Assembly: GCF_025961575.1 (NCBI RefSeq)
Contig: NZ_JAOQNX010000019.1
Span: 1 to 64,000 of the forward strand
Length of the DNA stretch: 64,000 nucleotides
Reading direction: 5' to 3'
Source of the DNA: Rhodoblastus acidophilus
Lineage (GTDB): Bacteria > Pseudomonadota > Alphaproteobacteria > Rhizobiales > Beijerinckiaceae
Position numbers and translations under genes: made by a program. How positions within the stretch are numbered: the first letter of the stretch is position 1; each line of letters begins with the position of its first letter. Below the pieces are notes generated by a model. The model did no database searches, was not told the origin of the DNA, and saw nothing but the letters and a program-made list of their open reading frames with translations. This document shows positions 1 through 64,000 of this stretch, piece after piece.

Positions 1-69
1 ACTGCTCCCGGCCTCACAAGCCAATGAATCAGCTGTCATGAGCGTCAGCAATCGAAAAAGTCACAGACT

Positions 70-89
70 CTCAGGGTGAGGGCTACTTT
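70..89. repeat. End fragment of intergenic palindromic repeat, family A
   Basis: The 20 bases are the reverse complement of the start of the family A copy at 2842, including the TAGCCCTCACCCTGAG core and the AAG before it. Only this end is present. It lies just downstream of the chemotaxis gene. Confidence 0.5.
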
Positions 90-124
90 ATTGTTTTAGG
101 CTGAGAATTAGTTATCAGCCGCAA

Positions 125-1849
125 TCAGGCGGCTTGGCGCATGGCGGCGCGGCGCTCGGTGAGATCGGCTTGCACCATGGCGACAAAACTCTCCATCGCC
201 GCCGTGATGCGGTCCGCCGCCCCCGCCACCGCCGCGGACGCATTGGCGAGCTGACCGGCTTCCGCGTCGGTCCGCTCCGCCGTCACCGTCACCGCATGGA
301 CGTTCTGCGCCGCCTGCTGGCTGCGCGCCGCGGCCAAAGTGACGTTCTGGGCGATCTCGCGGGTCGCCTCGTCCTGTTGCGACACGGAGCCGGCGATCCC
401 CAGGGTCATGTCGCGGATCTCCGCCACCTTGCCGTTGATTTCGCGGATGGCGTCGACCGCCGCGCCGGTGACGGCGTGCATCTCGCCGATCTGGACGACA
501 ATGTCGTCCACGGCGCGCCCGGTCTGCTCGGACAGGCCCTTGACCTCGTTGGCGACCACGGCGAAACCGCGCCCGGCCTCGCCAGCCCGCGCCGCCTCGA
601 TGGTGGCGTTGAGGGCGAGGAGGTTGGTGCGTCCCGATATGTTGCGGATCAGGTCGAGGATGGCGTCGATCTGCCGCGAGGAGTCCGCCAGGCCTTCCAT
701 GTTTCCGGTGGCGCCTTCGGCGGCGCTGGCGGCGGATTCGACCACCAGCCTGGCGCGCTCCGCCTGCCCGGCGATTTCGCGGATCGAGGCTTCGAGCTGC
801 GCGGTGGCGGCGGCCACGGCCTGGGAATTGGCGGCGGCGCCGGTCGTGGCGGCGGCGGCGTTGTCGGCGTCGCCGCGCACGCTGGCCGCGCCGGCCGCCA
901 GAGTGGTCGAAGCCGACCGCAGCGCGCCGGTCTGCCGGCTGAGTTCGCTCACCGAACCGGCGATGGCGCTCGAAAATTCTTTGACCTTGGCCTGCAAATC
1001 GTCCTGGCGCTGGATTTCCCGTTCACGCGTCGCGCGTTCGGATTGGGCGAGGCGGCGGCGGTCATGCTCGTTGGCGAGGAACACTTCGACGGAGCGGGCC
1101 ATTTCGCCGATTTCGTCCTTGCGTGTACGGAACGGCGCGTGGTCGATCAGGTCGCCCCTCGCCATGCGGGTCATGGCGTCGCCGAGGGACACGATGGGCC
1201 GCACGATCAACCGGGCCACGCCGAAATAGGCGGCCAGCGTTCCGCCTATGGCGAGAAGGCCGAAAAAGGCCATGATGCCGGTGAACAGTCGGTCGCTGCG
1301 CGCCGCCTGCGCCTCGACCTCCTCGGTCAGGCGATTGGTGGCCGTCACCAGTTTGTCGACGGCGGCGCGATGTTCGCCATAGGCGGCCTTCAACTGCTGG
1401 AACGCCGCGTCCGCCTCCGCCCTGTCGCCGCGCGCGAGCGCGGGAATGTAGGAGTCGAAGGCGAGAGTCCAGAACCGCCGCGCCGGCGTGTCGGACTCTC
1501 GCAGCAGCATGTCGCGCACCGAGGGGTCGAGGTCCTGGCCGACCCAATAGTCGTGACGCTCGTCGTAATCCTTGCGCAACTGGATCAGCCGCTGCTTGTG
1601 GCCGTCGAGCCCGGCGACATCGTCGCGCGCCAGATTGACCTCGAGAAAGGCCTCGATGAGATATTCGGGCGGCGGCAGGATGTCGGCGACCAGGTCCTTG
1701 CCCTGGATCACTTTTTGGTAGACGGGGCCGCCGACTTTCAGCGCGCTGAGGCTGTAAAAGCTGGCCAAAGCGTTCAGGCCGCAGCCCAAGAGCATCACGC
1801 CCATGACAATCTTGGCGGCGAGCGACAGATTGATCGCAAATTTCTTCAT
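125..1849 (-). CDS. Methyl-accepting chemotaxis protein
   Basis: Inner-membrane chemoreceptor that passes ligand occupancy to CheA/CheW. Residues 10-32 and 188-212 are the two membrane segments. The roughly 155-residue periplasmic part between them looks all-helical and starts with a [20 protein letters not shown]-type segment known from many alphaproteobacterial receptors. A HAMP linker follows (about 211-263), then the cytoplasmic signalling domain (about 300-550) with the conserved hairpin tip around [16 protein letters not shown]. No CheR/CheB pentapeptide is visible at the C-terminus (ends MRQAA). The 574-residue length is normal. No che genes are adjacent, so this is an orphan receptor; its ligand cannot be read from the sequence. 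Confidence 0.95.
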
Positions 1850-1972
1850 GTCAGGCTTTCGGAAAGACGCTCATGAAACAAGGACCCAGCCCTGCTTAAA
1901 CGCGTTCTCTTGCCCGAACCTGTTGGCTTTTACTTCGTTTCTGCTGAAAAAGGACCGTTCCGATGGCCATGG

Positions 1973-2070
1973 TTCGAGACGGCTGCTGCGCAGCCTCCTC
2001 ACCATGATGGATTTCTTTATATGTAAAGTAGTGCTTGAGCCTGCCTTGGCGGGCGTCTTAAAGGGCGGCG
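1973..2070. repeat. Two diverged family A repeats in opposite orientation
   Basis: 1973-2010 reads TTCGAGACGGCTGCTGCGCA followed by GCCTCCTCACC, the inverted form of the family A element. 2034-2070 reads TGAGCCTGCCTTGGCGGGCG followed by TCTTAAAGGGCGG, the direct form. They lie between the chemotaxis gene and scpB. No gene is convincing between 1850 and 2105. Confidence 0.6.
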
Positions 2071-2105
2071 CGGCCACGGGTCAGCGCCTGCTCGACGCCT
2101 TCGCG

Positions 2106-2837
2106 CTACCCCTCTTCCGGCAGATCGGAGGCGAAGGCGTCGGTCAGCGGCTCGTCGCCGAGCGGCTCCTCGTCGTCCATCAGGCCGGCGTCGTCGCGCG
2201 GCTGCGGCACGCCAAAGCCTTTGGGCAGGCGCCCGTCGAACAGGCCGGCGGCCTTGAGATCGTCGAGGCCGGGCAGGTCCGAAATCTGCTCCAGGCCGAA
2301 ATGCAGCAGGAATTTTTCCGTCGTCCCATAGGTGACCGGGCGCCCCGGCGACTTGCGGCGGCCGCGCAGCCGCACCCAGCCGGTTTCGAGCAGCACGTCC
2401 ATCGTGCCCTTTGAGAGCGCCACGCCCCTGATATCTTCGATTTCCGCGCGGGTGGCGGGCTGGTGATAGGCGATGATGGCCAAAGTCTCCATCGCCGCGC
2501 GCGAAAGCTTTTTCGGCTCGATCTGCTCGCGTTGCAGCGCCCAGGCGAGGTCCGGCGCGGTGCGGAAAAACCATTTTTTGCCGACGCGAACCAGATTCAC
2601 CCCGCGTCCAAAATATTCGGCCTTGAGATAGGCCAGAATCTTTGGGAGGTCGGCGGTCTGGGGCAGGCGCTTGGCCATTTCCTCCTCGCCGAGCGGCTCC
2701 TGCGCCGCAAAAATCAGCGCCTCGCACAGCCGCATATGGGCGCGCTGCTCCTCGGTCGGCGCCTCACGCACGAGATGCGAGGCGGCGTCGGCGGCGCGAA
2801 GGTCGAAGACGGGGTCCTGGTCGGCCATGTCACTCAA
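2106..2837 (-). CDS. scpB: Segregation and condensation protein B
   Basis: ScpB is the winged-helix kleisin partner of the SMC-ScpAB condensin, which compacts the chromosome and helps separate newly replicated origins. The core at about residues 30-190 contains the family's two winged-helix units; the stretch LSRAAMETLAIIAYHQPATR followed by AEIEDIRGV is diagnostic. The acidic tail after about 190 is typical of alphaproteobacterial ScpB. It lies downstream of scpA on the same strand, separated by a palindromic repeat, so the two are probably co-transcribed. Its 243 residues are normal. A second ATG lies three codons in, so the exact start is slightly uncertain. Confidence 0.95.
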   Translation of the reverse strand: MSDMADQDPVFDLRAADAASHLVREAPTEEQRAHMRLCEALIFAAQEPLGEEEMAKRLPQTADLPKILAYLKAEYFGRGVNLVRVGKKWFFRTAPDLAWALQREQIEPKKLSRAAMETLAIIAYHQPATRAEIEDIRGVALSKGTMDVLLETGWVRLRGRRKSPGRPVTYGTTEKFLLHFGLEQISDLPGLDDLKAAGLFDGRLPKGFGVPQPRDDAGLMDDEEPLGDEPLTDAFASDLPEEG

Positions 2838-2841
2838 AAGT

Positions 2842-2900
2842 AGCCCTCACCCTGAGGAGCCCGCGGCAGCGGGCGTCTCGAAGGGCGGGGGCGGTCCACG
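2842..2900 (+). repeat. Family A intergenic palindromic repeat between scpA and scpB
   Basis: A 59-base element with core GCCCTCACCCTGAGGAGC, an inner hairpin CCCGC-ggca-GCGGG, and tail GTCTCGAAGGGCGG. It is nearly identical, in the opposite orientation, to 40735-40791 between norQ and norD. This is the type of small dispersed repeat common between Hyphomicrobiales genes. Confidence 0.8.
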
Positions 2901-2908
2901 AAACTGGA

Positions 2909-3709
2909 TCATTCCGCCGCGATCGCGGGCGGCGGCGGCTCGCCCTTGCGCCGCAGCCACAGCGGCCCGAACGTATGGTCCTGGCGCAGGTCGATGCGGC
3001 CCTCCTTCACCAGCTCCAAAGTCGCGGAAAAGGTCGAGGCGCGCACGGTGCGGGCCTGCGCCGGATTCGCCACCCATTGGATCAGATAATCGTCGAGCGC
3101 GGTCCATTCCAGCGCCATGCCCAGAATGCGCTCCAGCGCCTCGCGCGCCTCGGCCAGCGACCAGACCGTTCGGGTTTTGAGCAGCGACACGTTTGACAGC
3201 GCCTGCTTCTGCCGCTGCCGGGCGTAAGCCGAGAGCAGATCGTAGAGGCTGGCCTGGTAGACCGGCGCGTTGACCACATCCACGCCTTCCGGATTTCCGC
3301 GCGGAAAAATGTCGCGGCCCATATGCGGGCGCTCGCCCAAGAGTTCGGCGGCGGCGCGAATCTTTTGCAGGCGTTGCAGCCTATGGGCGAGGCTCGCGGC
3401 CAAAGAGGCGGCGTCGGGCTCCGCCGCCTTGGGCGGCGCCGGCAGCAGCAGCCGCGACTTCAGGTAGGCGAGCCAGGCGGCCATCACCAGATAATCGGCG
3501 GCCAGCTCCAGCCGCACCCGCCGCGCCTCCTCGACGAATTTCAGATATTGCTCGGCGAGCGCCAGCACGGAAATGCGCGCCAGATCGACTTTTTGGCGGC
3601 GGGCGAGCTCCAACAGCAGGTCGAGCGGACCTTCATAGCCGTCGAGATCGACGCGGAAGGCTTCCTCCTCGCGCCTGTCCTCGAAACTGTCGACCTGCCC
3701 GCCGTCCAA
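2909..3709 (-). CDS. scpA: Segregation and condensation protein A (kleisin)
   Basis: ScpA is the kleisin that bridges SMC heads and binds ScpB. The N-terminal motif FRVDLDGYEGPLDLLLELAR and the helix with DYLVMAAWLAYLKSRLLLP are family hallmarks, and the C-terminal winged helix ends near WLRRKGE. The frame stays open to 3922, but those extra codons (MGGQGVFGGG...) are not conserved and overlap the NUDIX gene on the other strand. I place the start at an in-frame TTG at 3707-3709, seven codons before the conserved FEDRREEEAF segment. Another TTG eleven codons upstream is also possible. Identity is certain; the start is not. Confidence 0.85.
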   Translation of the reverse strand: MDGGQVDSFEDRREEEAFRVDLDGYEGPLDLLLELARRQKVDLARISVLALAEQYLKFVEEARRVRLELAADYLVMAAWLAYLKSRLLLPAPPKAAEPDAASLAASLAHRLQRLQKIRAAAELLGERPHMGRDIFPRGNPEGVDVVNAPVYQASLYDLLSAYARQRQKQALSNVSLLKTRTVWSLAEAREALERILGMALEWTALDDYLIQWVANPAQARTVRASTFSATLELVKEGRIDLRQDHTFGPLWLRRKGEPPPPAIAAE

Positions 3710-3822
3710 CGTTTTTGCGCTCCATGGCCGCGAATCATTCAAGTCGAGGGTGGGCGAATTGAATGCAAGCCGCAAGCGCGGAAAAGTTTTGGCAAGCAAA
3801 GTCCACAGCAAAACCTTTTCGA

Positions 3823-4584
3823 ATGACGCAAGCGGCGCTGTCGCTGCGTGAAAAAGACGATTATGGTCGCGCTGTGACCCAGAAACGCCCTCCCCGCCCC
3901 CAAAAACGCCCTGCCCGCCCACACGACGCCGCCGCTCTCGTCCTGATCGACGGCAAGGGCGCCAAAGCCCGCGTGCTGCTCGGCAAGCGCCATCCCGCGC
4001 TGAAATTCATGCCGGGCAAATATGTCTTTCCCGGCGGCCGGCTGGAGCGCGGCGACCGCGCCATGACCATCGCGGGGCCGCTGGATTCGCGCGACGAGAG
4101 CCGCTTGATGAAGGTGGCCGGCAAGGGCGAGGATTTTGCCCGCGCCTTGGCTTTGGCCGCCATTCGCGAATGTTTTGAGGAGACCGGGCTGGCGCTGGGC
4201 GTGTCGGGCTATGGCGGGCCGGCGCGCCCGCCCGCCTGCTGGCGCGCCTATGCCGCGCAAGAATTGCTGCCCGATTTGCAGGAGCTGCATTTTGCCGCGC
4301 GCGCGGTCACGCCGCCATTTTTGCCGCGCCGGTTTGATACGCGGTTCTTTATCGCCGACGCCAAACAGATTGCGGCGCGCGTCGAGGGCGTGTGCCATGC
4401 GGATGCGGAGCTGACCGAACTGGTCTGGGCGCCGCTCGACAAGGCCGACGCTTATGACATGCCTGACGTGACCCGCATGGTGCTGAAGGAGGTTCGGGCC
4501 AGATTGGACGCCGGCTTGAGCCGGTTTGCGCCGGTTCCGCATTTCCATCACAGTCGTGGCGTGTGGCGGCGTGATTTGCTGTAG
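3823..4584 (+). CDS. NUDIX hydrolase
   Basis: Hydrolyses a nucleoside-diphosphate-linked substrate that the sequence does not identify. The fold start HDAAALVLIDG and the strand KYVFPGGRLERGD are clear. The helix part of the NUDIX box, ALAAIRECFEETGLAL, lies about 40 residues later because a segment is inserted between the glycine-rich loop and the REx2EExG helix. This split box is seen in NUDT19/CoA-diphosphatase-like members. The frame is open from 3763, but the ATG at 3823 avoids more overlap with scpA, and a GTG (VTQKRPP) further in is a third option. It stands next to the MFS gene on the same strand with a 27-base gap. Confidence 0.85.
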   Translation: MTQAALSLREKDDYGRAVTQKRPPRPQKRPARPHDAAALVLIDGKGAKARVLLGKRHPALKFMPGKYVFPGGRLERGDRAMTIAGPLDSRDESRLMKVAGKGEDFARALALAAIRECFEETGLALGVSGYGGPARPPACWRAYAAQELLPDLQELHFAARAVTPPFLPRRFDTRFFIADAKQIAARVEGVCHADAELTELVWAPLDKADAYDMPDVTRMVLKEVRARLDAGLSRFAPVPHFHHSRGVWRRDLL

Positions 4585-4611
4585 TCATCTTCAACGGGCA
4601 TAAAGCCCGCC

Positions 4612-5766
4612 ATGTCCGCCTTCGACGCTCATACAAAAAAGTCGCTCGCCGCCGCCATCGCCTGCATTTCCATTGTCGGCATCGGCCTCTCCCTGGTGAT
4701 TCCCCTGCTGGCGCTGCGGCTGGAGGCCGCCGGTTTCGCCGCCCATGACAATGGCGCGCAAATCGCCGTCTCCGGCCTCGCCACGCTGATCGGCGCGCCG
4801 CTCGCGCCGCTGCTCGCCCGCCGATTCGGGCTGCGCGTCCTGCTCGGCGCGGCCATCGCGCTCGCCGTCGCTTCGCTCGCCGCTTTTGCGCTGACCTTCG
4901 ATTATCGCGCCTGGCTGGCGATCCGCTTCGCCTTCGGGCTCGCCTTGACCGTCGTCTTCGTGCTCAGCGAATTCTGGATCAGCGCCGCCGCGCCGCGCGG
5001 GCAGCGCGGGCTGGTGCTGGGCATTTACGCCACCTTTCTGGCCCTGGGCTTTGCCGCCGGCCCCGCCCTGCTCAGCGTCACCGGCGCGGAAGGCGCGCTT
5101 CCCTTCGCCGTCGCCGCCGCGATCACCGCCGCCGCCGGGCTGCCCGTGGTCTGGGCGGGCGAACCCGAAACCGGTTTCGACTCGCCCGGCCGGCCCAGGC
5201 TCGGGCCGATCTTCAAGGCCGCGCCGGTCGCGGTGACCACTGCGCTGCTGTTTGGCTGCATCGAGACCGGGTTGAATGGGCTGCTGCCGGTGTTCGGCCT
5301 GCGCTCCGGCTTTTCCCAGGCTTGGGCGACCTTCCAGCTCACTCTGTTCGCCCTGGGCAATGTGGTGTTTCCCGTGCCGATCGGCATGCTCGCCGACCGC
5401 ACCGGCAAAATCCGTCTGCTCGTCTGGTTCAGCCTGATCGGCCTGTTCGGCGCGCTGATGCTGCCGGGACTCGCCGACAATCGCGCGGTTTACGCTTTCG
5501 GCCTGTTCCTCTGGGGCGGCGTCGTGGGCGGGTTGTACACGGTGGGGCTTGCGGCGCTGGCCGAGCGATTCCATGGCGAGAGGCTCGCCGCCGCCAATGC
5601 CGCTTATATCATGATGTATGCGCTGGGCATGATTCTGGGGCCGCCGCTGCTGGGCGTGGGTCTCGATTTCGCCCCGCGCGGCCTGTTCGACGCGCTGGGC
5701 GTCTGTTTCGTCGCCTATCTCGGATTGATCCTGTTTTTCCATGGGCCGTTCGCCCGAAAAACTTGA
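4612..5766 (+). CDS. MFS transporter (YcaD-like)
   Basis: Inner-membrane secondary transporter of the major facilitator superfamily. The 384 residues contain about 12 hydrophobic segments, the first at 12-37. The loop GRQRG-like [20 protein letters not shown] after helix 4 and the repeated [11 protein letters not shown] loop in the second half (about residue 260) fit the YcaD/MFS_1 branch. The substrate is unknown; these proteins are often drug or metabolite exporters. The gene ends 130 bases before rpmG and may be co-transcribed with the NUDIX gene. Confidence 0.88.
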
Positions 5767-5896
5767 CAAGATGAAGACGGCCGCTATGGTGCCGTCACGA
5801 ATTCGGGCCGGAGCAATCCGGCCCCTTTGTTTCCAATGGCCTCGTCCGATCCGCTTCGCAGGATCGTATGCTGCGCCGGTTTGCAGGGTTGAAAAC

Positions 5897-6064
5897 ATGG
5901 CCAAGGCCGCCACGATCAAGATCAAGCTGCTGTCGACCGCCGACACCGGTTTCTTTTACGTCACCAAGAAGAACGCCCGCACCAAGACCGACAAGCTGGC
6001 GTTCAAGAAATACGATCCCGTCGCGCGCAAGCACGTCGAGTTCAAGGAAACCAAGATTAAGTAA
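5897..6064 (+). CDS. rpmG: 50S ribosomal protein L33
   Basis: A 55-residue protein ([20 protein letters not shown]...) of the large ribosomal subunit near the tRNA exit site. It has no CxxC pairs, so it is the zinc-independent form usual in alphaproteobacteria. The frame is open from 5741, but the upstream residues are not L33; the ATG at 5897 gives the exact family length. A strong intrinsic terminator follows within 20 bases, so the transcript is short. Confidence 0.97.
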
Positions 6065-6082
6065 TCGGGTTTTCCGAACGCC

Positions 6083-6109
6083 AAAGCCGCCCTTGGGGCG
6101 GCTTTTTTG
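6083..6109 (+). terminator. Rho-independent terminator of rpmG
   Basis: AAAGCCGCCC and GGGCGGCTTTTTT form a GC-rich hairpin followed by six T residues, 19 bases after the rpmG stop. Confidence 0.9.
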
Positions 6110-6117
6110 TTTTCGGC

Positions 6118-6591
6118 TCAGGCGACGATCGCCGCCGCGCGCGCGTCGGTCGCCTGCAGGACCGCGGCCGGCGCGAGCTTGAGCTGGAGGCCGCGCTGGC
6201 CGCCATTGACATAGACATAATCCTCCGCCGTCACCGAGGCTTCGACAAGGGTCGGCAATTTGCGCTTTTGCCCGAAAGGGCTGATGCCGCCGACCTTATA
6301 GCCGGTCAGTCGCTCGGCGTCGGGGATCGGCATCATCGCCGCGCTCTTGCCGCCCAGCGCCGCCGCGACCTTCTTCATGCTGGCCTCTTTCTCGGAGGGC
6401 AGGACGAGGCACGCGGCTTTGCCGTCGACCTTGACGATCAGGGTTTTCAGCACGCGGCTCGGCGGTTCGGCCAGCGCTTCGGCCGCCTGGAGCCCGATGC
6501 GCTCGGCGGCGGGATCATAGTCATAGCTGTGACGCGAGAAGGCGACGCCGAGGGATTTGAGGTAATGCGTGGCGGGCGTTTCCTGGGACAT
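6118..6591 (-). CDS. ybaK: Cys-tRNA(Pro)/Cys-tRNA(Cys) deacylase
   Basis: Trans-acting editing enzyme that hydrolyses cysteine wrongly attached to tRNA(Pro). The YbaK/ProX fold spans nearly all 157 residues. The substrate-binding lysine in the LKTLIVKVDG strand, the segment PSEKEASMKKVAAALGGKSA, and GYKVGGISPFGQKRKLP are conserved family motifs. The start MSQETPATHYL at 6591 is preceded by AGAAAGAGG. Its ATG overlaps the stop of the upstream GGDEF-EAL gene (ATGA), so translation is probably coupled. The frame continues upstream, but those codons lie inside the other gene. Confidence 0.93.
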   Translation of the reverse strand: MSQETPATHYLKSLGVAFSRHSYDYDPAAERIGLQAAEALAEPPSRVLKTLIVKVDGKAACLVLPSEKEASMKKVAAALGGKSAAMMPIPDAERLTGYKVGGISPFGQKRKLPTLVEASVTAEDYVYVNGGQRGLQLKLAPAAVLQATDARAAAIVA

Positions 6592-8603
6592 CACGACCTC
6601 TTTCTTTCCTGACCCACGGCCGGCGCGCGCCCCGGACCGAACATTCGGACGAATTCCACGAACTGGGACACGGGCAGAGCTCTCGACCACAAAAACCCCT
6701 GTCCAAACTGCGCGCCCATCGCGCGAAGCTGTTCCGCCTCCGCCTCCGTTTCCACGCCTTCAGCGACAATATCGACGCCCATTTCGCGCCCGATGACGAT
6801 CAGGCCGCTCACCAGCGCGCGATGGGTGAGATCCGCATCCATGCCACAGACAAAAGACCGGTCGATCTTGATTTCGGCGACGGAGATGGTGGTGAGATGA
6901 CTGAGCGCTCCGCTCCCCGTGCCAAAATCGTCGAGCGACAGGCTGAAGCCAAGCCGCGCGATTTCATCCAGCAGTTCTATGACGCCGATCTGACCTCGAC
7001 CATAAATCGCATCCTCGGTGATTTCCAGGCGGATGAGGCTCGGCTCCAGGCCCTCGCCAATCATCAGCTTCAGTTTGGCCAGCAGCCTTTCCGGCGCCTT
7101 GAGAATGGCGCCGGACAGGTTGACTGACGTCGGTAGCGAAAGGGCGAAGCGGTCCCTCAGCTCGAGCAAGGCCTCGCGGTAGCGGTCGAGAACCAGTTCA
7201 TCGAGGCTCATGCCGAAACCGCGATTCCCCGCCGCGGCAAAAATCTCGTCCAGGCCGTAGCTGGCCAGAATTTTTCCGGAAAACCGTGTCAGCGCCTCGG
7301 CGCCCGCGACCCGGCCGCTGCGCAGGTCGATTTTCGGCTGGAAGGACAAGGAAAGTTCGCCCGAGGCGATCGCCTCGCCGAGCGCGCGGACGATCTGCGT
7401 TTCTCTCTCGAAGGCGTCGGCAAAGCTGACGTCATAAGGCCTATGCCCGCCGCGCCGGGTCTTCTTCGCCTCGCGCTGGGCCAGGTCGGCGGCGGCGAGC
7501 AGGCCCGATCTGTCCGCGGCGTCCCTGGGAAAACTGGCGCTGCCGCCGGTGATCGAAATGAGCGGAAGGTCCGAATTCCTGCGCTGGATGTTTCGCAGCG
7601 CCGCCTTCACGGCGGAAAACACCTGGTTGGCGCTGGGGTGGCGGTGCGCTTGAACGGAGATCAAAGCGAACTCGTCGCCGCCCAGCCGCGCGGAGAAGCA
7701 GTTTTCACTCGCCAATATCGCCAATGCGCGTCCCACGGACGCCAGAACCGCGTCGCCGACATTGTGCCCCAGCGCGTCATTGATGTTCTTGAACAAGTCG
7801 ACATCGAGCAGCGTGAGGGAGAATTCGGCCTTCGAGCTGATGAGTTCATCGAGCTTTTTCATGATGGCGGAGCGGTTGGGAAGGCCGGTCAAGCCATCGG
7901 TTCGGGCCAGTTCGGTCGCATTTTTGCGCGCGGATTCCAAAGCGGCGATCGTGCGCCGCTGGCCCTGGATGGCTTTGTCCCTTTCGTTCTGCAAACGAAG
8001 CATTTGCACGAATTGCCGCGCCGTGCCGACGCCGGTTGCGACAATGGCGGTGATGAAGACGGCGAAGGCGCCGCCGAAAGCAAACCACGGCATTGTCGTC
8101 ATGAACGGCATCGCCGTCGCAATCGCCAGCGCAAAACCCGTCACCATGGAGCGGAAGATTCGCGGCGCAAAGCAGGTGGTGTTGGCGGCCGCGAGCAGTC
8201 CGGCGACGGACACGACCGTCAGCAGCAGGCGAAATCCATCCAGCGCTTCGGCCAAGGGCCATGTCGCCATCGCCAGGGAAAAGCCGACGCCGTAATAGAT
8301 CGCTTCAACGCGGCGCAGCAGCCCTTGATCCGGCGCGCCGGACTCGCAGCTCGACGCCAGTCTGGCGACGGAGCGCGACGCCGCGAAGTCGGCGACAAGA
8401 TGAGCGACGGTGACAAGAAATATACTCGTCATATCAAGCGATGCGCTCACCACGGCGGCAAGGCCGAATGCGAGTTTCGCCAGATAGGTGTTGGTCTTTT
8501 CGCGCTCGATGAACGCTTTTAGCGCACGTCGATAGATGAATGGGTCCGCTCTCGCCTCGGCCTCGACAGCCTTGAGCGACAAGCGCGTTGTTATCTCAGA
8601 CAT
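6591..8603 (-). CDS. GGDEF-EAL bifunctional cyclic-di-GMP protein with membrane sensor
   Basis: Predicted to make and/or degrade cyclic-di-GMP. A cytoplasmic N-terminus (about 35 residues) is followed by about 6 hydrophobic helices (to about 210), a short coiled coil, a GGDEF domain with intact LGGDEFAL (about 308-315), and an EAL domain with EALTR (about 437), RLEITED, LDDFGTGSG and EGVET. Both catalytic cores look intact. The start MSEITTRL at 8603 was chosen because upstream in-frame codons (MRRCKANCRK...) are Arg-rich and unconserved. Its stop overlaps the ybaK start. What the membrane part senses is unknown. Confidence 0.9.
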   Translation of the reverse strand: MSEITTRLSLKAVEAEARADPFIYRRALKAFIEREKTNTYLAKLAFGLAAVVSASLDMTSIFLVTVAHLVADFAASRSVARLASSCESGAPDQGLLRRVEAIYYGVGFSLAMATWPLAEALDGFRLLLTVVSVAGLLAAANTTCFAPRIFRSMVTGFALAIATAMPFMTTMPWFAFGGAFAVFITAIVATGVGTARQFVQMLRLQNERDKAIQGQRRTIAALESARKNATELARTDGLTGLPNRSAIMKKLDELISSKAEFSLTLLDVDLFKNINDALGHNVGDAVLASVGRALAILASENCFSARLGGDEFALISVQAHRHPSANQVFSAVKAALRNIQRRNSDLPLISITGGSASFPRDAADRSGLLAAADLAQREAKKTRRGGHRPYDVSFADAFERETQIVRALGEAIASGELSLSFQPKIDLRSGRVAGAEALTRFSGKILASYGLDEIFAAAGNRGFGMSLDELVLDRYREALLELRDRFALSLPTSVNLSGAILKAPERLLAKLKLMIGEGLEPSLIRLEITEDAIYGRGQIGVIELLDEIARLGFSLSLDDFGTGSGALSHLTTISVAEIKIDRSFVCGMDADLTHRALVSGLIVIGREMGVDIVAEGVETEAEAEQLRAMGAQFGQGFLWSRALPVSQFVEFVRMFGPGRAPAVGQERKRS

Positions 8604-9338
8604 TATGGCGCATATCGGCCTTGGCGCAGTACGCCTGGCGAAGGCGCGAAAGCTTGACGGGATCTGGCTTGCGGCCAGGCGGAGCGCGGCCGATGGCGTC
8701 CATGGATGACGGCGACGGCGAACACTCGCGCGCGTCATGCCGTGCCCCTGGCGCGCGATTGTTCCGGGCGTTCGCGCCGCTCCGCGGGGGCTAACTTTCC
8801 GGCAGTTCGCCTTGCATCGCCGCATGGAGGACGCAGACGAGCCCGGCCATGACGACAGGATTCGACGCCGCCTCCGGTTTGCTCGAGATCACAGCAGGCC
8901 TCAACGTGACTCTGAACCTCAGGCTTCATCGATCGTCTCTCCGCTCGGTCGACATCCAAACGCGACACGGCTTCGCCACGCACCACCTCGGGTTGTATCA
9001 CCGGATTGATTAATTTATGTTTTTCCGGGAGCGGTTTCGGCGGCGTCTTGTGCGGCGCGCGCGGTTGCCGTCGCCGCCGGAATGGCGAGGACAGTTGGGG
9101 CAGCGCTGGGGCAGCTGGGTCGCTTTTTTTCGCCAAACCTGTGCGTCGCTGAAGGACGGAAATCCGCCGGGAAGAGCCTGGGGCTTGGCGGAAATGTCGA
9201 AATGGTCACGGTTCTATGGCCGGGTCCGGCTCGAATGCGTCATTCGCAATCGATTATGAACGACGGCTTGGCGCTTGATCGCCGCCCTTCGCGCCAGCCC
9301 GAAACCGGCGGCCTCGCGATCCCTTGCCTTTGACGGTT
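8604..9338. other. Gene-poor stretch, no recognised feature
   Basis: About 735 bases between two minus-strand genes. Open frames here are short, Arg/Pro-rich and match no family I know. A 54-codon plus-strand frame (8849-9013, starting MTTGFDAASGLLEITAGLN) has more normal composition and could be a small gene or a decayed fragment; I cannot decide. Confidence 0.4.
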
Positions 9339-11783
9339 CTACCGGTCGTGCTGGACTTCGGCGCGGCGACGAAGCTCGGTCGCTAGAGCCGCCTCGGCGG
9401 GAGCGCCAACGTCGAGCGCTGAAGCAATCGCCTCCAGAACGTCGGCGACCCTGGCGGCGCCCGAAAGATCAGGATTGGCGGTCTGCTCTTCGAGTTGGCT
9501 GACGATCACTTCAGCCAGGTCGAGAGCGGGGGGCGAACCGGCGCGAAGCGCCTCGCGCACAAGCGGCAGTCGGTAGAGCGCGAAAATGTCCGCTTCCACA
9601 TTGCGCGAACAGATATCCTGCAATGCGAGGCGGATTTGCAGCGTCACGAGGTCCGGCGACAGGAAGCGGCTTTGTGGGAGTTCGACGCGCGCGAAGGCCT
9701 CGCTGTTCGCCGTATCGTGATAGATGTCGCGCCGGGCATAGTAGCGAGCGATCGAAGGCGCCAAGGGATCGCAGAGCCTGATGAGCGCCAGGGCGGTGGG
9801 GCCCATCGCCGGCGTGCAGTCGTCGAGATGCCAGATGCTGCGGCGCGGATCCCCGGCCGCGCCGAGAAAAGCCGTCAACAGCTCATCGAGCGCTCGCACC
9901 GCTTCGTCCGACCCGTCCGCGATCAGGATGTCACAAAACTCCGGTTCGGTGATCGCACTGCCGCGATGATGGAGCGACGGCAGCCAGCGGTCGTCCACCA
10001 CGATCTCGTCGAAGTGATCCCGCACTTCGCGCGCCAGCTCGCGCAAGCCGGCGATGATGCGCGCCGGCTCTTTTGAGCCGATCGTGACATAGCCCCGCCT
10101 GATCTTCTCGGCGAGGCGGTTCACCTGCTTGACCTCCCTGTCCCAGCCTTCGGCATCCCTCACGATGCGATAGGCCACGGGGACCGGGGCGCAAGGATCG
10201 CCACCGGCTGACACGTCAGTTGAAGGCAGCTCGAATTCCAGCCGGAATTCATAGAGGTCGACAGCGAAGGCGCGGTCCTGCAAATGAATCAGCTCAAGTT
10301 CGGCAAGGCCGGGCGAAGGGACATACCGTTTGGAAAAGGGCCAGACGCGCGTTTCGGGATCGACCAGTTGGAACGTCTGGCCGACGCCGCCCTCCAGAGA
10401 GCATTCGCGAACAGTTCCGTCGCGCGACAGAACAGCAAACCGGTCGCGCGCGATCCAGGCCATCGAGTCCGCAGCAAGAGCAGCTTGCTCGCTCCACACG
10501 CGCAAGACGCCGGCGACGAAGGCGCGTTGCCGGTCGTCCAGTCGATCCCAGGGCATGGTGGTGAAAGGATTTTGGCGCAGGCGCGCTAGGCGCTGCGCCA
10601 CTTCGGCGAACATAGGCGGAAACTGGACATGGAACGCGGGCGTGTAGGCCGGAAACTTCCGCGTTTCGAGCGGAGCGTAATAAGCGTCTTCCTTTCGCTT
10701 GTCCCAACTGGCGCGCCAAGCCTCGTCGCGGCCCGCGAAGCCCGCCTCGACGCCCGGAAAGACCAGTTCGATCTCCCTGCGAATCCGGGCGAGTTCGGCA
10801 TCGTCGAAGGTGAGCGTGGTGACCGGAGGCAGCGTTGCGCCCTCCAGCCGCCGAAACGGAAAATCGCCTGCGAGCTTGGGCTCGCGACTTATGTTCCAGG
10901 CCTCCAGGCCGAAGGCGAGGTCAAGTGTCGGCTTGCAGCCCAGCAAGCTTCGCAGTCCGCCGACCAGCCCCTTCGCCTGCTTTTCTGGAACGACGATCGG
11001 ATCATACCCTTGCAGGACGGCGTGGCGCCCGTCCGGGCTGATGGCCCGCACGGGAAACGACGTATAGACGCTCGGCTCGATCTGCTTGCGGATCACGTGC
11101 ATGTCGAGTCGCTCCGCCTCGACGTCGATCACAGCCACGCCGACGCGGAAATCCGGAGCAGAGGACATGAGCGGCTTTTCGAAGCTCTTGTCATGAACCC
11201 ATCGTGGACCGTTGGTGCTGAACTCGAAGGGGATCACAACCTTACCGTCCGCCCGGAATGTCGCCCGCGCGCCGCGGGTGAACTGCATGCGCCGAAGGCC
11301 GCTCGGTTCCTCAGACGCATATTTCAGACTGAAATGGTCTTCCCCGACCTCCCCATGCAGCGGGCCGTCTGAATAGGGAATAGAATCCCAAAAGGCGCCG
11401 GCTTTTCTCAAAGCGTCGCTGTCCCGGTAGATGAGTTGGAACGAGCCGTCGGGGCAGGTCTGGATCAGGTTGTATCGATCGGTTTGTTTGAGCGTCGTCA
11501 GGTCCACGGTCGCTATCAGGCCAGGCCTACAGGTGTAGGCGATCGCAATGTAATCTGCCTGGATGCTCAGCCGTCCGCGCCTGATTACATTGCGAGCGGC
11601 GAGGTCGACCAGCGCAATGCCCTGCTTGCGGGAGATGAGGAGGCATTGGTTGCCGCCGACCTTGGCGCAATCCATGATCCCGGCGTCCGCGAAGACGGCG
11701 AGTTTCTTTTCGTCACCGAAATCGTCACGAATGGCGACCGCGCTGCCGATGTTGCCGTCAATGGGGCGGATCAGGAAAGTCAT
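9339..11783 (-). CDS. Large protein of unknown function (814 aa)
   Basis: I do not recognise this protein. It has no signal peptide and no membrane segment, so it is probably cytoplasmic. The first third consists of short beta-rich units (FADAG, LLISRKQGIALVDLAARNVI, IAYTCRPGLIATVDLTTLKQ) that suggest a WD/propeller-like fold. The middle has an alternating acidic/aromatic stretch (DEAWRASWDKRKEDAYY), and the last 250 residues look mainly helical (AREVRDHFDEIVVDDRWLPS, DIFALYRLPLVREAL). Codon use resembles the neighbours, so it is a real gene. It stands alone between two gene-poor regions, with no partner to suggest a job. Confidence 0.75.
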   Translation of the reverse strand: MTFLIRPIDGNIGSAVAIRDDFGDEKKLAVFADAGIMDCAKVGGNQCLLISRKQGIALVDLAARNVIRRGRLSIQADYIAIAYTCRPGLIATVDLTTLKQTDRYNLIQTCPDGSFQLIYRDSDALRKAGAFWDSIPYSDGPLHGEVGEDHFSLKYASEEPSGLRRMQFTRGARATFRADGKVVIPFEFSTNGPRWVHDKSFEKPLMSSAPDFRVGVAVIDVEAERLDMHVIRKQIEPSVYTSFPVRAISPDGRHAVLQGYDPIVVPEKQAKGLVGGLRSLLGCKPTLDLAFGLEAWNISREPKLAGDFPFRRLEGATLPPVTTLTFDDAELARIRREIELVFPGVEAGFAGRDEAWRASWDKRKEDAYYAPLETRKFPAYTPAFHVQFPPMFAEVAQRLARLRQNPFTTMPWDRLDDRQRAFVAGVLRVWSEQAALAADSMAWIARDRFAVLSRDGTVRECSLEGGVGQTFQLVDPETRVWPFSKRYVPSPGLAELELIHLQDRAFAVDLYEFRLEFELPSTDVSAGGDPCAPVPVAYRIVRDAEGWDREVKQVNRLAEKIRRGYVTIGSKEPARIIAGLRELAREVRDHFDEIVVDDRWLPSLHHRGSAITEPEFCDILIADGSDEAVRALDELLTAFLGAAGDPRRSIWHLDDCTPAMGPTALALIRLCDPLAPSIARYYARRDIYHDTANSEAFARVELPQSRFLSPDLVTLQIRLALQDICSRNVEADIFALYRLPLVREALRAGSPPALDLAEVIVSQLEEQTANPDLSGAARVADVLEAIASALDVGAPAEAALATELRRRAEVQHDR

Positions 11784-12281
11784 CTCGAAAAACTCCGCGC
11801 GCGCGGTCTGCCCTGCCTTTTCTAAAGCGGCCTTTTACATTCAATCGTTTTACCTTTTCCTTGCGCAATCATCGTTGGAATGCTGGAGGAGGACGCCACA
11901 CCATTGCAGCCGCCACTACCGTCTGCTTTTCACCCTATCCCTCCCGTTCGGCCAGCGACCGCAATCCGCCGTTTGCCGACACGGAGCCCGCAGAACTTCT
12001 GTGTTTTTTTTGGCGCCTCCTCGAACGCCCGCGAGAGTGGATTTTTGGGAAATTTCTATTTCTGGTTGAATTTTCGCCGCGCAAAATCGCGCAAAACAGC
12101 TTCATTTGTGAAACAAACGCGCGTTTTTTGATGAAAAGCGCGTGGTTTTCGTAGCTGCAGCTTGTGGGTTGTGGCGGCGGCGGTGAAGCGTGGACATAGT
12201 TTAAAGCTTCGGCTTTTTCGGCCGAATGACGCGGACTCGTTGTTTTTCCTGGACTTGTCACGCAGGCCTGGGCGCCGCCGA

Positions 12282-12297
12282 TGTTTCACGTGAAAAC
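12282..12297. other. Putative parS (ParB-binding) site 1
   Basis: TGTTTCACGTGAAAAC matches the first 14 of 16 bases of the bacterial parS consensus TGTTTCACGTGAAACA and keeps the full TTTCACGTGAAA palindrome. A 22-base block around it (12280-12301) recurs perfectly, in inverted orientation, at 58364-58385. parS sites load ParB/Spo0J and cluster near the replication origin. ParB binding here is inferred. Confidence 0.75.
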
Positions 12298-12423
12298 AAA
12301 ACGTGAACATTCTTTCGACACATTGACCGATTTGGCGCGTTTCACGGTTTTCACTTTTGGAAAAAACGCGCGCCAAACGGCGCTGCGCGCAAAATCTTTG
12401 GCGTTTCGCCTTCGGCTCGGCGT

Positions 12424-12465
12424 GGATGGACAATCCCCGGGTCAAGCCCGGGGACGGTCATGACG
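12424..12465. repeat. Intergenic palindrome, family C
   Basis: The arms CCCCGGG (12435-12441) and CCCGGGG (12447-12453) surround TCAAG, with GGATGGACAAT before and TCATGACG after. The layout matches the element at 42921-42949. It lies just downstream of the glycerophosphodiesterase gene. Confidence 0.65.
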
Positions 12466-12491
12466 CTGGTGTTTGAACGGGCGCGGGCGCC

Positions 12492-13244
12492 TTACGGGAT
12501 AAAACCCTCAAAAACGATCTGGTCGGCGCGCCTCAAAACCTCCTTTGCCTGTTCGGCGCTGCGCACCGTCCAGCTCATCACCGGCATTTTGGCGCAGGCG
12601 CGGGCGAGTTCGCAGGTCGGGTTGGGCAGGTCGGAACTGCGCCAGGACAAAAAGTCCGGCCGGGTTTCGCGGGCGTGGACGAAGCGGGCGAGGCGGTCCT
12701 TTTCCGCCGCCGTCAGATTTTCGAAATCGCCGTCGTCGTAATCGGCCTGCGCCACAATGCCGAGCGGCCATGGCGCATCTTTTTGCGCCCGCAAGACGGC
12801 GATCAGCGCCGGGTCAAAACTTTTGAGCGCGACGGGGCCGCGATGGTCCGCGAGCGCGGCGGCCATGGCGTGGGCCAGCGAGACGTCGCCGTCAAAATCG
12901 CTCTTGAGTTCGAGGATCAGCGGGCAGTCGGCGCCCTCGCGCAAAAACTCCGCGAGGGTCGGGATGCGCTCGCCGCCGCGCAGCCGCAAGGCCTGGGCCT
13001 GCGCGGTGTCCAGGTCGCGGAAAAACCCGGTTTCGCGGGTGAGGCGGTCGAGTTCGTCGTCATGGAAAACAAAAACGCCGCCGTCGCGCGACAGCCGGAC
13101 ATCGGCCTCGACGGCAAAACCCCGGGCCATGGCGGCGCGCAGGGCAAAAGTCGTGTTCTCCGGTCTTTGGGCGTCGTGCAGCCCGCGATGGGCGATCGGC
13201 CGCGCCGTCAGCCAGCCCGGGGCGTTGCGTTCAGTTGTGCGCAT
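12492..13244 (-). CDS. ugpQ: Glycerophosphodiester phosphodiesterase
   Basis: Hydrolyses glycerophosphodiesters to glycerol-3-phosphate and an alcohol. The TIM-barrel active-site motifs are present: AHRG (about 18-21) with PENT ten residues later, the metal ligands in EADVRLSRDG, and the FHDDELDRLT stretch. LELKSDF adds the third carboxylate site. At 250 residues with no signal peptide it is a cytoplasmic UgpQ-type enzyme. It lies 42 bases after the RidA-like gene on the same strand, a probable two-gene operon. Confidence 0.92.
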   Translation of the reverse strand: MRTTERNAPGWLTARPIAHRGLHDAQRPENTTFALRAAMARGFAVEADVRLSRDGGVFVFHDDELDRLTRETGFFRDLDTAQAQALRLRGGERIPTLAEFLREGADCPLILELKSDFDGDVSLAHAMAAALADHRGPVALKSFDPALIAVLRAQKDAPWPLGIVAQADYDDGDFENLTAAEKDRLARFVHARETRPDFLSWRSSDLPNPTCELARACAKMPVMSWTVRSAEQAKEVLRRADQIVFEGFIP

Positions 13245-13286
13245 ATTCTTGGCCGGAAACCGCGCACACTTTCCGGGAATATGCGC

Positions 13287-13772
13287 TCACGGCAAAATCT
13301 CGAAAATCGCCTCGACCTCGACGCAGGCGCCGAGCGGCAATTGCGCCACGCCGATGGTGGAGCGGGCGTGCTGGCCCTTTTCGCCGAGCGCGCCGCCGAT
13401 CAGGTCGGAGGCCCCGTTCATCACCTGGGCGAGCCGGGTGTATTCCTCGGCGCCGCGAATAAAGCCGCCGAGACGCACGCAATGGCCGATGCGGTCGAGG
13501 TCTTCGATGGCGGCGCGGACCTGCGCCAGCACGTTGACCGCGCAGAGCGCCGCCGCCTGTTTGGCGACCGTCTCCTCGACCTCGGCGCCGACGCGGCCGA
13601 TATGAGCGTCGCTCAGGGCGCCGTCCGCGCCGAACGGCAATTGCCCGGAGACGAATAGCAGCGCGCCGCTGCGCACGGTGGGGACATAATTCGCCACGGG
13701 CGCCGCCGGGGTCGGCAGGACGAATCCGAGATTGGCGAGGCGGCGTTCGACTTCGGAAGCGATCTGGCCCAT
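13287..13772 (-). CDS. RidA/YjgF-family protein
   Basis: RidA-like proteins hydrolyse reactive enamine/imine intermediates or have related roles. The 161 residues start MGQIASEVERRLANLGFVLP and contain the YjgF core: LFVSGQLPF, CAVNVLAQVRAAIEDLD, and a C-terminal strand with the ligand-binding arginine in HARSTIGVAQLPLGACVEVE. The longer form with an N-terminal helix is the subgroup of about 155 residues (YjgH/endoribonuclease L-PSP like), not the 125-residue RidA. The ATG at 13772 has AGGAAAG upstream. An open frame further upstream is not conserved. Confidence 0.88.
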   Translation of the reverse strand: MGQIASEVERRLANLGFVLPTPAAPVANYVPTVRSGALLFVSGQLPFGADGALSDAHIGRVGAEVEETVAKQAAALCAVNVLAQVRAAIEDLDRIGHCVRLGGFIRGAEEYTRLAQVMNGASDLIGGALGEKGQHARSTIGVAQLPLGACVEVEAIFEILP

Positions 13773-13893
13773 GGGAGACTTTCCTGTGATTCCATTTGTG
13801 ATTGGACTTGAGCGTAATTTCGCCAAAGATGGACGGCAATGACTTTCGCATCCGAGCCAATACAAAGATCATGAAGCTCTCAGGGAGAAGTTT

Positions 13894-14703
13894 ATGCGTT
13901 TGACCGCCAGCCTGCTGCTGACTGTCCTTGCCTGCGGCGCGCCCGCCCTCGCCGCCGAAGCCCGAATCCCGCTCGCCAGCCATCGCGCGCTCTACGATTT
14001 GCGCCTGGGCGAGGCGACCGGCGGCAAAGCGCCCGCCAATGCCGAAGGCATGATCGCCTATCAATTCTCGTCGGATTGCGATTTCTACGCCCAATCGCTG
14101 CGCCAGGTGGTGGCCATGCAGCCGCAGGAGGGCAACCCCCAGCTCAGCGAGAGCCGCGTCAGCACCTATGAGGATGGGCGCGGCCAGGATTTCCGCTTCA
14201 CCACCAATGAATCCGGCGCGCGGGGCGAGGAGGTCGAGGGCCGCGCCCAGCGCGCCAGCGACGGCGCGCTCGCCATCGCCCTGAGTTCGCCGCGGCCGCA
14301 GAAAATCAACGCCGATTCCGCCGTGCTGTTTCCGACCCAGCATGTCGCCAAACTGATCGACGCCGCGGAAAAGGGGCAGAAAATCCTGCTGGCGCGGGTG
14401 TTCGACGGCTCCGCCGACGGGCGCAAGATTTTTGACGTCACCGCGATCATCGGCCCGGCGCGCACGACGCCCGACGCCGACAGCGCCGCCAAGGCGGAAA
14501 AGCTGCGGGGCCTGCGCCGCTGGCCGGTGTCGCTGGCCTATTTCCCCGAAGACCGCCACGACGGCGCGCCGGATTACGTGCTGAACTACGATCTCTACGA
14601 GAATGGCGTGTCGACCCATCTGCGGCTCGACTATGGCGATTATTCGCTGGTCGGCGAGCTCACGCGGATCGAATTCCCCACGCCGACGCGCTGCCGCAAG
14701 TAA
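13894..14703 (+). CDS. eipB: EipB-type periplasmic envelope-integrity protein (DUF1849)
   Basis: EipB is a conserved alphaproteobacterial periplasmic protein needed for envelope stability in Brucella. A signal peptide (MRLTASLLLTVLACGAPALA-A) is clear. The mature protein shows the DUF1849 opening SHRALYDLRLGEATGG, followed by YQFSSDCDFY and a final PTRCRK; these two cysteines correspond to the known disulfide. The conserved stretch YFPEDRHDGAPDYVLNYDLYENG-like segment is also present. The 269 residues are normal. The gene converges on the GGDEF-EAL gene with only 6 bases between them. Confidence 0.9.
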   Translation: MRLTASLLLTVLACGAPALAAEARIPLASHRALYDLRLGEATGGKAPANAEGMIAYQFSSDCDFYAQSLRQVVAMQPQEGNPQLSESRVSTYEDGRGQDFRFTTNESGARGEEVEGRAQRASDGALAIALSSPRPQKINADSAVLFPTQHVAKLIDAAEKGQKILLARVFDGSADGRKIFDVTAIIGPARTTPDADSAAKAEKLRGLRRWPVSLAYFPEDRHDGAPDYVLNYDLYENGVSTHLRLDYGDYSLVGELTRIEFPTPTRCRK

Positions 14704-14709
14704 AAGACG

Positions 14710-16653
14710 TCACGCCGACGCGGCCCAGGCGCGGCCGCAGCCGGCGTCGGCGATGAAGGCCGCGACCTCGTCCTGCGGGATCGGGCGGCTGAACAGATAG
14801 CCCTGCACGACATTGCAGCCGAACTTGCGCAGCAGGTCGAATTGCTCGGAGGTTTCGACGCCTTCGGTCACGCAATGCAGGTTGAGGCTGCCGATCAGGG
14901 CGATCATGCTCTTGATGATGTCGCGGGCGACGCCATTGCCCTGCATTTCCTGGACGAAACTGCGGTCGATCTTGATCTTGTCGAGCGGCAGGCGGTGCAC
15001 ATAGGCGAGGCTTGAATAGCCGGTGCCGAAATCGTCGAGCGAGATTTTGACGCCGAGCCGCTTCAGCGTGGTCAGCGCCGCCTGGGCGCGCTCGAAATCG
15101 GTGAGCAGCGAGGTTTCGGTGACTTCGATGTCGATCCGCGCGGGGGCGACGCCGCTGGTCTCGATGATGGCGACGATCTGGCTGAGGGCGATCGGCGACA
15201 GCAGGTCGCGCACCGACAGGTTGAGGCTCACCCCGACCGTCTCGGGCCAGTTTTTCGCGGCCTTCAGCGCCTTGCGCAGCACGGTGCGGGTCAGGGCGTG
15301 GATGGTTTCGCTGCGCTCGGCCACGGGAACGAACTGGCTCGGCGGCACCGCGCCCAGTTCTGGCGACATCCAGCGCGCCAGCGCCTCGAAGGAGACGATG
15401 GACTGGTCGGCGGCGTCGAACAGCGGCTGGAATTCGAGCGTGATCTCCTCTTCGAGATCGGCGCGGCGCAGGCCCTGCTCGATGCGCGCCTTCAGCCGCA
15501 TCTTGGTCTCGTGCTCGGAGGTGAACAGCACGGCCTCGCCGCGATGATGCTGCTTGCCGTGGTAGAGGGCGAAATCGGCGCGCTCGTAGAGCTGCTCGGC
15601 GTCCGCCGCATCCTGGGGGAAGCGCGCGAAGCCGATCGAGCAGGACATGCGGGCCTCAGCGCCGGCGATCCGCACCGGCGCCTTGAACGCCGCGCAGATG
15701 CGGGCGCCGAAGGCGAGGATTTCGGTCTGCGTCATGCGGGCGTTGACGACGACGCCGAATTCGTCGCCGCCCAGGCGCGCCACCGAGACGCTATCGGACT
15801 CGAACCGGCGCAGCCGCATGGCGCATTCGCACAGGACCTTGTCGCCCACGGCGTGGCCGTAGAGATCGTTGACCGGCTTGAAGCCGTCGAGATCGACAAT
15901 GCCCATGAACACCTGCTCGCCCCCGGCGATTTCTCGGGACATCTGGGCGAAGAAGGCGCGGCGGTTGGCGAGGCCGGTCAGGCTGTCGGTGTTGGCGATC
16001 CGCCTATTGTCCTCGGCGAATTGCGCGGCGCAGGCCCGGGCCGCCACCAGGTCGTCGAAATCGCGTGACGACCCATTCACCGACAGGAACAGCGCCAGCA
16101 CGACGACAAAGATGTTCACGCCGGCCAGGATGGCGCTGGCGTCGCCGCCGGTGATCAGCAGCCAGGCGAAACCCGGCAGGGTCAGGCCGCCGACCAGCAG
16201 CGCCGCCTTGGGCAATTGCGACAGGGCGAAAATCGTGAACATGCCGGTGAGCGCGACCGAATAGATCAGCGCCTCCCCCTGCCCCGGCCCGGCGTGGATG
16301 TAGAGCGCCATGGCCCAGGCGATGTAGAGAAAGGCCAGCGGCGCGGCGGCCAACTTGACACGGTACAGTATGCGGCCGGCCTCGGCCTCGACGATCGGCT
16401 GTCGGATCAGGCGACGCCAGGCGATGACGAGGCACAGGCCGAGACAAGCGAGCGCCAGCGGCGCGGAGACGGTGAGCGCCAGCGGCGCGGAAGAGAGGAA
16501 AATCGCGGCAAGCGTCAAGACGTTGCCGGCGATCGCCAGCGCGATCAGCGGCATTTGTCGAACCAGGGCGGCGAGGCGGGCGCAATCGCGTTCCGCGCAC
16601 GGCGAAGACGAGCCGCAACCGGCGCCGGCATGCAGGGAAAACACCAACGGCAT
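14710..16653 (-). CDS. GGDEF-EAL cyclic-di-GMP protein with membrane N-terminus
   Basis: Second predicted cyclic-di-GMP turnover protein of the window. Hydrophobic helices fill about residues 33-200. The GGDEF domain (about 218-385) has LGGDEFGVV at about 296. The EAL domain (about 395-640) has the EALARW variant at about 423, LNLSVRDLL, IEVTETSLL, LDDFGTGYSSL and EGVETSEQ. The catalytic residues appear intact, and the architecture is the common MHYT-free membrane type. It differs from the 6.6 kb protein in sequence, so it is not a recent duplicate. No adjacent gene explains its signal. Confidence 0.92.
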   Translation of the reverse strand: MPLVFSLHAGAGCGSSSPCAERDCARLAALVRQMPLIALAIAGNVLTLAAIFLSSAPLALTVSAPLALACLGLCLVIAWRRLIRQPIVEAEAGRILYRVKLAAAPLAFLYIAWAMALYIHAGPGQGEALIYSVALTGMFTIFALSQLPKAALLVGGLTLPGFAWLLITGGDASAILAGVNIFVVVLALFLSVNGSSRDFDDLVAARACAAQFAEDNRRIANTDSLTGLANRRAFFAQMSREIAGGEQVFMGIVDLDGFKPVNDLYGHAVGDKVLCECAMRLRRFESDSVSVARLGGDEFGVVVNARMTQTEILAFGARICAAFKAPVRIAGAEARMSCSIGFARFPQDAADAEQLYERADFALYHGKQHHRGEAVLFTSEHETKMRLKARIEQGLRRADLEEEITLEFQPLFDAADQSIVSFEALARWMSPELGAVPPSQFVPVAERSETIHALTRTVLRKALKAAKNWPETVGVSLNLSVRDLLSPIALSQIVAIIETSGVAPARIDIEVTETSLLTDFERAQAALTTLKRLGVKISLDDFGTGYSSLAYVHRLPLDKIKIDRSFVQEMQGNGVARDIIKSMIALIGSLNLHCVTEGVETSEQFDLLRKFGCNVVQGYLFSRPIPQDEVAAFIADAGCGRAWAASA

Positions 16654-16771
16654 GAAAGCCCCAATCCCTCGCCAAGCGCATTCCGCCGACGATCGTTAAA
16701 ATTTTTAGCCAAAACTCGTTAAGTACAAGTTACGCTAGGTAATCATGGGCGACCACAGCTTGGCCGAAACA

Positions 16772-16799
16772 ATAAAACCTCCCGCCGGGGGCGGGAGGT
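16772..16799 (-). terminator. Rho-independent terminator of the carboxylase gene
   Basis: Read on the minus strand, ACCTCCCGC and GCGGGAGGT form a strong hairpin followed by TTTTATT. It lies about 35 bases after the stop of the gene at 16835-18370. Confidence 0.9.
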
Positions 16800-16834
16800 C
16801 TGCTGTTCCTGCGCGCTTGGAGCCGCGTCTTGGC

Positions 16835-18370
<1,536 letters not shown>

Positions 18371-18542
18371 GAGGCCATTCCGGTCTTGGCGACATCCTGC
18401 CGCAGAAGGAGAAAATCGAGCGGGGGTTTAGCACGGGTCGCCGGGCGCCGGAACAGGCAAGATGACGCTTGGATGAAAGCCTTTTGGCTAATGCCGCGCC
18501 CTTTTTCAGGCTTTGGCGAGAAATCCGCGCTAGCCTGGCGCG

Positions 18543-19874
18543 ATGACGCCTTCCTTGACCGATCGAAGCCCACCGCCCGCCTCGCCATCGTCCGCTCCGG
18601 CCGCAAGCCTTTGGCGCCTGCCTGCGGCTTTGGCGGTCGGCGCGCTGCTGATCGGCCTGGGGCTGCGCTTTGCGGCGCGCGCCCATGTCACCTCCGACGC
18701 CGCCGCCTATCTCTCCTGGTACGCCTTCGCGCGCGAGCATGGGTTCGCCGGCCTGCGCGAGGCCTTCACCGATTACGCGCCATTCTACAGCTATCTCCTG
18801 CTGATCGCGGCCCAATTCGACGCCCTCGCGCAGCCGCTCACCCTGATCAAGAGCATTTCGGCGGTGTTCGAACTCGGCTGCGCGGCGGTTCTGGCGCGGA
18901 TCGTCTGGGACGCGACGGGCAAGCCGATGCGGGCGGCGGCCACCTTTTGCGCCGCTTGGCTGGCTCCCACCGTGCTCGTCAACGGCGCGGTGATCGGCCA
19001 GATCGATTCGCTCTGGACTTTCTTCATCCTCGCCGCGATCGCGCTGTTCCTGCGCGGACGCAACGGGACGCCGCTGTTCGCGGTGGCGGTTGCGGCCAAG
19101 CTGCAAGGCGTCTTTCTCGGGCCATTCGTCTTCGGCCTGATGCTGCGCCGGCGGGTGCATTGGGGCTGGCTGGCCGCGCTCCCGGCCGCATACCTGCTGC
19201 TGGCCCTGCCCGTCCTGGTCGCCGGACGGCCGCTCGCCTCGGTGTTTTCAGTCTATCGGGGACAGGCCGGGCTGTTCGACCTGCTCACCATGAACGCCGC
19301 AAACCTCTGGCTATTCGCCAGCAACACCCCCTACGGGCTTGGAGTCGCCATCGGGCTGGCGCTGGCCGCCCTGGCGGGACTGGCCCTATCGATCTTCATC
19401 GCCCGCGCGGACCGCGACGCGCCGGAATTCCTGCTGCTCGCCGCCTGCCTGTCGCTGCTGCTCATGCCCTTTCTGCTGCCGAAGATGCATGACCGTTATT
19501 TCTACGCCTTCGAACTGGGGTCGATCGCGCTGGCCGGGCTCAACCCGCGCTATCTCGCGGTCGCGGTCATGGCGCAGGCCAATGGCGTGCTGGCGCTGCT
19601 CGGCTTCGTCGCCGGCGACCATGTGATGGGCCTGTTGCCAGCGGCGCTCTGCAATCTGCTGCTGATCGGCTTTTTGGCAGCCGATCTGACGCCGGGCGCG
19701 CGCGGTTTCCGCTGGGTTTGGTGGACCTGGCTCGCCTATGCGGGCGCGCTCGCCGGGCTGTTCGCCGCGGTCATGCTGGCGCCGCCGGGTTGGACCGTGT
19801 CGCCGACGCTCATGGCCACGAGCATCCTGACGGTGGTCACGGCGCTGATCTTGCTGCGGGAATCGCGAGCCTAG
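18543..19874 (+). CDS. Integral-membrane GT-C type glycosyltransferase
   Basis: Probably transfers a sugar from a polyprenyl-phosphate donor on the periplasmic side of the inner membrane. About 10-11 hydrophobic helices fill the 443 residues. The first loop (about 50-75) has HVTSDAAAYLSWY with the acidic residue typical of GT-C enzymes. GQIDSLWTFFILAAIALFL and PKMHDRYFYAFELGSIAL match bacterial mannosyltransferase-like proteins. The acceptor and sugar are unknown. No other cell-surface gene is next to it. Confidence 0.78.
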   Translation: MTPSLTDRSPPPASPSSAPAASLWRLPAALAVGALLIGLGLRFAARAHVTSDAAAYLSWYAFAREHGFAGLREAFTDYAPFYSYLLLIAAQFDALAQPLTLIKSISAVFELGCAAVLARIVWDATGKPMRAAATFCAAWLAPTVLVNGAVIGQIDSLWTFFILAAIALFLRGRNGTPLFAVAVAAKLQGVFLGPFVFGLMLRRRVHWGWLAALPAAYLLLALPVLVAGRPLASVFSVYRGQAGLFDLLTMNAANLWLFASNTPYGLGVAIGLALAALAGLALSIFIARADRDAPEFLLLAACLSLLLMPFLLPKMHDRYFYAFELGSIALAGLNPRYLAVAVMAQANGVLALLGFVAGDHVMGLLPAALCNLLLIGFLAADLTPGARGFRWVWWTWLAYAGALAGLFAAVMLAPPGWTVSPTLMATSILTVVTALILLRESRA

Positions 19875-19958
19875 CCGGGAACAGGAACGCATTGCGCCCC
19901 TAAAACGATCCTCTCAGGGGTCAGCTCGCGCGCAACGTGATCCAGTCCCCTCGCCTGC

Positions 19959-21017
19959 TCACGCCCGCGCGGTCTGCGCCAGCAGATCGAAGGCCAGCAA
20001 CGTGAACGCCCGCTTGTCCAAATTGAACACGGCGAGGTCCCGCGCTTCGCGTTCGAGTTGCTCCCAGGCCTGGGCATAGGGCGCGACGGCGCGCGGCCCA
20101 AGATCGCGTTTTTGGCGCAGACCGGCGCTGAGCCAGCCGAAACAGGCGGCGAGCAGGGCGTCGAGCGCCGTCTCGTCGCCGGCGGCGCTGTCGGCGATGC
20201 CGTGGATCAAAGGCCAGTTGATCTGCGGAAGCATGGCGAGCGCCCGGTTGACCTGGGCGTCGAATTTCGCGTCCACGGCGGACAACAGCCGCAAAGCTTC
20301 GCGCGGCGCGCCTTCGGCTCGGGCGCAGGCGGCGTCAAGCGCGGAGTCCTCGGGGTTGAGCCCGGCCGCAGCCAAAGCCGCGCGAGCAGCGGCCCGCAGA
20401 TCGGCGTCGGCGAGCGGTTGCAGCATCACCCTACGGCAGCGCGAGCGAATCGTCGGCAGGATGCGGCCGGGCTGGTGGGCGACCAGCAGGAACAGGCTGC
20501 GCGGCGGCGGCTCCTCGATCATCTTGAGCAGCGCATTGGCGCTGGCGGCGTTGAGGTCGTCGGCGGAATCGACGATCGCCATGCGCCAGCCGCCCCCGCC
20601 CGCCGCCTGCTCGAACAGATGCAGCATTTTGCGAACATCCTCGACGGCGATGCGGGTGAAGAACTTCTTGGTCTTCTCGTTGAACCCACGCCGCAGCAGC
20701 GCGAGGTCGCCAAACGCCATCGACGAGATTTTGCGCGCGACCGGATGCGCAGGATCGACCGAAAGGTCTTGGGCGGACAAAACCTCGGGGGTTGTGGGGT
20801 CGGGATAGGCGGCGAGGAAGCGCGCCATGCGCCAGGCCAGCGTCGCCTTGCCAATGCCCAGGGGGCCGCCGAGAATGAACGCCTGCGGCATCCGGTTGGC
20901 GCGAAAGGCTTCGAGGAAATCGGCTTCGACCTTGCGATGCCCGAACAAAACGTGGGTGTCGCGCGGGTGCGGCGCCGGCTCGAACCGATCGCTTTCCGGC
21001 GCCGAATCCCCCTTCAC
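19959..21017 (-). CDS. holB: DNA polymerase III subunit delta'
   Basis: Part of the clamp loader that opens the beta clamp on DNA. The AAA+ domain starts with HVLFGHRKVEADFLEAF, has a Walker A-like GGPLGIGKATLAWRMA, the VDSADDLNAASANALLKMIE sensor/Walker B region, and the SRCRR arginine region of delta' proteins. Unlike tau/gamma there is no zinc-binding Cys cluster. The 352 residues are normal. The ATG overlaps the tmk stop (ATGA), so tmk-holB is one operon, a usual alphaproteobacterial arrangement. Confidence 0.93.
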   Translation of the reverse strand: MKGDSAPESDRFEPAPHPRDTHVLFGHRKVEADFLEAFRANRMPQAFILGGPLGIGKATLAWRMARFLAAYPDPTTPEVLSAQDLSVDPAHPVARKISSMAFGDLALLRRGFNEKTKKFFTRIAVEDVRKMLHLFEQAAGGGGWRMAIVDSADDLNAASANALLKMIEEPPPRSLFLLVAHQPGRILPTIRSRCRRVMLQPLADADLRAAARAALAAAGLNPEDSALDAACARAEGAPREALRLLSAVDAKFDAQVNRALAMLPQINWPLIHGIADSAAGDETALDALLAACFGWLSAGLRQKRDLGPRAVAPYAQAWEQLEREARDLAVFNLDKRAFTLLAFDLLAQTARA

Positions 21018-21703
21018 GAAACGCCCTCGACAGCCTCGTGCTCACGCCGGCGGAATTTTTCGGCCATGGCCTCCCAGATCGAAGCCGCCACGGCGTCCTG
21101 AGGGCGGTCGGCGTCGATCACGCGGCACCGCTCGGGATCGGCCCGGGCGATGGTCAGAAATCGTTCGCGCAGCAGCCAATGGAAAGCGAGGTTTTCGCCC
21201 TCGAACCGATCGGCATTGTCCGCGCCGCGCCGCGCCCGCGCGCGCTCCAAACCGATTTCAGGAGGAATGTCGAGAATGAAGGTCAGGTCGGGCCGGCAAT
21301 TGGCGACGGCCGCGTTTTCCAGCGCGGCCATGACCTTCTCGTCGACGTCGCCGCGCGCGCCCTGATAGGCGCGGGTCGAATCGGCGAACCGGTCGCAGAG
21401 CACGACGGCGCCGCGCGCCAGCGCCGGGGCGATGAGCCGGTCGATATGGTCGATGCGGGCGGCGGAAAACAGCACGGCCTCGCCGAGCGGGCCGAATTTC
21501 TTCGCCCGCCCGCTCAGGATGACATCGCGCAGGCGCTCGGCGAGTTCGGTGCCGCCGGGCTCGCGGGTCGTCACCAGTTCGCGCGCGTAATCGCGCAGAC
21601 GCCCGGCGAGCAGGCGGATCTGGGTCGATTTGCCCGCGCCCTCGCCGCCTTCGAAGGTGATGAAAAGCCCCTTGCCCAAACCGAACGCCCTGCGCCTTGC
21701 CAA
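21014..21703 (-). CDS. tmk: Thymidylate kinase
   Basis: Phosphorylates dTMP to dTDP. The P-loop FEGGEGAGKSTQIRLLA, the DR motif in TREPGGTELAERLRD, the VLCDRFADSTRAYQGARG segment, and a lid with RARRGADNADRFE are all present. The lid position and P-loop fit the usual bacterial Tmk. The 229 residues include a slightly long N-terminus (MARRRAFGLGKG). It overlaps holB by four bases downstream. An intrinsic terminator-like hairpin lies about 75 bases upstream of its start. Confidence 0.94.
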   Translation of the reverse strand: MARRRAFGLGKGLFITFEGGEGAGKSTQIRLLAGRLRDYARELVTTREPGGTELAERLRDVILSGRAKKFGPLGEAVLFSAARIDHIDRLIAPALARGAVVLCDRFADSTRAYQGARGDVDEKVMAALENAAVANCRPDLTFILDIPPEIGLERARARRGADNADRFEGENLAFHWLLRERFLTIARADPERCRVIDADRPQDAVAASIWEAMAEKFRRREHEAVEGVS

Positions 21704-21775
21704 AGCTGAATTTCCGAAAGCGGGGTTTCCCCGCCTTTGGGATCATGCTCTAAACCGATCAATCTCCATAACGCG

Positions 21776-21802
21776 AAAAAACCGCCCGGGGTAGTCGGGC
21801 GG
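21776..21802 (-). terminator. Terminator-like hairpin upstream of tmk
   Basis: Minus-strand reading gives CCGCCCG, a short loop, CGGGCGG and TTTTTT. No minus-strand gene lies upstream of it, because the photolyase is on the plus strand. It would therefore act on a tmk leader transcript or be an attenuator. Confidence 0.55.
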
Positions 21803-21866
21803 GTGAGACCTTTCCGCCCGCAGCAGGTTAATGCCGCACAACCTTCCGTTCTCGCGCGATTTTTTC

Positions 21867-23285
21867 ATGTCGAACCCCTCCCCGTGCGCTCTCGTCTGGT
21901 TTCGCGAAGATTTCCGGCTGGAGGACAATCCGGCGCTGGCCGCGGCGGCGGCCTCGGGCCTGCCGCTGCTCTGCGTCTTCATCCTTGAGGACGAAGGCCT
22001 GCGGCCGATCGGCGGGGCGGCGCGCTGGCGGCTCGACCGGGCGCTGCAAGCCTTTGAAGGCGATCTCGCCAGGTTCGGCGGCCGGCTGCATTTTTTGCGC
22101 GGCGCCGCCGAATCGCTGCTGCCGCAGCTTGCCCAGGCCGCCGGCGCGCAAAAACTGTTCTTCAATCGGCGCTATGGCGGGGCCGAGCGCGCGATCGACG
22201 CGCGCGTCGCCGCCGCCTTCGCCGGGCGGGTCGAGAGTTTCAACGGCGCGCTGCTGGCCGAGCCCGCGCAGCTTTCGCCGCGACCAGGCGGCCATTACAA
22301 GGTGTTCACCCCGTTCTGGCGGGCCATCCGCGACAAGCTCGCCCACGCCGAGCCCCACCCCGCGCCGGACCACCTCGCTTTCACCGAATGGCCCCCGGAT
22401 TTTCCCCAGCTCGACCGCGCGGCGCTGGCGCTCTCGCCCAGCCGACCCGATTGGGCCCGGGATTTCCCCGAGCCTCACGCGGGTCCGGACGGCGCGGAAC
22501 GACGGTTGCGCCATTTCATCGACGAAAAGCTCGATGGTTACGAGACCATGCGCGACCGCATCGATTGCGACGGCGCCTCGAAACTCTCGGCGAATCTGCA
22601 TTTCGGCGAGATTTCGCCGCGCCAGATCGTGGCGGCGGTGCGCGGGCGCCCGGCGGAGAAATTCCTGATCGAATTGTGCTGGCGGGAGTTTTCCACCCAC
22701 CTGCTCTACGCGCGTCCCGATTTGCCCTGGGAAAATTTCAACGCCCGGTTCGACCGCTTTCCCTACCGCAACGACCCCCATGGTCTCGACGCCTGGAAGG
22801 GCGGGCGCACCGGCTATCCCGTGGTCGACGCCGCCATGCGGCAGGTCTGGCGCACCGGCTTCATGGCCAATCGCGCCCGGATGATCGCCGCCTCCTTCCT
22901 GGTCAAGCACCTGCTCATCGACTGGCGGGAAGGCGAATCCTGGTTCTGGGACACGCTCACCGACGCCGACGCCGCCAACAATGCGGTGTCCTGGCAATGG
23001 GTCGCGGGCAGCGGCCCCGACGCCGCGCCCTATTTCCGCATCTTCAATCCGGTGCTCCAAGGCGAAAAATTCGATCCCGACGGCGATTTCGTGCGCAGCT
23101 GGTGCCCGGAACTCGCCGGGCTGCCGGCGAAATGGATCCACCGGCCGTTCGCTGCGCCCCGCGACATCCTGGAGGCCGCCGGCGTAAAGATCGGCGGCAA
23201 CTGGCCGGCCCCGATCGTCGAACACGATTTCGCGCGCCGACGGGCGCTGGACGCCTTCGCGGCCACCGCTGCGGCGGGCGCATAA
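21867..23285 (+). CDS. phrB: Deoxyribodipyrimidine photolyase
   Basis: Blue-light repair of cyclobutane pyrimidine dimers. The N-terminal antenna domain starts CALVWFREDFRLEDNPAL. The C-terminal FAD domain has TGYPVVDAAMRQVWRTGFMA, NRARMIAASFLVKHLLIDWR, WFWDTLTDADAANNAVSWQW and GSGPDAAPYFRIFNPVLQ; the substrate- and FAD-binding residues of class I CPD photolyases are kept, as are the electron-relay tryptophans in this region. I chose the ATG at 21867 (MSNPSP). An ATG at 21831 has a better spaced AGCAGG and could be the true start, adding 12 residues. Length about 472 is typical. Confidence 0.92.
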   Translation: MSNPSPCALVWFREDFRLEDNPALAAAAASGLPLLCVFILEDEGLRPIGGAARWRLDRALQAFEGDLARFGGRLHFLRGAAESLLPQLAQAAGAQKLFFNRRYGGAERAIDARVAAAFAGRVESFNGALLAEPAQLSPRPGGHYKVFTPFWRAIRDKLAHAEPHPAPDHLAFTEWPPDFPQLDRAALALSPSRPDWARDFPEPHAGPDGAERRLRHFIDEKLDGYETMRDRIDCDGASKLSANLHFGEISPRQIVAAVRGRPAEKFLIELCWREFSTHLLYARPDLPWENFNARFDRFPYRNDPHGLDAWKGGRTGYPVVDAAMRQVWRTGFMANRARMIAASFLVKHLLIDWREGESWFWDTLTDADAANNAVSWQWVAGSGPDAAPYFRIFNPVLQGEKFDPDGDFVRSWCPELAGLPAKWIHRPFAAPRDILEAAGVKIGGNWPAPIVEHDFARRRALDAFAATAAAGA

Positions 23286-23468
23286 CGTCCGTTAACCGTA
23301 GAACGCGATTGGCTTTTCTGGCCTTGGCTTGATCTGTGCCTTGCGCGCCACAGATCGCCGTTTTCATGCGCGGCCGCCCCCGCCCGGCCATTGTTTGGCT
23401 CAAATTGCTGCTACATAAGCTATGCGCCGTCGTCCGCCCTTTTGGACGTTGCGGCGGAAACGGTGTGC

Positions 23469-24596
23469 ATGACCCTGATCGAGCGCTACATCTTCCGAGT
23501 CGCCGGCATGGCCTTCCTGGCCACGCTCGGAGCGCTGACGGCCGTCATCTGGCTGCAGCAGGCGCTGCATGACCTCGACCTCATCACCTCCAAGAGCCAG
23601 TCGATCTTCAAATTCCTCACCATCACCGGCATGTGGATTCCCTCTCTGGTCATGGTCATCGCGCCGATCGCGCTGTTCATCGCCGTCCTGTTCTCCCTCA
23701 ACAAGCTCAACAGCGACAGCGAGCTGGTGGTGACCGCGGCCTCCGGCCTGTCGCCGCTCGGCCTGCTGCGTCCCTATGCGCTGCTGATCGTGCTGGTGTC
23801 GGGCTTCTGCGCGCTGGTGTCGCTGTGGATCATGCCGGCGAGCTTCGTCCTGATGCGCGACGCCTGGGTGGAGGTGCGCTCGGATTTTTTGACCAAAATC
23901 GTGAGGCCCGGCCAGTTCAGCTCGCTCGACAGCGGCCTGGTCTTCCATTACCGGGATCGCGGACCGGGCGGCGAACTGCTCGGCGTGTTCATGCTCGACC
24001 GGCGCGAGACCGGCCAGTTGAGCGTCTATCTCGCCGAGAACGGCATTGTCACGAAAATCGACGGCAAGTCCTTCATCGTGCTGCAAACCGGCACGATCCA
24101 GAAGCAGGACAAGGGCGCCATCCCCGCCATGGTGACGTTTGATTCCTATGCGCTCGATCTTTCGAATTTCGGTCCGAAAACCCTGATGGGCCCGCTCAAG
24201 CCGCGCGAGCGCTCCACCCCCGAGCTGCTCAACTATGACGTCTCCGATCCCTATACGCGCGAGAACGAGGGGCGCTTCCGCGCCGACCTGCACGAACGCT
24301 TCGTTTCGCCGCTCTACGCCATGGCCATGGGCATGATCGGCTTTGCGGCGCTGGGCGCGCCGCGCACCACACGGCAGACGCGCGGCCTCGCTCTGGCGGC
24401 GGCGACCGTCGCCGCCGTAGGGTTGCGCGTCGCCGGCTTCGGCCTCGCCGGCGCCGTGGTGCGCGGCCCGCAGGCGGTGCCCTTCGCCTACGCCCTGCCC
24501 ATCGCCGCCATGGTCGCCGCCGCCCTCTACGCCTTCCGCTACGCTCTGATTCCGTTGATCCGCCCCTCGCGTCTCCTTCCCGCGGAGGCGCGATGA
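23469..24596 (+). CDS. lptF: LPS export permease LptF
   Basis: Inner-membrane subunit of the LptB2FG transporter that extracts lipopolysaccharide and feeds it to LptC. The start MTLIERYIFRVAGMAFLATL at 23469 gives the usual LptF N-terminus; the open frame upstream adds an unconserved Cys-containing stretch. Three helices, a periplasmic beta-jellyroll region (about 130-265) and three more helices follow, as in all LptF/G (YjgP/YjgQ) proteins. Its stop overlaps the lptG start by four bases, so translation is coupled. Confidence 0.93.
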   Translation: MTLIERYIFRVAGMAFLATLGALTAVIWLQQALHDLDLITSKSQSIFKFLTITGMWIPSLVMVIAPIALFIAVLFSLNKLNSDSELVVTAASGLSPLGLLRPYALLIVLVSGFCALVSLWIMPASFVLMRDAWVEVRSDFLTKIVRPGQFSSLDSGLVFHYRDRGPGGELLGVFMLDRRETGQLSVYLAENGIVTKIDGKSFIVLQTGTIQKQDKGAIPAMVTFDSYALDLSNFGPKTLMGPLKPRERSTPELLNYDVSDPYTRENEGRFRADLHERFVSPLYAMAMGMIGFAALGAPRTTRQTRGLALAAATVAAVGLRVAGFGLAGAVVRGPQAVPFAYALPIAAMVAAALYAFRYALIPLIRPSRLLPAEAR

Positions 24597-25675
24597 TTGG
24601 CCGGACGCTCGGACTCTATTTCGCACTGCGCTTCCTGCAGAGCCTTGGGGTGATCTTCCTCACCATTTTCGGCCTGATCTTCATGGCCGATTTCGTCGAA
24701 ATGCTGCGCCGCGCCGGCGACGTGCCCAACACGCCGCTGTCTCTCGTGCTGCTTTTGTGCCTGATGCGCACGCCGATGATCGCGGAACAGGCGCTGCCCT
24801 TCGCCACTTTGTTCGGCGCCATGGCGGCTTTCATCAATTTGACCCGAAAGCTGGAGCTGGTGGTGGCCCGCGCAGCCGGCGTCTCCGTGTGGCAATTCCT
24901 CACGCCTCCGGTTCTGGCCGCGCTCGGCCTGGGCGTCGTGGTGATGACGACGCTGAGCCCCGGCGCGGCGCTGATGAAGGACAAGGCCGACAGCATCGAA
25001 GCCGGGATTTTCAAGACTCAGCTTTCGGCGCAGGACTCCAACAAGTGGCTTCGCCAGCGCGGCCGTGACCAGCAATCGATCCTGCGCGCCGACTTCTCCA
25101 CCGAGGCCGGCTTGCGCCTCACCGGCGTCACCGCTTATGTCTTTGACCTGAAGGGACGATTCGTCGAAAGAGTCGATGCGGTCGAGAGTCGGCTGCGCGA
25201 GGGCGAATGGGAGATGAGGGATGCTTTGGTGACCGCTCCGGCGACCGATCCGAAGCAAATGGAAATTTACCATCTTGGGACTAATCTGCAGCCCACTCAG
25301 GTGGCGCAGAGTTTCGTGGCGCCCGAGACCGTGCCATTCTGGTCGCTTCCGCGGCTGGCGTCGGACACGGAAGCAGCAGGGCTGGATGCAGTGGGTTATC
25401 GTTTGCGTTTTCAACAGCTTCTCGCCCTGCCGACCTTGCTCGCGGCCATGGTGCTGATCGCGGCCTGCTTCTCGCTGAAGCTGTCGCGCATGGGCGGCGT
25501 CGGCCTGATGGTTCTGGGTGGCGTCGGGGCCGGCTTCGTGCTTTATGTGTCCTCTAAACTTGTATCCGATCTGGGCGGAGCGGGCATGTTGAGCGCGCCT
25601 GTCGCCGCCTGGTCGCCAGCGATTATTGCGAACCTGTTGGGCGGCTTGACTCTACTGAACCGCGAGGACGGCTGA
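24593..25675 (+). CDS. lptG: LPS export permease LptG
   Basis: Partner of LptF in the LptB2FG exporter. It starts MIGRTLGLYFALRFLQSLGV, has helices near 15-35, 60-85 and 100-120, a periplasmic jellyroll domain, and three C-terminal helices ending in the segment with PAIIANLLGGLTLL. The 360 residues match the family. It overlaps lptF by four bases, and its stop shares one base with the lptD start (TGATG). Confidence 0.93.
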   Translation: MIGRTLGLYFALRFLQSLGVIFLTIFGLIFMADFVEMLRRAGDVPNTPLSLVLLLCLMRTPMIAEQALPFATLFGAMAAFINLTRKLELVVARAAGVSVWQFLTPPVLAALGLGVVVMTTLSPGAALMKDKADSIEAGIFKTQLSAQDSNKWLRQRGRDQQSILRADFSTEAGLRLTGVTAYVFDLKGRFVERVDAVESRLREGEWEMRDALVTAPATDPKQMEIYHLGTNLQPTQVAQSFVAPETVPFWSLPRLASDTEAAGLDAVGYRLRFQQLLALPTLLAAMVLIAACFSLKLSRMGGVGLMVLGGVGAGFVLYVSSKLVSDLGGAGMLSAPVAAWSPAIIANLLGGLTLLNREDG

Positions 25676-28374
25676 TGGCCCATCTCGCCCCCATGACCAC
25701 GATGTCCGCCGCAGACCGGGCCGGTTTCGCGCGTCCCTCGCGTGCGCGCGTGTCCTGGATCGCCATGACGCTCGCCTTGGGCGCGGCGCTGGCCGCGCTT
25801 CCCGCGGTCGCACATGCGCAGACTCTGGCCGACAGGTTCTCCGGCGCCGCCGGCAGCGACAACAAGGCGCCGATGAACGTCGACGCCGACAAGGTGACCT
25901 ACAACGACCGCGACCACACTGTGGTCGCCACCGGCGACGTGCAGATCTATTACAAGAAGAAGACGCTCGAGGCCGACAAGGTCACCTATTACCGCGACAC
26001 CGGTCGGGTGCTCGCCGAAGGCTCGGTCAAGCTCACGGACGCCGACGGTTCGGTCACCCATGCCGACCGGATGGAGCTGTCCGGCGATTTCAAGCGCGGC
26101 TTCGTCGATGCGGCGCGCTCCGATTCCGGCAGCGAAAAAGACCGCACCCATATGACGGCGACTCGGTCGGAAAGGCTCGACGAGGAGACCACCGTCTTCG
26201 AGAAAGGCGCCTATACCGCCTGCGAAAGCTGCGCCGAACACCCCGACCGCGCGCCCGTCTGGCGCTTGCGCGCGCAAAGGATCATCCACAAGAACAGCGA
26301 GCAGACTCTCTACTACGAGAACGCCACCTTCGATCTGTTCGGCGTGCCGATTGCCTGGATCCCCTATCTGTCGACGCCCGATCCGAGCGTGACCGCCAAG
26401 TCGGGCTTCCTCGCGCCGCGCCTGTCCTACAAGGACACCAACGGCTTCGGCTACGGCCAGCCCTATTTCTACAAGATCTCGCCGGACATGGATGTCACGG
26501 TGACCCCCTATTATTACTCGACCCAGGGGTTCCGCGGCGATCTCGAATTCCGGCAGCGCCTCGACAACGGCTATTACACGCTCAACCTCATCGGCGTTCA
26601 CGAGAACGATCCGAATGTCTATGGCGTCGGCAGCCGCCCCAACCGCGGCATGGTCGTGTCCCAGGGCGCGATCTGGCTGAGCCAGAACTGGAAGTTCGGC
26701 TGGGACGTCGTCCGCGCCACCGACAAATATTTCAACAACGACTACCAGGTCGGCAACAACACGCTCAGCGGCAATTTCTTCCGCGAGAACTCGTCGACGG
26801 CCTATATCACCGGCCAGGGCGACCGCGGCTATCTCGACCTGCGCGGCTATTCGTTCCAGGGCCTGGCCAACAGCGACCTCCAGCCGCAACTCGCGGCAGT
26901 CTGGCCGATCCTCGACTATAACAAGATGATTTCGCTCGACCCGGCGAACACCTGGGGCATCGGCGGCGAGATCGAGATCGACGCCAATTTCACCCGCTCG
27001 ACCGCCGGGCTCGCCTCCTACCAGCAGATCGGCTCATACCAGTTCGACGTGCAGTACGGCATGTATGCGGTCTGCCGCAATCCCTCGACGATGACGGCGC
27101 TGTACACCAAGCAGAACTGTCTGTTGCGCGGCATTGGCGGCGAATATGACAGCGGCACCCTGCAAGTGTCGTGGAAGCGCAAGTTCATCGATCCGCTCGG
27201 CGAAGTCTGGACGCCCTTCACCTTTGCGCGCGCGAATCTGAATTATCTCAACGCCAGCGTGAACGGCTCGGCGATCTTCTCGCGCACCTACGCCGATCCG
27301 GCGACCCCGACAGGCTATACGACGATCACGGACCCGATCGCCAACACCTATCAGTCCAATTTCATCAACCATAACGACCAGTTCGGCGGCTTTGTCACGC
27401 CGGGCGCCGGCTTGGAATGGCGCTATCCGCTGCTGTCCAAGACCCCCATCGGCGAGATGGTGATTGAGCCGATCGCGCAGATCATCGCGCGGCCCAACGG
27501 TCAGCCGACCCGAAGCATGGTCAACCTCGACTCGCAGAGCCTGGTGTTCGACGACACCAACGTGTTCGAATGGAACAAATATTCGGGCTACGACCGCTTC
27601 GAGACCGGCGTGCGCTCCAATTACGGCGCCCAGTTCACCTATGACATGCACGAATACGGTTATGCCAGCGCGCTGGTCGGCCAATCCGTGCAAGTCGCCG
27701 GCATCAATTCCTACGCCACCCCCGACGCCGCCAATATCGGCCTCAGCTCTGGCCTGGACAAGCCGGTGTCCGACTATGTGACGCGCCTGACCTATGCGCC
27801 GTCGGCCAACTATTCGTTCATCGCCAAGGCGCGGTTCGATCAGGCCGACTGGGCTCTGCGTCGTCTCGACCTCGGCGGTCGCGCCTATTACGGCCCGCTG
27901 ACCTTCGGCGTGAACTACGCCAATTACGCGGCGCAGCCGATCATCGGCTACAATGAGCGTCGCGAGGGCTTGAGCGTGAACACGCGCTACGACGTGTTCA
28001 AGAATTACTACCTTCAGGGCGACATCGCCTGGGATCTGGGTCGGCACAATTACAACAACGTTGAATATCTGGTCGGCTACAACAGTGCGGGACAGGCGCA
28101 GTTCCAGTTCGCGCCGGCCGCGCCGCTGTTCGCCATCGCCACCTGGGGCGCCGGGATCGGCTACCAGGACGAATGCCTCAAGCTCGGCGTGACCTATCGC
28201 GACTCCATCACCGACGGTTATGGCTATCCGCCGAATTACTCCCGCAACAAGTCGATCGTGTTCAATCTCGAACTGCGCACGCTCGGCGACATCAAGGCGC
28301 CGCTGTCGTTGACGCCCACGGTCGTTCAGGACGGCACCCGCACCAACGGCGCAATGTACAATTACTCCAACTGA
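25675..28374 (+). CDS. lptD: LPS-assembly protein LptD
   Basis: Outer-membrane beta-barrel that, with LptE, inserts LPS into the outer leaflet. A long basic N-region (about 30 residues) precedes the signal peptide core ending AVAHAQ. Residues about 65-200 are the OstA/LptA-like jellyroll (DADKVTYNDRDHTVVATGDV and repeats). The rest is barrel, with many alternating aromatic strands such as NGFGYGQPYFYKISPDMDVT. CESC at about residue 183 and later cysteines (CRNPS, NCLL, ECLKLG) could form the disulfides used in LptD maturation. The 899 residues fit alphaproteobacterial LptD. The start overlaps the lptG stop. Confidence 0.94.
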   Translation: MAHLAPMTTMSAADRAGFARPSRARVSWIAMTLALGAALAALPAVAHAQTLADRFSGAAGSDNKAPMNVDADKVTYNDRDHTVVATGDVQIYYKKKTLEADKVTYYRDTGRVLAEGSVKLTDADGSVTHADRMELSGDFKRGFVDAARSDSGSEKDRTHMTATRSERLDEETTVFEKGAYTACESCAEHPDRAPVWRLRAQRIIHKNSEQTLYYENATFDLFGVPIAWIPYLSTPDPSVTAKSGFLAPRLSYKDTNGFGYGQPYFYKISPDMDVTVTPYYYSTQGFRGDLEFRQRLDNGYYTLNLIGVHENDPNVYGVGSRPNRGMVVSQGAIWLSQNWKFGWDVVRATDKYFNNDYQVGNNTLSGNFFRENSSTAYITGQGDRGYLDLRGYSFQGLANSDLQPQLAAVWPILDYNKMISLDPANTWGIGGEIEIDANFTRSTAGLASYQQIGSYQFDVQYGMYAVCRNPSTMTALYTKQNCLLRGIGGEYDSGTLQVSWKRKFIDPLGEVWTPFTFARANLNYLNASVNGSAIFSRTYADPATPTGYTTITDPIANTYQSNFINHNDQFGGFVTPGAGLEWRYPLLSKTPIGEMVIEPIAQIIARPNGQPTRSMVNLDSQSLVFDDTNVFEWNKYSGYDRFETGVRSNYGAQFTYDMHEYGYASALVGQSVQVAGINSYATPDAANIGLSSGLDKPVSDYVTRLTYAPSANYSFIAKARFDQADWALRRLDLGGRAYYGPLTFGVNYANYAAQPIIGYNERREGLSVNTRYDVFKNYYLQGDIAWDLGRHNYNNVEYLVGYNSAGQAQFQFAPAAPLFAIATWGAGIGYQDECLKLGVTYRDSITDGYGYPPNYSRNKSIVFNLELRTLGDIKAPLSLTPTVVQDGTRTNGAMYNYSN

Positions 28375-28429
28375 CCTGACGCCCGGCTGCGCGAACGGTC
28401 GGGCTGACACCGGAGGGGTTTTCGACGGA

Positions 28430-29326
28430 ATGATAATGGCGCGTTCAACAGTCTTTGCCGGCGCGATGCTCGCCTTGATGGCTTGCTCGGGGGCCCACGC
28501 CCAATCCATCGTGGCCACCATCAACGGCGATCCCGTGACCACCCAGGACATCGCCAACCGCGAGAAGGTTTTGCGGGCGCTCGGCATGCCGTCGTCGGCG
28601 TCGGATGCGCTGGAAAGCCTGGTCAAATCGCGCGTCGAGGCGGGCGAAGTGAACAAATACGGCATCCGCGTCAAGAATGACGAGATCGGCCCGACCCTCT
28701 ACTATTTCGCCGAACGCCTCCACACCACGCCGCAGGCGCTGCAGCAGCGGCTCGCACAATCCGGCGCCGACAGCAAGCATCTGGAAAATTTCCTCCAGAT
28801 CCACCAGGCCTTCACCATTTACGCCCGCGCCCGCAACCGCGCCGTGGAAGTCAGCGAGAAGGACATCGACGCCGAAATCGCCCGCTCGCCGAAACTGTCG
28901 AACGAGATGACCTACACCCTCCGCCAGGTGGTGGTCGCCGCGCCGCCCTCCTCGGGCGCCGCCGGACTGCAAGCTGCCGCCAAGGAAATGCAGGACCTGA
29001 AGGCGCGCTTCACCGACTGCGATTCGGGCGTCAAAATGGCCAGCGCCTCCCCCAATGTGGTGGTGCGCGAACCGATCACCCGGACCAGTTCCGCACTGGG
29101 AGAGCAACTCGCCGACCTGCTCAACAAGACGCCGGTGGGCCACCTCACCGCGCCGAGCCGCGATTCCACCGGCCTGGTGGCGATCGCGGTTTGCGACAAG
29201 AGCAAGGCGAAGGGAGACTCTGCCCGCGACCAGGCCGCCCAGCGCGTGCTGTCGCGCAGAATCTCGGAGGACGCGGAAAAGCTCTACAAGGAGCTGCGCG
29301 CCACGGCGGTCGTCGTCAAGAAGTGA
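28430..29326 (+). CDS. SurA-like periplasmic chaperone
   Basis: Probably a periplasmic outer-membrane-protein chaperone of the SurA N-terminal type. A signal peptide (to about SGAHA-Q, residue 24) is followed by the SurA_N segment SIVATINGDPVTTQDIANRE and helical chaperone region. A parvulin prolyl-isomerase domain should follow; the C-terminal half keeps only weak resemblance (MTYTLRQVVVAA), so isomerase activity is doubtful. Position right after lptD matches the lptD-surA order of many proteobacteria. A second ATG lies two codons in. Its stop overlaps the pdxA GTG start. Confidence 0.85.
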   Translation: MIMARSTVFAGAMLALMACSGAHAQSIVATINGDPVTTQDIANREKVLRALGMPSSASDALESLVKSRVEAGEVNKYGIRVKNDEIGPTLYYFAERLHTTPQALQQRLAQSGADSKHLENFLQIHQAFTIYARARNRAVEVSEKDIDAEIARSPKLSNEMTYTLRQVVVAAPPSSGAAGLQAAAKEMQDLKARFTDCDSGVKMASASPNVVVREPITRTSSALGEQLADLLNKTPVGHLTAPSRDSTGLVAIAVCDKSKAKGDSARDQAAQRVLSRRISEDAEKLYKELRATAVVVKK

Positions 29327-30333
29327 GCGCCGCGCCGCTCTGCGTCACCCAGGGCGACGCTTCGGGAATCGGTCCCGACATCGCCCTGACGCTTTACGCA
29401 CGCGAAGCCGGTCTGCCACCGTTTTTCCTGCTCGCTGACCCAGACTGTTTGCGACGCCGCGCCGCGCTGCTCGGGCTTGATGTCGCCATTGCCGAATGCG
29501 CGCCGGAGCAGGCCGGGGAAATTTTCCAAGCCGCACTGCCCGTCGTTCCCCTTCGCAATCGGGCGCGCGGGACGCCGGGCCAGCCCGATCCCGCTGACGC
29601 CCCCGCGACCGTCGAAGCGATTGAGCACGCCGTCGACTTTCTGCGCGAGGGCCGCGCCCGCGCCATGGTGACCAATCCGATCGCCAAATCCGTGCTCTAC
29701 GCCGCCGGATTTTCGCATCCCGGCCACACCGAATTTTTGGGCGAGCTGGCGGCGCAGAAATTCGGCGAGGCCGCGCGTCCCGTGATGATGATCTGGTCGC
29801 GGGAGCTGGCCGTGGTCCCCGCAACCATCCACATTCCGCTGAGCGCCGTCCCCATCGCCCTGCGCGAAGACGATCTTGTCGAAATCGGCCGGATCGTGGC
29901 CTCGGCGCTCAGCCGCGATTTCGGCGTTTCGAACCCGCGCCTCGCCTTCTGTGGCCTCAATCCGCATGCCGGCGAGGATGGCGCCATGGGCAGCGAAGAC
30001 TCGTTGATCGTCGCCCCGGCCGTATCGCGCCTTGCCGCCGAGGGTTTTGGCGCGATCGGCCCGCTGCCCGCCGACACGATGTTCCACGCCGAAGCGCGGC
30101 AAACCTATGACGTCGCCATCGGCATGTACCACGATCAGGTTCTGATCCCCGCAAAAACCCTGGCGTTCGACACCGGCGTCAATGTCACGCTGGGCCTGCC
30201 GTTCATCCGCACCTCGCCCGATCACGGCACGGCCTTTTCCCTCGCTGGAACCGGCCGCGCCAATACCTCCAGCCTCGCCGAGGCGATTTTGTTGGCGGAC
30301 CGCATGGCGATCGCGCGGACGGCAAACAAATGA
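29323..30333 (+). CDS. pdxA: 4-hydroxythreonine-4-phosphate dehydrogenase
   Basis: NAD-dependent oxidation of 4-phosphohydroxy-L-threonine in vitamin B6 synthesis. Motifs: [27 protein letters not shown] with a metal-ligand histidine, [20 protein letters not shown] and [27 protein letters not shown]. The start is a GTG at 29323 that overlaps the preceding stop (GTGA), which gives [15 protein letters not shown]; the open frame before it belongs to the upstream gene. The 336 residues are normal. A four-base overlap with rsmA follows. Confidence 0.94.
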
Positions 30334-31193
30334 GCGACGGCCTGCCGCCCCTGCGCGAGGTCGTCGCGAAATACGAGCTGAACGCCAAAAAATCGCTCGG
30401 CCAGAATTTTCTTTTCGACCTCAACCTCACCGGCCGCATCGCCCGCGCCGCCGGCGCATCGGACGAGGCGACTTTTCTAGAGATCGGACCCGGACCGGGC
30501 GGTTTGACGCGCGCCTTGCTCGCTCATGGTGCGAAAAAAGTGATCGCCGTGGAGCGCGACGACCGTTGTCTCGCCGCGCTGGAAGAAGTCGCCGCCGCCT
30601 ATCCCGGCCGCCTCAAACTTGTTCCTGGCGACGCGCTGGCGCTCGATTATCCCGCCTTTCTCGCGGAACAGGGGGTGACAGGCCCGGCGCGCATCTGCGC
30701 CAACCTGCCCTACAATATTGGCACGCAATTGCTGGTCGGCTGGCTCACGCAGAAGCAGTGGCCGCCGTTCTATGACCGCATGGTCCTGATGTTCCAGCGC
30801 GAAGTGGCGGAGCGCATCGTCGCCGGCCCGCAAAAGCGGGCCGATTACGGCCGCCTGGGCGTGCTCGCCAATTGGCGCTGCGAAACCAAGATTTTGTTCG
30901 ATGTGCCGCCGGCCGCCTTCACCCCGCCGCCAAAGGTGACGTCGTCGGTGGTGGAGCTGCGACCTCGCGCAAAACTGCTGGAATGCGATGCGGCGGCGCT
31001 GGAGCGGGTGACCGCCGCCGCCTTCGGGCAGCGCCGCAAAATGCTGCGACAAGCGCTCAAGGGGTTGGGCGTAGATCCGCTCGCGCTTTTGGAAGCCGCC
31101 GGCATCGAACCGACCCGCCGCGCCGAAGAGATTTCGGTGGAAGGTTTTGTTGCCCTGGCGTGCGCCCTGTCCGCTTCGCTCGCCATCCAGTAG
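30330..31193 (+). CDS. rsmA: 16S rRNA (adenine(1518)-N6/adenine(1519)-N6) dimethyltransferase
   Basis: KsgA/RsmA dimethylates two adjacent adenines in helix 45 of 16S rRNA late in 30S assembly. The S-adenosylmethionine motif [17 protein letters not shown], the acidic loop AVERDDRCL, and the catalytic [15 protein letters not shown] are present, plus a helical C-terminal domain. The 287 residues are normal. It overlaps pdxA by four bases, so the whole lptF-rsmA run is tightly packed. Its TAG stop codon is also the first triplet of a family A repeat that follows at once. Confidence 0.95.
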
Positions 31194-31265
31194 CCCTCAT
31201 CCTGAGGAAGCCGCGAAGCGGCTGCTGAGCTTGTCGAAGCATCGAAGGACGAAGGCGGGCCACGA
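31192..31265 (+). repeat. Family A intergenic palindromic repeat after rsmA
   Basis: AGCCCTCATCCTGAGGAAGC, then a hairpin CCGC-gaa-GCGG, and TGTCGAAGCATCGAAGGACG. This is the longer variant of the same family as 2842-2900. It begins inside the rsmA stop codon. Nothing else is seen before the rpsI terminator. Confidence 0.75.
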
Positions 31266-31341
31266 ATTTGTCAGCAGCCCAACTGTCCAGCGGAGACGCT
31301 GTATCTCAGATCGCGGTCGAGCCCTGATCGGCTACCAAACG

Positions 31342-31368
31342 AAAACGGCGGGCCAGAGGCCCGCCGCC
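31342..31368 (-). terminator. Rho-independent terminator of the rplM-rpsI operon
   Basis: On the minus strand GGCGGGCC-tct-GGCCCGCC is followed by GTTTTCG, about 25 bases after the rpsI stop. Confidence 0.85.
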
Positions 31369-31393
31369 AAAACTCCAGAAGGGTTGAGAAAAC

Positions 31394-31873
31394 TCAGCGC
31401 TTCGAGAACTGGAAGCTTCTGCGCGCCTTGCGCTTGCCGTACTTCTTGCGCTCGACGACGCGGGAGTCGCGGGTGAGGAAACCGGCCTTCTTCAGCGCCG
31501 GACGCAGACCGGGCTCGTAATGGGTCAGCGCCTTGGACAGGCCGTGGCGCACCGCGCCCGCCTGACCGGACAGGCCGCCGCCGGCGACCGTCACCAGAAT
31601 GTCGAACTGGCCGTCACGCGCGGAGACGCCGAGCGGCTGGCGCACGATCATCTGCAGCACCGGGCGGGCGAAATACACGCCGAGTTCGCGGCCGTTGACG
31701 GTGATCTTGCCGGAGCCGGGCTTGACCCAGACGCGGGCGACGGCGTTCTTGCGCTTGCCGGTGGCATAGGCGCGGCCGAGCTTGTCCAGCTTCTGCACAT
31801 GGACGGGCGCTTCCGGCGCGGGAGCGGAAGTCGCGGCCTTCAGGTCCTGCAGGGAGGAGAGGGTCTCGCTCAT
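31394..31873 (-). CDS. rpsI: 30S ribosomal protein S9
   Basis: Component of the small-subunit head; its C-terminal tail reaches the P-site tRNA. Family motifs [52 protein letters not shown] and the basic tail [18 protein letters not shown] are all present. The 159-residue length includes an alphaproteobacterial N-terminal extension (about 35 residues, rich in Ala/Pro). It follows rplM with two bases between them; the pair is the usual operon. Confidence 0.97.
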
Positions 31874-31875
31874 GG

Positions 31876-32346
31876 TCAGTCTTTCCGGCTGTTCTTGGTG
31901 TTCATGGCGGCGACGTCGAGAACCGTCGGGTTCTGGGCCGCATGGGGGTGTTCAGCGCCCTTGTAGACGCGCAGGTTGCCGAGCTGCTTGCGGCCGAGCG
32001 GACCCTCGGGGAGCATGCGCTGCACGGCCTTCTCGACGATGCGCTCAGGGAAACGACCCTCAAGAATGAACTTGGCGGAGCGCTCCTTGATGCCGCCCGG
32101 AAAACCGGTGTGGTGGTGATAAACCTTCTGGTCGCGCTTGCGGCCAGTCAGGACCACCTTGTCGGCGTTGATGACGATGATGTTGTCGCCGTCATCCATG
32201 TGGGGGGTGAAGGTCGCCTTGTGCTTGCCGCGAAGGCGCAGCGCGATGATCGAGGCGAGGCGGCCGACAACGAGCCCCTTGGCGTCGATCAGCACCCATT
32301 TCTTCTCGATTTCGGCGGCCTTGGCCGAATAGGTCTTGCCGTACAT
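31876..32346 (-). CDS. rplM: 50S ribosomal protein L13
   Basis: Early-assembling large-subunit protein. The motifs [50 protein letters not shown] and [20 protein letters not shown] are unmistakable. The 156 residues are normal. It is the first gene of the rplM-rpsI operon; the promoter must lie in the 160 bases upstream, where the inverted repeat at 32475-32488 is found. Confidence 0.97.
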
Positions 32347-32474
32347 GTCTCTTTTCCGTTGCAGCGCGGGTCAAAAAAACCCGGCGGGAGGATGCGGGTT
32401 TTTAGGGACGCATCGCCCCGTTGTCAACGCGTTTCGCGCGGGAATACACGAAAAAGCAGGCGTTTCACGAGAAT

Positions 32475-32488
32475 GGTATCATAATACC
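32475..32488. promoter_or_regulatory. GGTATCATAATACC inverted repeat, possible operator
   Basis: A 5-base perfect inverted repeat (GGTAT/ATACC) with a 4-base spacer in AT-rich DNA between rplM and the thioesterase gene. It could be a regulator binding site for rplM or a relic of another promoter. No regulator is assigned. Confidence 0.35.
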
Positions 32489-32506
32489 GCTATCATGCCC
32501 TCGTTC

Positions 32507-32950
32507 TCATCGCGGTGGGATCGAGTAGGTCCCAACGGCATGGGCGACCGGCTCGTCATCGAAGCCGTCAGGACCTTGGGCGAACAAGGTCGCCTCGCCG
32601 ACCGCCAGCCTCTTGCCGAGCTTTAACAAGGAAATCTCAGCTAAAACATCGCCATGCGGCGGCTTTCTGAGAAAGTTGATGTTGAGATTGGTGGTCACCG
32701 CCAAGGCCACGGGTCCGATTTGCGCGAGAATCGCCACGTAAATTCCGACGTCGGCGAGCATGAACATCGCCGGCCCCGACACGGTGCCGCCCGGCCGCAG
32801 ATGGCGCTCGTCCGAATGCAGCCGCAGCCGCGCGCTCATCGGCCCGACCGATTCGACGCTGACCATGCGCCCGCCGTGGCGCAATTGCGGGAATTCGGCT
32901 TCAAGAAAGGCCTCGACTTCGGCCAGCGACATTTTTGGATCGGCGCGCAT
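32507..32950 (-). CDS. PaaI-family hotdog thioesterase
   Basis: Predicted acyl-CoA thioesterase with a single hotdog domain. The helix region LRPGGTVSGPAMFMLADVGI followed by YVAIL corresponds to the conserved GGxxxxxxDxxxxxA helix of PaaI enzymes, and TTNLNINFLRKPPHGDVLAE is the typical second strand pair. I start it at MRADPKMSLAEVEAF (147 residues). The open frame further upstream encodes an unconserved basic stretch that overlaps the terminator of the ABC gene. The substrate cannot be inferred. Confidence 0.85.
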   Translation of the reverse strand: MRADPKMSLAEVEAFLEAEFPQLRHGGRMVSVESVGPMSARLRLHSDERHLRPGGTVSGPAMFMLADVGIYVAILAQIGPVALAVTTNLNINFLRKPPHGDVLAEISLLKLGKRLAVGEATLFAQGPDGFDDEPVAHAVGTYSIPPR

Positions 32951-33036
32951 CTCACTATCCAGGTTGAACGCGAGACAGGATAGGGCGCCGGCGCGGCCGC
33001 GAAAACAACCAGGGCGGACAAGCGCCGCCCCGAACA

Positions 33037-33068
33037 GAAAAAGCCCGACCATTGTTCGTGGCCGGGCT
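33037..33068 (-). terminator. Rho-independent terminator of the ABC exporter gene
   Basis: Minus-strand hairpin AGCCCGGCCA / TGGTCGGGCT followed by TTTTT, 28 bases after the ABC gene stop. Confidence 0.88.
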
Positions 33069-33095
33069 GCAGCGACTAGACGTGACGGCTTGGCG

Positions 33096-34907
33096 TCACT
33101 CCGCCGCGGCCTCGGCGATGCTGGCGAGCGCCGCGCTTTCGAACTGGGTTTTGTACAGCAGGGCATAAACCCCGCCTTTCGCCAGAAGGTCATCCTGACG
33201 ACCGGTCTCGATCACCCGGCCGCCCTCGATCACGCAGATGCGCTCGGCATTGGCGACGGTGCTGAGACGATGGGCGATGACCAAAGTGGTGCGGCCCGCG
33301 CACAGGCGCCTGAGCGCCTCCTGAACCGCGCGCTCGGATTCGGTGTCGAGCGCCGAGGTCGCCTCGTCGAGCAGGATCAGCGGGGCGTTTTTGAGGAAGG
33401 CGCGGGCAATGGAAATGCGCTGGCGCTGGCCGCCCGACAATTGCATGCCGTGTTCGCCGACCGGCGAATCGTAGCCACGTTCGAAGCCGACAATGAAGTC
33501 ATGGGCGAAGGCGGCCTTGGCGGCGGCCTCGACCTCTTCCCGGCTGGCGCCCGGCCGGCCATAGGCGATGTTTTCGAACACCGAGCCCTTGAACAAAAAC
33601 GTGTCCTGGCCGACGTAGCTGATCTGGCTGCGCAGCGAATGGCGGGTGTGCTGGCAAATGTCCTGACCGTCGATCAGGATCCGTCCCGCTGTCGGCTCGT
33701 AGAAGCGCAGCAGCATGGCCATGGTGGTGGTCTTGCCGCCGCCGGAGCGGCCGACCAGGGCGGTGGTTTCCCCGGGCTCGGCGATAAAGTTGATCTTGTT
33801 CAGAACCATTTCGCCGGCGCGATAGGCGAACTCCACATCCTGGAACTCGACCCTGCCCTGCGTCACGGTCAGCTCGGGCGTGCCCGGCTCTTCCTTCTCT
33901 GGCTCCTTCAGATCGAGGAATTCGTAAAGCATCTGCACGCCCATCAGCGAGGTCGCGAGGTCGACCTGGAGGCGGGCGATGCGCTTGGCCGGTTCGGTCG
34001 CAAGCAGCAGCGCGGTGATGAAGGCGAAGAAATTGCCTGGCTCCGAGCCGGAATAGATCACGCGATAGCCGCCGTAAACAACGACGGCGGCGATGGCCAT
34101 GCCGGCAAAAGTCTCCATTAGCGGGCTGGAGCGCGACTGCACGCGCGCCAGCTTGTTGGCGGCGGCCTCGAAACTGCGGATCGACGTCTGCTGGCGCTCG
34201 CGCATGAAAGGCTCGAGCGTGTAGGACTTGACCACGCGAATGCCCTGCGAGGTCTCCTGCAGGCTTTCCAGGATCGCCTGGAAGCCTGAGAATTCCGTCA
34301 TCATGACCTTCTTGGCCTTGGCGCCAAGTTTGCGGACGCCGATAATGGCGCCGGGCATGATCACGATCGCCAGCAGCGCCAGCACCGGGTCCTGCTGGAG
34401 CATGGCGAAGGTCAGGCCGACCGTGGTGAGAATGTCGCGGCCCAGCGCCGTGATCAGCATGTTGAGCGTGCCGCTCGCCGCATTGGATATAAAGGCCTGG
34501 CGCGCGATGAATTCGGTGGAGTGGCTGCGGTTGTAAAAGGAAATGTCCAGCGCCAGCATCTTGTCGAAAATGCGCGACTGGATTTCCGCGACAATATTGT
34601 TGGCGACCTTGGTCAGCACCACCGCCTGTCCATAGGTGGCGAATCCCTTGGTCACGTAGATGGCGACAATGGCGCCGCCGATCGCCCACATGGCCTCGAT
34701 CGACCGGTCGACGAAAATCCGGTCGATGATGTCCTTCATGATATAGGCGGAGAGCGTGGTGCAGGCGGCGATCACACCCATCATGGCGAAGGCGATCACA
34801 TAGGCCTTGACGTGCTTACGGCCTTGTTCGCGCAACAGCCGTTCGATCAGATGCAACTGACCGGCGGTGAACCACTTCTTCGCCAATTTCTCAGAGAGCC
34901 AGGACAA
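33096..34907 (-). CDS. MsbA-like ABC exporter (fused permease and ATPase)
   Basis: A homodimeric ABC exporter that probably flips a lipid or exports a hydrophobic compound. Six membrane helices span about 30-320. The nucleotide-binding domain has Walker A GRSGGGKTTTMAML, the Q-loop SYVGQDTFLF, signature LSGGQRQRISIARA, Walker B LILLDEATSALD and the switch histidine in VIAHRLSTV. MsbA/lipid A flippase is the closest functional guess given length (603) and domain order, but many alphaproteobacterial paralogues exist. It has its own downstream terminator. Confidence 0.9.
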   Translation of the reverse strand: MSWLSEKLAKKWFTAGQLHLIERLLREQGRKHVKAYVIAFAMMGVIAACTTLSAYIMKDIIDRIFVDRSIEAMWAIGGAIVAIYVTKGFATYGQAVVLTKVANNIVAEIQSRIFDKMLALDISFYNRSHSTEFIARQAFISNAASGTLNMLITALGRDILTTVGLTFAMLQQDPVLALLAIVIMPGAIIGVRKLGAKAKKVMMTEFSGFQAILESLQETSQGIRVVKSYTLEPFMRERQQTSIRSFEAAANKLARVQSRSSPLMETFAGMAIAAVVVYGGYRVIYSGSEPGNFFAFITALLLATEPAKRIARLQVDLATSLMGVQMLYEFLDLKEPEKEEPGTPELTVTQGRVEFQDVEFAYRAGEMVLNKINFIAEPGETTALVGRSGGGKTTTMAMLLRFYEPTAGRILIDGQDICQHTRHSLRSQISYVGQDTFLFKGSVFENIAYGRPGASREEVEAAAKAAFAHDFIVGFERGYDSPVGEHGMQLSGGQRQRISIARAFLKNAPLILLDEATSALDTESERAVQEALRRLCAGRTTLVIAHRLSTVANAERICVIEGGRVIETGRQDDLLAKGGVYALLYKTQFESAALASIAEAAAE

Positions 34908-35033
34908 TTAACTTTTTCCGGAGGCCTTGGACCATCTCCTCCACGCTCCGGCCGCGGGCGCGGGGAAAAATCGGCTCGCCTTGTGAGCTTTAACGGCGGC
35001 GCTGTCAATGCGGGGGATTTTTCCCTTTTGACT

Positions 35034-35840
35034 TCAATGACCTGACCGAAAGACGATCTGGAAAACCGAGGCGGCCAGCTCCAGAACGATCAGCACGACG
35101 ATCGCCGCCTCCATGAGGCTGGAGCGGTCGGCGTCGATCAGGTCGGCCAGGGCTCGGGCGGTTTCGACGATCACGTCCAGCTTGCGTTGCAGCGTTTGGG
35201 CGCGCTCCTTCAGCTCATATTCGTCCTCGAGGCGCGCATAGAGGCGCTCCAGGTCGGGCCGGTCCCAGAGCACGTCAGGCTTTTCCTCCACCGCAACGCG
35301 CCCGGAGACGCGGTGCTGGACGCCGAGCGCCTTGCCGATCAGCCGGAGCAGGTCGCGCCGCCCGCGTCCCGGCCGCCCATGCCGGGCCAGGCTGTGGGCC
35401 AGCGGCTCGATCTCATCGAACACGCCGCTCACCTCGCGCTCGTCACGGCCCAGCGCGACGCTCTTGGCCAGGGCGTCGGCAAAGACGAGAAACCGCGCGT
35501 CCGAGAGGTCTTTTAAGCCGATGGCTCCGCCCGGGGCGATGCGATCCTCCGCGCCATCGAGCACGAGCTGCGCGGTTTCGTCCTCCTTCAGCAGGCGGGC
35601 GCCGACGATCCGATCCCTCAGCTTGGCGATGACGTCGTCTTCCTCCAGCGGGCTCAGGCCGACGAGGACGGCGACGCCATAACGATACAGCGACACCCGG
35701 CCGGACGGGCCAACATGGAAGGCGAGCGGGGTCAGAGAAATGGTGTCGGTCCGCTCCAGGCCCGCGAGGTCGATGCGGTCGCCGAGAAGCAGCGCACGCG
35801 CGGTCAGTTTGGTCGGGGGGAGAGGCGGCGGCTGGTTCAT
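35034..35840 (-). CDS. RMD1/DUF155-family protein
   Basis: Member of the RMD1/YagE (DUF155) family, known in yeast mitochondria and widespread in bacteria, of unclear biochemical role. The N-terminal half contains YRYGVAVLVGLSPLEEDDVI; the core has DALAKSVALGRDEREVSGVF and KPDVLWDRPDLERLYARLED. A coiled-coil-like helix precedes one C-terminal membrane segment (AAIVVLIVLELAASVFQIVF). The 268 residues match. A signal peptide is absent, so it is probably tail-anchored in the inner membrane. Confidence 0.85.
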   Translation of the reverse strand: MNQPPPLPPTKLTARALLLGDRIDLAGLERTDTISLTPLAFHVGPSGRVSLYRYGVAVLVGLSPLEEDDVIAKLRDRIVGARLLKEDETAQLVLDGAEDRIAPGGAIGLKDLSDARFLVFADALAKSVALGRDEREVSGVFDEIEPLAHSLARHGRPGRGRRDLLRLIGKALGVQHRVSGRVAVEEKPDVLWDRPDLERLYARLEDEYELKERAQTLQRKLDVIVETARALADLIDADRSSLMEAAIVVLIVLELAASVFQIVFRSGH

Positions 35841-35873
35841 GACAGGTCTGTAACGCCAGAGTGTGACAATCCG

Positions 35874-36254
35874 CTAAATCCCACGCTCGCGCGCGCCGAA
35901 GCTCAGGCGCAGCGTCAAGGGCCGGCCGGCGATCGCGCCGCCCAGGGACTCGGTGATGCGCAAGGGCAGGCAGCGGTTGAGCTGCGCCGCGAAGGCGTCG
36001 AGCGCCATCTGCTTGTCGGCTTCTCCCGCCGGCAGCCGCGAGAATGTAATGTGCGGCCGGCCGATGGGAGCGCCATCGCGCCGCAGGCTGAACCGCAATG
36101 TGATCTCGCCCGTCAGAGCCGTCCCGGCCCCCGCCGCGGCCGGCTGCGCCAGGCAGGCGCGGAGCTGCTCGCCCAGCGCGCGCAGCGTCCCGGCCGGCTC
36201 GGCGGATGCGGGCCCATTCAAGCAAAGCAAAGCGAGCGACACGGCGACGCGCAT
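35874..36254 (-). CDS. Small exported protein, TonB C-terminal-like
   Basis: A 126-residue protein with a signal peptide (cleavage near PASA-EP, residue 19). The mature part LTGEITLRFSLRRDGAPIGR with later LNRCLPLRITESLGGAIAGR and PLTLRLSF resembles the beta-alpha-beta fold of the TonB/TolA C-terminal domain, in which one strand-helix unit contacts envelope partners. Two cysteines (C34 and the one in LNRCLP) could pair. No enzymatic residues are evident. It sits between the RMD1 gene and sixA on the same strand. Confidence 0.65.
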   Translation of the reverse strand: MRVAVSLALLCLNGPASAEPAGTLRALGEQLRACLAQPAAAGAGTALTGEITLRFSLRRDGAPIGRPHITFSRLPAGEADKQMALDAFAAQLNRCLPLRITESLGGAIAGRPLTLRLSFGARERGI

Positions 36255-36341
36255 CAGCGGCGGTTTCCATTCCGACCTTCAAGCCGGCAGTAAAGGCCTG
36301 AAACGCGCGCGCTGCAAGGGCCTGGCACAGGCCCTCGCGGT

Positions 36342-36848
36342 CTAATCTTTCAGCTCCCGCGGCGTGACGAAGCCCGTCAGTTTTCCGCAGCCCAGCTCCA
36401 ATCGCGTCCAGGGGCGGTCCACCTCGAATTGCGCGAGCGCCCCGGTTGGATAGCTCTCCGCCATGCGGCGGGCCGGTTCGTCGCCGCGAGTCGCGCAAAG
36501 CAGCAGCGCGAAATCGTGAAGTCCGGGATTGTGGCCAATCACCAGCAGGCGCTCGGCTTGCTCTGGCGCTGCGCGGAGAATGTCCAGAATCGCATCCGGC
36601 GCGGCGTGGTACAGCGCCGGCAGGGTTTCCGCCGGCGCGTCCAGCTCAAGAGCCGCCAGCGTCTCCTGTGCGCGCTTGGCGCTGGAGACCAGGATGGCGT
36701 CGAATCGGATCGACCGCGCCTTGAAGAATTTGCGCAAGAGCGCGCCGGCCTTGCGCCCGCGCTTGGCCAGCGGGCGATCGTGGTCGGAGAGATCCGGCTC
36801 GTCCCACGACGATTTGGCGTGGCGGAGCAAATAGAGCTGTCGGGTCAT
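36342..36848 (-). CDS. sixA: SixA-type histidine phosphatase
   Basis: Histidine phosphatase superfamily member like SixA, which dephosphorylates phosphohistidine proteins. The catalytic LLRHAKSSWD (RHG variant), the SSAKRAQETL loop and the second histidine in VIGHNPGLHDFALLL are present. The 168-residue length fits SixA. The start MTRQLYLLRHAKSSW at 36848 directly precedes the catalytic strand; the upstream open frame is discarded because it runs into the nor promoter region. Confidence 0.9.
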   Translation of the reverse strand: MTRQLYLLRHAKSSWDEPDLSDHDRPLAKRGRKAGALLRKFFKARSIRFDAILVSSAKRAQETLAALELDAPAETLPALYHAAPDAILDILRAAPEQAERLLVIGHNPGLHDFALLLCATRGDEPARRMAESYPTGALAQFEVDRPWTRLELGCGKLTGFVTPRELKD

Positions 36849-36918
36849 GGCGCGCCCATTATGCGCCATGGCCCCAGCAAGGGGAACCGCGCCAAAAATT
36901 CCACTTTCCCGCCGCAAC

Positions 36919-36932
36919 TTGCGCGTGGGCAA
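36919..36932 (+). promoter_or_regulatory. Possible NnrR/Dnr-type operator before norE
   Basis: TTGCGCGTGGGCAA fits the TTG-N8-CAA pattern bound by the FNR/DNR/NnrR family and carries the TTGCG half-site typical of NnrR. It is 36 bases upstream of norE. A matching site (TTGCGCGCCGACAA) lies between nnrS and the Crp/Fnr gene. Confidence 0.5.
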
Positions 36933-36967
36933 CGTTCGCTGCGACCGTCTGCCGCATCACAGGCGGC

Positions 36968-37549
36968 ATGAACGCCGCCACCACCCAAACCGCCGACGCG
37001 CCCGCCGAATGGGGGCCGCTGTCCGCCCTGCCCGGCCACCCGCTGATGTGGGTGCTGATCGCCTCGGAACTCGCCGTGTTCGGCCTCGCCCTGCTCGGCT
37101 ATGCCGGCGCGCGCGCACAAAACCCGCTGGCCTTCGCGCTGGAGCAGGATTCGCTGAACCGACTCGCCGGCGTCGCCAATACGGCGCTTTTGCTCACCAG
37201 CGGCTATTTCGCCGCGCGCGCCAACCAGGCCGCGCATGCGGGAGACGCCACCCGAACCCGCTTGTGGCTCGCGGCCGCCAGCGCGCTCGGCCTCGGCTTT
37301 TTGGTCGTCAAGGGTTTTGAGTACGCCGGCGAATTTGCGGCCGGGCACGACATCGACTCCTCGCCCTTCTTTACTCTCTACTTCCTGGTGACCGGCTTTC
37401 ACGCCCTGCATGTCGTGCTCGGCCTGATCATTCTCGGCATCGTCGGCCGCCTCGCCACCAAAACCGCCGTCGAGACCGGAACCGCCTTCTGGCACATGGT
37501 CGACCTGATCTGGCTGGTGGTCTTCCCCGTCTTCTACCTGATGCGGTGA
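36968..37549 (+). CDS. norE: NorE, cytochrome c oxidase subunit III-like
   Basis: Five-helix membrane protein related to subunit III of haem-copper oxidases; in denitrifiers NorE supports full nitric oxide reductase activity. Hydrophobic segments are near 27-45, 70-83, 98-115, 135-160 and 170-193. The conserved subunit-III residues LASELAVFG, EYAGEF and GFHALHVVLGLI are visible. The first 14 residues are variable. It opens the norEFCBQD operon, with norF 3 bases after its stop. The likely NnrR box lies just upstream. Confidence 0.88.
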   Translation: MNAATTQTADAPAEWGPLSALPGHPLMWVLIASELAVFGLALLGYAGARAQNPLAFALEQDSLNRLAGVANTALLLTSGYFAARANQAAHAGDATRTRLWLAAASALGLGFLVVKGFEYAGEFAAGHDIDSSPFFTLYFLVTGFHALHVVLGLIILGIVGRLATKTAVETGTAFWHMVDLIWLVVFPVFYLMR

Positions 37550-37552
37550 GCC

Positions 37553-37858
37553 ATGAGCGTGACAACTTCCCGCCTCACCCGAGCCTTTATCCTATTGATA
37601 ACGCTCTCTTTAGTGCTCGCCGTCGCGGCGGATGCGCATGCGAGCGCCTTCTGGCTCGTCGTGGTCGTCCTCGCCGCCGCGCTGAAAACCCGCATCGTGC
37701 TCGCCCGCTATCTCGGCCTCGACGCCGCGCCTGCGGCTCTGACCGGCTTCTTCGCCGTGACCTTTCTCGTGCTGGCCCTGGTCGCCGGTTCGATCCTCGT
37801 CTTTCCGACGCCGCAACAGCCGCTGCGCGCGGAAAACCACAGCTCGTCGCAACATTAG
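37553..37858 (+). CDS. norF: NorF-like small membrane protein
   Basis: A 101-residue protein with three hydrophobic helices, a subunit-IV-like partner of NorE. The segment VVVLAAALKTRIVLARYLGL followed by the third helix FFAVTFLVLALVAGSILVF matches NorF/cytochrome oxidase subunit IV. Assignment rests mainly on this pattern and position between norE and norC. The start follows norE almost immediately, so it is co-translated in the same transcript. Confidence 0.75.
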   Translation: MSVTTSRLTRAFILLITLSLVLAVAADAHASAFWLVVVVLAAALKTRIVLARYLGLDAAPAALTGFFAVTFLVLALVAGSILVFPTPQQPLRAENHSSSQH

Positions 37859-37877
37859 GAGCACCGGGAGCAAATGA

Positions 37878-38333
37878 ATGAGTGAAGTCCTGACCAAATC
37901 AACAGCCCGAAATATTTTTTATGGCGGGTCCCTGTTCTTCTTCGTGATTTTTGTCGGACTGACGGCGCACAGCCGCCATTACATTCTGACAAAAGGCACG
38001 GATAACGCGGGGCTGACGGAATCCGTCGAGCGCGGCAAGCGCGTCTGGGAGCGCAACGCCTGCTTCGACTGCCACACGCTGCACGGCGAAGGCGCCCGTT
38101 TCGCGCCAGAGGTCGGCGACGTGTTCCGCCGCTGGGGCGGCGAGAAGGACCCGGCCGGCGCGCATCAGATGATCAAGGACTGGATGAAGGCCCAGCCCTC
38201 GGGCGCGCAGGGTCGCCGCCAGATGCCGCAATTCAATCTGACCGAAGCCCAGCTCGACGATCTCGCCGACTACCTCGCCTGGGTTTCCCGCACCAACACG
38301 CAGGGGTGGCCGCCGCGCCCCAAGGCCAACTGA
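37878..38333 (+). CDS. norC: Nitric oxide reductase cytochrome c subunit
   Basis: Membrane-anchored c-type cytochrome that delivers electrons to NorB for reduction of NO to N2O. One N-terminal helix (about 13-30) anchors it. CFDCH (C62, C65, H66) binds haem c, and QMPQF contains the likely axial methionine. HGEGARFAPEVGDVFRRWGG is a NorC hallmark. Length 151 is normal. It is followed 15 bases later by norB, whose Shine-Dalgarno sequence overlaps this gap. Confidence 0.95.
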   Translation: MSEVLTKSTARNIFYGGSLFFFVIFVGLTAHSRHYILTKGTDNAGLTESVERGKRVWERNACFDCHTLHGEGARFAPEVGDVFRRWGGEKDPAGAHQMIKDWMKAQPSGAQGRRQMPQFNLTEAQLDDLADYLAWVSRTNTQGWPPRPKAN

Positions 38334-38348
38334 ATCAGGAGGGTATTG

Positions 38349-39704
38349 ATGCAATATCAGACACAGAATATAGCCAAGACCTATTGGCTAGGGGCATTAT
38401 TGATCTTCGCCGTACAAGTCTCGTTCGGCCTGGTCGGCGGCCTCATCTACATCGCGCCCAATCTGCTGCCGGTTGAATATTTCCCGTTCAACATGGTGCG
38501 CATGATCCACACCAACGCCCTGATCGTCTGGCTGCTGCTGGGCTTCTTCGGCGCCGCCTATTATCTCATTCCGGAGGAATCCGAGCGTGAGATCTGGTCG
38601 CCCAAGCTGGCCTATGTCCAGTTTGCGATCTTCTTCCTCGGCGGCCTCTCGGCTGTTGTCGGCTACCTCTTCCACATCTATGCGGACAACGCCCGCTCCT
38701 ATCTGGAGCAGCCGGTGTGGATCAAGCTCGGCATCATCGTCGCGGCGCTGATCTTCCTGCTCAACATCAGCATGACCGTGCTGCAGGGCCGCAAGACCGC
38801 GATCACCAACGTCCTGCTGCTGGGCCTGTGGGGTATCGCGATCTTCTTCCTGTTCTCGCTCTACAATCCCGCCAACACCTCCGAAGACAAGATGTTCTGG
38901 TGGTATGTCGTCCATCTCTGGGTGGAAGGCACGTGGGAACTGGTGATGGCCTCGGTTCTGGCCTTCCTGATGCTGAAGATCACCGGCGTCGATCGTGAAG
39001 TCATCGAAAAGTGGCTCTACATCATCATCGCCACCGCTTTGTTCTCCGGCATTCTGGGAACCGGCCACCACTATTACTGGATCGGCGCTCCCGGCTACTG
39101 GCAGTGGATCGGCTCGATCTTCTCCTCGCTCGAAGTCGTCCCGTTCTTCGGCATGATGATCTTCTGCTTCGCCATGGTGTGGAAGGGTCGCCGCGACCAT
39201 CCGAACAAGGCCGCGATGATCTGGTCGCTGGGTTGCTCGGTGCTCGCCTTCTTCGGCGCTGGCGTGTGGGGCTTCCTGCACACGCTGCACGGCATCAACT
39301 TCTACACCCACGGCACGCAGGTGACGGCGGCTCACGGACATCTCGCCTTCTACGGCGCCTATGTCTGCCTGAACCTCGCCATCATGACCTACGCCTTCCC
39401 GTATCTGTTCAACCGCGCGCCCTACAACCAGGTCTTGAATATCGCCTCGTTCTGGATCACCAGCGCCGGCGTGGTGTTCATGACGGTGTCGCTCACCTTC
39501 GCGGGCGCTCTCGGCACGCACCTCGAGCGCGTGCAGGGCATGAGCTACATGGACGCGCAGGACCAGATCGGCCTGTTCTACCTGCTGCGCTTCGGCGGCG
39601 GCGTGGTGACGGTTTTGGGCGCCCTGCTGTTCATTTCCTCGCTGCTGCTGATGCCGCGCACGAAGACGGTCGTGACCGGCGCGATCCCTGCGGCTGCGGA
39701 ATAA
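38349..39704 (+). CDS. norB: Nitric oxide reductase catalytic subunit (cNor)
   Basis: Haem b/b3-FeB subunit that joins two NO molecules into N2O. The protein has 12 membrane helices. Metal and haem ligands are recognisable: the histidines in RMIHTNALIVWLLLGFFGAA and AAHGHLAFYGAYVCLNLAIM, HLWVEGTWEL with the catalytic glutamate, and GTGHHYYWIG. Length 451 is normal. The ATG at 38349 has AGGAGGG five bases upstream; a TTG just before it is not needed. A 208-base gap containing a repeat separates it from norQ. Confidence 0.96.
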   Translation: MQYQTQNIAKTYWLGALLIFAVQVSFGLVGGLIYIAPNLLPVEYFPFNMVRMIHTNALIVWLLLGFFGAAYYLIPEESEREIWSPKLAYVQFAIFFLGGLSAVVGYLFHIYADNARSYLEQPVWIKLGIIVAALIFLLNISMTVLQGRKTAITNVLLLGLWGIAIFFLFSLYNPANTSEDKMFWWYVVHLWVEGTWELVMASVLAFLMLKITGVDREVIEKWLYIIIATALFSGILGTGHHYYWIGAPGYWQWIGSIFSSLEVVPFFGMMIFCFAMVWKGRRDHPNKAAMIWSLGCSVLAFFGAGVWGFLHTLHGINFYTHGTQVTAAHGHLAFYGAYVCLNLAIMTYAFPYLFNRAPYNQVLNIASFWITSAGVVFMTVSLTFAGALGTHLERVQGMSYMDAQDQIGLFYLLRFGGGVVTVLGALLFISSLLLMPRTKTVVTGAIPAAAE

Positions 39705-39737
39705 CGAAATCGCCTCTCCCTGCGCCAGCAGGGGGAG

Positions 39738-39870
39738 CCCCTTCTCCCCTTGCGGGAGAAGGTGGCTCGCGCCCAAGGGCGCGAGACGGATGAGGGAGCG
39801 CCCGTCGCCAAGAACGAACCCCTCATCCGGCCCCTTCGGGGCCACCTTCTCCCGCAAGGGGAGAAGGGCG
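39738..39870. repeat. Family B inverted repeat between norB and norQ
   Basis: CCCTTCTCCCCTTGCGGGAG with AAGG (39739-39762) is exactly the reverse complement of 39845-39868. Between them lie GGTGGCTCGCGCCC, CGGATGAGGG and their partners. This is the common alphaproteobacterial element with GAGAAGGTG/CTTCTCCC arms, and it could form a long RNA stem in the nor message. Confidence 0.85.
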
Positions 39871-39912
39871 CCAACCACCGGCGCCCTTCTCTTCCCCAAA
39901 CGGAGCAAATCC

Positions 39913-40716
39913 ATGCATCTCGCCGCTGTCGCCGCACATCGCGAAATCCCGTTTTACCAGCCGCAGGGCCGCGAATGCGAAATCTTTGAAGCCGCCTTCC
40001 GCCGCCGCCTCCCCGTACTTCTCAAGGGCCCGACTGGTTGCGGCAAGACCCGCTTCGTCGCCCATATGGCGGCGAAACTGAACCTGACGCTGGACACCAT
40101 CGCCTGCCACGACGATCTCGCCGCCGCCGACCTCACCGGCCGCTATCTCATCAAGAACGACGAGACAGTGTGGTGCGATGGCCCGCTGACCCGGGCGGTG
40201 CGTCGAGGTGGAATTTGCTACCTCGACGAAGTCGTGGAGGCGCGCAAGGACGTCACCGTCGTCCTGCATCCGCTCACCGACGACCGCCGCATCCTGCCGC
40301 TCGACCGCACCGGCGAAACCCTTCACGCGCCCGACGATTTCATGCTCGTGATCTCCTACAACCCCGGCTATCAGTCGGTGCTGAAGACGCTGAAACCGTC
40401 CACCCGCCAACGTTTCGTCGCCATTTCCTTCGACTATCCCAACGCCGAAGCCGAGACTGAGATCGTCGCCCGTGAGACGGGGCTGGCGTCGGGCCAGTGC
40501 GCGCAACTGGTGCGATTGGCTGGCCGTTTGCGTGCGCTAAAAGGCCAGGATCTTGAAGAAGGCGCGTCCACCCGCCTGCTGGTCGCCTGCGCTAGCCTAA
40601 TGGCCGACGGCATGAAGCGCGAGGAAGCCATCGAGGCCGCGCTGATCGAACCGCTCACCGACGACATCGACGTCCGCGCCGGCTTGCGCGATCTGGTTCA
40701 GGTGACTTTGGGATAA
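39913..40716 (+). CDS. norQ: NorQ, MoxR-type AAA+ ATPase for NO reductase activation
   Basis: CbbQ/NirQ/NorQ ATPase that acts with NorD to mature the reductase, probably in FeB insertion. Walker A LKGPTGCGKTRFV (about residue 38-46), the GICYLDEVVEARKDV Walker B, and the sensor-1 asparagine in LVISYNPGYQSVLKTLKPST are present. The C-terminal CbbQ_C domain fits the remaining 80 residues. The start MHLAAVAAH at 39913 was chosen because the upstream frame is the repeat at 39738-39870. Length 267 is normal. Confidence 0.93.
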   Translation: MHLAAVAAHREIPFYQPQGRECEIFEAAFRRRLPVLLKGPTGCGKTRFVAHMAAKLNLTLDTIACHDDLAAADLTGRYLIKNDETVWCDGPLTRAVRRGGICYLDEVVEARKDVTVVLHPLTDDRRILPLDRTGETLHAPDDFMLVISYNPGYQSVLKTLKPSTRQRFVAISFDYPNAEAETEIVARETGLASGQCAQLVRLAGRLRALKGQDLEEGASTRLLVACASLMADGMKREEAIEAALIEPLTDDIDVRAGLRDLVQVTLG

Positions 40717-40734
40717 CGGACTGCTGAAGAAGCC

Positions 40735-40791
40735 GTGGACCGCCCCCGCCCTTCGAGACGCCCGCCAAGGCGGGCTCCTCAGGGTGAGGGC
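40735..40791 (-). repeat. Family A repeat between norQ and norD
   Basis: Reads on the minus strand as GCCCTCACCCTGAGGAGCCC, the hairpin GCCCGCCTTGGCGGGC and TCGAAGGGCGGGGGC. It differs from the copy at 2842-2900 at only a few positions in the loop. It is in the middle of the nor operon. Confidence 0.85.
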
Positions 40792-40806
40792 GACTCTGTT
40801 GATCCA

Positions 40807-40869
40807 TTGATCCCCTCATCGCTTCAGGAGGCGAGCAACGCTCGCCGTCTCGAAGCACGAGGGGATCAA
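40807..40869. repeat. Second palindromic element between norQ and norD
   Basis: TTGATCCCCTC (40807-40817) and GAGGGGATCAA (40859-40869) are perfect 11-base inverted ends around GGCGAGCAACGCTCGCC. CTGCTGAA at 40721-40728 and TTCAGCAG at 40881-40888 form a further outer pair, so the whole norQ-norD gap could fold. Confidence 0.8.
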
Positions 40870-40916
40870 CACACCCATTTTTCAGCAGCCTACCAAGGCG
40901 CTTTGGGGATGAAGCC

Positions 40917-42863
40917 ATGTCGTTCTTCCGCGCACTGAAGGAATCGAAATTCTGGGAGCCGGAAGAGGCGGTCGGAACTTTTTGGGACCGAACCGTCGAA
41001 AAGCTCGACACCGAGCCGCGCTACCCCGAGGCCGCGATCGCCCTCGCTTCGGTGAAGGGCTCGCTCGGCGTGCTGTTTCGCGGCCTCGGCGGCGAAGCGG
41101 GCGTGGAGATCAAGGCGGGCGGCGACGAGACGTCTGAGCATCGGCGCTCCTGGCTCAGGCGGCTGGCGCGCGAGACCGAGCGGGTAAAATCGGCGCGGTT
41201 CGACGGCGCCACCCTGTTCCTGCCGGCCGAACTCGACGTATTCCCGCAGGCGGACCTCAACCGAAAACTCTATCTCTGGCTGGCTGCGCTGGCGGTGGTC
41301 TCGACCCCGCCGCGCGACCTTTTTGATGATCCGCTGCAACGCGATATCGTGCGCCTGCGCTGCGCCCATCGCGACAGCGAAAAGGCGGTCGCCACCTTCC
41401 CCGGTCTGCGCAAGACACGCGACGAGCTTTACGCCGCCACGCTTTCGGCGCGTGTGCAATTAATGGCGCCACCTCTGGAAACCGAACTGGAACAATGGAT
41501 TCGCGCGCGGCTGGCGCAACAGCCGCTGCACATCGACACGCCCTTGCAGCGGGCGCTCGCCGGCGATTACGACGCCTTCGCCTCGCTCGCCGCCCCACCG
41601 AAATATCGCCCCTGTCGCCCGGTGCTGATGTGGGGCGAGCGCGCCGAAAAACCCGCGAGCGGCGGAGGCCGAAGCGAGGAAACGAACGAGCCCGGCGGCG
41701 GCGCCTCGGAAGGCTCGGAGGAAACAAAAAAAGCCAAGCGCCAGAAGGCCGACCAAACCGAGCGAAAAGATTCGCTGCTGCTCTATCGCTTCGAATCGCT
41801 GCTGTCGTTCGGCGACTTCATGAACCTCAATCGCCATGTCGAGGATGAGGACGAAGACAACGCCAAGAAGGCGGCGCAGGACGCCGAGCGGATTGACGTC
41901 TCGCAACATGGCAAGAAGCCGAAAACCCGCCTCAAGTTCGATCTCGACCTCGCGCCCGAGGACGGAGACCGGGAAAAATTCTCCGGAAAATTCGTCTATC
42001 CCGAATGGGATTGGAAAAAGGGGATTTTGGCGCCCGATCAGGCGCGCATCCTTGAAAACATCGCCGAGGAGGCGTCGCAAGGCCTGATGCTCGACGCCGG
42101 CGCGAAAAAGCGCATCAACGCCGCGAAAAAGCAGTTCGAGACGCTGCGGCCCAGGCGCCGCGTGCTGGGCCGGCAGATCGAGGGCAACGAACTCGACCTC
42201 GACGAAGTCGTTCGCGCCGTGAGCGACCGCCGCGCCGGCGGCGTATCCAGCGACCGGCTCTATCGCGACGCGCGCAACGACGAGCGCGATCTCGCCGTCG
42301 CCGTGCTGTTCGACGCCTCGCGCTCCACCGAGAGCGCCGTGCATGGCCGCGCAGTGATCGCGGTGGCGCGCGAGGCGCTCGTCGCTTTGGCGCGCGGCCT
42401 CGACGCCTGCGGCGACGACCTCGCCCTCTACGCCTTCTCCTCGCTCAAGCGCGAAAAGGTGTTTTTTGACATCTGCAAGGATTTCGACGAACCGTTCGGC
42501 CCCCGCGTCGACGCCCGCATCGCGGGGCTGAAACCCGGTTTCTACACCCGCATCGGCGCCGCGATACGCCACGCGTCAAAAAAGCTGTCGCAGCGCCCGA
42601 ACGCCCGCAAACTGCTGCTGGTGATCAGCGACGGCAAGCCCAACGACCTCGACCATTATGAGGGCCGCTACGGCGTCGAGGACACCCGCCATGCGGTGCA
42701 GGAGGCGAGGCGGAGCGGGCAAAGCGTGTTCTGCGTGGCCATCGAAAGCCAGATGCGCGCCAGCCTCCCCCACCTGTTCGGCCCCGCGGGATTTTCCCTG
42801 GTGTCGCAGCCGGAAAAACTCAGCGTTGCCCTGCCCGCCATCTACCGGCATCTCGTGGGGTGA
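40917..42863 (+). CDS. norD: NorD, von Willebrand factor A protein for NO reductase activation
   Basis: Partner of NorQ in activating cNor. The C-terminal VWA domain (from about residue 460) has the metal-dependent motif LFDASRSTE and a later KLLLVISDGKPNDL. The N-terminal 350 residues are variable and include a very basic/acidic stretch around 240-285 (EETKKAKRQKADQTERKDS). The 648-residue length is typical of NorD. It closes the nor operon and converges on rnfB, with about 100 bases and a small palindrome between. Confidence 0.92.
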   Translation: MSFFRALKESKFWEPEEAVGTFWDRTVEKLDTEPRYPEAAIALASVKGSLGVLFRGLGGEAGVEIKAGGDETSEHRRSWLRRLARETERVKSARFDGATLFLPAELDVFPQADLNRKLYLWLAALAVVSTPPRDLFDDPLQRDIVRLRCAHRDSEKAVATFPGLRKTRDELYAATLSARVQLMAPPLETELEQWIRARLAQQPLHIDTPLQRALAGDYDAFASLAAPPKYRPCRPVLMWGERAEKPASGGGRSEETNEPGGGASEGSEETKKAKRQKADQTERKDSLLLYRFESLLSFGDFMNLNRHVEDEDEDNAKKAAQDAERIDVSQHGKKPKTRLKFDLDLAPEDGDREKFSGKFVYPEWDWKKGILAPDQARILENIAEEASQGLMLDAGAKKRINAAKKQFETLRPRRRVLGRQIEGNELDLDEVVRAVSDRRAGGVSSDRLYRDARNDERDLAVAVLFDASRSTESAVHGRAVIAVAREALVALARGLDACGDDLALYAFSSLKREKVFFDICKDFDEPFGPRVDARIAGLKPGFYTRIGAAIRHASKKLSQRPNARKLLLVISDGKPNDLDHYEGRYGVEDTRHAVQEARRSGQSVFCVAIESQMRASLPHLFGPAGFSLVSQPEKLSVALPAIYRHLVG

Positions 42864-42920
42864 ACCAACACGCGGCGCCACTATGCGAACTGCCGAGGAT
42901 GGCCCCCGGCGGGCTGGCGT

Positions 42921-42949
42921 GGATGCCCGGCACAAGGCCGGGCATGACG
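42921..42949. repeat. Intergenic palindrome, family C, between norD and rnfB
   Basis: ATGCCCGGC (42923-42931) and GCCGGGCAT (42937-42945) flank ACAAG, with the ATGACG ending shared with 12424-12465. It lies between two convergent operons and could terminate transcription from both sides. Confidence 0.7.
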
Positions 42950-42965
42950 TCTGTCAGTTGACCGA

Positions 42966-43859
42966 CTAAACCCCGGCCTTCAGCGGCAGGTCGTCATGGC
43001 GGAGAATCTTTTTCGCCGCCGCGCCGCGCTGCGGAATACCCTTGTCGTCGTACCAGACAATGGCGCCGGTGGCGCAGCGGTCGATGAACTCGCGCTTGCC
43101 TTCGCCGATGCGGGCGATGTCGATCTCGACGAGATTGTCGCGCACGGTGAGCAGGCCGGGAGGCGCGTCGGCGACGCACTTGCCGCAGGCGGTGCAGGCC
43201 ACTTCGCAAGCGGCCTCGGCGAGGTCGCCCTCAGCGCGGCTCTTGCACGCCACCCAAAGCTTGTCCTTGACCAGGGCCAGAGCGAACAAACCCTTGGGGC
43301 AAGCGGTGACGCAATCGTTGCAGGCGGTGCACTTTTCCTGGTCCACCACCGGCAAGCCGTGGTCGTCGAGCGTGATCGCGCCCTGCAAACAGACCGTGGC
43401 GCAATCGCCGAGGCCCAGACAGCCCCAGCCGCATTCCTTGCCGCCGCCGCTGACCACCGCCGCCGCGCGGCAGGTGGACAGGCCGACATATTTCGCGCGC
43501 AAAAAGGCGACGTGACGCCCTCCAGCGCAGGCGAGCCGCGCCACACGCTTGTCCACCGCGCCGGCTTCGACGCCGAGATAGTGGGCAATGGCGCCGATCT
43601 GCGCCGGGCTGCTCACGGTGCAGCGCGCCGCGACCACTTCGCCCAAAACCAGCTTTTCCGCGAAATCGCGGCAGCCGGCGAGACCGCAGGCGCCGCAATT
43701 GCTCTTGGGCAGCAGCCCGTCGACTTCCTCGATGCGCGGGTCCTCGTAGACGAACAGCTTTCGGTTCGCCAAGGCCAGCATCAGCGCCAGCAAACCGCCG
43801 AGCCCGGCCATGAAGACGCCGGCCATGCCGACGACGCCCAACTGCCCTAACTGCTCCAC
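42966..43859 (-). CDS. rnfB: Rnf complex ferredoxin-type subunit RnfB (long form)
   Basis: Iron-sulfur subunit of the Rnf ferredoxin:NAD oxidoreductase, an ion-translocating membrane complex. An N-terminal helix (about 8-32) is followed by the Fe-S motif CGACGLAGC (residues 55-63) with a fourth Cys 16 residues later, then CGWGCLGLGDCATVC, CTACNDCVTACPKG, and a further C...CEVACTACGKC. At 297 residues it is longer than the roughly 190-residue R. capsulatus/E. coli form, as in clostridial-type RnfB. The final cluster region is incomplete: ADAPPG and IDIARIGEGK replace expected Cys ligands. It is the last gene of the operon. Confidence 0.92.
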   Translation of the reverse strand: MEQLGQLGVVGMAGVFMAGLGGLLALMLALANRKLFVYEDPRIEEVDGLLPKSNCGACGLAGCRDFAEKLVLGEVVAARCTVSSPAQIGAIAHYLGVEAGAVDKRVARLACAGGRHVAFLRAKYVGLSTCRAAAVVSGGGKECGWGCLGLGDCATVCLQGAITLDDHGLPVVDQEKCTACNDCVTACPKGLFALALVKDKLWVACKSRAEGDLAEAACEVACTACGKCVADAPPGLLTVRDNLVEIDIARIGEGKREFIDRCATGAIVWYDDKGIPQRGAAAKKILRHDDLPLKAGV

Positions 43860-43872
43860 GAAACCATCCTCC

Positions 43873-44883
43873 TCAGGCGCTCAGCGCCGGCAGGCCCGGC
43901 GTCTGCCAACGCTGGCCGTTCTTTCCGATGAGAAGCGCATCCACGCCCGGCAGGGTCGCTGCCAACGCCAGCGAGCGCTCCGCGCCCAGCACCATGAAGG
44001 CGGTGGACAGGCCGTCGGCCTGCAAGGCGGTCGGCGCCAGCACCGACGTGCTCGCCAGCTCCAACGGCGAATGGCCGGTCTTCGGATCGAAAATGTGGTG
44101 GTTGACGAAATCGGGCGTGAACCAGGTCTCGTAGTCGCCCGAGGTCGCCAGCGCGCGCCCGTCCATGCCGAGCCGCGCCGTCAGCTTTTCGGCATCGCGC
44201 GGGTCCTGCACGCCGAGCACCCATGGCTTGTCGTTCTGCTTGCGGCCGAGCGTGTCGAACTCGCCCGCATCGATCAGCGCATGCTCGATCCCGTGGCGGC
44301 GCACCGCCAGCAGCGCGCGGTCGGCGGCATAGCCCTGCGCCACGCCGTTCAGCGTGAGCGCCATGCCGGGGCGACGCAGCCGCACGGCCTCGTCGGACAC
44401 GTCGAGGTCGCGCCAGCCCACCAGGGCGTTGGCGTCGCGAACCGTCTCGGCGGACGGAAGCCCGCCTTGCGCCTTGGCCTGGGTGAACGCATCCCACAGC
44501 GGCTGCACGGTGACGTCGAAGCCGCCGCCGGTGCGGTCGGCCAAATCCTGCGAATAGCGAAGAACTTCGACAAAGCGGGGGTCGGGCGCCGAAAGCGCGC
44601 CGGCGCGGTTGAGCGCAACCACCTGGCTGTCGTCGCGATACAGGCTCATCACCTTGTCGACGCCCTGCACTTCCGCGAGGGCGTCCGCCAGCGCGGCTTT
44701 CGCGCGCGCCTCGTCGGTGTCCAGCACCAGCAGCGACACCTTTGTGCCGAGCGCACGGCCCGAGAGGCTAAAAGGCTTGAGTTCGCGGGCATGGGCGACG
44801 GAGGCCACGGCGCCAAATCCGGCGAGCGCGGCCACCGAGCCGAGGCCCAGCGACGACCAGATCATCTTGCGGCGGTTCAACAT
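43873..44883 (-). CDS. apbE: FAD:protein FMN transferase
   Basis: ApbE covalently attaches FMN through a phosphoester bond to threonine in RnfD and RnfG. The N-terminus MLNRRKMIWSSLGLG looks like a twin-arginine or Sec signal, so the mature enzyme acts in the periplasm where the target domains are. Conserved motifs are MGTKVSLLVL-like opening ALGTKVSLLV, TGGGFDVTVQPLWDAF, and the metal/FAD-binding DGLSTAFMVLGAERSL. Length 336 is normal. Its place between the reductase-like gene and rnfB ties it to maturation of this Rnf complex. Confidence 0.93.
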   Translation of the reverse strand: MLNRRKMIWSSLGLGSVAALAGFGAVASVAHARELKPFSLSGRALGTKVSLLVLDTDEARAKAALADALAEVQGVDKVMSLYRDDSQVVALNRAGALSAPDPRFVEVLRYSQDLADRTGGGFDVTVQPLWDAFTQAKAQGGLPSAETVRDANALVGWRDLDVSDEAVRLRRPGMALTLNGVAQGYAADRALLAVRRHGIEHALIDAGEFDTLGRKQNDKPWVLGVQDPRDAEKLTARLGMDGRALATSGDYETWFTPDFVNHHIFDPKTGHSPLELASTSVLAPTALQADGLSTAFMVLGAERSLALAATLPGVDALLIGKNGQRWQTPGLPALSA

Positions 44884-44904
44884 TCGAAAACTCCGGATTC
44901 CGGC

Positions 44905-45756
44905 TCAATACAAAACTTCGTGCCAGCGGCCCTGCGCCTTGAGCTGCGCGCAGCGCGCCTCCCAAGCCTCGGCGGACCCTACGACCTGCGCCATCGCCTT
45001 GTCCACCAGCGGCAACAAGGCTTCGGGCCCGGCAAGGAACACGTTTGTGCGCGCGTCCTGGACCATGGACCAGACCTCGCCGGCATGAGCGACGAGAGCA
45101 AGATCCAGCGCCGGCGGCGCGTCGAAGGCGGGACGCGGGCTCACGGAGGCGAAGGCCTTGAAGGTCGGCTGATCGTAATACAGCCCGAAATCGTCGTTTT
45201 CCTTGTTCTGGTAGAGCATTTCCAGGCCGCTGCGCGCGCCGTGGAACAGCATCACCGGGCCCTTCCAGCCGCCCAACTCGTCGTAGATGCGGCGCACGAG
45301 GCCGCGGAACGGGGCGACGCCGGTGCCCATGCCGATCATCAGCAACGGCGCCTCGCGGTCTTCCGGAATCGGGAAGGGATGGCCGATCGGTCCCGTGAAC
45401 TCGATCTCCCCGCCGAGCGGCAGGTTGCACAAATGGTTGGAGGCCACGCCGTCGTAGCGCTCACCATTGAATTCGTCGATCACATGGCAGCGGCGCACCA
45501 ACAGATTGAGGCCGATGCGTCCGCCCAGCGCCGGCTCCAGATCGGCGATGGAATAGAGGCGCTCGTGATAGCGCTGGCCGAACTGGCCGGGCGCGCGCAC
45601 CCGCAGGCATTGGCCGACGCGACCATTAAAAGAGTCGTCGATGGCGAAGCGCAGGCGGCGCACGTCTTCGCGCGATTCCGGCGCGGTGATGCGGTCGTTG
45701 GACACCAGCGTCGCGCGCCAGAGCCGGGAGTCCTCGGCCGAGGTGGAGAGGGTCAT
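44905..45756 (-). CDS. Ferredoxin-NADP(+) reductase-like flavoprotein (plant-type fold)
   Basis: Likely moves electrons between a ferredoxin and NADP(H). The FAD-binding domain contains RLYSIADLE (about 66-74), and the NAD(P) domain has MIGMGTGVAPFRGLVRRIYD (about 150-170). The C-terminal ending RWHEVLY resembles the aromatic tail of plant/PetH-type reductases. Length 283 is the soluble, two-domain size. Its presence inside an rnf operon is unusual (the R. capsulatus operon has none), suggesting that Rnf and pyruvate:ferredoxin oxidoreductase share a ferredoxin pool with NADP. Specificity for NADP is inferred. Confidence 0.85.
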   Translation of the reverse strand: MTLSTSAEDSRLWRATLVSNDRITAPESREDVRRLRFAIDDSFNGRVGQCLRVRAPGQFGQRYHERLYSIADLEPALGGRIGLNLLVRRCHVIDEFNGERYDGVASNHLCNLPLGGEIEFTGPIGHPFPIPEDREAPLLMIGMGTGVAPFRGLVRRIYDELGGWKGPVMLFHGARSGLEMLYQNKENDDFGLYYDQPTFKAFASVSPRPAFDAPPALDLALVAHAGEVWSMVQDARTNVFLAGPEALLPLVDKAMAQVVGSAEAWEARCAQLKAQGRWHEVLY

Positions 45757-45771
45757 GGACGGCTCCTGAAT

Positions 45772-46041
45772 TCAGTTCGCAAGAGGTTTGATTTCGACGG
45801 CGGCGCCGGGCTTGCAGGAGGTGTTCGAACACCCTTCGCAGCCCTCGGGCTTTTTCGCCACCGGCTTTTCGGCCAGCGGCGAGGGCGCATGGCCGACGCC
45901 GCCGCAGCCGCCGCCGACCAAGCGCAGCGGGCCCGCCTCGGGATGCAGCTCCGCGACGTGGCGCGCCATGCGCTGCACCTGGATCCAGCCCAGCAGCAGC
46001 GCCAGCAGCAGAGTCGCGGCGGCGGTCACCTGGATCAGCAT
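45772..46041 (-). CDS. Small Cys-rich membrane protein in the rnf operon
   Basis: Unrecognised 89-residue protein. Residues 3-20 form one hydrophobic helix, followed by a short basic/acidic linker and a C-terminal region with C46 (GGGCGG), C68, C71 and C76 (GCEGCSNTSC). The arrangement of one membrane helix plus a Cys cluster resembles FeoB-associated Cys-rich proteins and the NqrM maturation factor of Na-NQR, though the motif spacing matches neither exactly. It is placed between rnfA and the reductase gene, one base after the rnfA stop, so translation is probably coupled. Fe-S or metal handling for Rnf assembly is a guess. Confidence 0.75.
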   Translation of the reverse strand: MLIQVTAAATLLLALLLGWIQVQRMARHVAELHPEAGPLRLVGGGCGGVGHAPSPLAEKPVAKKPEGCEGCSNTSCKPGAAVEIKPLAN

Positions 46042-46042
46042 G

Positions 46043-46624
46043 TCAGCCCCCCAGTCCCGCAAAGCCCATGAAGGCCAGCGACAGCACGCCCGCCAGCATC
46101 AGCACCAGCACGGTGCCCTGAACCGCCTCGGGCACGTCGGCGAGTTCGACGCGCTCGCGCACGCTGGCGAGCAACGTCAGGGCCAGAGTGAAGCCGACGC
46201 CGCCGCCGATGGCGAAGGTGAGCGATTGCATGAAGTCATAGTCGCGCGCCGTCTGGAACAGGGCGACGCCAAGCACGGCGCAATTGGTGGTGATCAGCGG
46301 CAGATAGATGCCAAGCGCCCTAAACAGCGGCGGGTAGTGCTTTTTGACATACATTTCAACGAGCTGCACCGCCGAGGCGATCACCACGATGTAGCAGATC
46401 AGCCGCAGGAACTCCAAATGCGCCAACCCCAGCACCCAGTTCAGCAGATAGGCGCTGAGCGAGGCGATGATGATGACGAATGTGGTGGCGAGACCCAGCG
46501 GGAACGCCACGGCGACGCTGTGGGTGACGCCGAGAAACGGACACATGCCCAGAAACATCGCCAGGACGAAATTGCCCGACAGGATGGTTGTCAGAAGGAT
46601 CTGGGCGAGGGACTCACGCGCCAT
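46043..46624 (-). CDS. rnfA: Rnf complex membrane subunit RnfA
   Basis: Six-helix integral subunit, paralogous to RnfE, that contributes to the ion channel and a membrane Fe-S site. The motifs GMCPFLGVTHSVAVAFPLGL, VIIASLSAYLLNWVLG, LPLITTNCAVLGVALFQTAR and GFTLALTLLASVRERVEL are characteristic; the NC in TTNCAVLG is the conserved cysteine. Length 193 is exactly typical. It overlaps rnfE by 11 bases. Confidence 0.95.
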   Translation of the reverse strand: MARESLAQILLTTILSGNFVLAMFLGMCPFLGVTHSVAVAFPLGLATTFVIIIASLSAYLLNWVLGLAHLEFLRLICYIVVIASAVQLVEMYVKKHYPPLFRALGIYLPLITTNCAVLGVALFQTARDYDFMQSLTFAIGGGVGFTLALTLLASVRERVELADVPEAVQGTVLVLMLAGVLSLAFMGFAGLGG

Positions 46625-47306
46625 GACAGGCTCCCGAAGTTTTCAAGGCGTCGGCCTCGGCGGATTGAGCGTCAGCCTTCATCTGCGCGCGGCGGCGCAG
46701 GATGGAGAACAGCAGCAGCCAGCCGGCCATGACGAAGAACCCGCCCGGCGGCAGCACCATGACCACCCAGGGCTGGAAATGCTCGCCGAACAGCGGAATG
46801 CCGAAGAAGGCGCCCGCGCCCAGGATTTCGCGCACGCCGCCGATCATCACCAGGCTGAGGGTGAAGCCCAGCCCCATGCCGATGGCGTTCATCGTCGCCG
46901 CGACGGGCGGAGTGCGCGCCGCATGGGCCTCGGCGCGGCCGAGCACCAGGCAGTTCGCCACGATCAGCTGGATATAGGCGCCCAGCGCCTCATAGAGATC
47001 GAGGCTGATCGCCTGGATGGCGTAATCGGTGACAGTGACGAAGGTGGCGATGATCACGATATAGGTGGCGATGCGCACCTCCTTCGGGATCATCTTGCGC
47101 ATGACCGAGACCAGGAAGCAGGACGCCGCCAGCACGAAGGTGGTCGCTATGCCCATCGACAGCGAATTGATCGCGGAGACGGTGACGGCCAGCGTCGGGC
47201 ACATGCCGAGCACCATGACGAACACCGGATTGCGCTTCCACAGACCTTCGGTGAACTCCTCCCAGGTGCTGGGCGGCGCCATCAGGGACGAAAAGGACTC
47301 GCTCAT
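46614..47306 (-). CDS. rnfE: Rnf complex membrane subunit RnfE
   Basis: Six-helix subunit paralogous to RnfA. Key motifs: VMVLGMCPTLAVTVSAINSL, VSVMRKMIPKEVRIATYIVI, and IVANCLVLGRAEAHAARTPP with the conserved cysteine. The C-terminal 30 residues are cytoplasmic and basic/acidic. Length 230 is normal. It overlaps rnfG by four bases and rnfA by 11, so the subunits are translated in step. Confidence 0.95.
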   Translation of the reverse strand: MSESFSSLMAPPSTWEEFTEGLWKRNPVFVMVLGMCPTLAVTVSAINSLSMGIATTFVLAASCFLVSVMRKMIPKEVRIATYIVIIATFVTVTDYAIQAISLDLYEALGAYIQLIVANCLVLGRAEAHAARTPPVAATMNAIGMGLGFTLSLVMIGGVREILGAGAFFGIPLFGEHFQPWVVMVLPPGGFFVMAGWLLLFSILRRRAQMKADAQSAEADALKTSGACHGA

Positions 47307-48013
47307 GGCTTCTCCAATCGGTCGATTTTGGGAACGAGGCGCGGCAGCAGCACTTGCGCCGCCTCATTAATGCCCTTGCCCACGGCGCGGGACGTGATGG
47401 TGGTGCCGGAGATCGCGTCGATCTGCCAGGGTTGGCTCTTGGTGCCGTGCTTGACCACCTTGACCTCATTGGCGAGCGAGGTGAGGTCCTCGTTCAGCTG
47501 CACGTCGAGCGCCTTGAAATTGGCAAGAAAATCCTTGTCGGTGAGGATCTTGTCGCCGATGCCGGGGGTTTCGCGCATGGAGACCACGCCGATGCCGACG
47601 ATGCACTGGCATTCCTTGCGGTAGCCGAACATCACGCGGACGATGTCGGCATAGCCCTTGGCCGCGCCTTCCGCCGCAATGCCGTCGAGCCGGCCCTTCT
47701 CGTCATAGGCCGCATAGAAGCGGATCGCGCCGGTCGGCGGATCGCCCTCGCCGGCGGGGACGATGTCGCCATTGGCGAGCGCCAGGAAGGGTTTGACCGT
47801 CTTGGCGTTCGGCAGCACCTTGACCACCGCGCGCTCGGAGGCGAGACGGCGGTTGTCCTTGGCGCGGTCGAGCGTCAGCAGATAGCTGGCGACGATGATC
47901 AGGCCGCAAACCGCCGAAACGACGCTCAGCGCGCGCAACAGGGTGAAGGTCGGCGTCGCATGCGCCAGCGCATCCGTCGGTTGCGGCTGCGAAGTGGTGT
48001 CCGGCGCGCTCAC
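47303..48013 (-). CDS. rnfG: Rnf complex flavoprotein subunit RnfG
   Basis: Periplasm-facing subunit with one N-terminal helix (about 25-47) and a covalently bound FMN. The flavin attachment region reads DAISGTTITSRAVGKGINEA; the threonine in SGTTITS is the expected ApbE target. The 236-residue length and FMN-binding domain fit RnfG/NqrC. It overlaps both rnfD and rnfE by four bases. Confidence 0.92.
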   Translation of the reverse strand: MSAPDTTSQPQPTDALAHATPTFTLLRALSVVSAVCGLIIVASYLLTLDRAKDNRRLASERAVVKVLPNAKTVKPFLALANGDIVPAGEGDPPTGAIRFYAAYDEKGRLDGIAAEGAAKGYADIVRVMFGYRKECQCIVGIGVVSMRETPGIGDKILTDKDFLANFKALDVQLNEDLTSLANEVKVVKHGTKSQPWQIDAISGTTITSRAVGKGINEAAQVLLPRLVPKIDRLEKP

Positions 48014-49050
48014 GCTTTCGTCTCCTTGGTGGGGGCTGTGCCGAAGGCCGGCGGCTGGGTGACGCGCTCGATCATTGGCGTCGCCGCATTGCCGATCAGG
48101 ATCGCGTACATCACGCCTTCAGGCAGGCCGCCGGAATAGCGGATGATCACGGTCAGCGCGCCGATCAGCGCGCCATAGAGCCACATGCCCCGTGGCGTGA
48201 CCGGCGAGGTCACCATGTCGGTGGCCATATAGACCGCGCCGAGCATCAGGCCGCCGGAGAACAGCACGAAGCCGGGCTCGGGGAAATGCTGCGGGTTGAG
48301 CGGATAGAGCGCGGCCGCGAGCAGCGCGGCGCTGCCCAAAACAGCGGCGGGAATGCGCCAGTCGAGATAGCCGCGCCACGCCAGATAGGCGCCGCAGGCC
48401 AGGATCAGCAGCGGCGACGGGCCGACCGCCAGATGGCCCGACAGCGAGGTCAACAGGTCCCAATTGCTGGCGAGCACGCCTTCGAATTTCCAGCGGGCCA
48501 GCGGCGTGGCGCTGCTGACGCCGTCGAGATGCGAGGCCGCCCAGGCGGTCGTATCCGCCGGGGTCATGAACGGCAGCGCGAGGCTCGACGGGATGAACTC
48601 GAAGAACCGGCCCGGCATGAAGGACGGGGTGTAGGTGGCGATGGCCGTGGGGAACGCCGCCTGGGCGAAGGCGCGCCCGACCAAAGCCGGGTTGAACAGA
48701 TTGTGGCCGATACCGCCAAAGATCGCCTTGCCCAGGCCAATGGCGACGAAGCCGGCGACGGCGCCCATCCACAGCGGAAAGCCGGCGGGAAGGGTGAGCG
48801 CCAGCAAGATGCCGGTGATGGTCGCCGACCAGTCGCCGAGATCGCCGGACTGCCGGCCGAGCCGCAGGAAGAATTCTTCCGCCGCCAGACAGGCCGCGGT
48901 GACCACGACCAGCGAAGCCAGCGCGGAAATGCCGTATTGCCAGATGTAAAAGGCGCAGATCGGCAGCAACGACCACACGACATTGCGCATGATCTTGACC
49001 ACCCCAGAGTCAGCCTTGATGTGGGGCGCGGACCGGATTTCGACGCTCAT
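48010..49050 (-). CDS. rnfD: Rnf complex flavoprotein membrane subunit RnfD
   Basis: Multi-helix subunit with covalent FMN, related to NqrB. The start MSVEIRSAPHIKADSGVVKI at 49050 overlaps rnfC by four bases; the frame upstream lies inside rnfC. The flavin site is in DGVSSATPLARWK. GGIGHNLFNPALVGRAFAQA and MATDMVTSPVTPRGMWLYGA are hallmark RnfD segments. Length 346 is normal. Confidence 0.95.
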   Translation of the reverse strand: MSVEIRSAPHIKADSGVVKIMRNVVWSLLPICAFYIWQYGISALASLVVVTAACLAAEEFFLRLGRQSGDLGDWSATITGILLALTLPAGFPLWMGAVAGFVAIGLGKAIFGGIGHNLFNPALVGRAFAQAAFPTAIATYTPSFMPGRFFEFIPSSLALPFMTPADTTAWAASHLDGVSSATPLARWKFEGVLASNWDLLTSLSGHLAVGPSPLLILACGAYLAWRGYLDWRIPAAVLGSAALLAAALYPLNPQHFPEPGFVLFSGGLMLGAVYMATDMVTSPVTPRGMWLYGALIGALTVIIRYSGGLPEGVMYAILIGNAATPMIERVTQPPAFGTAPTKETKA

Positions 49051-50396
49051 GCCGCCTTCTCCGGCTTGCCGCGCAACACCTGTTTGGCGACGCGGAACTG
49101 CTGCACCAGCGGAATGTTGGCGGGGCAGACATAGGAGCAGGTGCCGCACTCGAAACAGGCGCCGAGCCTGTAATTGTCGGCCATGGTGTCATACTGACGC
49201 TTGGCCGCGAGCATGCCGAGCGTGGACGGATTCAATCCCATCGGGCAACTTTCAACGCACTTGCCGCACTTGATGCACGGGAAACTCTTTTTCGATGGCG
49301 GAGCCTCGAGGTCGCGGGCGCGGAACACCAGAATGCCCGAGACGCCCTTGGTGATCGGCGCGTCGAGGCAGGCGACCGCCTGGCCCATCATCGGGCCGCC
49401 GAAAATCACCTCGACGCCCGCTTCCGGCGCGCCGACATAGTCGAGCAGGAAGCGCAGCGGCGTTCCCATAGGCACCAGATAATTGCCGGGGCGCGTGACC
49501 GCATTGCCCGCCACGGTGATGACGCGCTCAATAAAACCGCGTCCGCGCGGAGCGAGCGCGCCCATATAGGCGAGCGTCGCGACATTCTGCACATAGGCGC
49601 CGACCGAATAGGAGCGCGCGTCCGGCGGCACCTCGCGGTTCAGCAGGGTCTTGATCAGCATTTCGCCGGCGCCCTGCGGATATTTGGTCGGCACGGATTC
49701 CACCGTGACTTCGCCGCCGGGCGGCAGCGCGGCGCGCAAAGCCTCGACAGCGTCGGGCTTGTTGTCCTCGACCCCGATAATGGCGCGCGGATTTTTCAAC
49801 AGGCGCCGCGACATGGCGATGCCCTTCATAATGTCCTTGGCGCGCTCGACCATGATGCGATGGTCGCTGGTCAGATACGGCTCGCATTCGCAGCCGTTGA
49901 CGACGAGCATATCCACCGGAAACTCTTTCGGCACCCGCAGCTTGGCGTGGGTGGGGAACACGCCGCCGCCCAGACCGACAATGCCGGTGCGCTGCACCGC
50001 CGCGATCAGTCCGGCGTCATCGACCTGATCGAGGTCCACCGGCTCCTCCCACTCGACGCTCTGCGGCGAGCCGGGGAGCGCGCGGATGATCACCGATTCC
50101 GTCCACAGCCCGCCAGAAGTCGGGTTGAGACGGATCGCCTCGACCACGCCGCTGACCGGCGCATGATGCGGCACCGAGACGAACCCGTCGGCTTGCGCCA
50201 GCGGTTGGCCGCGCACCACCTCCTGGCCGACCTTGACGATCGGCTTGGCGGGGCGCCCGACGTTCTGCGACAGCGGCACGATCAGGCGCGGCGCGAAAGG
50301 CACGCGCGTGATCGGCATGGCCGCCGTGCCCTTGTGCTCGGGCGGATGGATGCCTCGGGCGAAGGCCTCGCCGCGAAGGAAGGTGAAAAGTTTCAT
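49047..50396 (-). CDS. rnfC: Rnf complex NADH-binding iron-sulfur subunit RnfC
   Basis: Cytoplasmic subunit that binds NAD(H), FMN and two [4Fe-4S] clusters. The N-terminal RnfC motif GGIHPPEHK-like RGIHPPEHKGTAAMP, the nucleotide/FMN loop VGLGGGVFPTHAKLRVP, and the cluster motifs CIKCGKCVESCPMGLNP (about 370) and CFECGTCSYVCPANIP (about 410) are present. At 449 residues it lacks the long repetitive C-tail of E. coli RsxC and is close to the clostridial size. It starts 7 bases after nifJ; the GAGG ribosome site overlaps the nifJ stop. Confidence 0.95.
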   Translation of the reverse strand: MKLFTFLRGEAFARGIHPPEHKGTAAMPITRVPFAPRLIVPLSQNVGRPAKPIVKVGQEVVRGQPLAQADGFVSVPHHAPVSGVVEAIRLNPTSGGLWTESVIIRALPGSPQSVEWEEPVDLDQVDDAGLIAAVQRTGIVGLGGGVFPTHAKLRVPKEFPVDMLVVNGCECEPYLTSDHRIMVERAKDIMKGIAMSRRLLKNPRAIIGVEDNKPDAVEALRAALPPGGEVTVESVPTKYPQGAGEMLIKTLLNREVPPDARSYSVGAYVQNVATLAYMGALAPRGRGFIERVITVAGNAVTRPGNYLVPMGTPLRFLLDYVGAPEAGVEVIFGGPMMGQAVACLDAPITKGVSGILVFRARDLEAPPSKKSFPCIKCGKCVESCPMGLNPSTLGMLAAKRQYDTMADNYRLGACFECGTCSYVCPANIPLVQQFRVAKQVLRGKPEKAA

Positions 50397-50403
50397 CGAG
50401 GCC

Positions 50404-53400
50404 TCAATTGAACTTTTTCGCGCGGGCGATCAGTTTTTCGAGATTTTTCTCGCCGGCGTCCCAGGGCGTGCCGGGATGCACGCAGCCCGCGGCGCAACGC
50501 TCGGCGCTCTTGACGATATCGGCGTATTTCGCCCCCTTCGGGTTGGTCACGACCGCGAGCTTCGCGTCGTTATAGGCGAACACGCCGGGCGCCTGATCCA
50601 TGCATTCGCCGCAGGCGGTGCATTCGGGCGTATCGACATAGACGGGCTCGTAGTCCGGCAGGCCCTTGGCGGCAGGCGCGGCGGCGGGGGCCTCCGCGAC
50701 CGGAGCCGCCGCCGGAGCCGGAGCGGGCGCAGGGGCCGGAGCCGGCGCCGCCAAAGCGGGGACCGCCGCGGGCGCAGGAACCGCAGGAGCCGGCGCCGCG
50801 GGAGCCGGAGCCGAGGCGCCGAGGCTGACGCCCAAAGCGGCGCTGATGCTGGCGTTGAGGCGCTTGGTCAGGTCGTTGCGGACGCGATCGGCCACAGCGG
50901 CCTCGTCGAACGGCGGCTTGCCCACGACATCCTTGAGCTGGCGCCAGAACTGCAACCGCTCTTCGCTCGCCTTGACCAGCTCCTGCGCGACGATCAGGCG
51001 CATCAGACGGCCCTTGGGGTCGGTCGCCCAGATATAGGGGAACAGACCTTCGCGCTCGTCGGCGGGCAGCGAGATCAGCTCGGCCAGCGGAACCATGGAA
51101 TCGTTCCAGGTTTCCGGCGGCGCCTTGCGGAAATGCTTGGCGAAGCGCGCTTCCGTCGCCGCGAAATCGGCGAAGGTCACATGGGTGTGCATTTTGCCCT
51201 TGGCGCCGGACTCGTCGATATATTTCAGCACATAGGACGGCCAGTCGGAATCGACGGACGGGTTGCCCTTGAGGCTGACGGCGGAGGAGAAGGTCTCGCC
51301 CGCGTCGGGATCGTAGCGGAACAGCGGATAGGCGCGGCTTTCCACCGCCAGCTTGCTCTGCGCGATGCTGCGATCGTCGCCCACGCCATGTTCGGGCGGG
51401 CACACGGCATAGATGTTGAACAGGGCCGGACGGCGCGAGTTCAAACCGTCGATATAGCCTTCGAGCAGATGGGTGACATGGGCGATCGTGCTCTGCAGCA
51501 CGAAGGAGGAGCGGTGCGCCATGGCGATCAAGCTGATCTCCTTGCGGATTTCGCTCTTGCCATGCTGGGCCGCGCCATAGGGCGCCATATCCGACACCTG
51601 GCCGATGAAGCCCGACGTACAGGCTTGACCGCCGGTGTTGGAATAGACCTGCGTGTCGACGACCAGGACCTTGATCGGCTTGCCGGCCATCATCATGCGC
51701 GACAGGTTTTGGAAGCCGATGTCATACATGGCGCCGTCGCCGCCCAGGCTGACGACCGGCGGGCACAAATGCCATTCCTCGTCGGTGAACTGCTCGTAAT
51801 TGAAGCGGTTGAAGAAGTCGCGGTCGCGCTCTTCGACATACTGGCCTTTGAGCTCCAGTTCCGCCTGACGAACGGCCTTGAACCCTTCGGCCATCTTGGC
51901 CATGTGGCCCTCGAACAGGCCCATGGCGACCGACGGCGAGTCCTGGAACAGGTGCGAGGTCCAGGGGAAGGGATAGGGGTGGTAGGGATAGGTCGAGCCC
52001 CACACCGAGGTGCAGCCGGTGGAATTGACCATGCCCATCGAGGCGCGGCCGCGCTGGGTCGGCCCCTCGACATAGCGCCAGCGCAAATCCTTCAAGGCTT
52101 CCAGCAGTTTCGCGGCGCGCTTGACCCAGGCCGGGTCGAGCGGACGCGACGGCTTGCCGTCATTCAGCTTGTCGGCGAGCGTCGACAGGGTGAGGTCATG
52201 CGGCGCGGCCGAGTCCACCGCGCGCACCACGGCGCCGGTGTCCGACAAATCCACAGCCTGCGCCAATTCCAGCCGCATATGCTGTTCGAGATCGGTGATC
52301 AGCTTGTCCAGCTTGCCGATGAACGCCTTCACGCGGGGCTGCATCAGCGCTTCGACAGTGGAGGTGAACAGGTGGATCGCCGTCTTTTCGCCGCAGCCCA
52401 GGCAGGCGCCATCGCCGCAGGTCATGGCGTTGTAGTTGGCCTTGTCGAGCAGCAGGGTTTCGAGCGCGCCGACCTTTTCGTCGAGGTTTTCGATGCGGCT
52501 GAATTCCGCGCCGGTCGAGGGCAAGTCGAGCCAGAAATTCCAGTCGCGACGCAGGCTTTCGACGGACTCCTCGGTCTGGGTCTCCATCTTCAACGCGCCG
52601 TCGCCGCAGACGTCGACGCAGAGGCCGCAGGCCTTACAGGTCAGCGGATTGATGGTGATCGAGAACAGGCCGCCGGTCCCCGGCGCCTTCTTCTCGCGCT
52701 GGCGCCAATAGAGCGTCGGCGCGGCGAAATCGAACGAGCCGAGTTCGACCTTGAGCAGTTCGAATTCAGCCTCGATCGCGGCGCGCTCCTCCAGCGGAGC
52801 CTCGTCCAACACCTGGTCGAGCGCCTTGTCGATCAGCGGACGCACCGCGACATTGCCATTCGGGCCGATCAGGCCGCGCAGCTTGCGCTCGGCGGCGCGC
52901 GCCGAGCGGCGCAGATATTTGGTCGGCGTGCCCGAGCGCTCGACGCGGTCAAGCGCGGTGGCGAACACTTCGCTGACGCTGTTGACCAGGCCGGGAATCG
53001 CGCTGTCCGGACAGACCGTATAGCACTTGGCGCAGGCCGAACATTTGGAGGCGTCCCAGACCGGATGCTCGAAGCGAATGCCGGTCATGTCGCGGAAAAT
53101 GCCCGAGGACGCCGGAATCAGCGACGCGCCGATGAAGGGGTCGAGCAGATTGTCGCTGCCCTTGCCGGTGGCGTAGAAATGGCCGGTCTGCTCCCAGAAA
53201 CGGTGCATGTCGGCGACCGGAGCCAAGCTGCTGTCGCCTGCGGGGCAGCTCTTCAGCATGATCGGCAGATTGCCGCCCTTGGCCGCAATGGCGGGGACCG
53301 CGCCCACGGGCTTGTGGGTGATCTCGTGGATTTCGGTATAGCCGCGCTTCACCACGGTGAGGTTGTTGGCCACCACGCGCGCGCCCTTGGAGCCGAACTT

Positions 53401-55443
53401 GGCCTCAAGCTGCCTTTCAATCGCGGCGAACAGCGTCTCTTCGCTGAGGCCCGCGTTCTCCTGCACGCTCGACGCGTGGAAGAACGCGCCCTGGAAGGCG
53501 TTGCCCTGCATGCGCAGCTGCAATTCGGCGCTGCCGGCCTCTTCGCGGGCGATCTTGAAGGCGTCGAGATAGAAGACGCGCAGCTCGTTGTCGACGATCT
53601 GCTGCTGCGCCCAACGCGGGAACGAGGCCCAAGTGTCCTCGCCCAGATTGCTCTGGATGATGAACACGCCGCCCTTCTTCAGGCCGGACAGCGGGTTGGA
53701 ATGACCGAACACCGCCGGATCGGGCGACAGCACGACGTCGACATAGACATATTCGGAATTGACCCGGATCGGCTCCGGCGCCGCCGACAGATAATAAGTG
53801 GTCGGCTGGCCCTTCTTTTCCGAACCATATTTGGGATTGGCCTTGATCTCCCATCCGAGCAGTTCGAACAGGGTCATGGCGAGGTTCTTGCCGGTGGTGA
53901 TCGCGCCCCAGCCGCCGATCGAATGCATGCGGACGGTGATCGCGCCCTTCGGCATCAGATTGGGGTTCTCGCTACCGCGCACCACCATTTTCGTCGCGCT
54001 CGGATAGGCGCTCTGGAAGGTCTGCTGGTGCAGCTCGTCCTTGGGATGGCCGGGCTCGCGCGCCACATCCACCGACAGATAATAGAAGGAGCGTTTGGAG
54101 CCGGTCGGCAGCATGTTTTCGACTGCGCCGATCAGGCCCTCCGGCTGGAGGTCGCGCGACCCCAGGCCATAGCAGCCCGAATAGAGGCGCGGCATTTCAT
54201 GCGCGGCCAGCGCGGGATAACCGGGATGCGAGGGCGCGATGGAGCTGTTGGCGTCAAAGCCGTTTTCCAGCGCCTTGTGCAGCGCGGCGCGGACTTCGCG
54301 CATCAACGGCAAGTCTTCGGCCAGCGGCTGGTCGGTGCGCTCCAGCACGGCGACGCCCTTCTTGCCGCGCAGGATTTTTGACACGAGATCGCCGGGGAAC
54401 GGACGGAACATGGTGAGGTTGACCACGCCGACCTTGAGCTTGCGGGTTTCTCGCAGATAGTCGGCGACGGCCTCGGCCTGCACCACCATGCTGCCCATGC
54501 CGAAGATAATGTAGTCGGCGTCGTCGGTCTTGTAGCCGCTCACCCGCCCATATTTGCGGCCGGTCAGCTCCTCGAACTCCGCCATGCAGCGGTCGGCGAG
54601 CGGCTGCACCTCGTCGAAGAAATAAGGACGCTGCGCGGCGACCGCCTGCATATAGGCGTCCTGATTCTGCACCGAGCCCGAGGCCATGGGCACGTCCACG
54701 TCCCAGATGGCGGGCACGCGACGGCGCTTCGGGCCATAGAGCATGGCCTGCGCCTGAGTCGGCGTGTCGATGAAATCGTCGGGCTTACCGAGATATTCGG
54801 CGACGAGTTCGCGCTCAGGCAGGGTCACCGATTCGATCAGATGGGTGGTCAAAAAGCCGTCCTGACCGACGATGGCCGGGGTCAGCGACAGTTCCGCCAG
54901 CTTGCGCGCGATCAAGTTGAGATCGGCGGCTTCCGTAGCGCTCTTGGCCATCACCTGGATGAAGCCGGTGTCGTCGACGCAATGGTAATCGTCATGGCCG
55001 GCATGGACATTGAGGCTCGCCTTGGTGATGGCGCGGCAACCCATGTTCAGCACGTAGGGCAGACGCTTGCCCACGGTGGCGTAGAGGCTCTCGTGCATGA
55101 AGGCGATGCCCTGCCCCGACGAGAAATTGGTGGCGCGCAGGCCGGTCATTGCCATACCGGCGGTCACCGCGGCGGCGGCGTGCTCGCTCTCCGGCTCGAC
55201 GAAGATCAGGGGACGGTCGCTGACGTTGAGATGGCCGCTCGCGGCTTCCTCGGCCCAATATTCGCCCATTTGCGTGGAGGGCGTGATCGGATAGGCGCCG
55301 GCGGCGTCGGAGGCTTCGCGCTCGACATGGATGATCGCGGTGTTTCCATCCACGGCGTCACGGACACCCGGGTATTTCACCGCCTTCACCTCGGGAGCGG
55401 GGCTGGCGCCGGTCAGAGAGTCCATAATCTTCTTCAGCATCAT
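50404..55443 (-). CDS. nifJ: Pyruvate:ferredoxin (flavodoxin) oxidoreductase with fused C-terminal ferredoxin
   Basis: Converts pyruvate and CoA to acetyl-CoA, CO2 and reduced ferredoxin, possibly reversibly. In 1679 residues (the family norm is about 1170-1230): domain I from AYPITPSTQMGEYWAEEAAS, domain III near MHSIGGWGAITTGKNLA, two cluster motifs at C801/804/807/811 and C936/939/942/946, the proximal cluster pair C1014/C1017 with C1144 in NSTGCTSVWG and C1275, and the TPP motif GDG at about 1236. About 100 extra residues lie between C1017 and C1144. An Ala/Pro linker (about 1540-1592) leads to a ferredoxin domain with C1608, C1611, C1614, C1650 and C1654. The ATG at 55443 has GAGG seven bases upstream. 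It is the first gene of the rnf operon. Confidence 0.93.
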   Translation of the reverse strand: MMLKKIMDSLTGASPAPEVKAVKYPGVRDAVDGNTAIIHVEREASDAAGAYPITPSTQMGEYWAEEAASGHLNVSDRPLIFVEPESEHAAAAVTAGMAMTGLRATNFSSGQGIAFMHESLYATVGKRLPYVLNMGCRAITKASLNVHAGHDDYHCVDDTGFIQVMAKSATEAADLNLIARKLAELSLTPAIVGQDGFLTTHLIESVTLPERELVAEYLGKPDDFIDTPTQAQAMLYGPKRRRVPAIWDVDVPMASGSVQNQDAYMQAVAAQRPYFFDEVQPLADRCMAEFEELTGRKYGRVSGYKTDDADYIIFGMGSMVVQAEAVADYLRETRKLKVGVVNLTMFRPFPGDLVSKILRGKKGVAVLERTDQPLAEDLPLMREVRAALHKALENGFDANSSIAPSHPGYPALAAHEMPRLYSGCYGLGSRDLQPEGLIGAVENMLPTGSKRSFYYLSVDVAREPGHPKDELHQQTFQSAYPSATKMVVRGSENPNLMPKGAITVRMHSIGGWGAITTGKNLAMTLFELLGWEIKANPKYGSEKKGQPTTYYLSAAPEPIRVNSEYVYVDVVLSPDPAVFGHSNPLSGLKKGGVFIIQSNLGEDTWASFPRWAQQQIVDNELRVFYLDAFKIAREEAGSAELQLRMQGNAFQGAFFHASSVQENAGLSEETLFAAIERQLEAKFGSKGARVVANNLTVVKRGYTEIHEITHKPVGAVPAIAAKGGNLPIMLKSCPAGDSSLAPVADMHRFWEQTGHFYATGKGSDNLLDPFIGASLIPASSGIFRDMTGIRFEHPVWDASKCSACAKCYTVCPDSAIPGLVNSVSEVFATALDRVERSGTPTKYLRRSARAAERKLRGLIGPNGNVAVRPLIDKALDQVLDEAPLEERAAIEAEFELLKVELGSFDFAAPTLYWRQREKKAPGTGGLFSITINPLTCKACGLCVDVCGDGALKMETQTEESVESLRRDWNFWLDLPSTGAEFSRIENLDEKVGALETLLLDKANYNAMTCGDGACLGCGEKTAIHLFTSTVEALMQPRVKAFIGKLDKLITDLEQHMRLELAQAVDLSDTGAVVRAVDSAAPHDLTLSTLADKLNDGKPSRPLDPAWVKRAAKLLEALKDLRWRYVEGPTQRGRASMGMVNSTGCTSVWGSTYPYHPYPFPWTSHLFQDSPSVAMGLFEGHMAKMAEGFKAVRQAELELKGQYVEERDRDFFNRFNYEQFTDEEWHLCPPVVSLGGDGAMYDIGFQNLSRMMMAGKPIKVLVVDTQVYSNTGGQACTSGFIGQVSDMAPYGAAQHGKSEIRKEISLIAMAHRSSFVLQSTIAHVTHLLEGYIDGLNSRRPALFNIYAVCPPEHGVGDDRSIAQSKLAVESRAYPLFRYDPDAGETFSSAVSLKGNPSVDSDWPSYVLKYIDESGAKGKMHTHVTFADFAATEARFAKHFRKAPPETWNDSMVPLAELISLPADEREGLFPYIWATDPKGRLMRLIVAQELVKASEERLQFWRQLKDVVGKPPFDEAAVADRVRNDLTKRLNASISAALGVSLGASAPAPAAPAPAVPAPAAVPALAAPAPAPAPAPAPAAAPVAEAPAAAPAAKGLPDYEPVYVDTPECTACGECMDQAPGVFAYNDAKLAVVTNPKGAKYADIVKSAERCAAGCVHPGTPWDAGEKNLEKLIARAKKFN

Positions 55444-56020
55444 CTCAAGTCCTCGACGCGCGCACGCCACGCGGTTGATTTTTTACTATTCACAGTTTGA
55501 CCGAATTCATCTGCGACATAAGGGCGCACTACGGAATAGGCGCAGCCCGGGCCGTCAGGACGTACCGGTAGTGAAGAGCCAAGCTTTGAGTCAAGTTCGC
55601 CGAATTGACGCCCCGGCGCCATGACGACGATCAATTTTCCGGTTAACTTTAGCTTTATCGATGGGGCTGCCGCACTCGGGTCGCGAACGAGGGCGGCAAG
55701 CGCGCGCTTGCCGCCTCAAGGCCCGTTGCATGAGCCGAAGCAAGTCCGCCGCGCTTCAGCAACATTACGCATCGGAAGTCAGAAAGCACAAGCGCGGCCG
55801 TTTGCGGACCATCCTGGGAAAGGCGAAGCTAAAGCGCGGATTTGGCTGAGCAAACAAACCCGATCGATCCTTGCGCTTGACCTCAGCCATATTACTCATT
55901 GTTTATGCTGTGCTCTCCGTATCAGTACGCAAAAACAGCAAAATGAGCGTTTCACTTGGCGACCACATGGTGTAAGCTTCGAACGTTCACGATATTGTTA
56001 CACGCAGTCAGGAGCGCCGA
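55444..56020. other. Intergenic region with the nifJ-rnf promoter
   Basis: About 580 bases between the divergent nifJ operon and the 81-residue gene. The nifJ promoter should lie here. A minus-strand TTGACT is visible near 55593, but no good -10 or TTG-N8-CAA box accompanies it. A 39-codon basic frame (55730-55849, starting MSRSKSAALQQHY) has no clear ribosome site. Nothing else is recognised. Confidence 0.4.
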
Positions 56021-56266
56021 ATGTCCACCAATGTCGTCAGGCTGAACGGCGAAAGCTTTCCTGGGCCGGAGCCCGTCGAGGACGTGATCGACACGCTGAC
56101 CCGCTGGCTCGAGAACGCCAAGGCCGGACGTCTGCGCCAGGCTGCGCTGGTGGGCGTCGAGGCGGACGGGACCACCGTGCTCGCCTGGTCCGGCGGCCAT
56201 CGCGACCTCGTCGGCTCCCTCGACTATGCGAAATATTGCATGCTGCGGGACTGGGACAACCACTGA
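56021..56266 (+). CDS. Small protein of unknown function (81 aa)
   Basis: I do not recognise it. The start MSTNVVRLNGESFPGPEPVE has a good AGGAG eight bases upstream. The sequence looks soluble and folded, with a helix (VIDTLTRWLENAKAGRLRQA) followed by a strand-like ALVGVEADGTTVLAWSG and a C-terminal YAKYCMLRDW containing one cysteine. There is no signal peptide or membrane segment. Small proteins of this type, beginning with a VVRLNG/VVSL motif, are frequent in alphaproteobacteria and unstudied. It is convergent with nnrS. Confidence 0.65.
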   Translation: MSTNVVRLNGESFPGPEPVEDVIDTLTRWLENAKAGRLRQAALVGVEADGTTVLAWSGGHRDLVGSLDYAKYCMLRDWDNH

Positions 56267-56327
56267 CCGCAGGCCGCGCCTCTCGCGAACGCAAGCCCGG
56301 ACATCCAAGGGATCTCCGGGCAAAATT

Positions 56328-57509
56328 TTATAAGCGCGGCCGCACCAGCGCGCTGGCGTAAGCCGCGACAAAGCCGCCAAACGCCGCGAGCCACGCAAAA
56401 GCCGCGACATGCAGCAGGACGAAGGCGTGTTCCGGCGCCAACGCCGCCGCGATCCGCGCCAAAACCGCCAGCAGCACCGCCCCGTAGATCGCCTGGGTCG
56501 CCCGCCCCGCATGCAGCGGCCGCCCCGTATGCCCCAGACTGGCGCGCGTCATGATCGCCAGCGTCATGCCGCCGATCGCCCCCACGCCCCAGGCGTGCAG
56601 CCCCGCGCTGAGCGGAATCGCGCTGGTCCAAGCGGCCAGCCCGTTCAGCACAAACCCCACGGGCACAAACACAAAGGCGACGTGCAGGATGGCGACCAGC
56701 GCCTCCGCCCCCGTGCGCTCGCCCGCCCAGCGCGCCAGACGCCCGAAATTCAGCAGGCCGGCGACGATCATCGCCACCCCGACCAGCCGATGATCAGGCG
56801 CAACCACCCACCCAGCAAGCGCCGGCACCGAAACGCCCAGACACACCGCATCAAAGCGCGAAAAGGTTTTGGGCAGCCGCCCCGCCCCCAACCGCCCAAC
56901 AAAAGTGTGGGTAAAACTCGGGATCACGCGCCCGCCGATCAGCATCACCAGGGCGATCAGCGCGGCGACGCCGAACCGGCGGCCATAGTTGGCGCTCCCC
57001 AAAAAATGCGCCTCGACATGGAAAGCGACATTCGCCGCCGCCAGCAGCCCGACAAACACCAGCACCTTCAGATTCTTGGTGTTGCCGCTGGCGACGATCT
57101 CGCGCCCGATCACGGCGCAGACGGTCAACAAAAACGCGCAGTCGACCAAAGCGGCGGCCAGCCACCCAATCGCCCCCGACAGCAGCAGCGCGGCCCGCCC
57201 AGCACACCACAACAGCGCCAACAAAGCGAGCGGCCGGCCCTGGATCGGCAGCCGCCCGGTCCAGTTGGGCACGGCGGTGAGCAAAAACCCGGTGACGACG
57301 GCGGCGCCATAGCCAAAAACGGTTTCATGGGCGTGCCAATCCATCGGCGGCATAGCCGTGGTCAGGGTCAGCTCGCCGAAATATTGCGGCAGCCAAAGCA
57401 TCACGGCCACCGCGGCCCAAAAGGCGCCGGCGAGGAAAAAGGGGCGGAACCCCATGCTGAAGAGGGCGGGCCCCTCGTAACGACGGCGCTTCGGCGCGGA
57501 TTCGGACAT
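56328..57509 (-). CDS. nnrS: NnrS family haem-copper membrane protein
   Basis: NnrS relieves nitric-oxide stress in denitrifiers; it is a 12-helix haem protein. The conserved PPMDWHAHETVFGYGAAVVT motif (about residue 55-75), further histidines in SFTHTFVGRLG and HAWGVGAIGGMTLAIMTRAS, and LGHTGRPL are all recognisable. I start it at MSESAPKRRR (393 residues), since upstream in-frame codons cover the regulator's promoter and gene. The NnrR-type box at 57568-57581 is about 65 bases upstream, a good activating distance. It is divergent from the Crp/Fnr gene. Confidence 0.93.
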   Translation of the reverse strand: MSESAPKRRRYEGPALFSMGFRPFFLAGAFWAAVAVMLWLPQYFGELTLTTAMPPMDWHAHETVFGYGAAVVTGFLLTAVPNWTGRLPIQGRPLALLALLWCAGRAALLLSGAIGWLAAALVDCAFLLTVCAVIGREIVASGNTKNLKVLVFVGLLAAANVAFHVEAHFLGSANYGRRFGVAALIALVMLIGGRVIPSFTHTFVGRLGAGRLPKTFSRFDAVCLGVSVPALAGWVVAPDHRLVGVAMIVAGLLNFGRLARWAGERTGAEALVAILHVAFVFVPVGFVLNGLAAWTSAIPLSAGLHAWGVGAIGGMTLAIMTRASLGHTGRPLHAGRATQAIYGAVLLAVLARIAAALAPEHAFVLLHVAAFAWLAAFGGFVAAYASALVRPRL

Positions 57510-57567
57510 GAACGGCTCCCTTGGTGATGGGCGTGTCCTCTGATAAACCCTCGCCAAAGAACCAAGT

Positions 57568-57581
57568 TTGCGCGCCGACAA
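57568..57581. promoter_or_regulatory. Possible NnrR/Dnr-type operator between nnrS and its regulator
   Basis: TTGCGCGCCGACAA is a TTG-N8-CAA box whose left half, TTGCGCG, is identical to that of the norE site at 36919-36932. For nnrS it sits at an activating distance; for the regulator it overlaps the likely start of transcription, which suggests autorepression. Confidence 0.5.
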
Positions 57582-57600
57582 ACAGACGCCGGGAGGAAGA

Positions 57601-58302
57601 ATGCCGCATCTCGACCGTTCGCTGATCGCTGAGGCCCCGGCTTTTTCCGGGCTCGACGGCGCGGCGCTCGACGACATCCTCGCCCACGCCCAGTCTTTCC
57701 GCATTCCCAAGGGTGAGGTCGCCTTCCGCCAGGGCGAGCCGGCCGAAAAATTCTTCCTGCTGCTGCACGGACGGCTGCGCGTGACCCGGCTCAACCCGCA
57801 GGGCCAGCAGATGGTGGTCCGCTTCGTCAATCCCGACGACATGTTCGGCGTCGCCATGGCGATCCAGTGCGACATCTATCCCGGCACCGCCACGGCGGCG
57901 GTCGATTCGCTCGCCCTGTCCTGGCCGAATTCGCTGTGGGCCGGCATGATCGCCCGCTATCCCGCGCTCGCCGTCAACGCCATGCGGGCGCTGGGCGCGC
58001 GCTTGCAGGATTCCCAGCAGCGCATCCTCGACCTGTCCACGCAAAAGGTGGAGCAGCGCATCGCCGGCGCGGTGCTGCAACTCGCCCACCAGGCGGGCCG
58101 CCCGTCCGAAGAGGGCGTAAAGATCGACTTCCCGCTGTCGCGCCAGGATCTTGCGGAGATGACGGCCTCGACCTTGCACACGGTGAGCCGCACGCTCAGC
58201 GCCTGGGAGGCGTTCGGCCTGGTCGAATGCGGCCGCCAGCGCCTCACAGTGCGCAATGAGGAAGGTTTGCAGGCCATCGCCAAGGGCGTCGAGAGCGAAT
58301 AA
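57601..58302 (+). CDS. Crp/Fnr-family regulator, NnrR/Dnr-like
   Basis: Transcription factor with an N-terminal cyclic-nucleotide-binding-type domain (about 10-130) and a C-terminal winged helix (about 155-225). It lacks the N-terminal Cys cluster of FNR (the only sensor-domain Cys is in IQCDIYPG), so it does not sense oxygen by an Fe-S cluster; NO sensing by haem, as in Dnr/NnrR, is inferred. The recognition helix TLHTVSRTLSAWE keeps the SR of this family but has His in place of FNR's Glu. The start MPHLDRSL at 57601 has GGGAGGA upstream. Divergent from nnrS, it is the probable regulator of the nor and nnrS genes. Confidence 0.88.
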   Translation: MPHLDRSLIAEAPAFSGLDGAALDDILAHAQSFRIPKGEVAFRQGEPAEKFFLLLHGRLRVTRLNPQGQQMVVRFVNPDDMFGVAMAIQCDIYPGTATAAVDSLALSWPNSLWAGMIARYPALAVNAMRALGARLQDSQQRILDLSTQKVEQRIAGAVLQLAHQAGRPSEEGVKIDFPLSRQDLAEMTASTLHTVSRTLSAWEAFGLVECGRQRLTVRNEEGLQAIAKGVESE

Positions 58303-58367
58303 GCGGCGAAAGTAATGTCGCAATTCCAGGTGAAAACGCGCAAAACACAAGATTTTGTTCCTGTTTT

Positions 58368-58383
58368 GTTTTCACGTGAAACA
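58368..58383. other. Putative parS (ParB-binding) site 2
   Basis: GTTTTCACGTGAAACA is the reverse complement of the site at 12282-12297 and matches 14 of 16 bases of the parS consensus. The identical block extends to 22 bases (58364-58385). Sharing it across 46 kb in AT-rich non-coding DNA is hard to explain by chance. Confidence 0.75.
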
Positions 58384-58833
58384 TCTCGGTTGCCTGAACG
58401 ACCGTGAAACCCTGTTTTAATTAGAAAAAAAGCCGCTCGAGCTAACGCGCGCCCAACCGGCGCCAAACGCCCTCACCGGCACATCTCGTACACAACCGCC
58501 CGCGTGCATGCGCAAGAATCGAACGGTTTTTGCACCGTTTCGCGCAGAAATTTCACGGAATCAGCAGCTATTTCACGGAAAAAAACGCCCCACCACAACC
58601 CAACAGGCGAGATTCGGCGCAAACATTTGTCGTCAACAGCGGTCGCCGGGGAAAGGGCCGAACTGGCCTGACCTCTGCGTGAGGCGCAACGCGACATCGG
58701 GATTTTCCGCCCTCCAGCGCGAGGAAGCGCTCAAGCGCGTTTCGCCACGGTGATCCGCGCGACCTTGCGTGTGTTTCCGGATCATTCCGGACTATTTCTT
58801 GCGTTGCCGCCAGCAGAAAACCGTTCTGCAATT

Positions 58834-58856
58834 CGCAATAAGCGCGGCTTATTGCG
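58834..58856. promoter_or_regulatory. 23-base perfect palindrome upstream of katG
   Basis: CGCAATAAGC (58834-58843), the spacer GCG, and GCTTATTGCG (58847-58856) form a perfect inverted repeat about 95 bases before katG. It has operator symmetry, but the binding protein is not known. Confidence 0.5.
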
Positions 58857-58864
58857 GCGATAAG

Positions 58865-58895
58865 ATCAATATATTTTTCTAAAACTATATTCGAT
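58865..58895 (+). promoter_or_regulatory. Likely OxyR operator of katG
   Basis: AATATA (58868-58873) and TATATT (58886-58891) form an inverted repeat in a strongly AT-rich segment, extended to ATC...CGAT on the flanks with one base of asymmetry. The spacing and AT character suit a LysR-type OxyR site 55-85 bases before the katG ATG. oxyR lies directly downstream of katG. Confidence 0.5.
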
Positions 58896-58928
58896 TGCTA
58901 ATCCTTGGCCGTCATTTCCTCAAAATGA

Positions 58929-61175
<2,247 letters not shown>

Positions 61176-61185
61176 CGACATGATG

Positions 61186-61217
61186 GGCCGGGGCGCAGGG
61201 TTGCCGCCGCCCCGGCC
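61186..61217 (+). terminator. GC-rich hairpin between katG and oxyR
   Basis: GGCCGGGGCG and CGCCCCGGCC form a 10-base perfect stem with a 12-base loop. No T-run follows, so it may stall or partly terminate transcription between katG and oxyR. Confidence 0.55.
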
Positions 61218-61261
61218 GTTCTCCCGTTCGCGGGGCCGCAATTTGACCTAAGGAAATGGCA

Positions 61262-62143
61262 ATGAATATCCGCGATCTCGAATATCTCGTCGCGCTCGCC
61301 GACAAGAGAAATTTCAGCCTCGCGGCGAATGTCTGCAATGTCAGCCAGCCGGCCTTGAGCCTGCAGATCAAGAAGCTCGAAGATTTTCTCGGCGTCGTGC
61401 TGTTTGAACGGACCCCCAAATGCGTGACGCCGACTGAGGACGCCGCTTTCATCATCGCCAATGCGCGGCTGATTTTGGAAAAAACCGCCGAGATCAGGCG
61501 ATATGCGCATGAAATTACGCGCGGGGAGCGCCCCCGGCTGATCACGCTTGGCGTGATTCCGACCATTGCCCCCTATTACCTGCCAAGCTTCTTCGAAAGC
61601 ATCGCCCGCTTTGACGCGCAGGCCAATATCCGGTGGCAGATTCTCGAGGACAAGACGGATGCGCTCATCGCCAAACTGGACAGGGGGGCGATCGACGCCG
61701 CCATTCTGGTCGTTCCCAGCGCGGCGACGCTCGAACACGAGCATCGGCTGCTGTTCGAGGAGGACCTCTATCTCGCCGTCCAGAGCAAGCGCGCCCTGGC
61801 CTGCGCCGAGGCGATTCATCCCGGCGAGATCGAGGACGACGATTGGCTGCTTCTCGACGAGGGGCACTGCCTCAACATTCCGATCATCGAAGCGTGCAAC
61901 AAGGCCGGGGTCGGCGTTGACCGCAACAGTTTCCGGGCGACCAGCCTGGAGACGTTGCGTCACATGGTCGCTCATAATTCGGGCGTCACGCTGATCCCGG
62001 AAATGGCGCGTCGCGACAACGACGGCGTCGCCTATATCCCGATCAAGTCCCCGCAAGGCTACAAACGCGCCATCAGTTTGGTTTGGCGTCGCAACGGCCT
62101 TCATGCGCAGCTGATCGGCGACATTGCGGCGCATCTGGCCTGA
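61262..62143 (+). CDS. oxyR: Hydrogen peroxide-responsive regulator OxyR
   Basis: LysR-family activator switched on by a disulfide. The winged helix opens MNIRDLEYLVALADKRNFSL and continues NVCNVSQPALSLQIKKLED. In the effector domain the sensing cysteines are in EGHCLNIPIIEAC: the two are nine residues apart, as Cys199 and Cys208 in E. coli. Length 293 is normal. The AAGGA lies seven bases before the ATG at 61262, so I prefer it to the ATG two codons earlier. Immediate downstream neighbour of katG, its target. Confidence 0.93.
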   Translation: MNIRDLEYLVALADKRNFSLAANVCNVSQPALSLQIKKLEDFLGVVLFERTPKCVTPTEDAAFIIANARLILEKTAEIRRYAHEITRGERPRLITLGVIPTIAPYYLPSFFESIARFDAQANIRWQILEDKTDALIAKLDRGAIDAAILVVPSAATLEHEHRLLFEEDLYLAVQSKRALACAEAIHPGEIEDDDWLLLDEGHCLNIPIIEACNKAGVGVDRNSFRATSLETLRHMVAHNSGVTLIPEMARRDNDGVAYIPIKSPQGYKRAISLVWRRNGLHAQLIGDIAAHLA

Positions 62144-62282
62144 ACATTGATGGCCGGCGCATGCGTAGGATCAGCGCGTGGCCGCGACCATCGCCAGTTC
62201 CGCCTGCGGAGCAAGCCGGTTGGAGATGCGAGTCGAAAGAGCGAGGCGCCGCCGGTTCGCGTGAAGACAATGCGTCAAAACA

Positions 62283-62315
62283 AGAGCGCGTTCGGGCGTT
62301 CACCGAACGCGCTCT
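62283..62315 (-). terminator. Likely terminator of napBC
   Basis: AGAGCGCGTTCGG and CCGAACGCGCTCT form a 13-base perfect stem with a 7-base loop. On the minus strand it is followed by TGTTTTG and lies about 70 bases after the napC stop. Confidence 0.75.
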
Positions 62316-62386
62316 GAGGCGAAACCGGCGAGAGACGCGGGTCGGCGGCCTCTAAACCGAGGTGGAGCGCCGTCGCCTGTCCGTCC

Positions 62387-63079
62387 TCACTTCGCCGCCG
62401 GCGCCGGCGCCTTCGCCTCCAGCCCCTTCAGATAGGCCGCGACGCCCTCCCCCTTGCCGGCGAGTTCGTCTTCCAGCACCTGATAGGCCTCGGCCGCATG
62501 GTCCGGCAGGGTGTGGGCGATGCCCTTGTGGCAGTCGATACAGGTTTTGCCCGCGGCAAAACCCGCCTTGTGGGTCGCCGCCGCCGCCTTGGTCTGCACG
62601 CCATAATCCATGTGCTCGAAATTGTGGCAGTTGCGGCATTCGCGGCTGTCCGTGGATTTCAACCGCCGCCATTCGTTCAGCGCCATGGCGAGCCGATGCG
62701 CGGCGAATTTTTCCGGCGTGTCCACCGTGCCCAAAATCTTGCCGGGGACTTCGTGGAAGGTCGCCTCGATCTTGCGCTTCACCTTCCACACCCATTCGTG
62801 CGGCACGTGGCAATCCGGGCAGGTCGCGCGCACGCCGGAGCGATTGGCGTCATGGATCGTGCCGCGCCGCTCCTCAAAAACGTTGTCCTTCATCTCATGG
62901 CAGGAAATACAAAAGGTCTCGCTGCTGGTGACGTCGAGCGCGGTGTTGAATCCGCCCCAGAACACGATGCCGGCGGCGAAACAGACCAGCGCAATGGCGC
63001 CCAGCGACCAGCGCGCGTTCGGCGACCAGAACCAGGCCCAGGCGCGGGCGAGCCGTCCGCTCTCCTTGATCTCGGTCAT
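62387..63079 (-). CDS. napC: NapC/NirT-family tetrahaem cytochrome c
   Basis: Membrane-anchored quinol dehydrogenase that passes electrons to a periplasmic reductase, in the Nap system nitrate reductase NapAB. A helix at about 28-48 anchors it. Four haem motifs are present: CISCH, CPDCH, CRNCH and CIDCH, with HEMKDNV and the MDYGVQTK segment typical of NapC. The C-terminus ends in an Ala/Pro stretch. The 230-residue length is normal. It overlaps napB by four bases. napA is not in the window. Confidence 0.92.
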   Translation of the reverse strand: MTEIKESGRLARAWAWFWSPNARWSLGAIALVCFAAGIVFWGGFNTALDVTSSETFCISCHEMKDNVFEERRGTIHDANRSGVRATCPDCHVPHEWVWKVKRKIEATFHEVPGKILGTVDTPEKFAAHRLAMALNEWRRLKSTDSRECRNCHNFEHMDYGVQTKAAAATHKAGFAAGKTCIDCHKGIAHTLPDHAAEAYQVLEDELAGKGEGVAAYLKGLEAKAPAPAAK

Positions 63080-63429
63080 GACTTGCCTCCCGGAAGCGGC
63101 TTGGCGTCGGGCGCCGGCGTATGGCACTGCGTGCAGAAGCCGCGCGTCGGCAGGATTTTGTCGAGGCGCTCGCCGTTGCGATGGACGTAATGCGAATCGG
63201 AGACCGCCTTGGCCCCCGCCATTTCATTGGCCGGCGGCTGGTGACAGGTCAGGCAGTCGTTGCGATCGCGGGTGATCTTGTGGTCGGCGGTGGTGTGCGG
63301 AACCAGCGGCGGCGTGGGCTCCGCAGGGGCCGCAGCCTCCGAGCCGTCCGCGGCGGCGGCGGGAAGCGAGAACAGAAGGAGAGCGGCGGCGGCCGCCCGA
63401 ACGAAATTGGATTTGAAATTCACAGACAT
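63076..63429 (-). CDS. napB: Periplasmic nitrate reductase dihaem cytochrome NapB
   Basis: Small periplasmic dihaem cytochrome c that receives electrons from NapC and passes them to NapA. A signal peptide ends near SLPAAAA-D. Haem motifs CLTCH and CTQCH are separated by about 40 residues; histidines before them (VPHTTADH, DSHYVHRNG) are the expected axial ligands. Length 117 is slightly short for NapB (usually about 130-160). It is the first gene of this pair, and no napA, napD or other nap gene precedes it. Confidence 0.85.
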   Translation of the reverse strand: MSVNFKSNFVRAAAAALLLFSLPAAAADGSEAAAPAEPTPPLVPHTTADHKITRDRNDCLTCHQPPANEMAGAKAVSDSHYVHRNGERLDKILPTRGFCTQCHTPAPDAKPLPGGKS

Positions 63430-63575
63430 ACACCCCTCCCCGCGCAGGACGCGAGCGAGTCAGGGCTAAGGCGCAGCTATGGCCAAATGAAGGCTCGCCC
63501 GGCGCCTGCGACGAATTGACTCAGCGCCAATGCTCAAGCCATACACGACGGCCCCATTTCGAAAAGGATGTTTGG

Positions 63576-63824
63576 ATGCTCAAGCCCAGTTCAGGATTGA
63601 AGATCGGCGTCGCCCTGCTCGTGGCGCTCGCCTTCACCGCTCCGGCCTCGGCGAATTTGAGACAGCAGCGCGACCAGATGCGTCAGCGCACGGACGATTG
63701 CGAACGCGACGCACGGCGCCTGTGCCATGCGCATATCCCCAATGTCGACGCGATCACGGCCTGCATGCAGCGCCACGTCAAGCAGCTCTCGCCGGCCTGC
63801 CGCAGGCATTTCCACCACCACTGA
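63576..63824 (+). CDS. Small secreted Cys-rich protein
   Basis: 82 residues with a signal peptide (MLKPSSGLKIGVALLVALAF, cleavage near PASA-N). The mature part CERDARRLCHAHIPNVDAIT and ACMQRHVKQLSPACRRHF has four cysteines in the CX6C...CX11C-like order of GLG1/cysteine-rich repeats (C..D...LC..V......C......LS..C). These are small disulfide-stabilised domains. The His-rich tail HFHHH may bind metal. Function unknown. It converges with the SCO-type gene. Confidence 0.65.
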   Translation: MLKPSSGLKIGVALLVALAFTAPASANLRQQRDQMRQRTDDCERDARRLCHAHIPNVDAITACMQRHVKQLSPACRRHFHHH

Positions 63825-63830
63825 TCGTGG

Positions 63831-64000
63831 TCAACGCGGCATGTGGGCGACGAAATCCTTGGGATCGACCTGCATGTCGGGCTTCTGCATCACCATTTCG
63901 CCGCCCTCGTCCAGCAGGGTCAGGATGGCGGAATGGTCGAAACCGCCCTCCCCGTTGGCCTTGTAGCGCACCCCCAACACCGCCGCGAGATCGCGCACCG
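63831..64000 (-). CDS. SCO1/SenC family protein, C-terminal part
   Basis: The gene runs off the right edge; only the last 56 codons are visible. The C-terminus RDLAAVLGVRYKANGEGGFD followed by HSAILTLLDEGGEMVMQ matches SCO family proteins, which deliver copper to cytochrome oxidase or act as thiol reductants; the conserved histidine is in FDHSA. The CxxxC motif would be upstream, outside the window. Translation frame and stop (TGA at 63831) are clear. Confidence 0.7.
   Translation of the reverse strand, partial: VRDLAAVLGVRYKANGEGGFDHSAILTLLDEGGEMVMQKPDMQVDPKDFVAHMPR

What the first reader, a model, noticed from the sequence alone, without database searches (positions are those of the whole stretch)
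12280..58385. Two inverted parS-like sites 46 kb apart sharing a perfect 22-base block
12282-12297 and 58368-58383 carry the TTTCACGTGAAA palindrome at the centre of parS. A 22-base block around each is identical in inverted orientation, and both lie in AT-rich, gene-poor stretches. parS clusters near the replication origin, so this would place the window within roughly 100 kb of oriC and mark both gaps as centromere DNA. The match to the textbook consensus is 14 of 16; the two last bases differ in the same way in both copies, so this may be the species' own variant.
Basis: partly seen in the sequence, partly recalled or inferred. Interest (0 to 1): 0.75.

Follow-up and report, generated by a model that had tools for sequence, protein, structure and literature searches.

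The report
Scattered centromere-like sites in curved elements
The two sites are not a centromere cluster near the replication origin: they are two of at least 27 copies of a conserved intergenic DNA element, scattered over the genome, that joins a centromere-like (ParB-type) palindrome to rhythmically phased, probably curved DNA, which is unusual because misplaced extra centromere sites can be harmful in a related bacterium.

Summary
In detail: TTTCACGTGAAA lies at 12284-12295 and 58370-58381, inside a 23-base inverted identity. The placement near oriC is not supported. The genome holds 16 exact copies on 13 contigs. Two lie beside chromosomal parB on contig C11. The other 14, including both window sites, are cores of a longer intergenic element; a profile finds 27 copies.

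The element (about 375 bp) has GTGAAA boxes, a GTTC box abutting the palindrome, an IHF-like site in many copies (weak in both window copies), and about 150 bp of AA/TT steps phased at 10.5 bp, in six of six genomes tested. Sixteen of 27 copies sit beside genes orthologous to those beside an element in another species, and the element is better conserved than its downstream flank. As a multicopy family it was seen in one genus only (sampled genomes).

By sequence 100 of 102 parsed palindromes are 14-16/16 parS. My best reading is dispersed ParB-nucleating architectural elements. ParB binding is inferred, not shown; another protein reading the palindrome is the main rival.

The parts
11996..12370 (-). 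Element copy 1 (about 375 bp, -75 to +300 around its palindrome, reads right to left); in the gap between an 814-aa ORF with no Pfam match and a GDPD gene
   Evidence: alignment of 14 copies in this genome; coordinates; flanking genes
12348..12354 (-). GTGAAAA box of copy 1; a second box GTGAAAC at 12339-12345
   Evidence: such a box is present at -75..-20 in 27 of 27 copies in this genome, 0 of 27 at a control position
12283..12308 (-). Core of copy 1: GTTC box (12305-12308) running into GTTTTCACGTGAAAC (12283-12297)
12284..12295 (.). Palindrome TTTCACGTGAAA, site 1
12245..12257 (-). Best IHF-like match of copy 1; weak (6 of 9 positions)
12036..12185 (-). Block of AA/TT steps phased at 10.5 bp (predicted curved DNA), copy 1
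   Evidence: spectral power at 10.5 bp 101.5; mean of 27 copies 99.6, shuffled mean 3.0
58295..58669 (+). Element copy 2 (about 375 bp, reads left to right); between a Crp/Fnr-type regulator gene and a peroxidase (katG-like) gene
58330..58336 (+). GTGAAAA box of copy 2
58357..58382 (+). Core of copy 2: GTTC box (58357-58360) running into GTTTTCACGTGAAAC (58368-58382)
58370..58381 (.). Palindrome TTTCACGTGAAA, site 2
58480..58629 (+). Block of AA/TT steps phased at 10.5 bp, copy 2
   Evidence: spectral power at 10.5 bp 66.1

Best explanation
Both sites are the core of one dispersed intergenic element, present in at least 27 copies in this genome. The element looks like a scaffold for a nucleoprotein complex: a ParB-type palindrome, half-site-like GTGAAA boxes and a GTTC box beside it, in many copies an IHF-like site, then about 150 bp of phased A/T tracts (predicted curved DNA). 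The mechanism I think most likely: the chromosomal ParB, the only close ParB match found in this genome, nucleates at each palindrome, and the bent and curved flank holds or stabilises a small local complex. The chromosome then carries many secondary ParB nodes, acting for example as ParB reservoirs, loop anchors or SMC-loading points, besides the segregating centromere next to parAB. Shown: the element, its copy number, modular anatomy, conservation and dispersal, and the parS-like sequence.
For: Of 103 fetched copies 102 were parsed; 100 score 14-16 of 16 against TGTTNCACGTGAAACA and 2 score 13. One of the two parB-linked sites, CTGTTTCACGTGAAACCT, is itself 15/16. The left half is GTTCCAC or GTTTCAC in 70 of 102, the two half-parS motifs that PMC7022226 names (passages); the right half is nearly constant, as a figure legend says of GTGAAA in Caulobacter parS (PMC5815017, passages). 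Copies with the one-base insertion before the left half carry GTGAAACAT on the right in 20 of 21, against 12 of 80 without it; 99 of 102 have at least one full 8-base half-site. ParB has R, T, K and G at positions 173, 179, 184 and 201; R173 and G201 are the parS-type residues and lysine at 184 is permissive in PMC7383237 (passages). In this genome TIGR00180 finds three proteins: the chromosomal ParB, a plasmid RepB and a distant 564-aa protein. Phased AA/TT at 10.5 bp in 6 of 6 genomes tested. IHF-like score of 7 or more of 9 in 43 of 56 copies, against 14.6% of shuffles and 7 of 56 control positions. Position and sequence conservation.
Against: No binding data. In G100, 7 of 8 dispersed copies have the centre CATGTG while its parS pair stay CACGTG; in G153, 6 of 11 copies have altered centres. 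So the dispersed sites may answer to another protein or to a weaker affinity. The GTTC box and other modules are not part of any parS I know. In Caulobacter, extra clusters of strong parS outside a zone of about 500 kb lower fitness, most at mid-arm and little near ter (PMC5815017, passages), so many strong ectopic sites would be costly unless something limits them; weak single sites were harmless there on a plasmid. The insertion/flank association counts related copies and is not corrected for descent. The IHF-like matches fall at two different distances and are weak in both window copies (6 of 9). No orthologous partner was found for the two window copies among the fetched loci.
Confidence: 0.42

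Rival explanations
1. The palindrome is read by a protein other than ParB (a nucleoid-associated or regulatory protein), and the element is an architectural repeat comparable to E. coli BIMEs; the resemblance to parS is convergent.
For: G100 copies read CATGTG in 7 of 8 while its parS pair do not; the conserved GTTC box, GTGAAA boxes and phased block go well beyond a 16-bp parS; 100 of 103 copies lie outside genes called by my script, and of 26 copies in this genome with both neighbours called 10 lie between convergent and 3 between divergent genes.
Against: The match to parS includes its known degenerate position and half-site logic; no other candidate reader was identified, though none was searched for beyond ParB-family proteins.
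Confidence: 0.33
2. LexA-controlled (SOS) promoter element that makes an unannotated RNA: GTTC-N7-GTTC overlaps the palindrome in some copies and some carry TTGACA upstream.
For: An intact GTTC-N7-GTTC abuts the palindrome in 36 of 103 copies, and TTGACA lies upstream in 19 of 103. Several TGTTC-N6-TGTTC matches elsewhere in this genome lie beside genes I recognise as damage-response genes (names recalled).
Against: 67 of 103 copies, including both window copies, lack the intact box and 84 of 103 lack TTGACA. Consensus RNA folding of 13 class C copies is only -2.8 kcal/mol with short helices, although column shuffles average -0.3 and at lowest -2.8. The downstream neighbour faces the element in 16 of 26 copies in this genome.
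Confidence: 0.13
3. Old non-autonomous mobile repeat (MITE-like) now decaying.
For: Multicopy, intergenic, patchy presence across the genus.
Against: No clear terminal inverted repeat: longest exact inverted match of the ends averages 7.0 (maximum 9) against 6.2 (maximum 8) for shuffles. 16 of 27 copies share a same-side orthologous neighbour with an element in another species. In 10 of 14 pairs the positional orthologue is the best match in the other genome. Core and phased block are better conserved than the downstream flank.
Confidence: 0.08
4. One reading: an origin-proximal parS cluster, so the window lies near oriC.
For: Sequence resemblance to parS.
Against: 14 of 16 exact sites lie on 12 contigs other than the parB contig; the element is spread over the chromosome of a relative.
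Confidence: 0.02

Closest known systems
Chromosomal parS (ParB-binding centromere site)
   Same: 16-bp palindrome TGTTNCACGTGAAACA at 14-16 of 16 in 100 of 102 parsed copies; same variable left half
   Different: Dispersed instead of clustered by oriC/parAB; embedded in a ~375-bp conserved element with a GTTC box, GTGAAA boxes and a phased A/T block. A few remote parS are known: B. subtilis has 8 of 10 in the ori domain (PMC7022226 table passage), P. aeruginosa four of ten close to oriC (PMC4368675 abstract start in listings)
Half-parS binding by Pseudomonas aeruginosa ParB
   Same: ParB binding at many chromosomal places outside the ori cluster, at GTTCCAC/GTTTCAC (PMC7022226, passages; PMC10419367 seen only in a listing)
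   Different: There single half-sites common in the genome; here full palindromes inside one conserved element family
Bacterial interspersed mosaic elements (BIME/REP)
   Same: Multicopy, extragenic, binding sites for several proteins (PMC2817692 abstract start in a listing; further detail recalled)
   Different: Usually over 100 copies; here 8-30 fetched copies in six genomes and one in a seventh; contains a ParB-type palindrome and a long phased A/T block; REP units were not searched for
Noc-binding sites (NBS) of Bacillus
   Same: Many ParB-like palindromes over a chromosome, read by a ParB-family protein (PMC7383237, passages)
   Different: Sequence is parS-type (CACGTG), not NBS-type (CCCGGG); no close ParB paralogue found in this genome; Noc is restricted to Firmicutes in that paper
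Plasmid P1 parS (ParB boxes flanking an IHF bend; recalled)
   Same: ParB-type site combined with an IHF-like site and half-site boxes
   Different: Chromosomal, multicopy, and the site is of the chromosomal parS type

Membership tests
parS (chromosomal centromere) | 16-bp palindrome close to TGTTNCACGTGAAACA | tested here: met
   14-16 of 16 in 100 of 102 parsed copies; the window copies are 14 of 16
parS (chromosomal centromere) | Located near oriC, close to parAB | tested here: not met
   14 of 16 exact sites lie off the parB contig; spread over the chromosome of relative G100
parS (chromosomal centromere) | Bound by ParB in the cell | not testable with these tools
   ParB carries the parS-type residues R173 and G201 but there are no binding data
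LexA (SOS) box of Alphaproteobacteria | GTTC-N7-GTTC (motif recalled) | tested here: not met
   Not intact in either window copy; intact in 36 of 103 copies of the family
LexA (SOS) box of Alphaproteobacteria | Sits in the promoter of a damage-response gene | tested here: inconclusive
   Flanking genes are diverse and 16 of 26 downstream neighbours face the element; no RNA data
MITE / transposable repeat | Terminal inverted repeats | tested here: not met
   Longest end-to-end inverted match averages 7.0 (maximum 9) against 6.2 (maximum 8) shuffled
BIME/REP-type repeat | Extragenic, multicopy | tested here: met
   27 copies in this genome; 100 of 103 fetched copies outside genes called by my script
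BIME/REP-type repeat | Pairs of inverted REP hairpins | not tested
   No REP search was made
IHF-binding element | IHF consensus (recalled) at a fixed place | tested here: inconclusive
   43 of 56 copies score 7 or more of 9 against 14.6% of shuffles, at two main distances; both window copies score only 6

The most novel reading that the evidence does not exclude
A bacterial chromosome with a dispersed network of about 30 ParB-nucleating elements, each a parS palindrome docked to an IHF-type bend and intrinsically curved DNA, so that ParB organises the whole nucleoid from many points rather than only the origin: a diffuse, multi-site centromere-like arrangement.
Probability: 0.3. Interest if true: 0.85.

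Novelty: new variant of a known kind. Interest (0 to 1): 0.62.

Why it matters
In Caulobacter, another alphaproteobacterium, extra clusters of strong parS outside a zone of about 500 kb around the native cluster lower fitness, and parS is described as lying almost only near ori (PMC5815017, passages). Species that keep 8 to 30 near-consensus sites scattered, many at conserved positions and inside a conserved element, either tolerate ParB at many places by some mechanism or use it. That makes it testable whether ParB can organise a chromosome from many points, and whether flanking DNA geometry tunes ParB loading. If another protein reads the sites, it would be an unrecognised architectural system that mimics parS.

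Tried and rejected
Origin-proximal cluster: rejected by the whole-genome count and the parB location.

RNA gene: the window has no Rfam match at the gathering threshold and no tRNA. RNAalifold of 13 class C copies gives -2.8 kcal/mol with short helices only; this is at the edge of 100 column shuffles (mean -0.3, lowest -2.8), so a faint signal, part of it the palindrome itself. Other classes were not folded.

Promoter of the next gene: neighbours are diverse, and in 16 of 26 copies the downstream gene faces the element.

Plasmid or phage origin: 581 bp around copy 1 gave no match in the plasmid or phage collections.

Dedicated ParB/Noc paralogue: none close found in this genome or in G123, which has 30 fetched copies and one TIGR00180 hit over the cut-off. 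Other genomes of the genus have further, more distant hits.

Terminal inverted repeats: none clear.

Led nowhere: a genome-contig scan with the katG-like protein kept 80 loci, none useful. Plasmid searches with contig C37 show repABC genes, best covered by Bradyrhizobium records, but do not name the organism. Paper searches gave nothing on such elements.

Caveats: the G033 row is a script error (it repeats another sequence) and is ignored, leaving eight ParBs. Gene calls come from a crude codon-score script trained on window ORFs. G100's 12-mer at 3,382,999 is not an element and was dropped before the counts. Copy L179 was not parsed. In one search the L243 row shows another match than the intended one.
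Full report
Observation. The palindrome TTTCACGTGAAA is at 12284-12295 and 58370-58381. The inverted identity round the two sites is 23 bases, 12280-12302 on the left copy. Both lie in gene gaps of 708 and 647 bp that are richer in A+T than the window.

Genome-wide count. The window is the first 64 kb of contig C19 of a 4.91-Mb, 80-contig genome. The 12-mer occurs 16 times on 13 contigs, and 0 times when the pattern is read backwards; base composition alone predicts 0.05. Two copies, 3.6 kb apart on C11, lie beside the chromosomal parB. One is inside a gene I recognise as rsmG, the other next to one I recognise as rho, with parA and parB adjacent (gene names recalled). A pair with 3.57-3.64 kb spacing is present in 9 of the 11 genomes held for the genus; G153 has no such pair on one contig and G150 has no copy of the 12-mer. 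I take it as the native parS pair. The remaining 14, including both window sites, lie on 12 other contigs.

They share a longer element. The 14 copies align far beyond the palindrome. The core is TGTTC-NN-GTTTTG-(T)-TTTCACGTGAAAC in most of them. A profile of 59 positions, built from 32 copies of three genomes, was run over the 11 genomes of the genus. In the window's genome it finds 27 elements plus three rows for the parS pair; a further degenerate copy on C39 was seen and is not counted. Fetched copies number 103: G000 27, G123 30, G152 15, G153 11, G071 11, G100 8, G143 1 (count). At least six weaker matches (three in G123, two in G153, one in G152) were not fetched. G033, G149 and G151 show only rows at their parS pair, and G150 none (the table is capped, the counts per genome are whole).

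Anatomy. A GTGAAAA or GTGAAAC box lies at -75..-20 in 27 of 27 copies of G000, 29 of 30 of G123, 14 of 15 of G152, 10 of 11 of G153, 8 of 11 of G071 and 0 of 8 of G100; one of the 102 control positions has it. TTGACA lies upstream in 19 of 103 copies (G000 7, G123 8, G071 3, G153 1), and an intact GTTC-N7-GTTC abuts the palindrome in 36 of 103. An IHF-like site (YAAN4TTGATW, consensus recalled) scores 7 or more of 9 in 43 of 56 copies of G000 and G123, against 14.6% of shuffled segments and 7 of 56 control positions, at two main distances; it is weak in the two window copies. From +110 to +260 the AA/TT steps repeat every 10.5 bp: spectral power is 56 to 107 in the six genomes tested, against about 3 on average for shuffled sequence (highest 10) and 4 to 10 for a control stretch. 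Such phasing normally means intrinsically curved DNA (established knowledge; curvature was not measured). Consensus folding of the 13 class C copies tried gives at most a faint RNA signal.

Conservation. Sixteen of 27 copies in this genome have a same-side neighbouring gene (over 45% identity and half the length) like the neighbour of an element in another species; one more (L029) was seen by translated comparison. The two window copies had no such partner among the fetched loci. Over 14 orthologous pairs with G123 the 20-base bins from -60 to +20 average 0.79-0.88 identity and those from +100 to +200 0.75-0.84, while bins beyond +300 average 0.36-0.54; the upstream flank is also high because it is often coding. 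In 10 of 14 pairs the positional orthologue is the best match among 30 copies of the other genome. No clear terminal inverted repeats were found. This fits old, vertically inherited, constrained DNA rather than a recent mobile repeat.

Is the palindrome a ParB site? Of 102 parsed copies, 100 match TGTTNCACGTGAAACA at 14 or more of 16. The left half is GTTCCAC or GTTTCAC in 70 of 102, TTTTCAC in 20 and ends in CAT in 12. The insertion class has GTGAAACAT on the right in 20 of 21, the others in 12 of 80 (Fisher p 6e-12, not corrected for common descent); 99 of 102 have at least one complete 8-base half-site. That is what a dimer needing at least one strong half would leave. The chromosomal ParB aligns to Caulobacter ParB (6t1f) with R, T, K and G at positions 173, 179, 184 and 201, where Caulobacter has R, T, A and G (positions counted by me), and the same four residues occur in the eight ParBs of the genus that were read. 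R173 and G201 separate parS from NBS binding (PMC7383237, passages). No second close ParB was found in this genome or in G123. Against this, 7 of 8 dispersed copies in G100 read CATGTG while its parS pair keep CACGTG; 6 of 11 copies in G153 and single copies in G123, G143 and G000 (L179) also have altered centres.

Wider survey. Of 149 genomes drawn from the family 144 have a GTTYCACGTGAAAC site, usually one to three; of the 143 outside the genus only G049, G074 and G130 show more than four. In those three at least 10 of the extra sites are flanked by TAGGA-type sequence rather than this element. A stricter pattern of the element core found it in 5 of 149 family genomes, four of the genus and one 3-mismatch hit. 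A broader core pattern found it outside the genus in 5 of 397 genomes drawn from the order, one copy each. In G130 and G049 that copy lies just before a gene I recognise as parC (name recalled). As a multicopy family it was thus seen only in this genus, within these samples.

Mechanism and rivals. The anatomy argues for a nucleoprotein scaffold. The most economical reader of the palindrome is the chromosomal ParB (0.42), with a different architectural protein next (0.33). An SOS promoter (0.13) is weakened because 67 of 103 copies, both window copies among them, lack the intact GTTC-N7-GTTC. If ParB does bind, the contrast with Caulobacter is sharp: there extra clusters of strong parS lower fitness outside a zone of about 500 kb, most at mid-arm and little near ter (PMC5815017, abstract and passages). 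Precedents for ParB away from the origin exist: a few remote parS, and half-parS binding in P. aeruginosa (PMC7022226, passages).

Literature. Searches over the held open-access library listed no paper on such dispersed composite elements, judged from titles and abstract starts; two returned none, and 83 and 84 listed 8 of 13 and 15 of 74 papers. Only PMC7022226, PMC7383237 and PMC5815017 were opened, by passages (plus the outline and abstract of the last).

Noticed in passing
L319, L320, L321 (G049) and L323, L324, L325 (G130): In another genus of the family, extra GTTTCACGTGAAAC sites occur in similar surroundings in two species, most flanked by TAGGA- or TCCTA-type sequence; the one in L320 starts 47 bp before a gene that looks like mutM and the one in L319 lies inside one that looks like miaA (names recalled).
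   Followed up: partly
L326:2085-2110 (G130), L327 (G049): The GTTC-N7-GTTC plus palindrome core (CATGTG centre in G049) occurs once in each genome in the short gap between genes that look like recO and parC, about 45 bp before parC (names recalled).
   Followed up: partly
L249, L253, L267 (G000): Sites of the form TGTTC-N6-TGTTC without the palindrome, beside genes that look like rmuC, a phage-type repressor and a UvrD/PcrA-like helicase; likely true LexA boxes (motif and names recalled).
   Followed up: partly
L342, L343 (G000 contig C37): A contig with repABC plasmid genes and a further 564-aa ParB-domain protein.
   Followed up: no
window 50404-55470: A 1688-aa ORF with pyruvate:ferredoxin/flavodoxin oxidoreductase domains (NifJ-like).
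   Followed up: no
window 9339-11783: An 814-aa ORF just beyond element copy 1 with no Pfam match at E 0.001.
   Followed up: no
G100 C1: In this genome no element matched within about 0.54 Mb on one side and 0.75 Mb on the other of the parS pair; with eight copies this is only suggestive, and G123 has copies 35-67 kb from its parS pair.
   Followed up: partly

Follow-up and report, generated by a model that had tools for sequence, protein, structure and literature searches.

The window analyzed here, a stretch of 64,000 nucleotides from a Rhodoblastus acidophilus contig, carries on its minus strand a gene for a protein of the pyruvate:ferredoxin oxidoreductase (PFOR) kind with a ferredoxin domain at its C terminus (PFOR::Fd), followed by the genes of an Rnf complex (Table 1). 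The original prediction of a nifJ-like reading frame with a fused ferredoxin was well founded: the frame is real and runs on the minus strand from a start at 55443 to a stop at 50404, with a GTG at 55470 as a possible alternative start, and the residue numbers first given for C1608, C1611, C1614, C1650, and C1654 are exact on its translation. A 1382-codon open frame lies antisense to this gene (50233-54381, plus strand) and most likely arises from high GC content and codon use.

Table 1. Features of the PFOR::Fd and rnf operon, with positions in the window
Feature	Position	Strand	Basis
PFOR::Fd gene	50404..55443	-	Open reading frame, 1679 aa; Pfam domains; PDB 6cin, E 7e-82
Ala/Pro linker, residues 1544-1593	50665..50814	-	43/50 Ala or Pro; low-pLDDT coil in model
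One-cluster ferredoxin domain, residues 1594-1679	50407..50664	-	Pfam, PDB match, fold model; predicted ligands C1608, C1611, C1614, C1650
rnfC	49047..50396	-	TIGR01945, 463 bits, over cutoff; start 7 bases after PFOR stop
rnfD	48010..49149	-	PF03116, E 2.5e-95; uncertain start codon; overlap with rnfC in the listed frame
rnfG	47303..48013	-	PF04205 FMN_bind
rnfE	46614..47306	-	PF02508; aligned to RnfE homologs
rnfA	46043..46624	-	PF02508; aligned to RnfA homologs
Small one-helix Cys-rich protein (96 aa), recurrent after rnfA	45772..46062	-	Matched in 29 loci
FNR-like NAD(P)-binding flavoprotein	44905..45756	-	PF00175, PF00970; match in 27 loci
apbE, flavin transferase	43873..44883	-	PF02424, E 3e-67
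rnfB, predicted docking subunit for ferredoxin arm	42966..43859	-	PF04060, over cutoff

The PFOR core and the surrounding operon

Pfam places POR_N, PFOR_II, POR, two Fer4 domains, and TPP_enzyme_C along the protein in that order, with Fer4_13 at the C-terminal end, and this is the domain order of the 2-oxoacid:ferredoxin oxidoreductase superfamily. The motifs YPITPS, GGDG, and NTGGQ, the two domain-V cluster motifs, and the proximal-cluster cysteines are all present (residues 51, 1234, 1268, 801, 936, and 1009) and are near-universal among 89 homologs. Domain order, TPP motifs, and cluster motifs are shared with the homodimeric PFOR/NifJ family (TIGR02176; 1b0p and 6cin), and a PDB sequence search returned the PFORs of Moorella (6cin) and D. 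africanus (1b0p) as the nearest solved structures to the core. The protein nevertheless differs from that family in falling far below its cutoff (391 bits for TIGR02176, against a required 911), in having an insertion of ∼79 residues between its domain-V cluster motifs (query 827-931 versus 703-728 of the structure chain), and in carrying a ferredoxin. It is thus predicted to work like a PFOR without belonging to the TIGR02176 equivalog, and is, to judge from these differences, a divergent long form; the name nifJ used in the original prediction is loose. Pyruvate is the predicted substrate by analogy with the nearest relatives.

Two further species of the genus have canonical NifJ, scoring 1640-1690 bits. 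In a PFOR tree of 51 rows, built by a quick method whose output carried a warning on long outer branches, the clade of the window protein stands apart from a second long clade, from the split forms, and from NifJ. The second long clade includes a 1513-residue paralog from the same genome (G000:C40; L132:7647-12188) that has no ferredoxin tail and no rnf genes nearby.

All six Rnf subunits (A, B, C, D, G, and E) are encoded in the window. RnfB reaches 64.5 bits with TIGR01944, short of the cutoff of 68.7; long RnfB-type NCBIfam models match it better than TIGR01944, yet below their own cutoffs. Because the slot after rnfA held only the 96-residue protein, the idea was considered that RnfB is missing and its role taken by the ferredoxin, but this is ruled out by the rnfB gene at 42966-43859. 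The 96-residue protein, whose cysteines are clustered, has no Pfam match; its layout resembles that of NqrM, but an NqrM-like factor is unsupported by Pfam. The FNR-like flavoprotein, for which the PetH and BoxA models score below cutoff and whose matched loci include Persicobacter, is a possible NADPH branch of the operon. Genes of the NO-reductase type (COX3-like, cytochrome c, COX1-like, NorQ-like, and a VWA protein; 36968-42863) flank the operon on one side, and nnrS with a Crp/FNR-type regulator (56328-58302) on the other. A search for FNR/Dnr boxes gave no convincing site 5′ of the operon, and the 17 sites counted in the window are not above chance (11.4 expected, S.D. 3.6).

The ferredoxin domain and its tether

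The C-terminal domain resembles the ferredoxin I (FdI) type in sequence and in predicted structure. It matches Fer4_13, the “single cluster domain of Ferredoxin I,” with 25.7 bits against a cutoff of 24.5, its best PDB sequence match is D. africanus ferredoxin I (1dax, E 9e-8), and the fold predicted for it is that of a ferredoxin (pLDDT 91), closest to 1fxr (rmsd 0.8, TM 0.85 on the target). D. africanus ferredoxin I binds one cluster through C11, C14, C17, and C54 and keeps C58 as a spare. Alignment with 1dax shows that the CxxCxxC and distal CxxxC(I/V)H motifs are common to the two.

This comparison changes the reading of the cluster site. Residue 1618, where a fourth motif cysteine would stand, is alanine in the window protein and alanine, asparagine, or serine across the 87 loci compared, never cysteine. 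The original prediction had pointed out the missing cysteine; since the one-cluster FdI type uses a distal cysteine as fourth ligand, alanine at this position is the normal state. Nor is C1654, first listed beside the three motif cysteines, constant. With the best 80 of at least 571 relatives plus nine others as a base, the three cysteines of the CxxCxxC motif are found in 87/87, 87/87, and 87/87 loci, and C1650 in 86 of 87, the one other locus stopping at the edge of its contig, against only 68 of 87 for C1654. The fourth ligand should therefore be C1650, which together with CxxCxxC makes up the ligand set of the FdI type, and the domain is predicted to bind a single low-potential [4Fe-4S] cluster.

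An inactivated ferredoxin is ruled out by the invariance of the ligands. An assembly join as the source of the fusion is likewise ruled out by a second genome of the genus (G001), where the same fusion occurs at 95% identity with indels in the linker and an identical ferredoxin, and by more than 80 other fused loci.

In two respects the domain departs from its free relative. D. africanus ferredoxin I is strongly acidic (−13 for its printed part), whereas the fused domain is nearly neutral (median −2), as if the tether had taken over from electrostatic attraction; it also has a further C-terminal helix.

The tether itself consists in the window of 27 alanines and 16 prolines in 50 residues (86%). 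AlphaFold gives it low confidence and no secondary structure, in a model of the last 200 residues whose global confidence is also low (pTM 0.31). The almost pure Ala/Pro composition noted at the outset is a peculiarity of this genus, whereas a linker of ∼58 residues is general. The stretch that separates the ferredoxin from the last conserved motif of the core is 46-156 residues long in fused loci, its median length being 58 and its median Ala plus Pro content 28%, the extremes of 55-60% belonging to the window's genus and R. gelatinosus. Its sequence drifts between a core and a ferredoxin that are both conserved, as expected of a flexible tether.

Recurrence of the fusion and its association with rnf

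A scan of 84,980 species genomes for PFOR::Fd gave at least 571 relatives, the best 80 of which were examined: the fusion is present in 78, one locus is truncated at the edge of its contig, and one (L120) is without the ferredoxin. In all 83 readable fused loci from these best 80 of at least 571 relatives and nine others, rnfC lies immediately downstream. The usual gene order is rnfB-PFOR::Fd-rnfCDGEA, whereas rnfB stands last in the operon of the window's genus. As the query behind the ranking of the first list contained the ferredoxin, a second sample was taken with a ferredoxin-free core query, from genomes drawn evenly across the phylum and across the class to which G666 belongs. All 23 clade members in it are fused, and rnfC is next door in 21 of the 22 that are readable; the exception is G812, whose fused gene has no rnfC beside it.

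The fusion is spread over Alpha-, Beta-, and Gammaproteobacteria, Bacteroidota, and Gemmatimonadota, its pairing with rnfC extending to Persicobacter (Bacteroidota) and Gemmatirosa (Gemmatimonadota). Within the window's genus, it is present in 4 of 11 genomes, exactly the four that have RnfC, and members with nif and without rnf do not have it. In the PFOR tree, sequences of Rhodoferax and Rubrivivax surround those of the genus, which suggests that its PFOR::Fd was acquired by horizontal transfer.

The unfused locus L120 falls inside the fused clade as the sister of L060 (SH-aLRT 100). Its protein ends before the linker and no rnf genes lie alongside, two RnfC genes being found elsewhere in the genome. 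Such a joint loss of the ferredoxin and the adjacent rnf cluster supports the pairing, but as a single event in a MAG it is suggestive only.

Alignment to family members thus bears out the expectation that the fusion recurs, and it co-occurs with rnf almost without exception; a domain absent from relatives and carrying inactivating changes was not seen, the ligands being kept in the fused loci. As genomic evidence, the predicted tie between PFOR::Fd and Rnf is strong, although co-transcription is not proof of contact.

The same kind of ferredoxin tail also occurs on proteins of 740-980 residues, near korB-like genes in Alphaproteobacteria or alone, with no rnf in view, and is thus a feature found more widely in 2-oxoacid oxidoreductase systems. 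In the clade of the window protein, the tail is, on the evidence of gene context, tied to Rnf. Several further tails were seen. At L133-L135 (Alphaproteobacteria), korB-like genes adjoin a protein of 740-790 residues whose only Pfam match is a C-terminal Fer4_13, and a related protein of 972 residues (L212:8152-11070) has three tandem ferredoxins on Ala/Pro linkers, with no rnf within the 20 kb read. Members of another long PFOR clade (∼1680 residues; L139-L146 and L166-L168) have a different single-cluster ferredoxin-like tail of their own, with no rnf match within the stretch read.

Electron exchange between PFOR and Rnf

In the original prediction, the adjacency of rnfC was taken to suggest that the tethered acceptor hands electrons to Rnf directly, with no free ferredoxin involved. 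The tethering and the coupling to Rnf stand, on the strength of the recurrence, the co-occurrence, and the joint loss in L120, but the adjacency of rnfC tells little about where electrons enter: the published view is that ferredoxin docks on RnfB, with direct RnfB-to-RnfC transfer unlikely (PMC11889175). For the same reason, we take RnfB to be the partner of the arm. In our judgment, the ferredoxin probably acts as a swinging arm by which PFOR and the Rnf encoded with it exchange electrons, with RnfB and not RnfC as the contact. Pyruvate (or, in reverse, acetyl-CoA and CO2) would react at the TPP site, and electrons would pass the proximal cluster and then the two domain-V clusters, as in PFOR structures. 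The disordered arm would bring the ferredoxin first to the exit at domain V and next to RnfB; Rnf would then reduce NAD+ with these electrons and pump ions, or run backwards. Docking at RnfB and the direction of flow are here inferred, as is channeling past free ferredoxin, which is plausible. The pairing of arm and Rnf gains further support from ligand cysteines that stay invariant while the linker drifts, and from the origin of FdI in the organism whose PFOR is a structural model of the family (1b0p).

The same machinery may work mainly in reverse, NADH and the ion-motive force driving Rnf backwards so that RnfB reduces the arm and PFOR acts as a pyruvate synthase for carbon assimilation. 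We regard this as a serious, if somewhat doubtful, alternative. Photosynthetic reaction-center genes are present in all four carriers of the genus and lacking in six of the seven non-carriers; outside the genus, many carriers bear the names of purple, sulfur-oxidizing, or iron-oxidizing lineages, and PFOR has been discussed as a pyruvate synthase in Kentron (PMC6593406). Sequence fixes no direction, however, and Persicobacter and other carriers need not fit the scheme. It is also conceivable, but unlikely, that the arm serves several acceptors, mainly the FNR-like flavoprotein of the operon (NADPH) and otherwise free ferredoxin or flavodoxin or a path to nitrogenase, with Rnf merely co-regulated. 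The recurrence of the FNR-like gene in 27 loci, a genus that is diazotrophic by nifD, and the related tails away from rnf would agree with such a role, but the FNR-like gene is unmatched in most fused loci where rnf is nearly constant, and the fusion is lacking in genus members that have nif and no rnf. Although PFORs in general work without a tail, and the C-terminal extension of the D. africanus PFOR is linked to stability, a purely structural or stabilizing appendage kept through operon inheritance, with no essential part in electron transfer, is very improbable for a domain in which all four ligands are conserved, the linker is not, and the modeled fold is that of a redox ferredoxin.

An acceptor module fused to the C terminus of a PFOR has a precedent in the pyruvate:NADP+ oxidoreductase of Euglena and Cryptosporidium, where the module is of the flavodoxin/P450-reductase type; Pfam gives no match to such a module at the C terminus of the window protein, which is thus not of that kind. 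In its proposed working, the swinging ferredoxin is like the lipoyl arms of 2-oxoacid dehydrogenase E2, small carrier domains on flexible Ala/Pro arms, which carry acyl groups where PFOR::Fd would carry electrons; no homology is claimed. The adjacency of PFOR and rnf is known in part: in the rnf2 cluster of the Solemya velum symbiont, PFOR genes lie between rnfB2 and rnfC2, as in the usual fused order, and pyruvate has been proposed as the donor for that Rnf, a fused ferredoxin not being described in the paper, with which we compare by description only (PMC4287430). A 2025 review of Rnf makes no mention of PFOR or fused proteins (PMC12174285), and we found no description of a PFOR-ferredoxin fusion in the open-license literature, within which neither the fusion nor its conservation and link to Rnf seem to have been described.

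In the usual view, cells share low-potential electrons by way of a soluble ferredoxin pool. A widespread PFOR with its own ferredoxin, encoded in a dedicated Rnf operon, would amount to a wired route from central carbon metabolism to an ion pump, conceptually akin to the lipoyl arm in pyruvate dehydrogenase, and makes it testable whether bacteria channel such electrons. It also points to a role of Rnf in 2-oxoacid metabolism, and not in the service of nitrogenase alone, in many sulfur and iron oxidizers and purple bacteria, and it illustrates how a homology-based gene call can hide a well-conserved architecture. More tentatively, one may imagine a standing supercomplex, in which 2-oxoacid oxidoreductases are joined to a dedicated Rnf through covalently tethered, swinging ferredoxin arms, so that electrons from pyruvate, and in a sister korAB operon probably from 2-oxoglutarate, would reach the ion pump or return from it outside the free ferredoxin pool.

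This second operon type was seen in Gammaproteobacteria (L208 from G1112, L209, L210, L211, and L213; compare L215), and G1112 carries both types. Its order is korA-korB, a homolog of the C-terminal half of PFOR (∼810-840 residues), rnfB, a longer PFOR homolog (∼1290-1560 residues), and rnfC onwards. The shorter homolog is without TPP motifs and has a C-terminal ferredoxin in four of five cases. The longer one keeps the domain-V cluster motif, is without YPITPS, NTGGQ, and the proximal CxGC, and looks like a pseudoenzyme that might serve as an electron scaffold between KorAB and Rnf. In L211 and L213, sucCD-like genes are interposed. Here again, a tethered ferredoxin is placed between a 2-oxoacid oxidoreductase and rnf genes.
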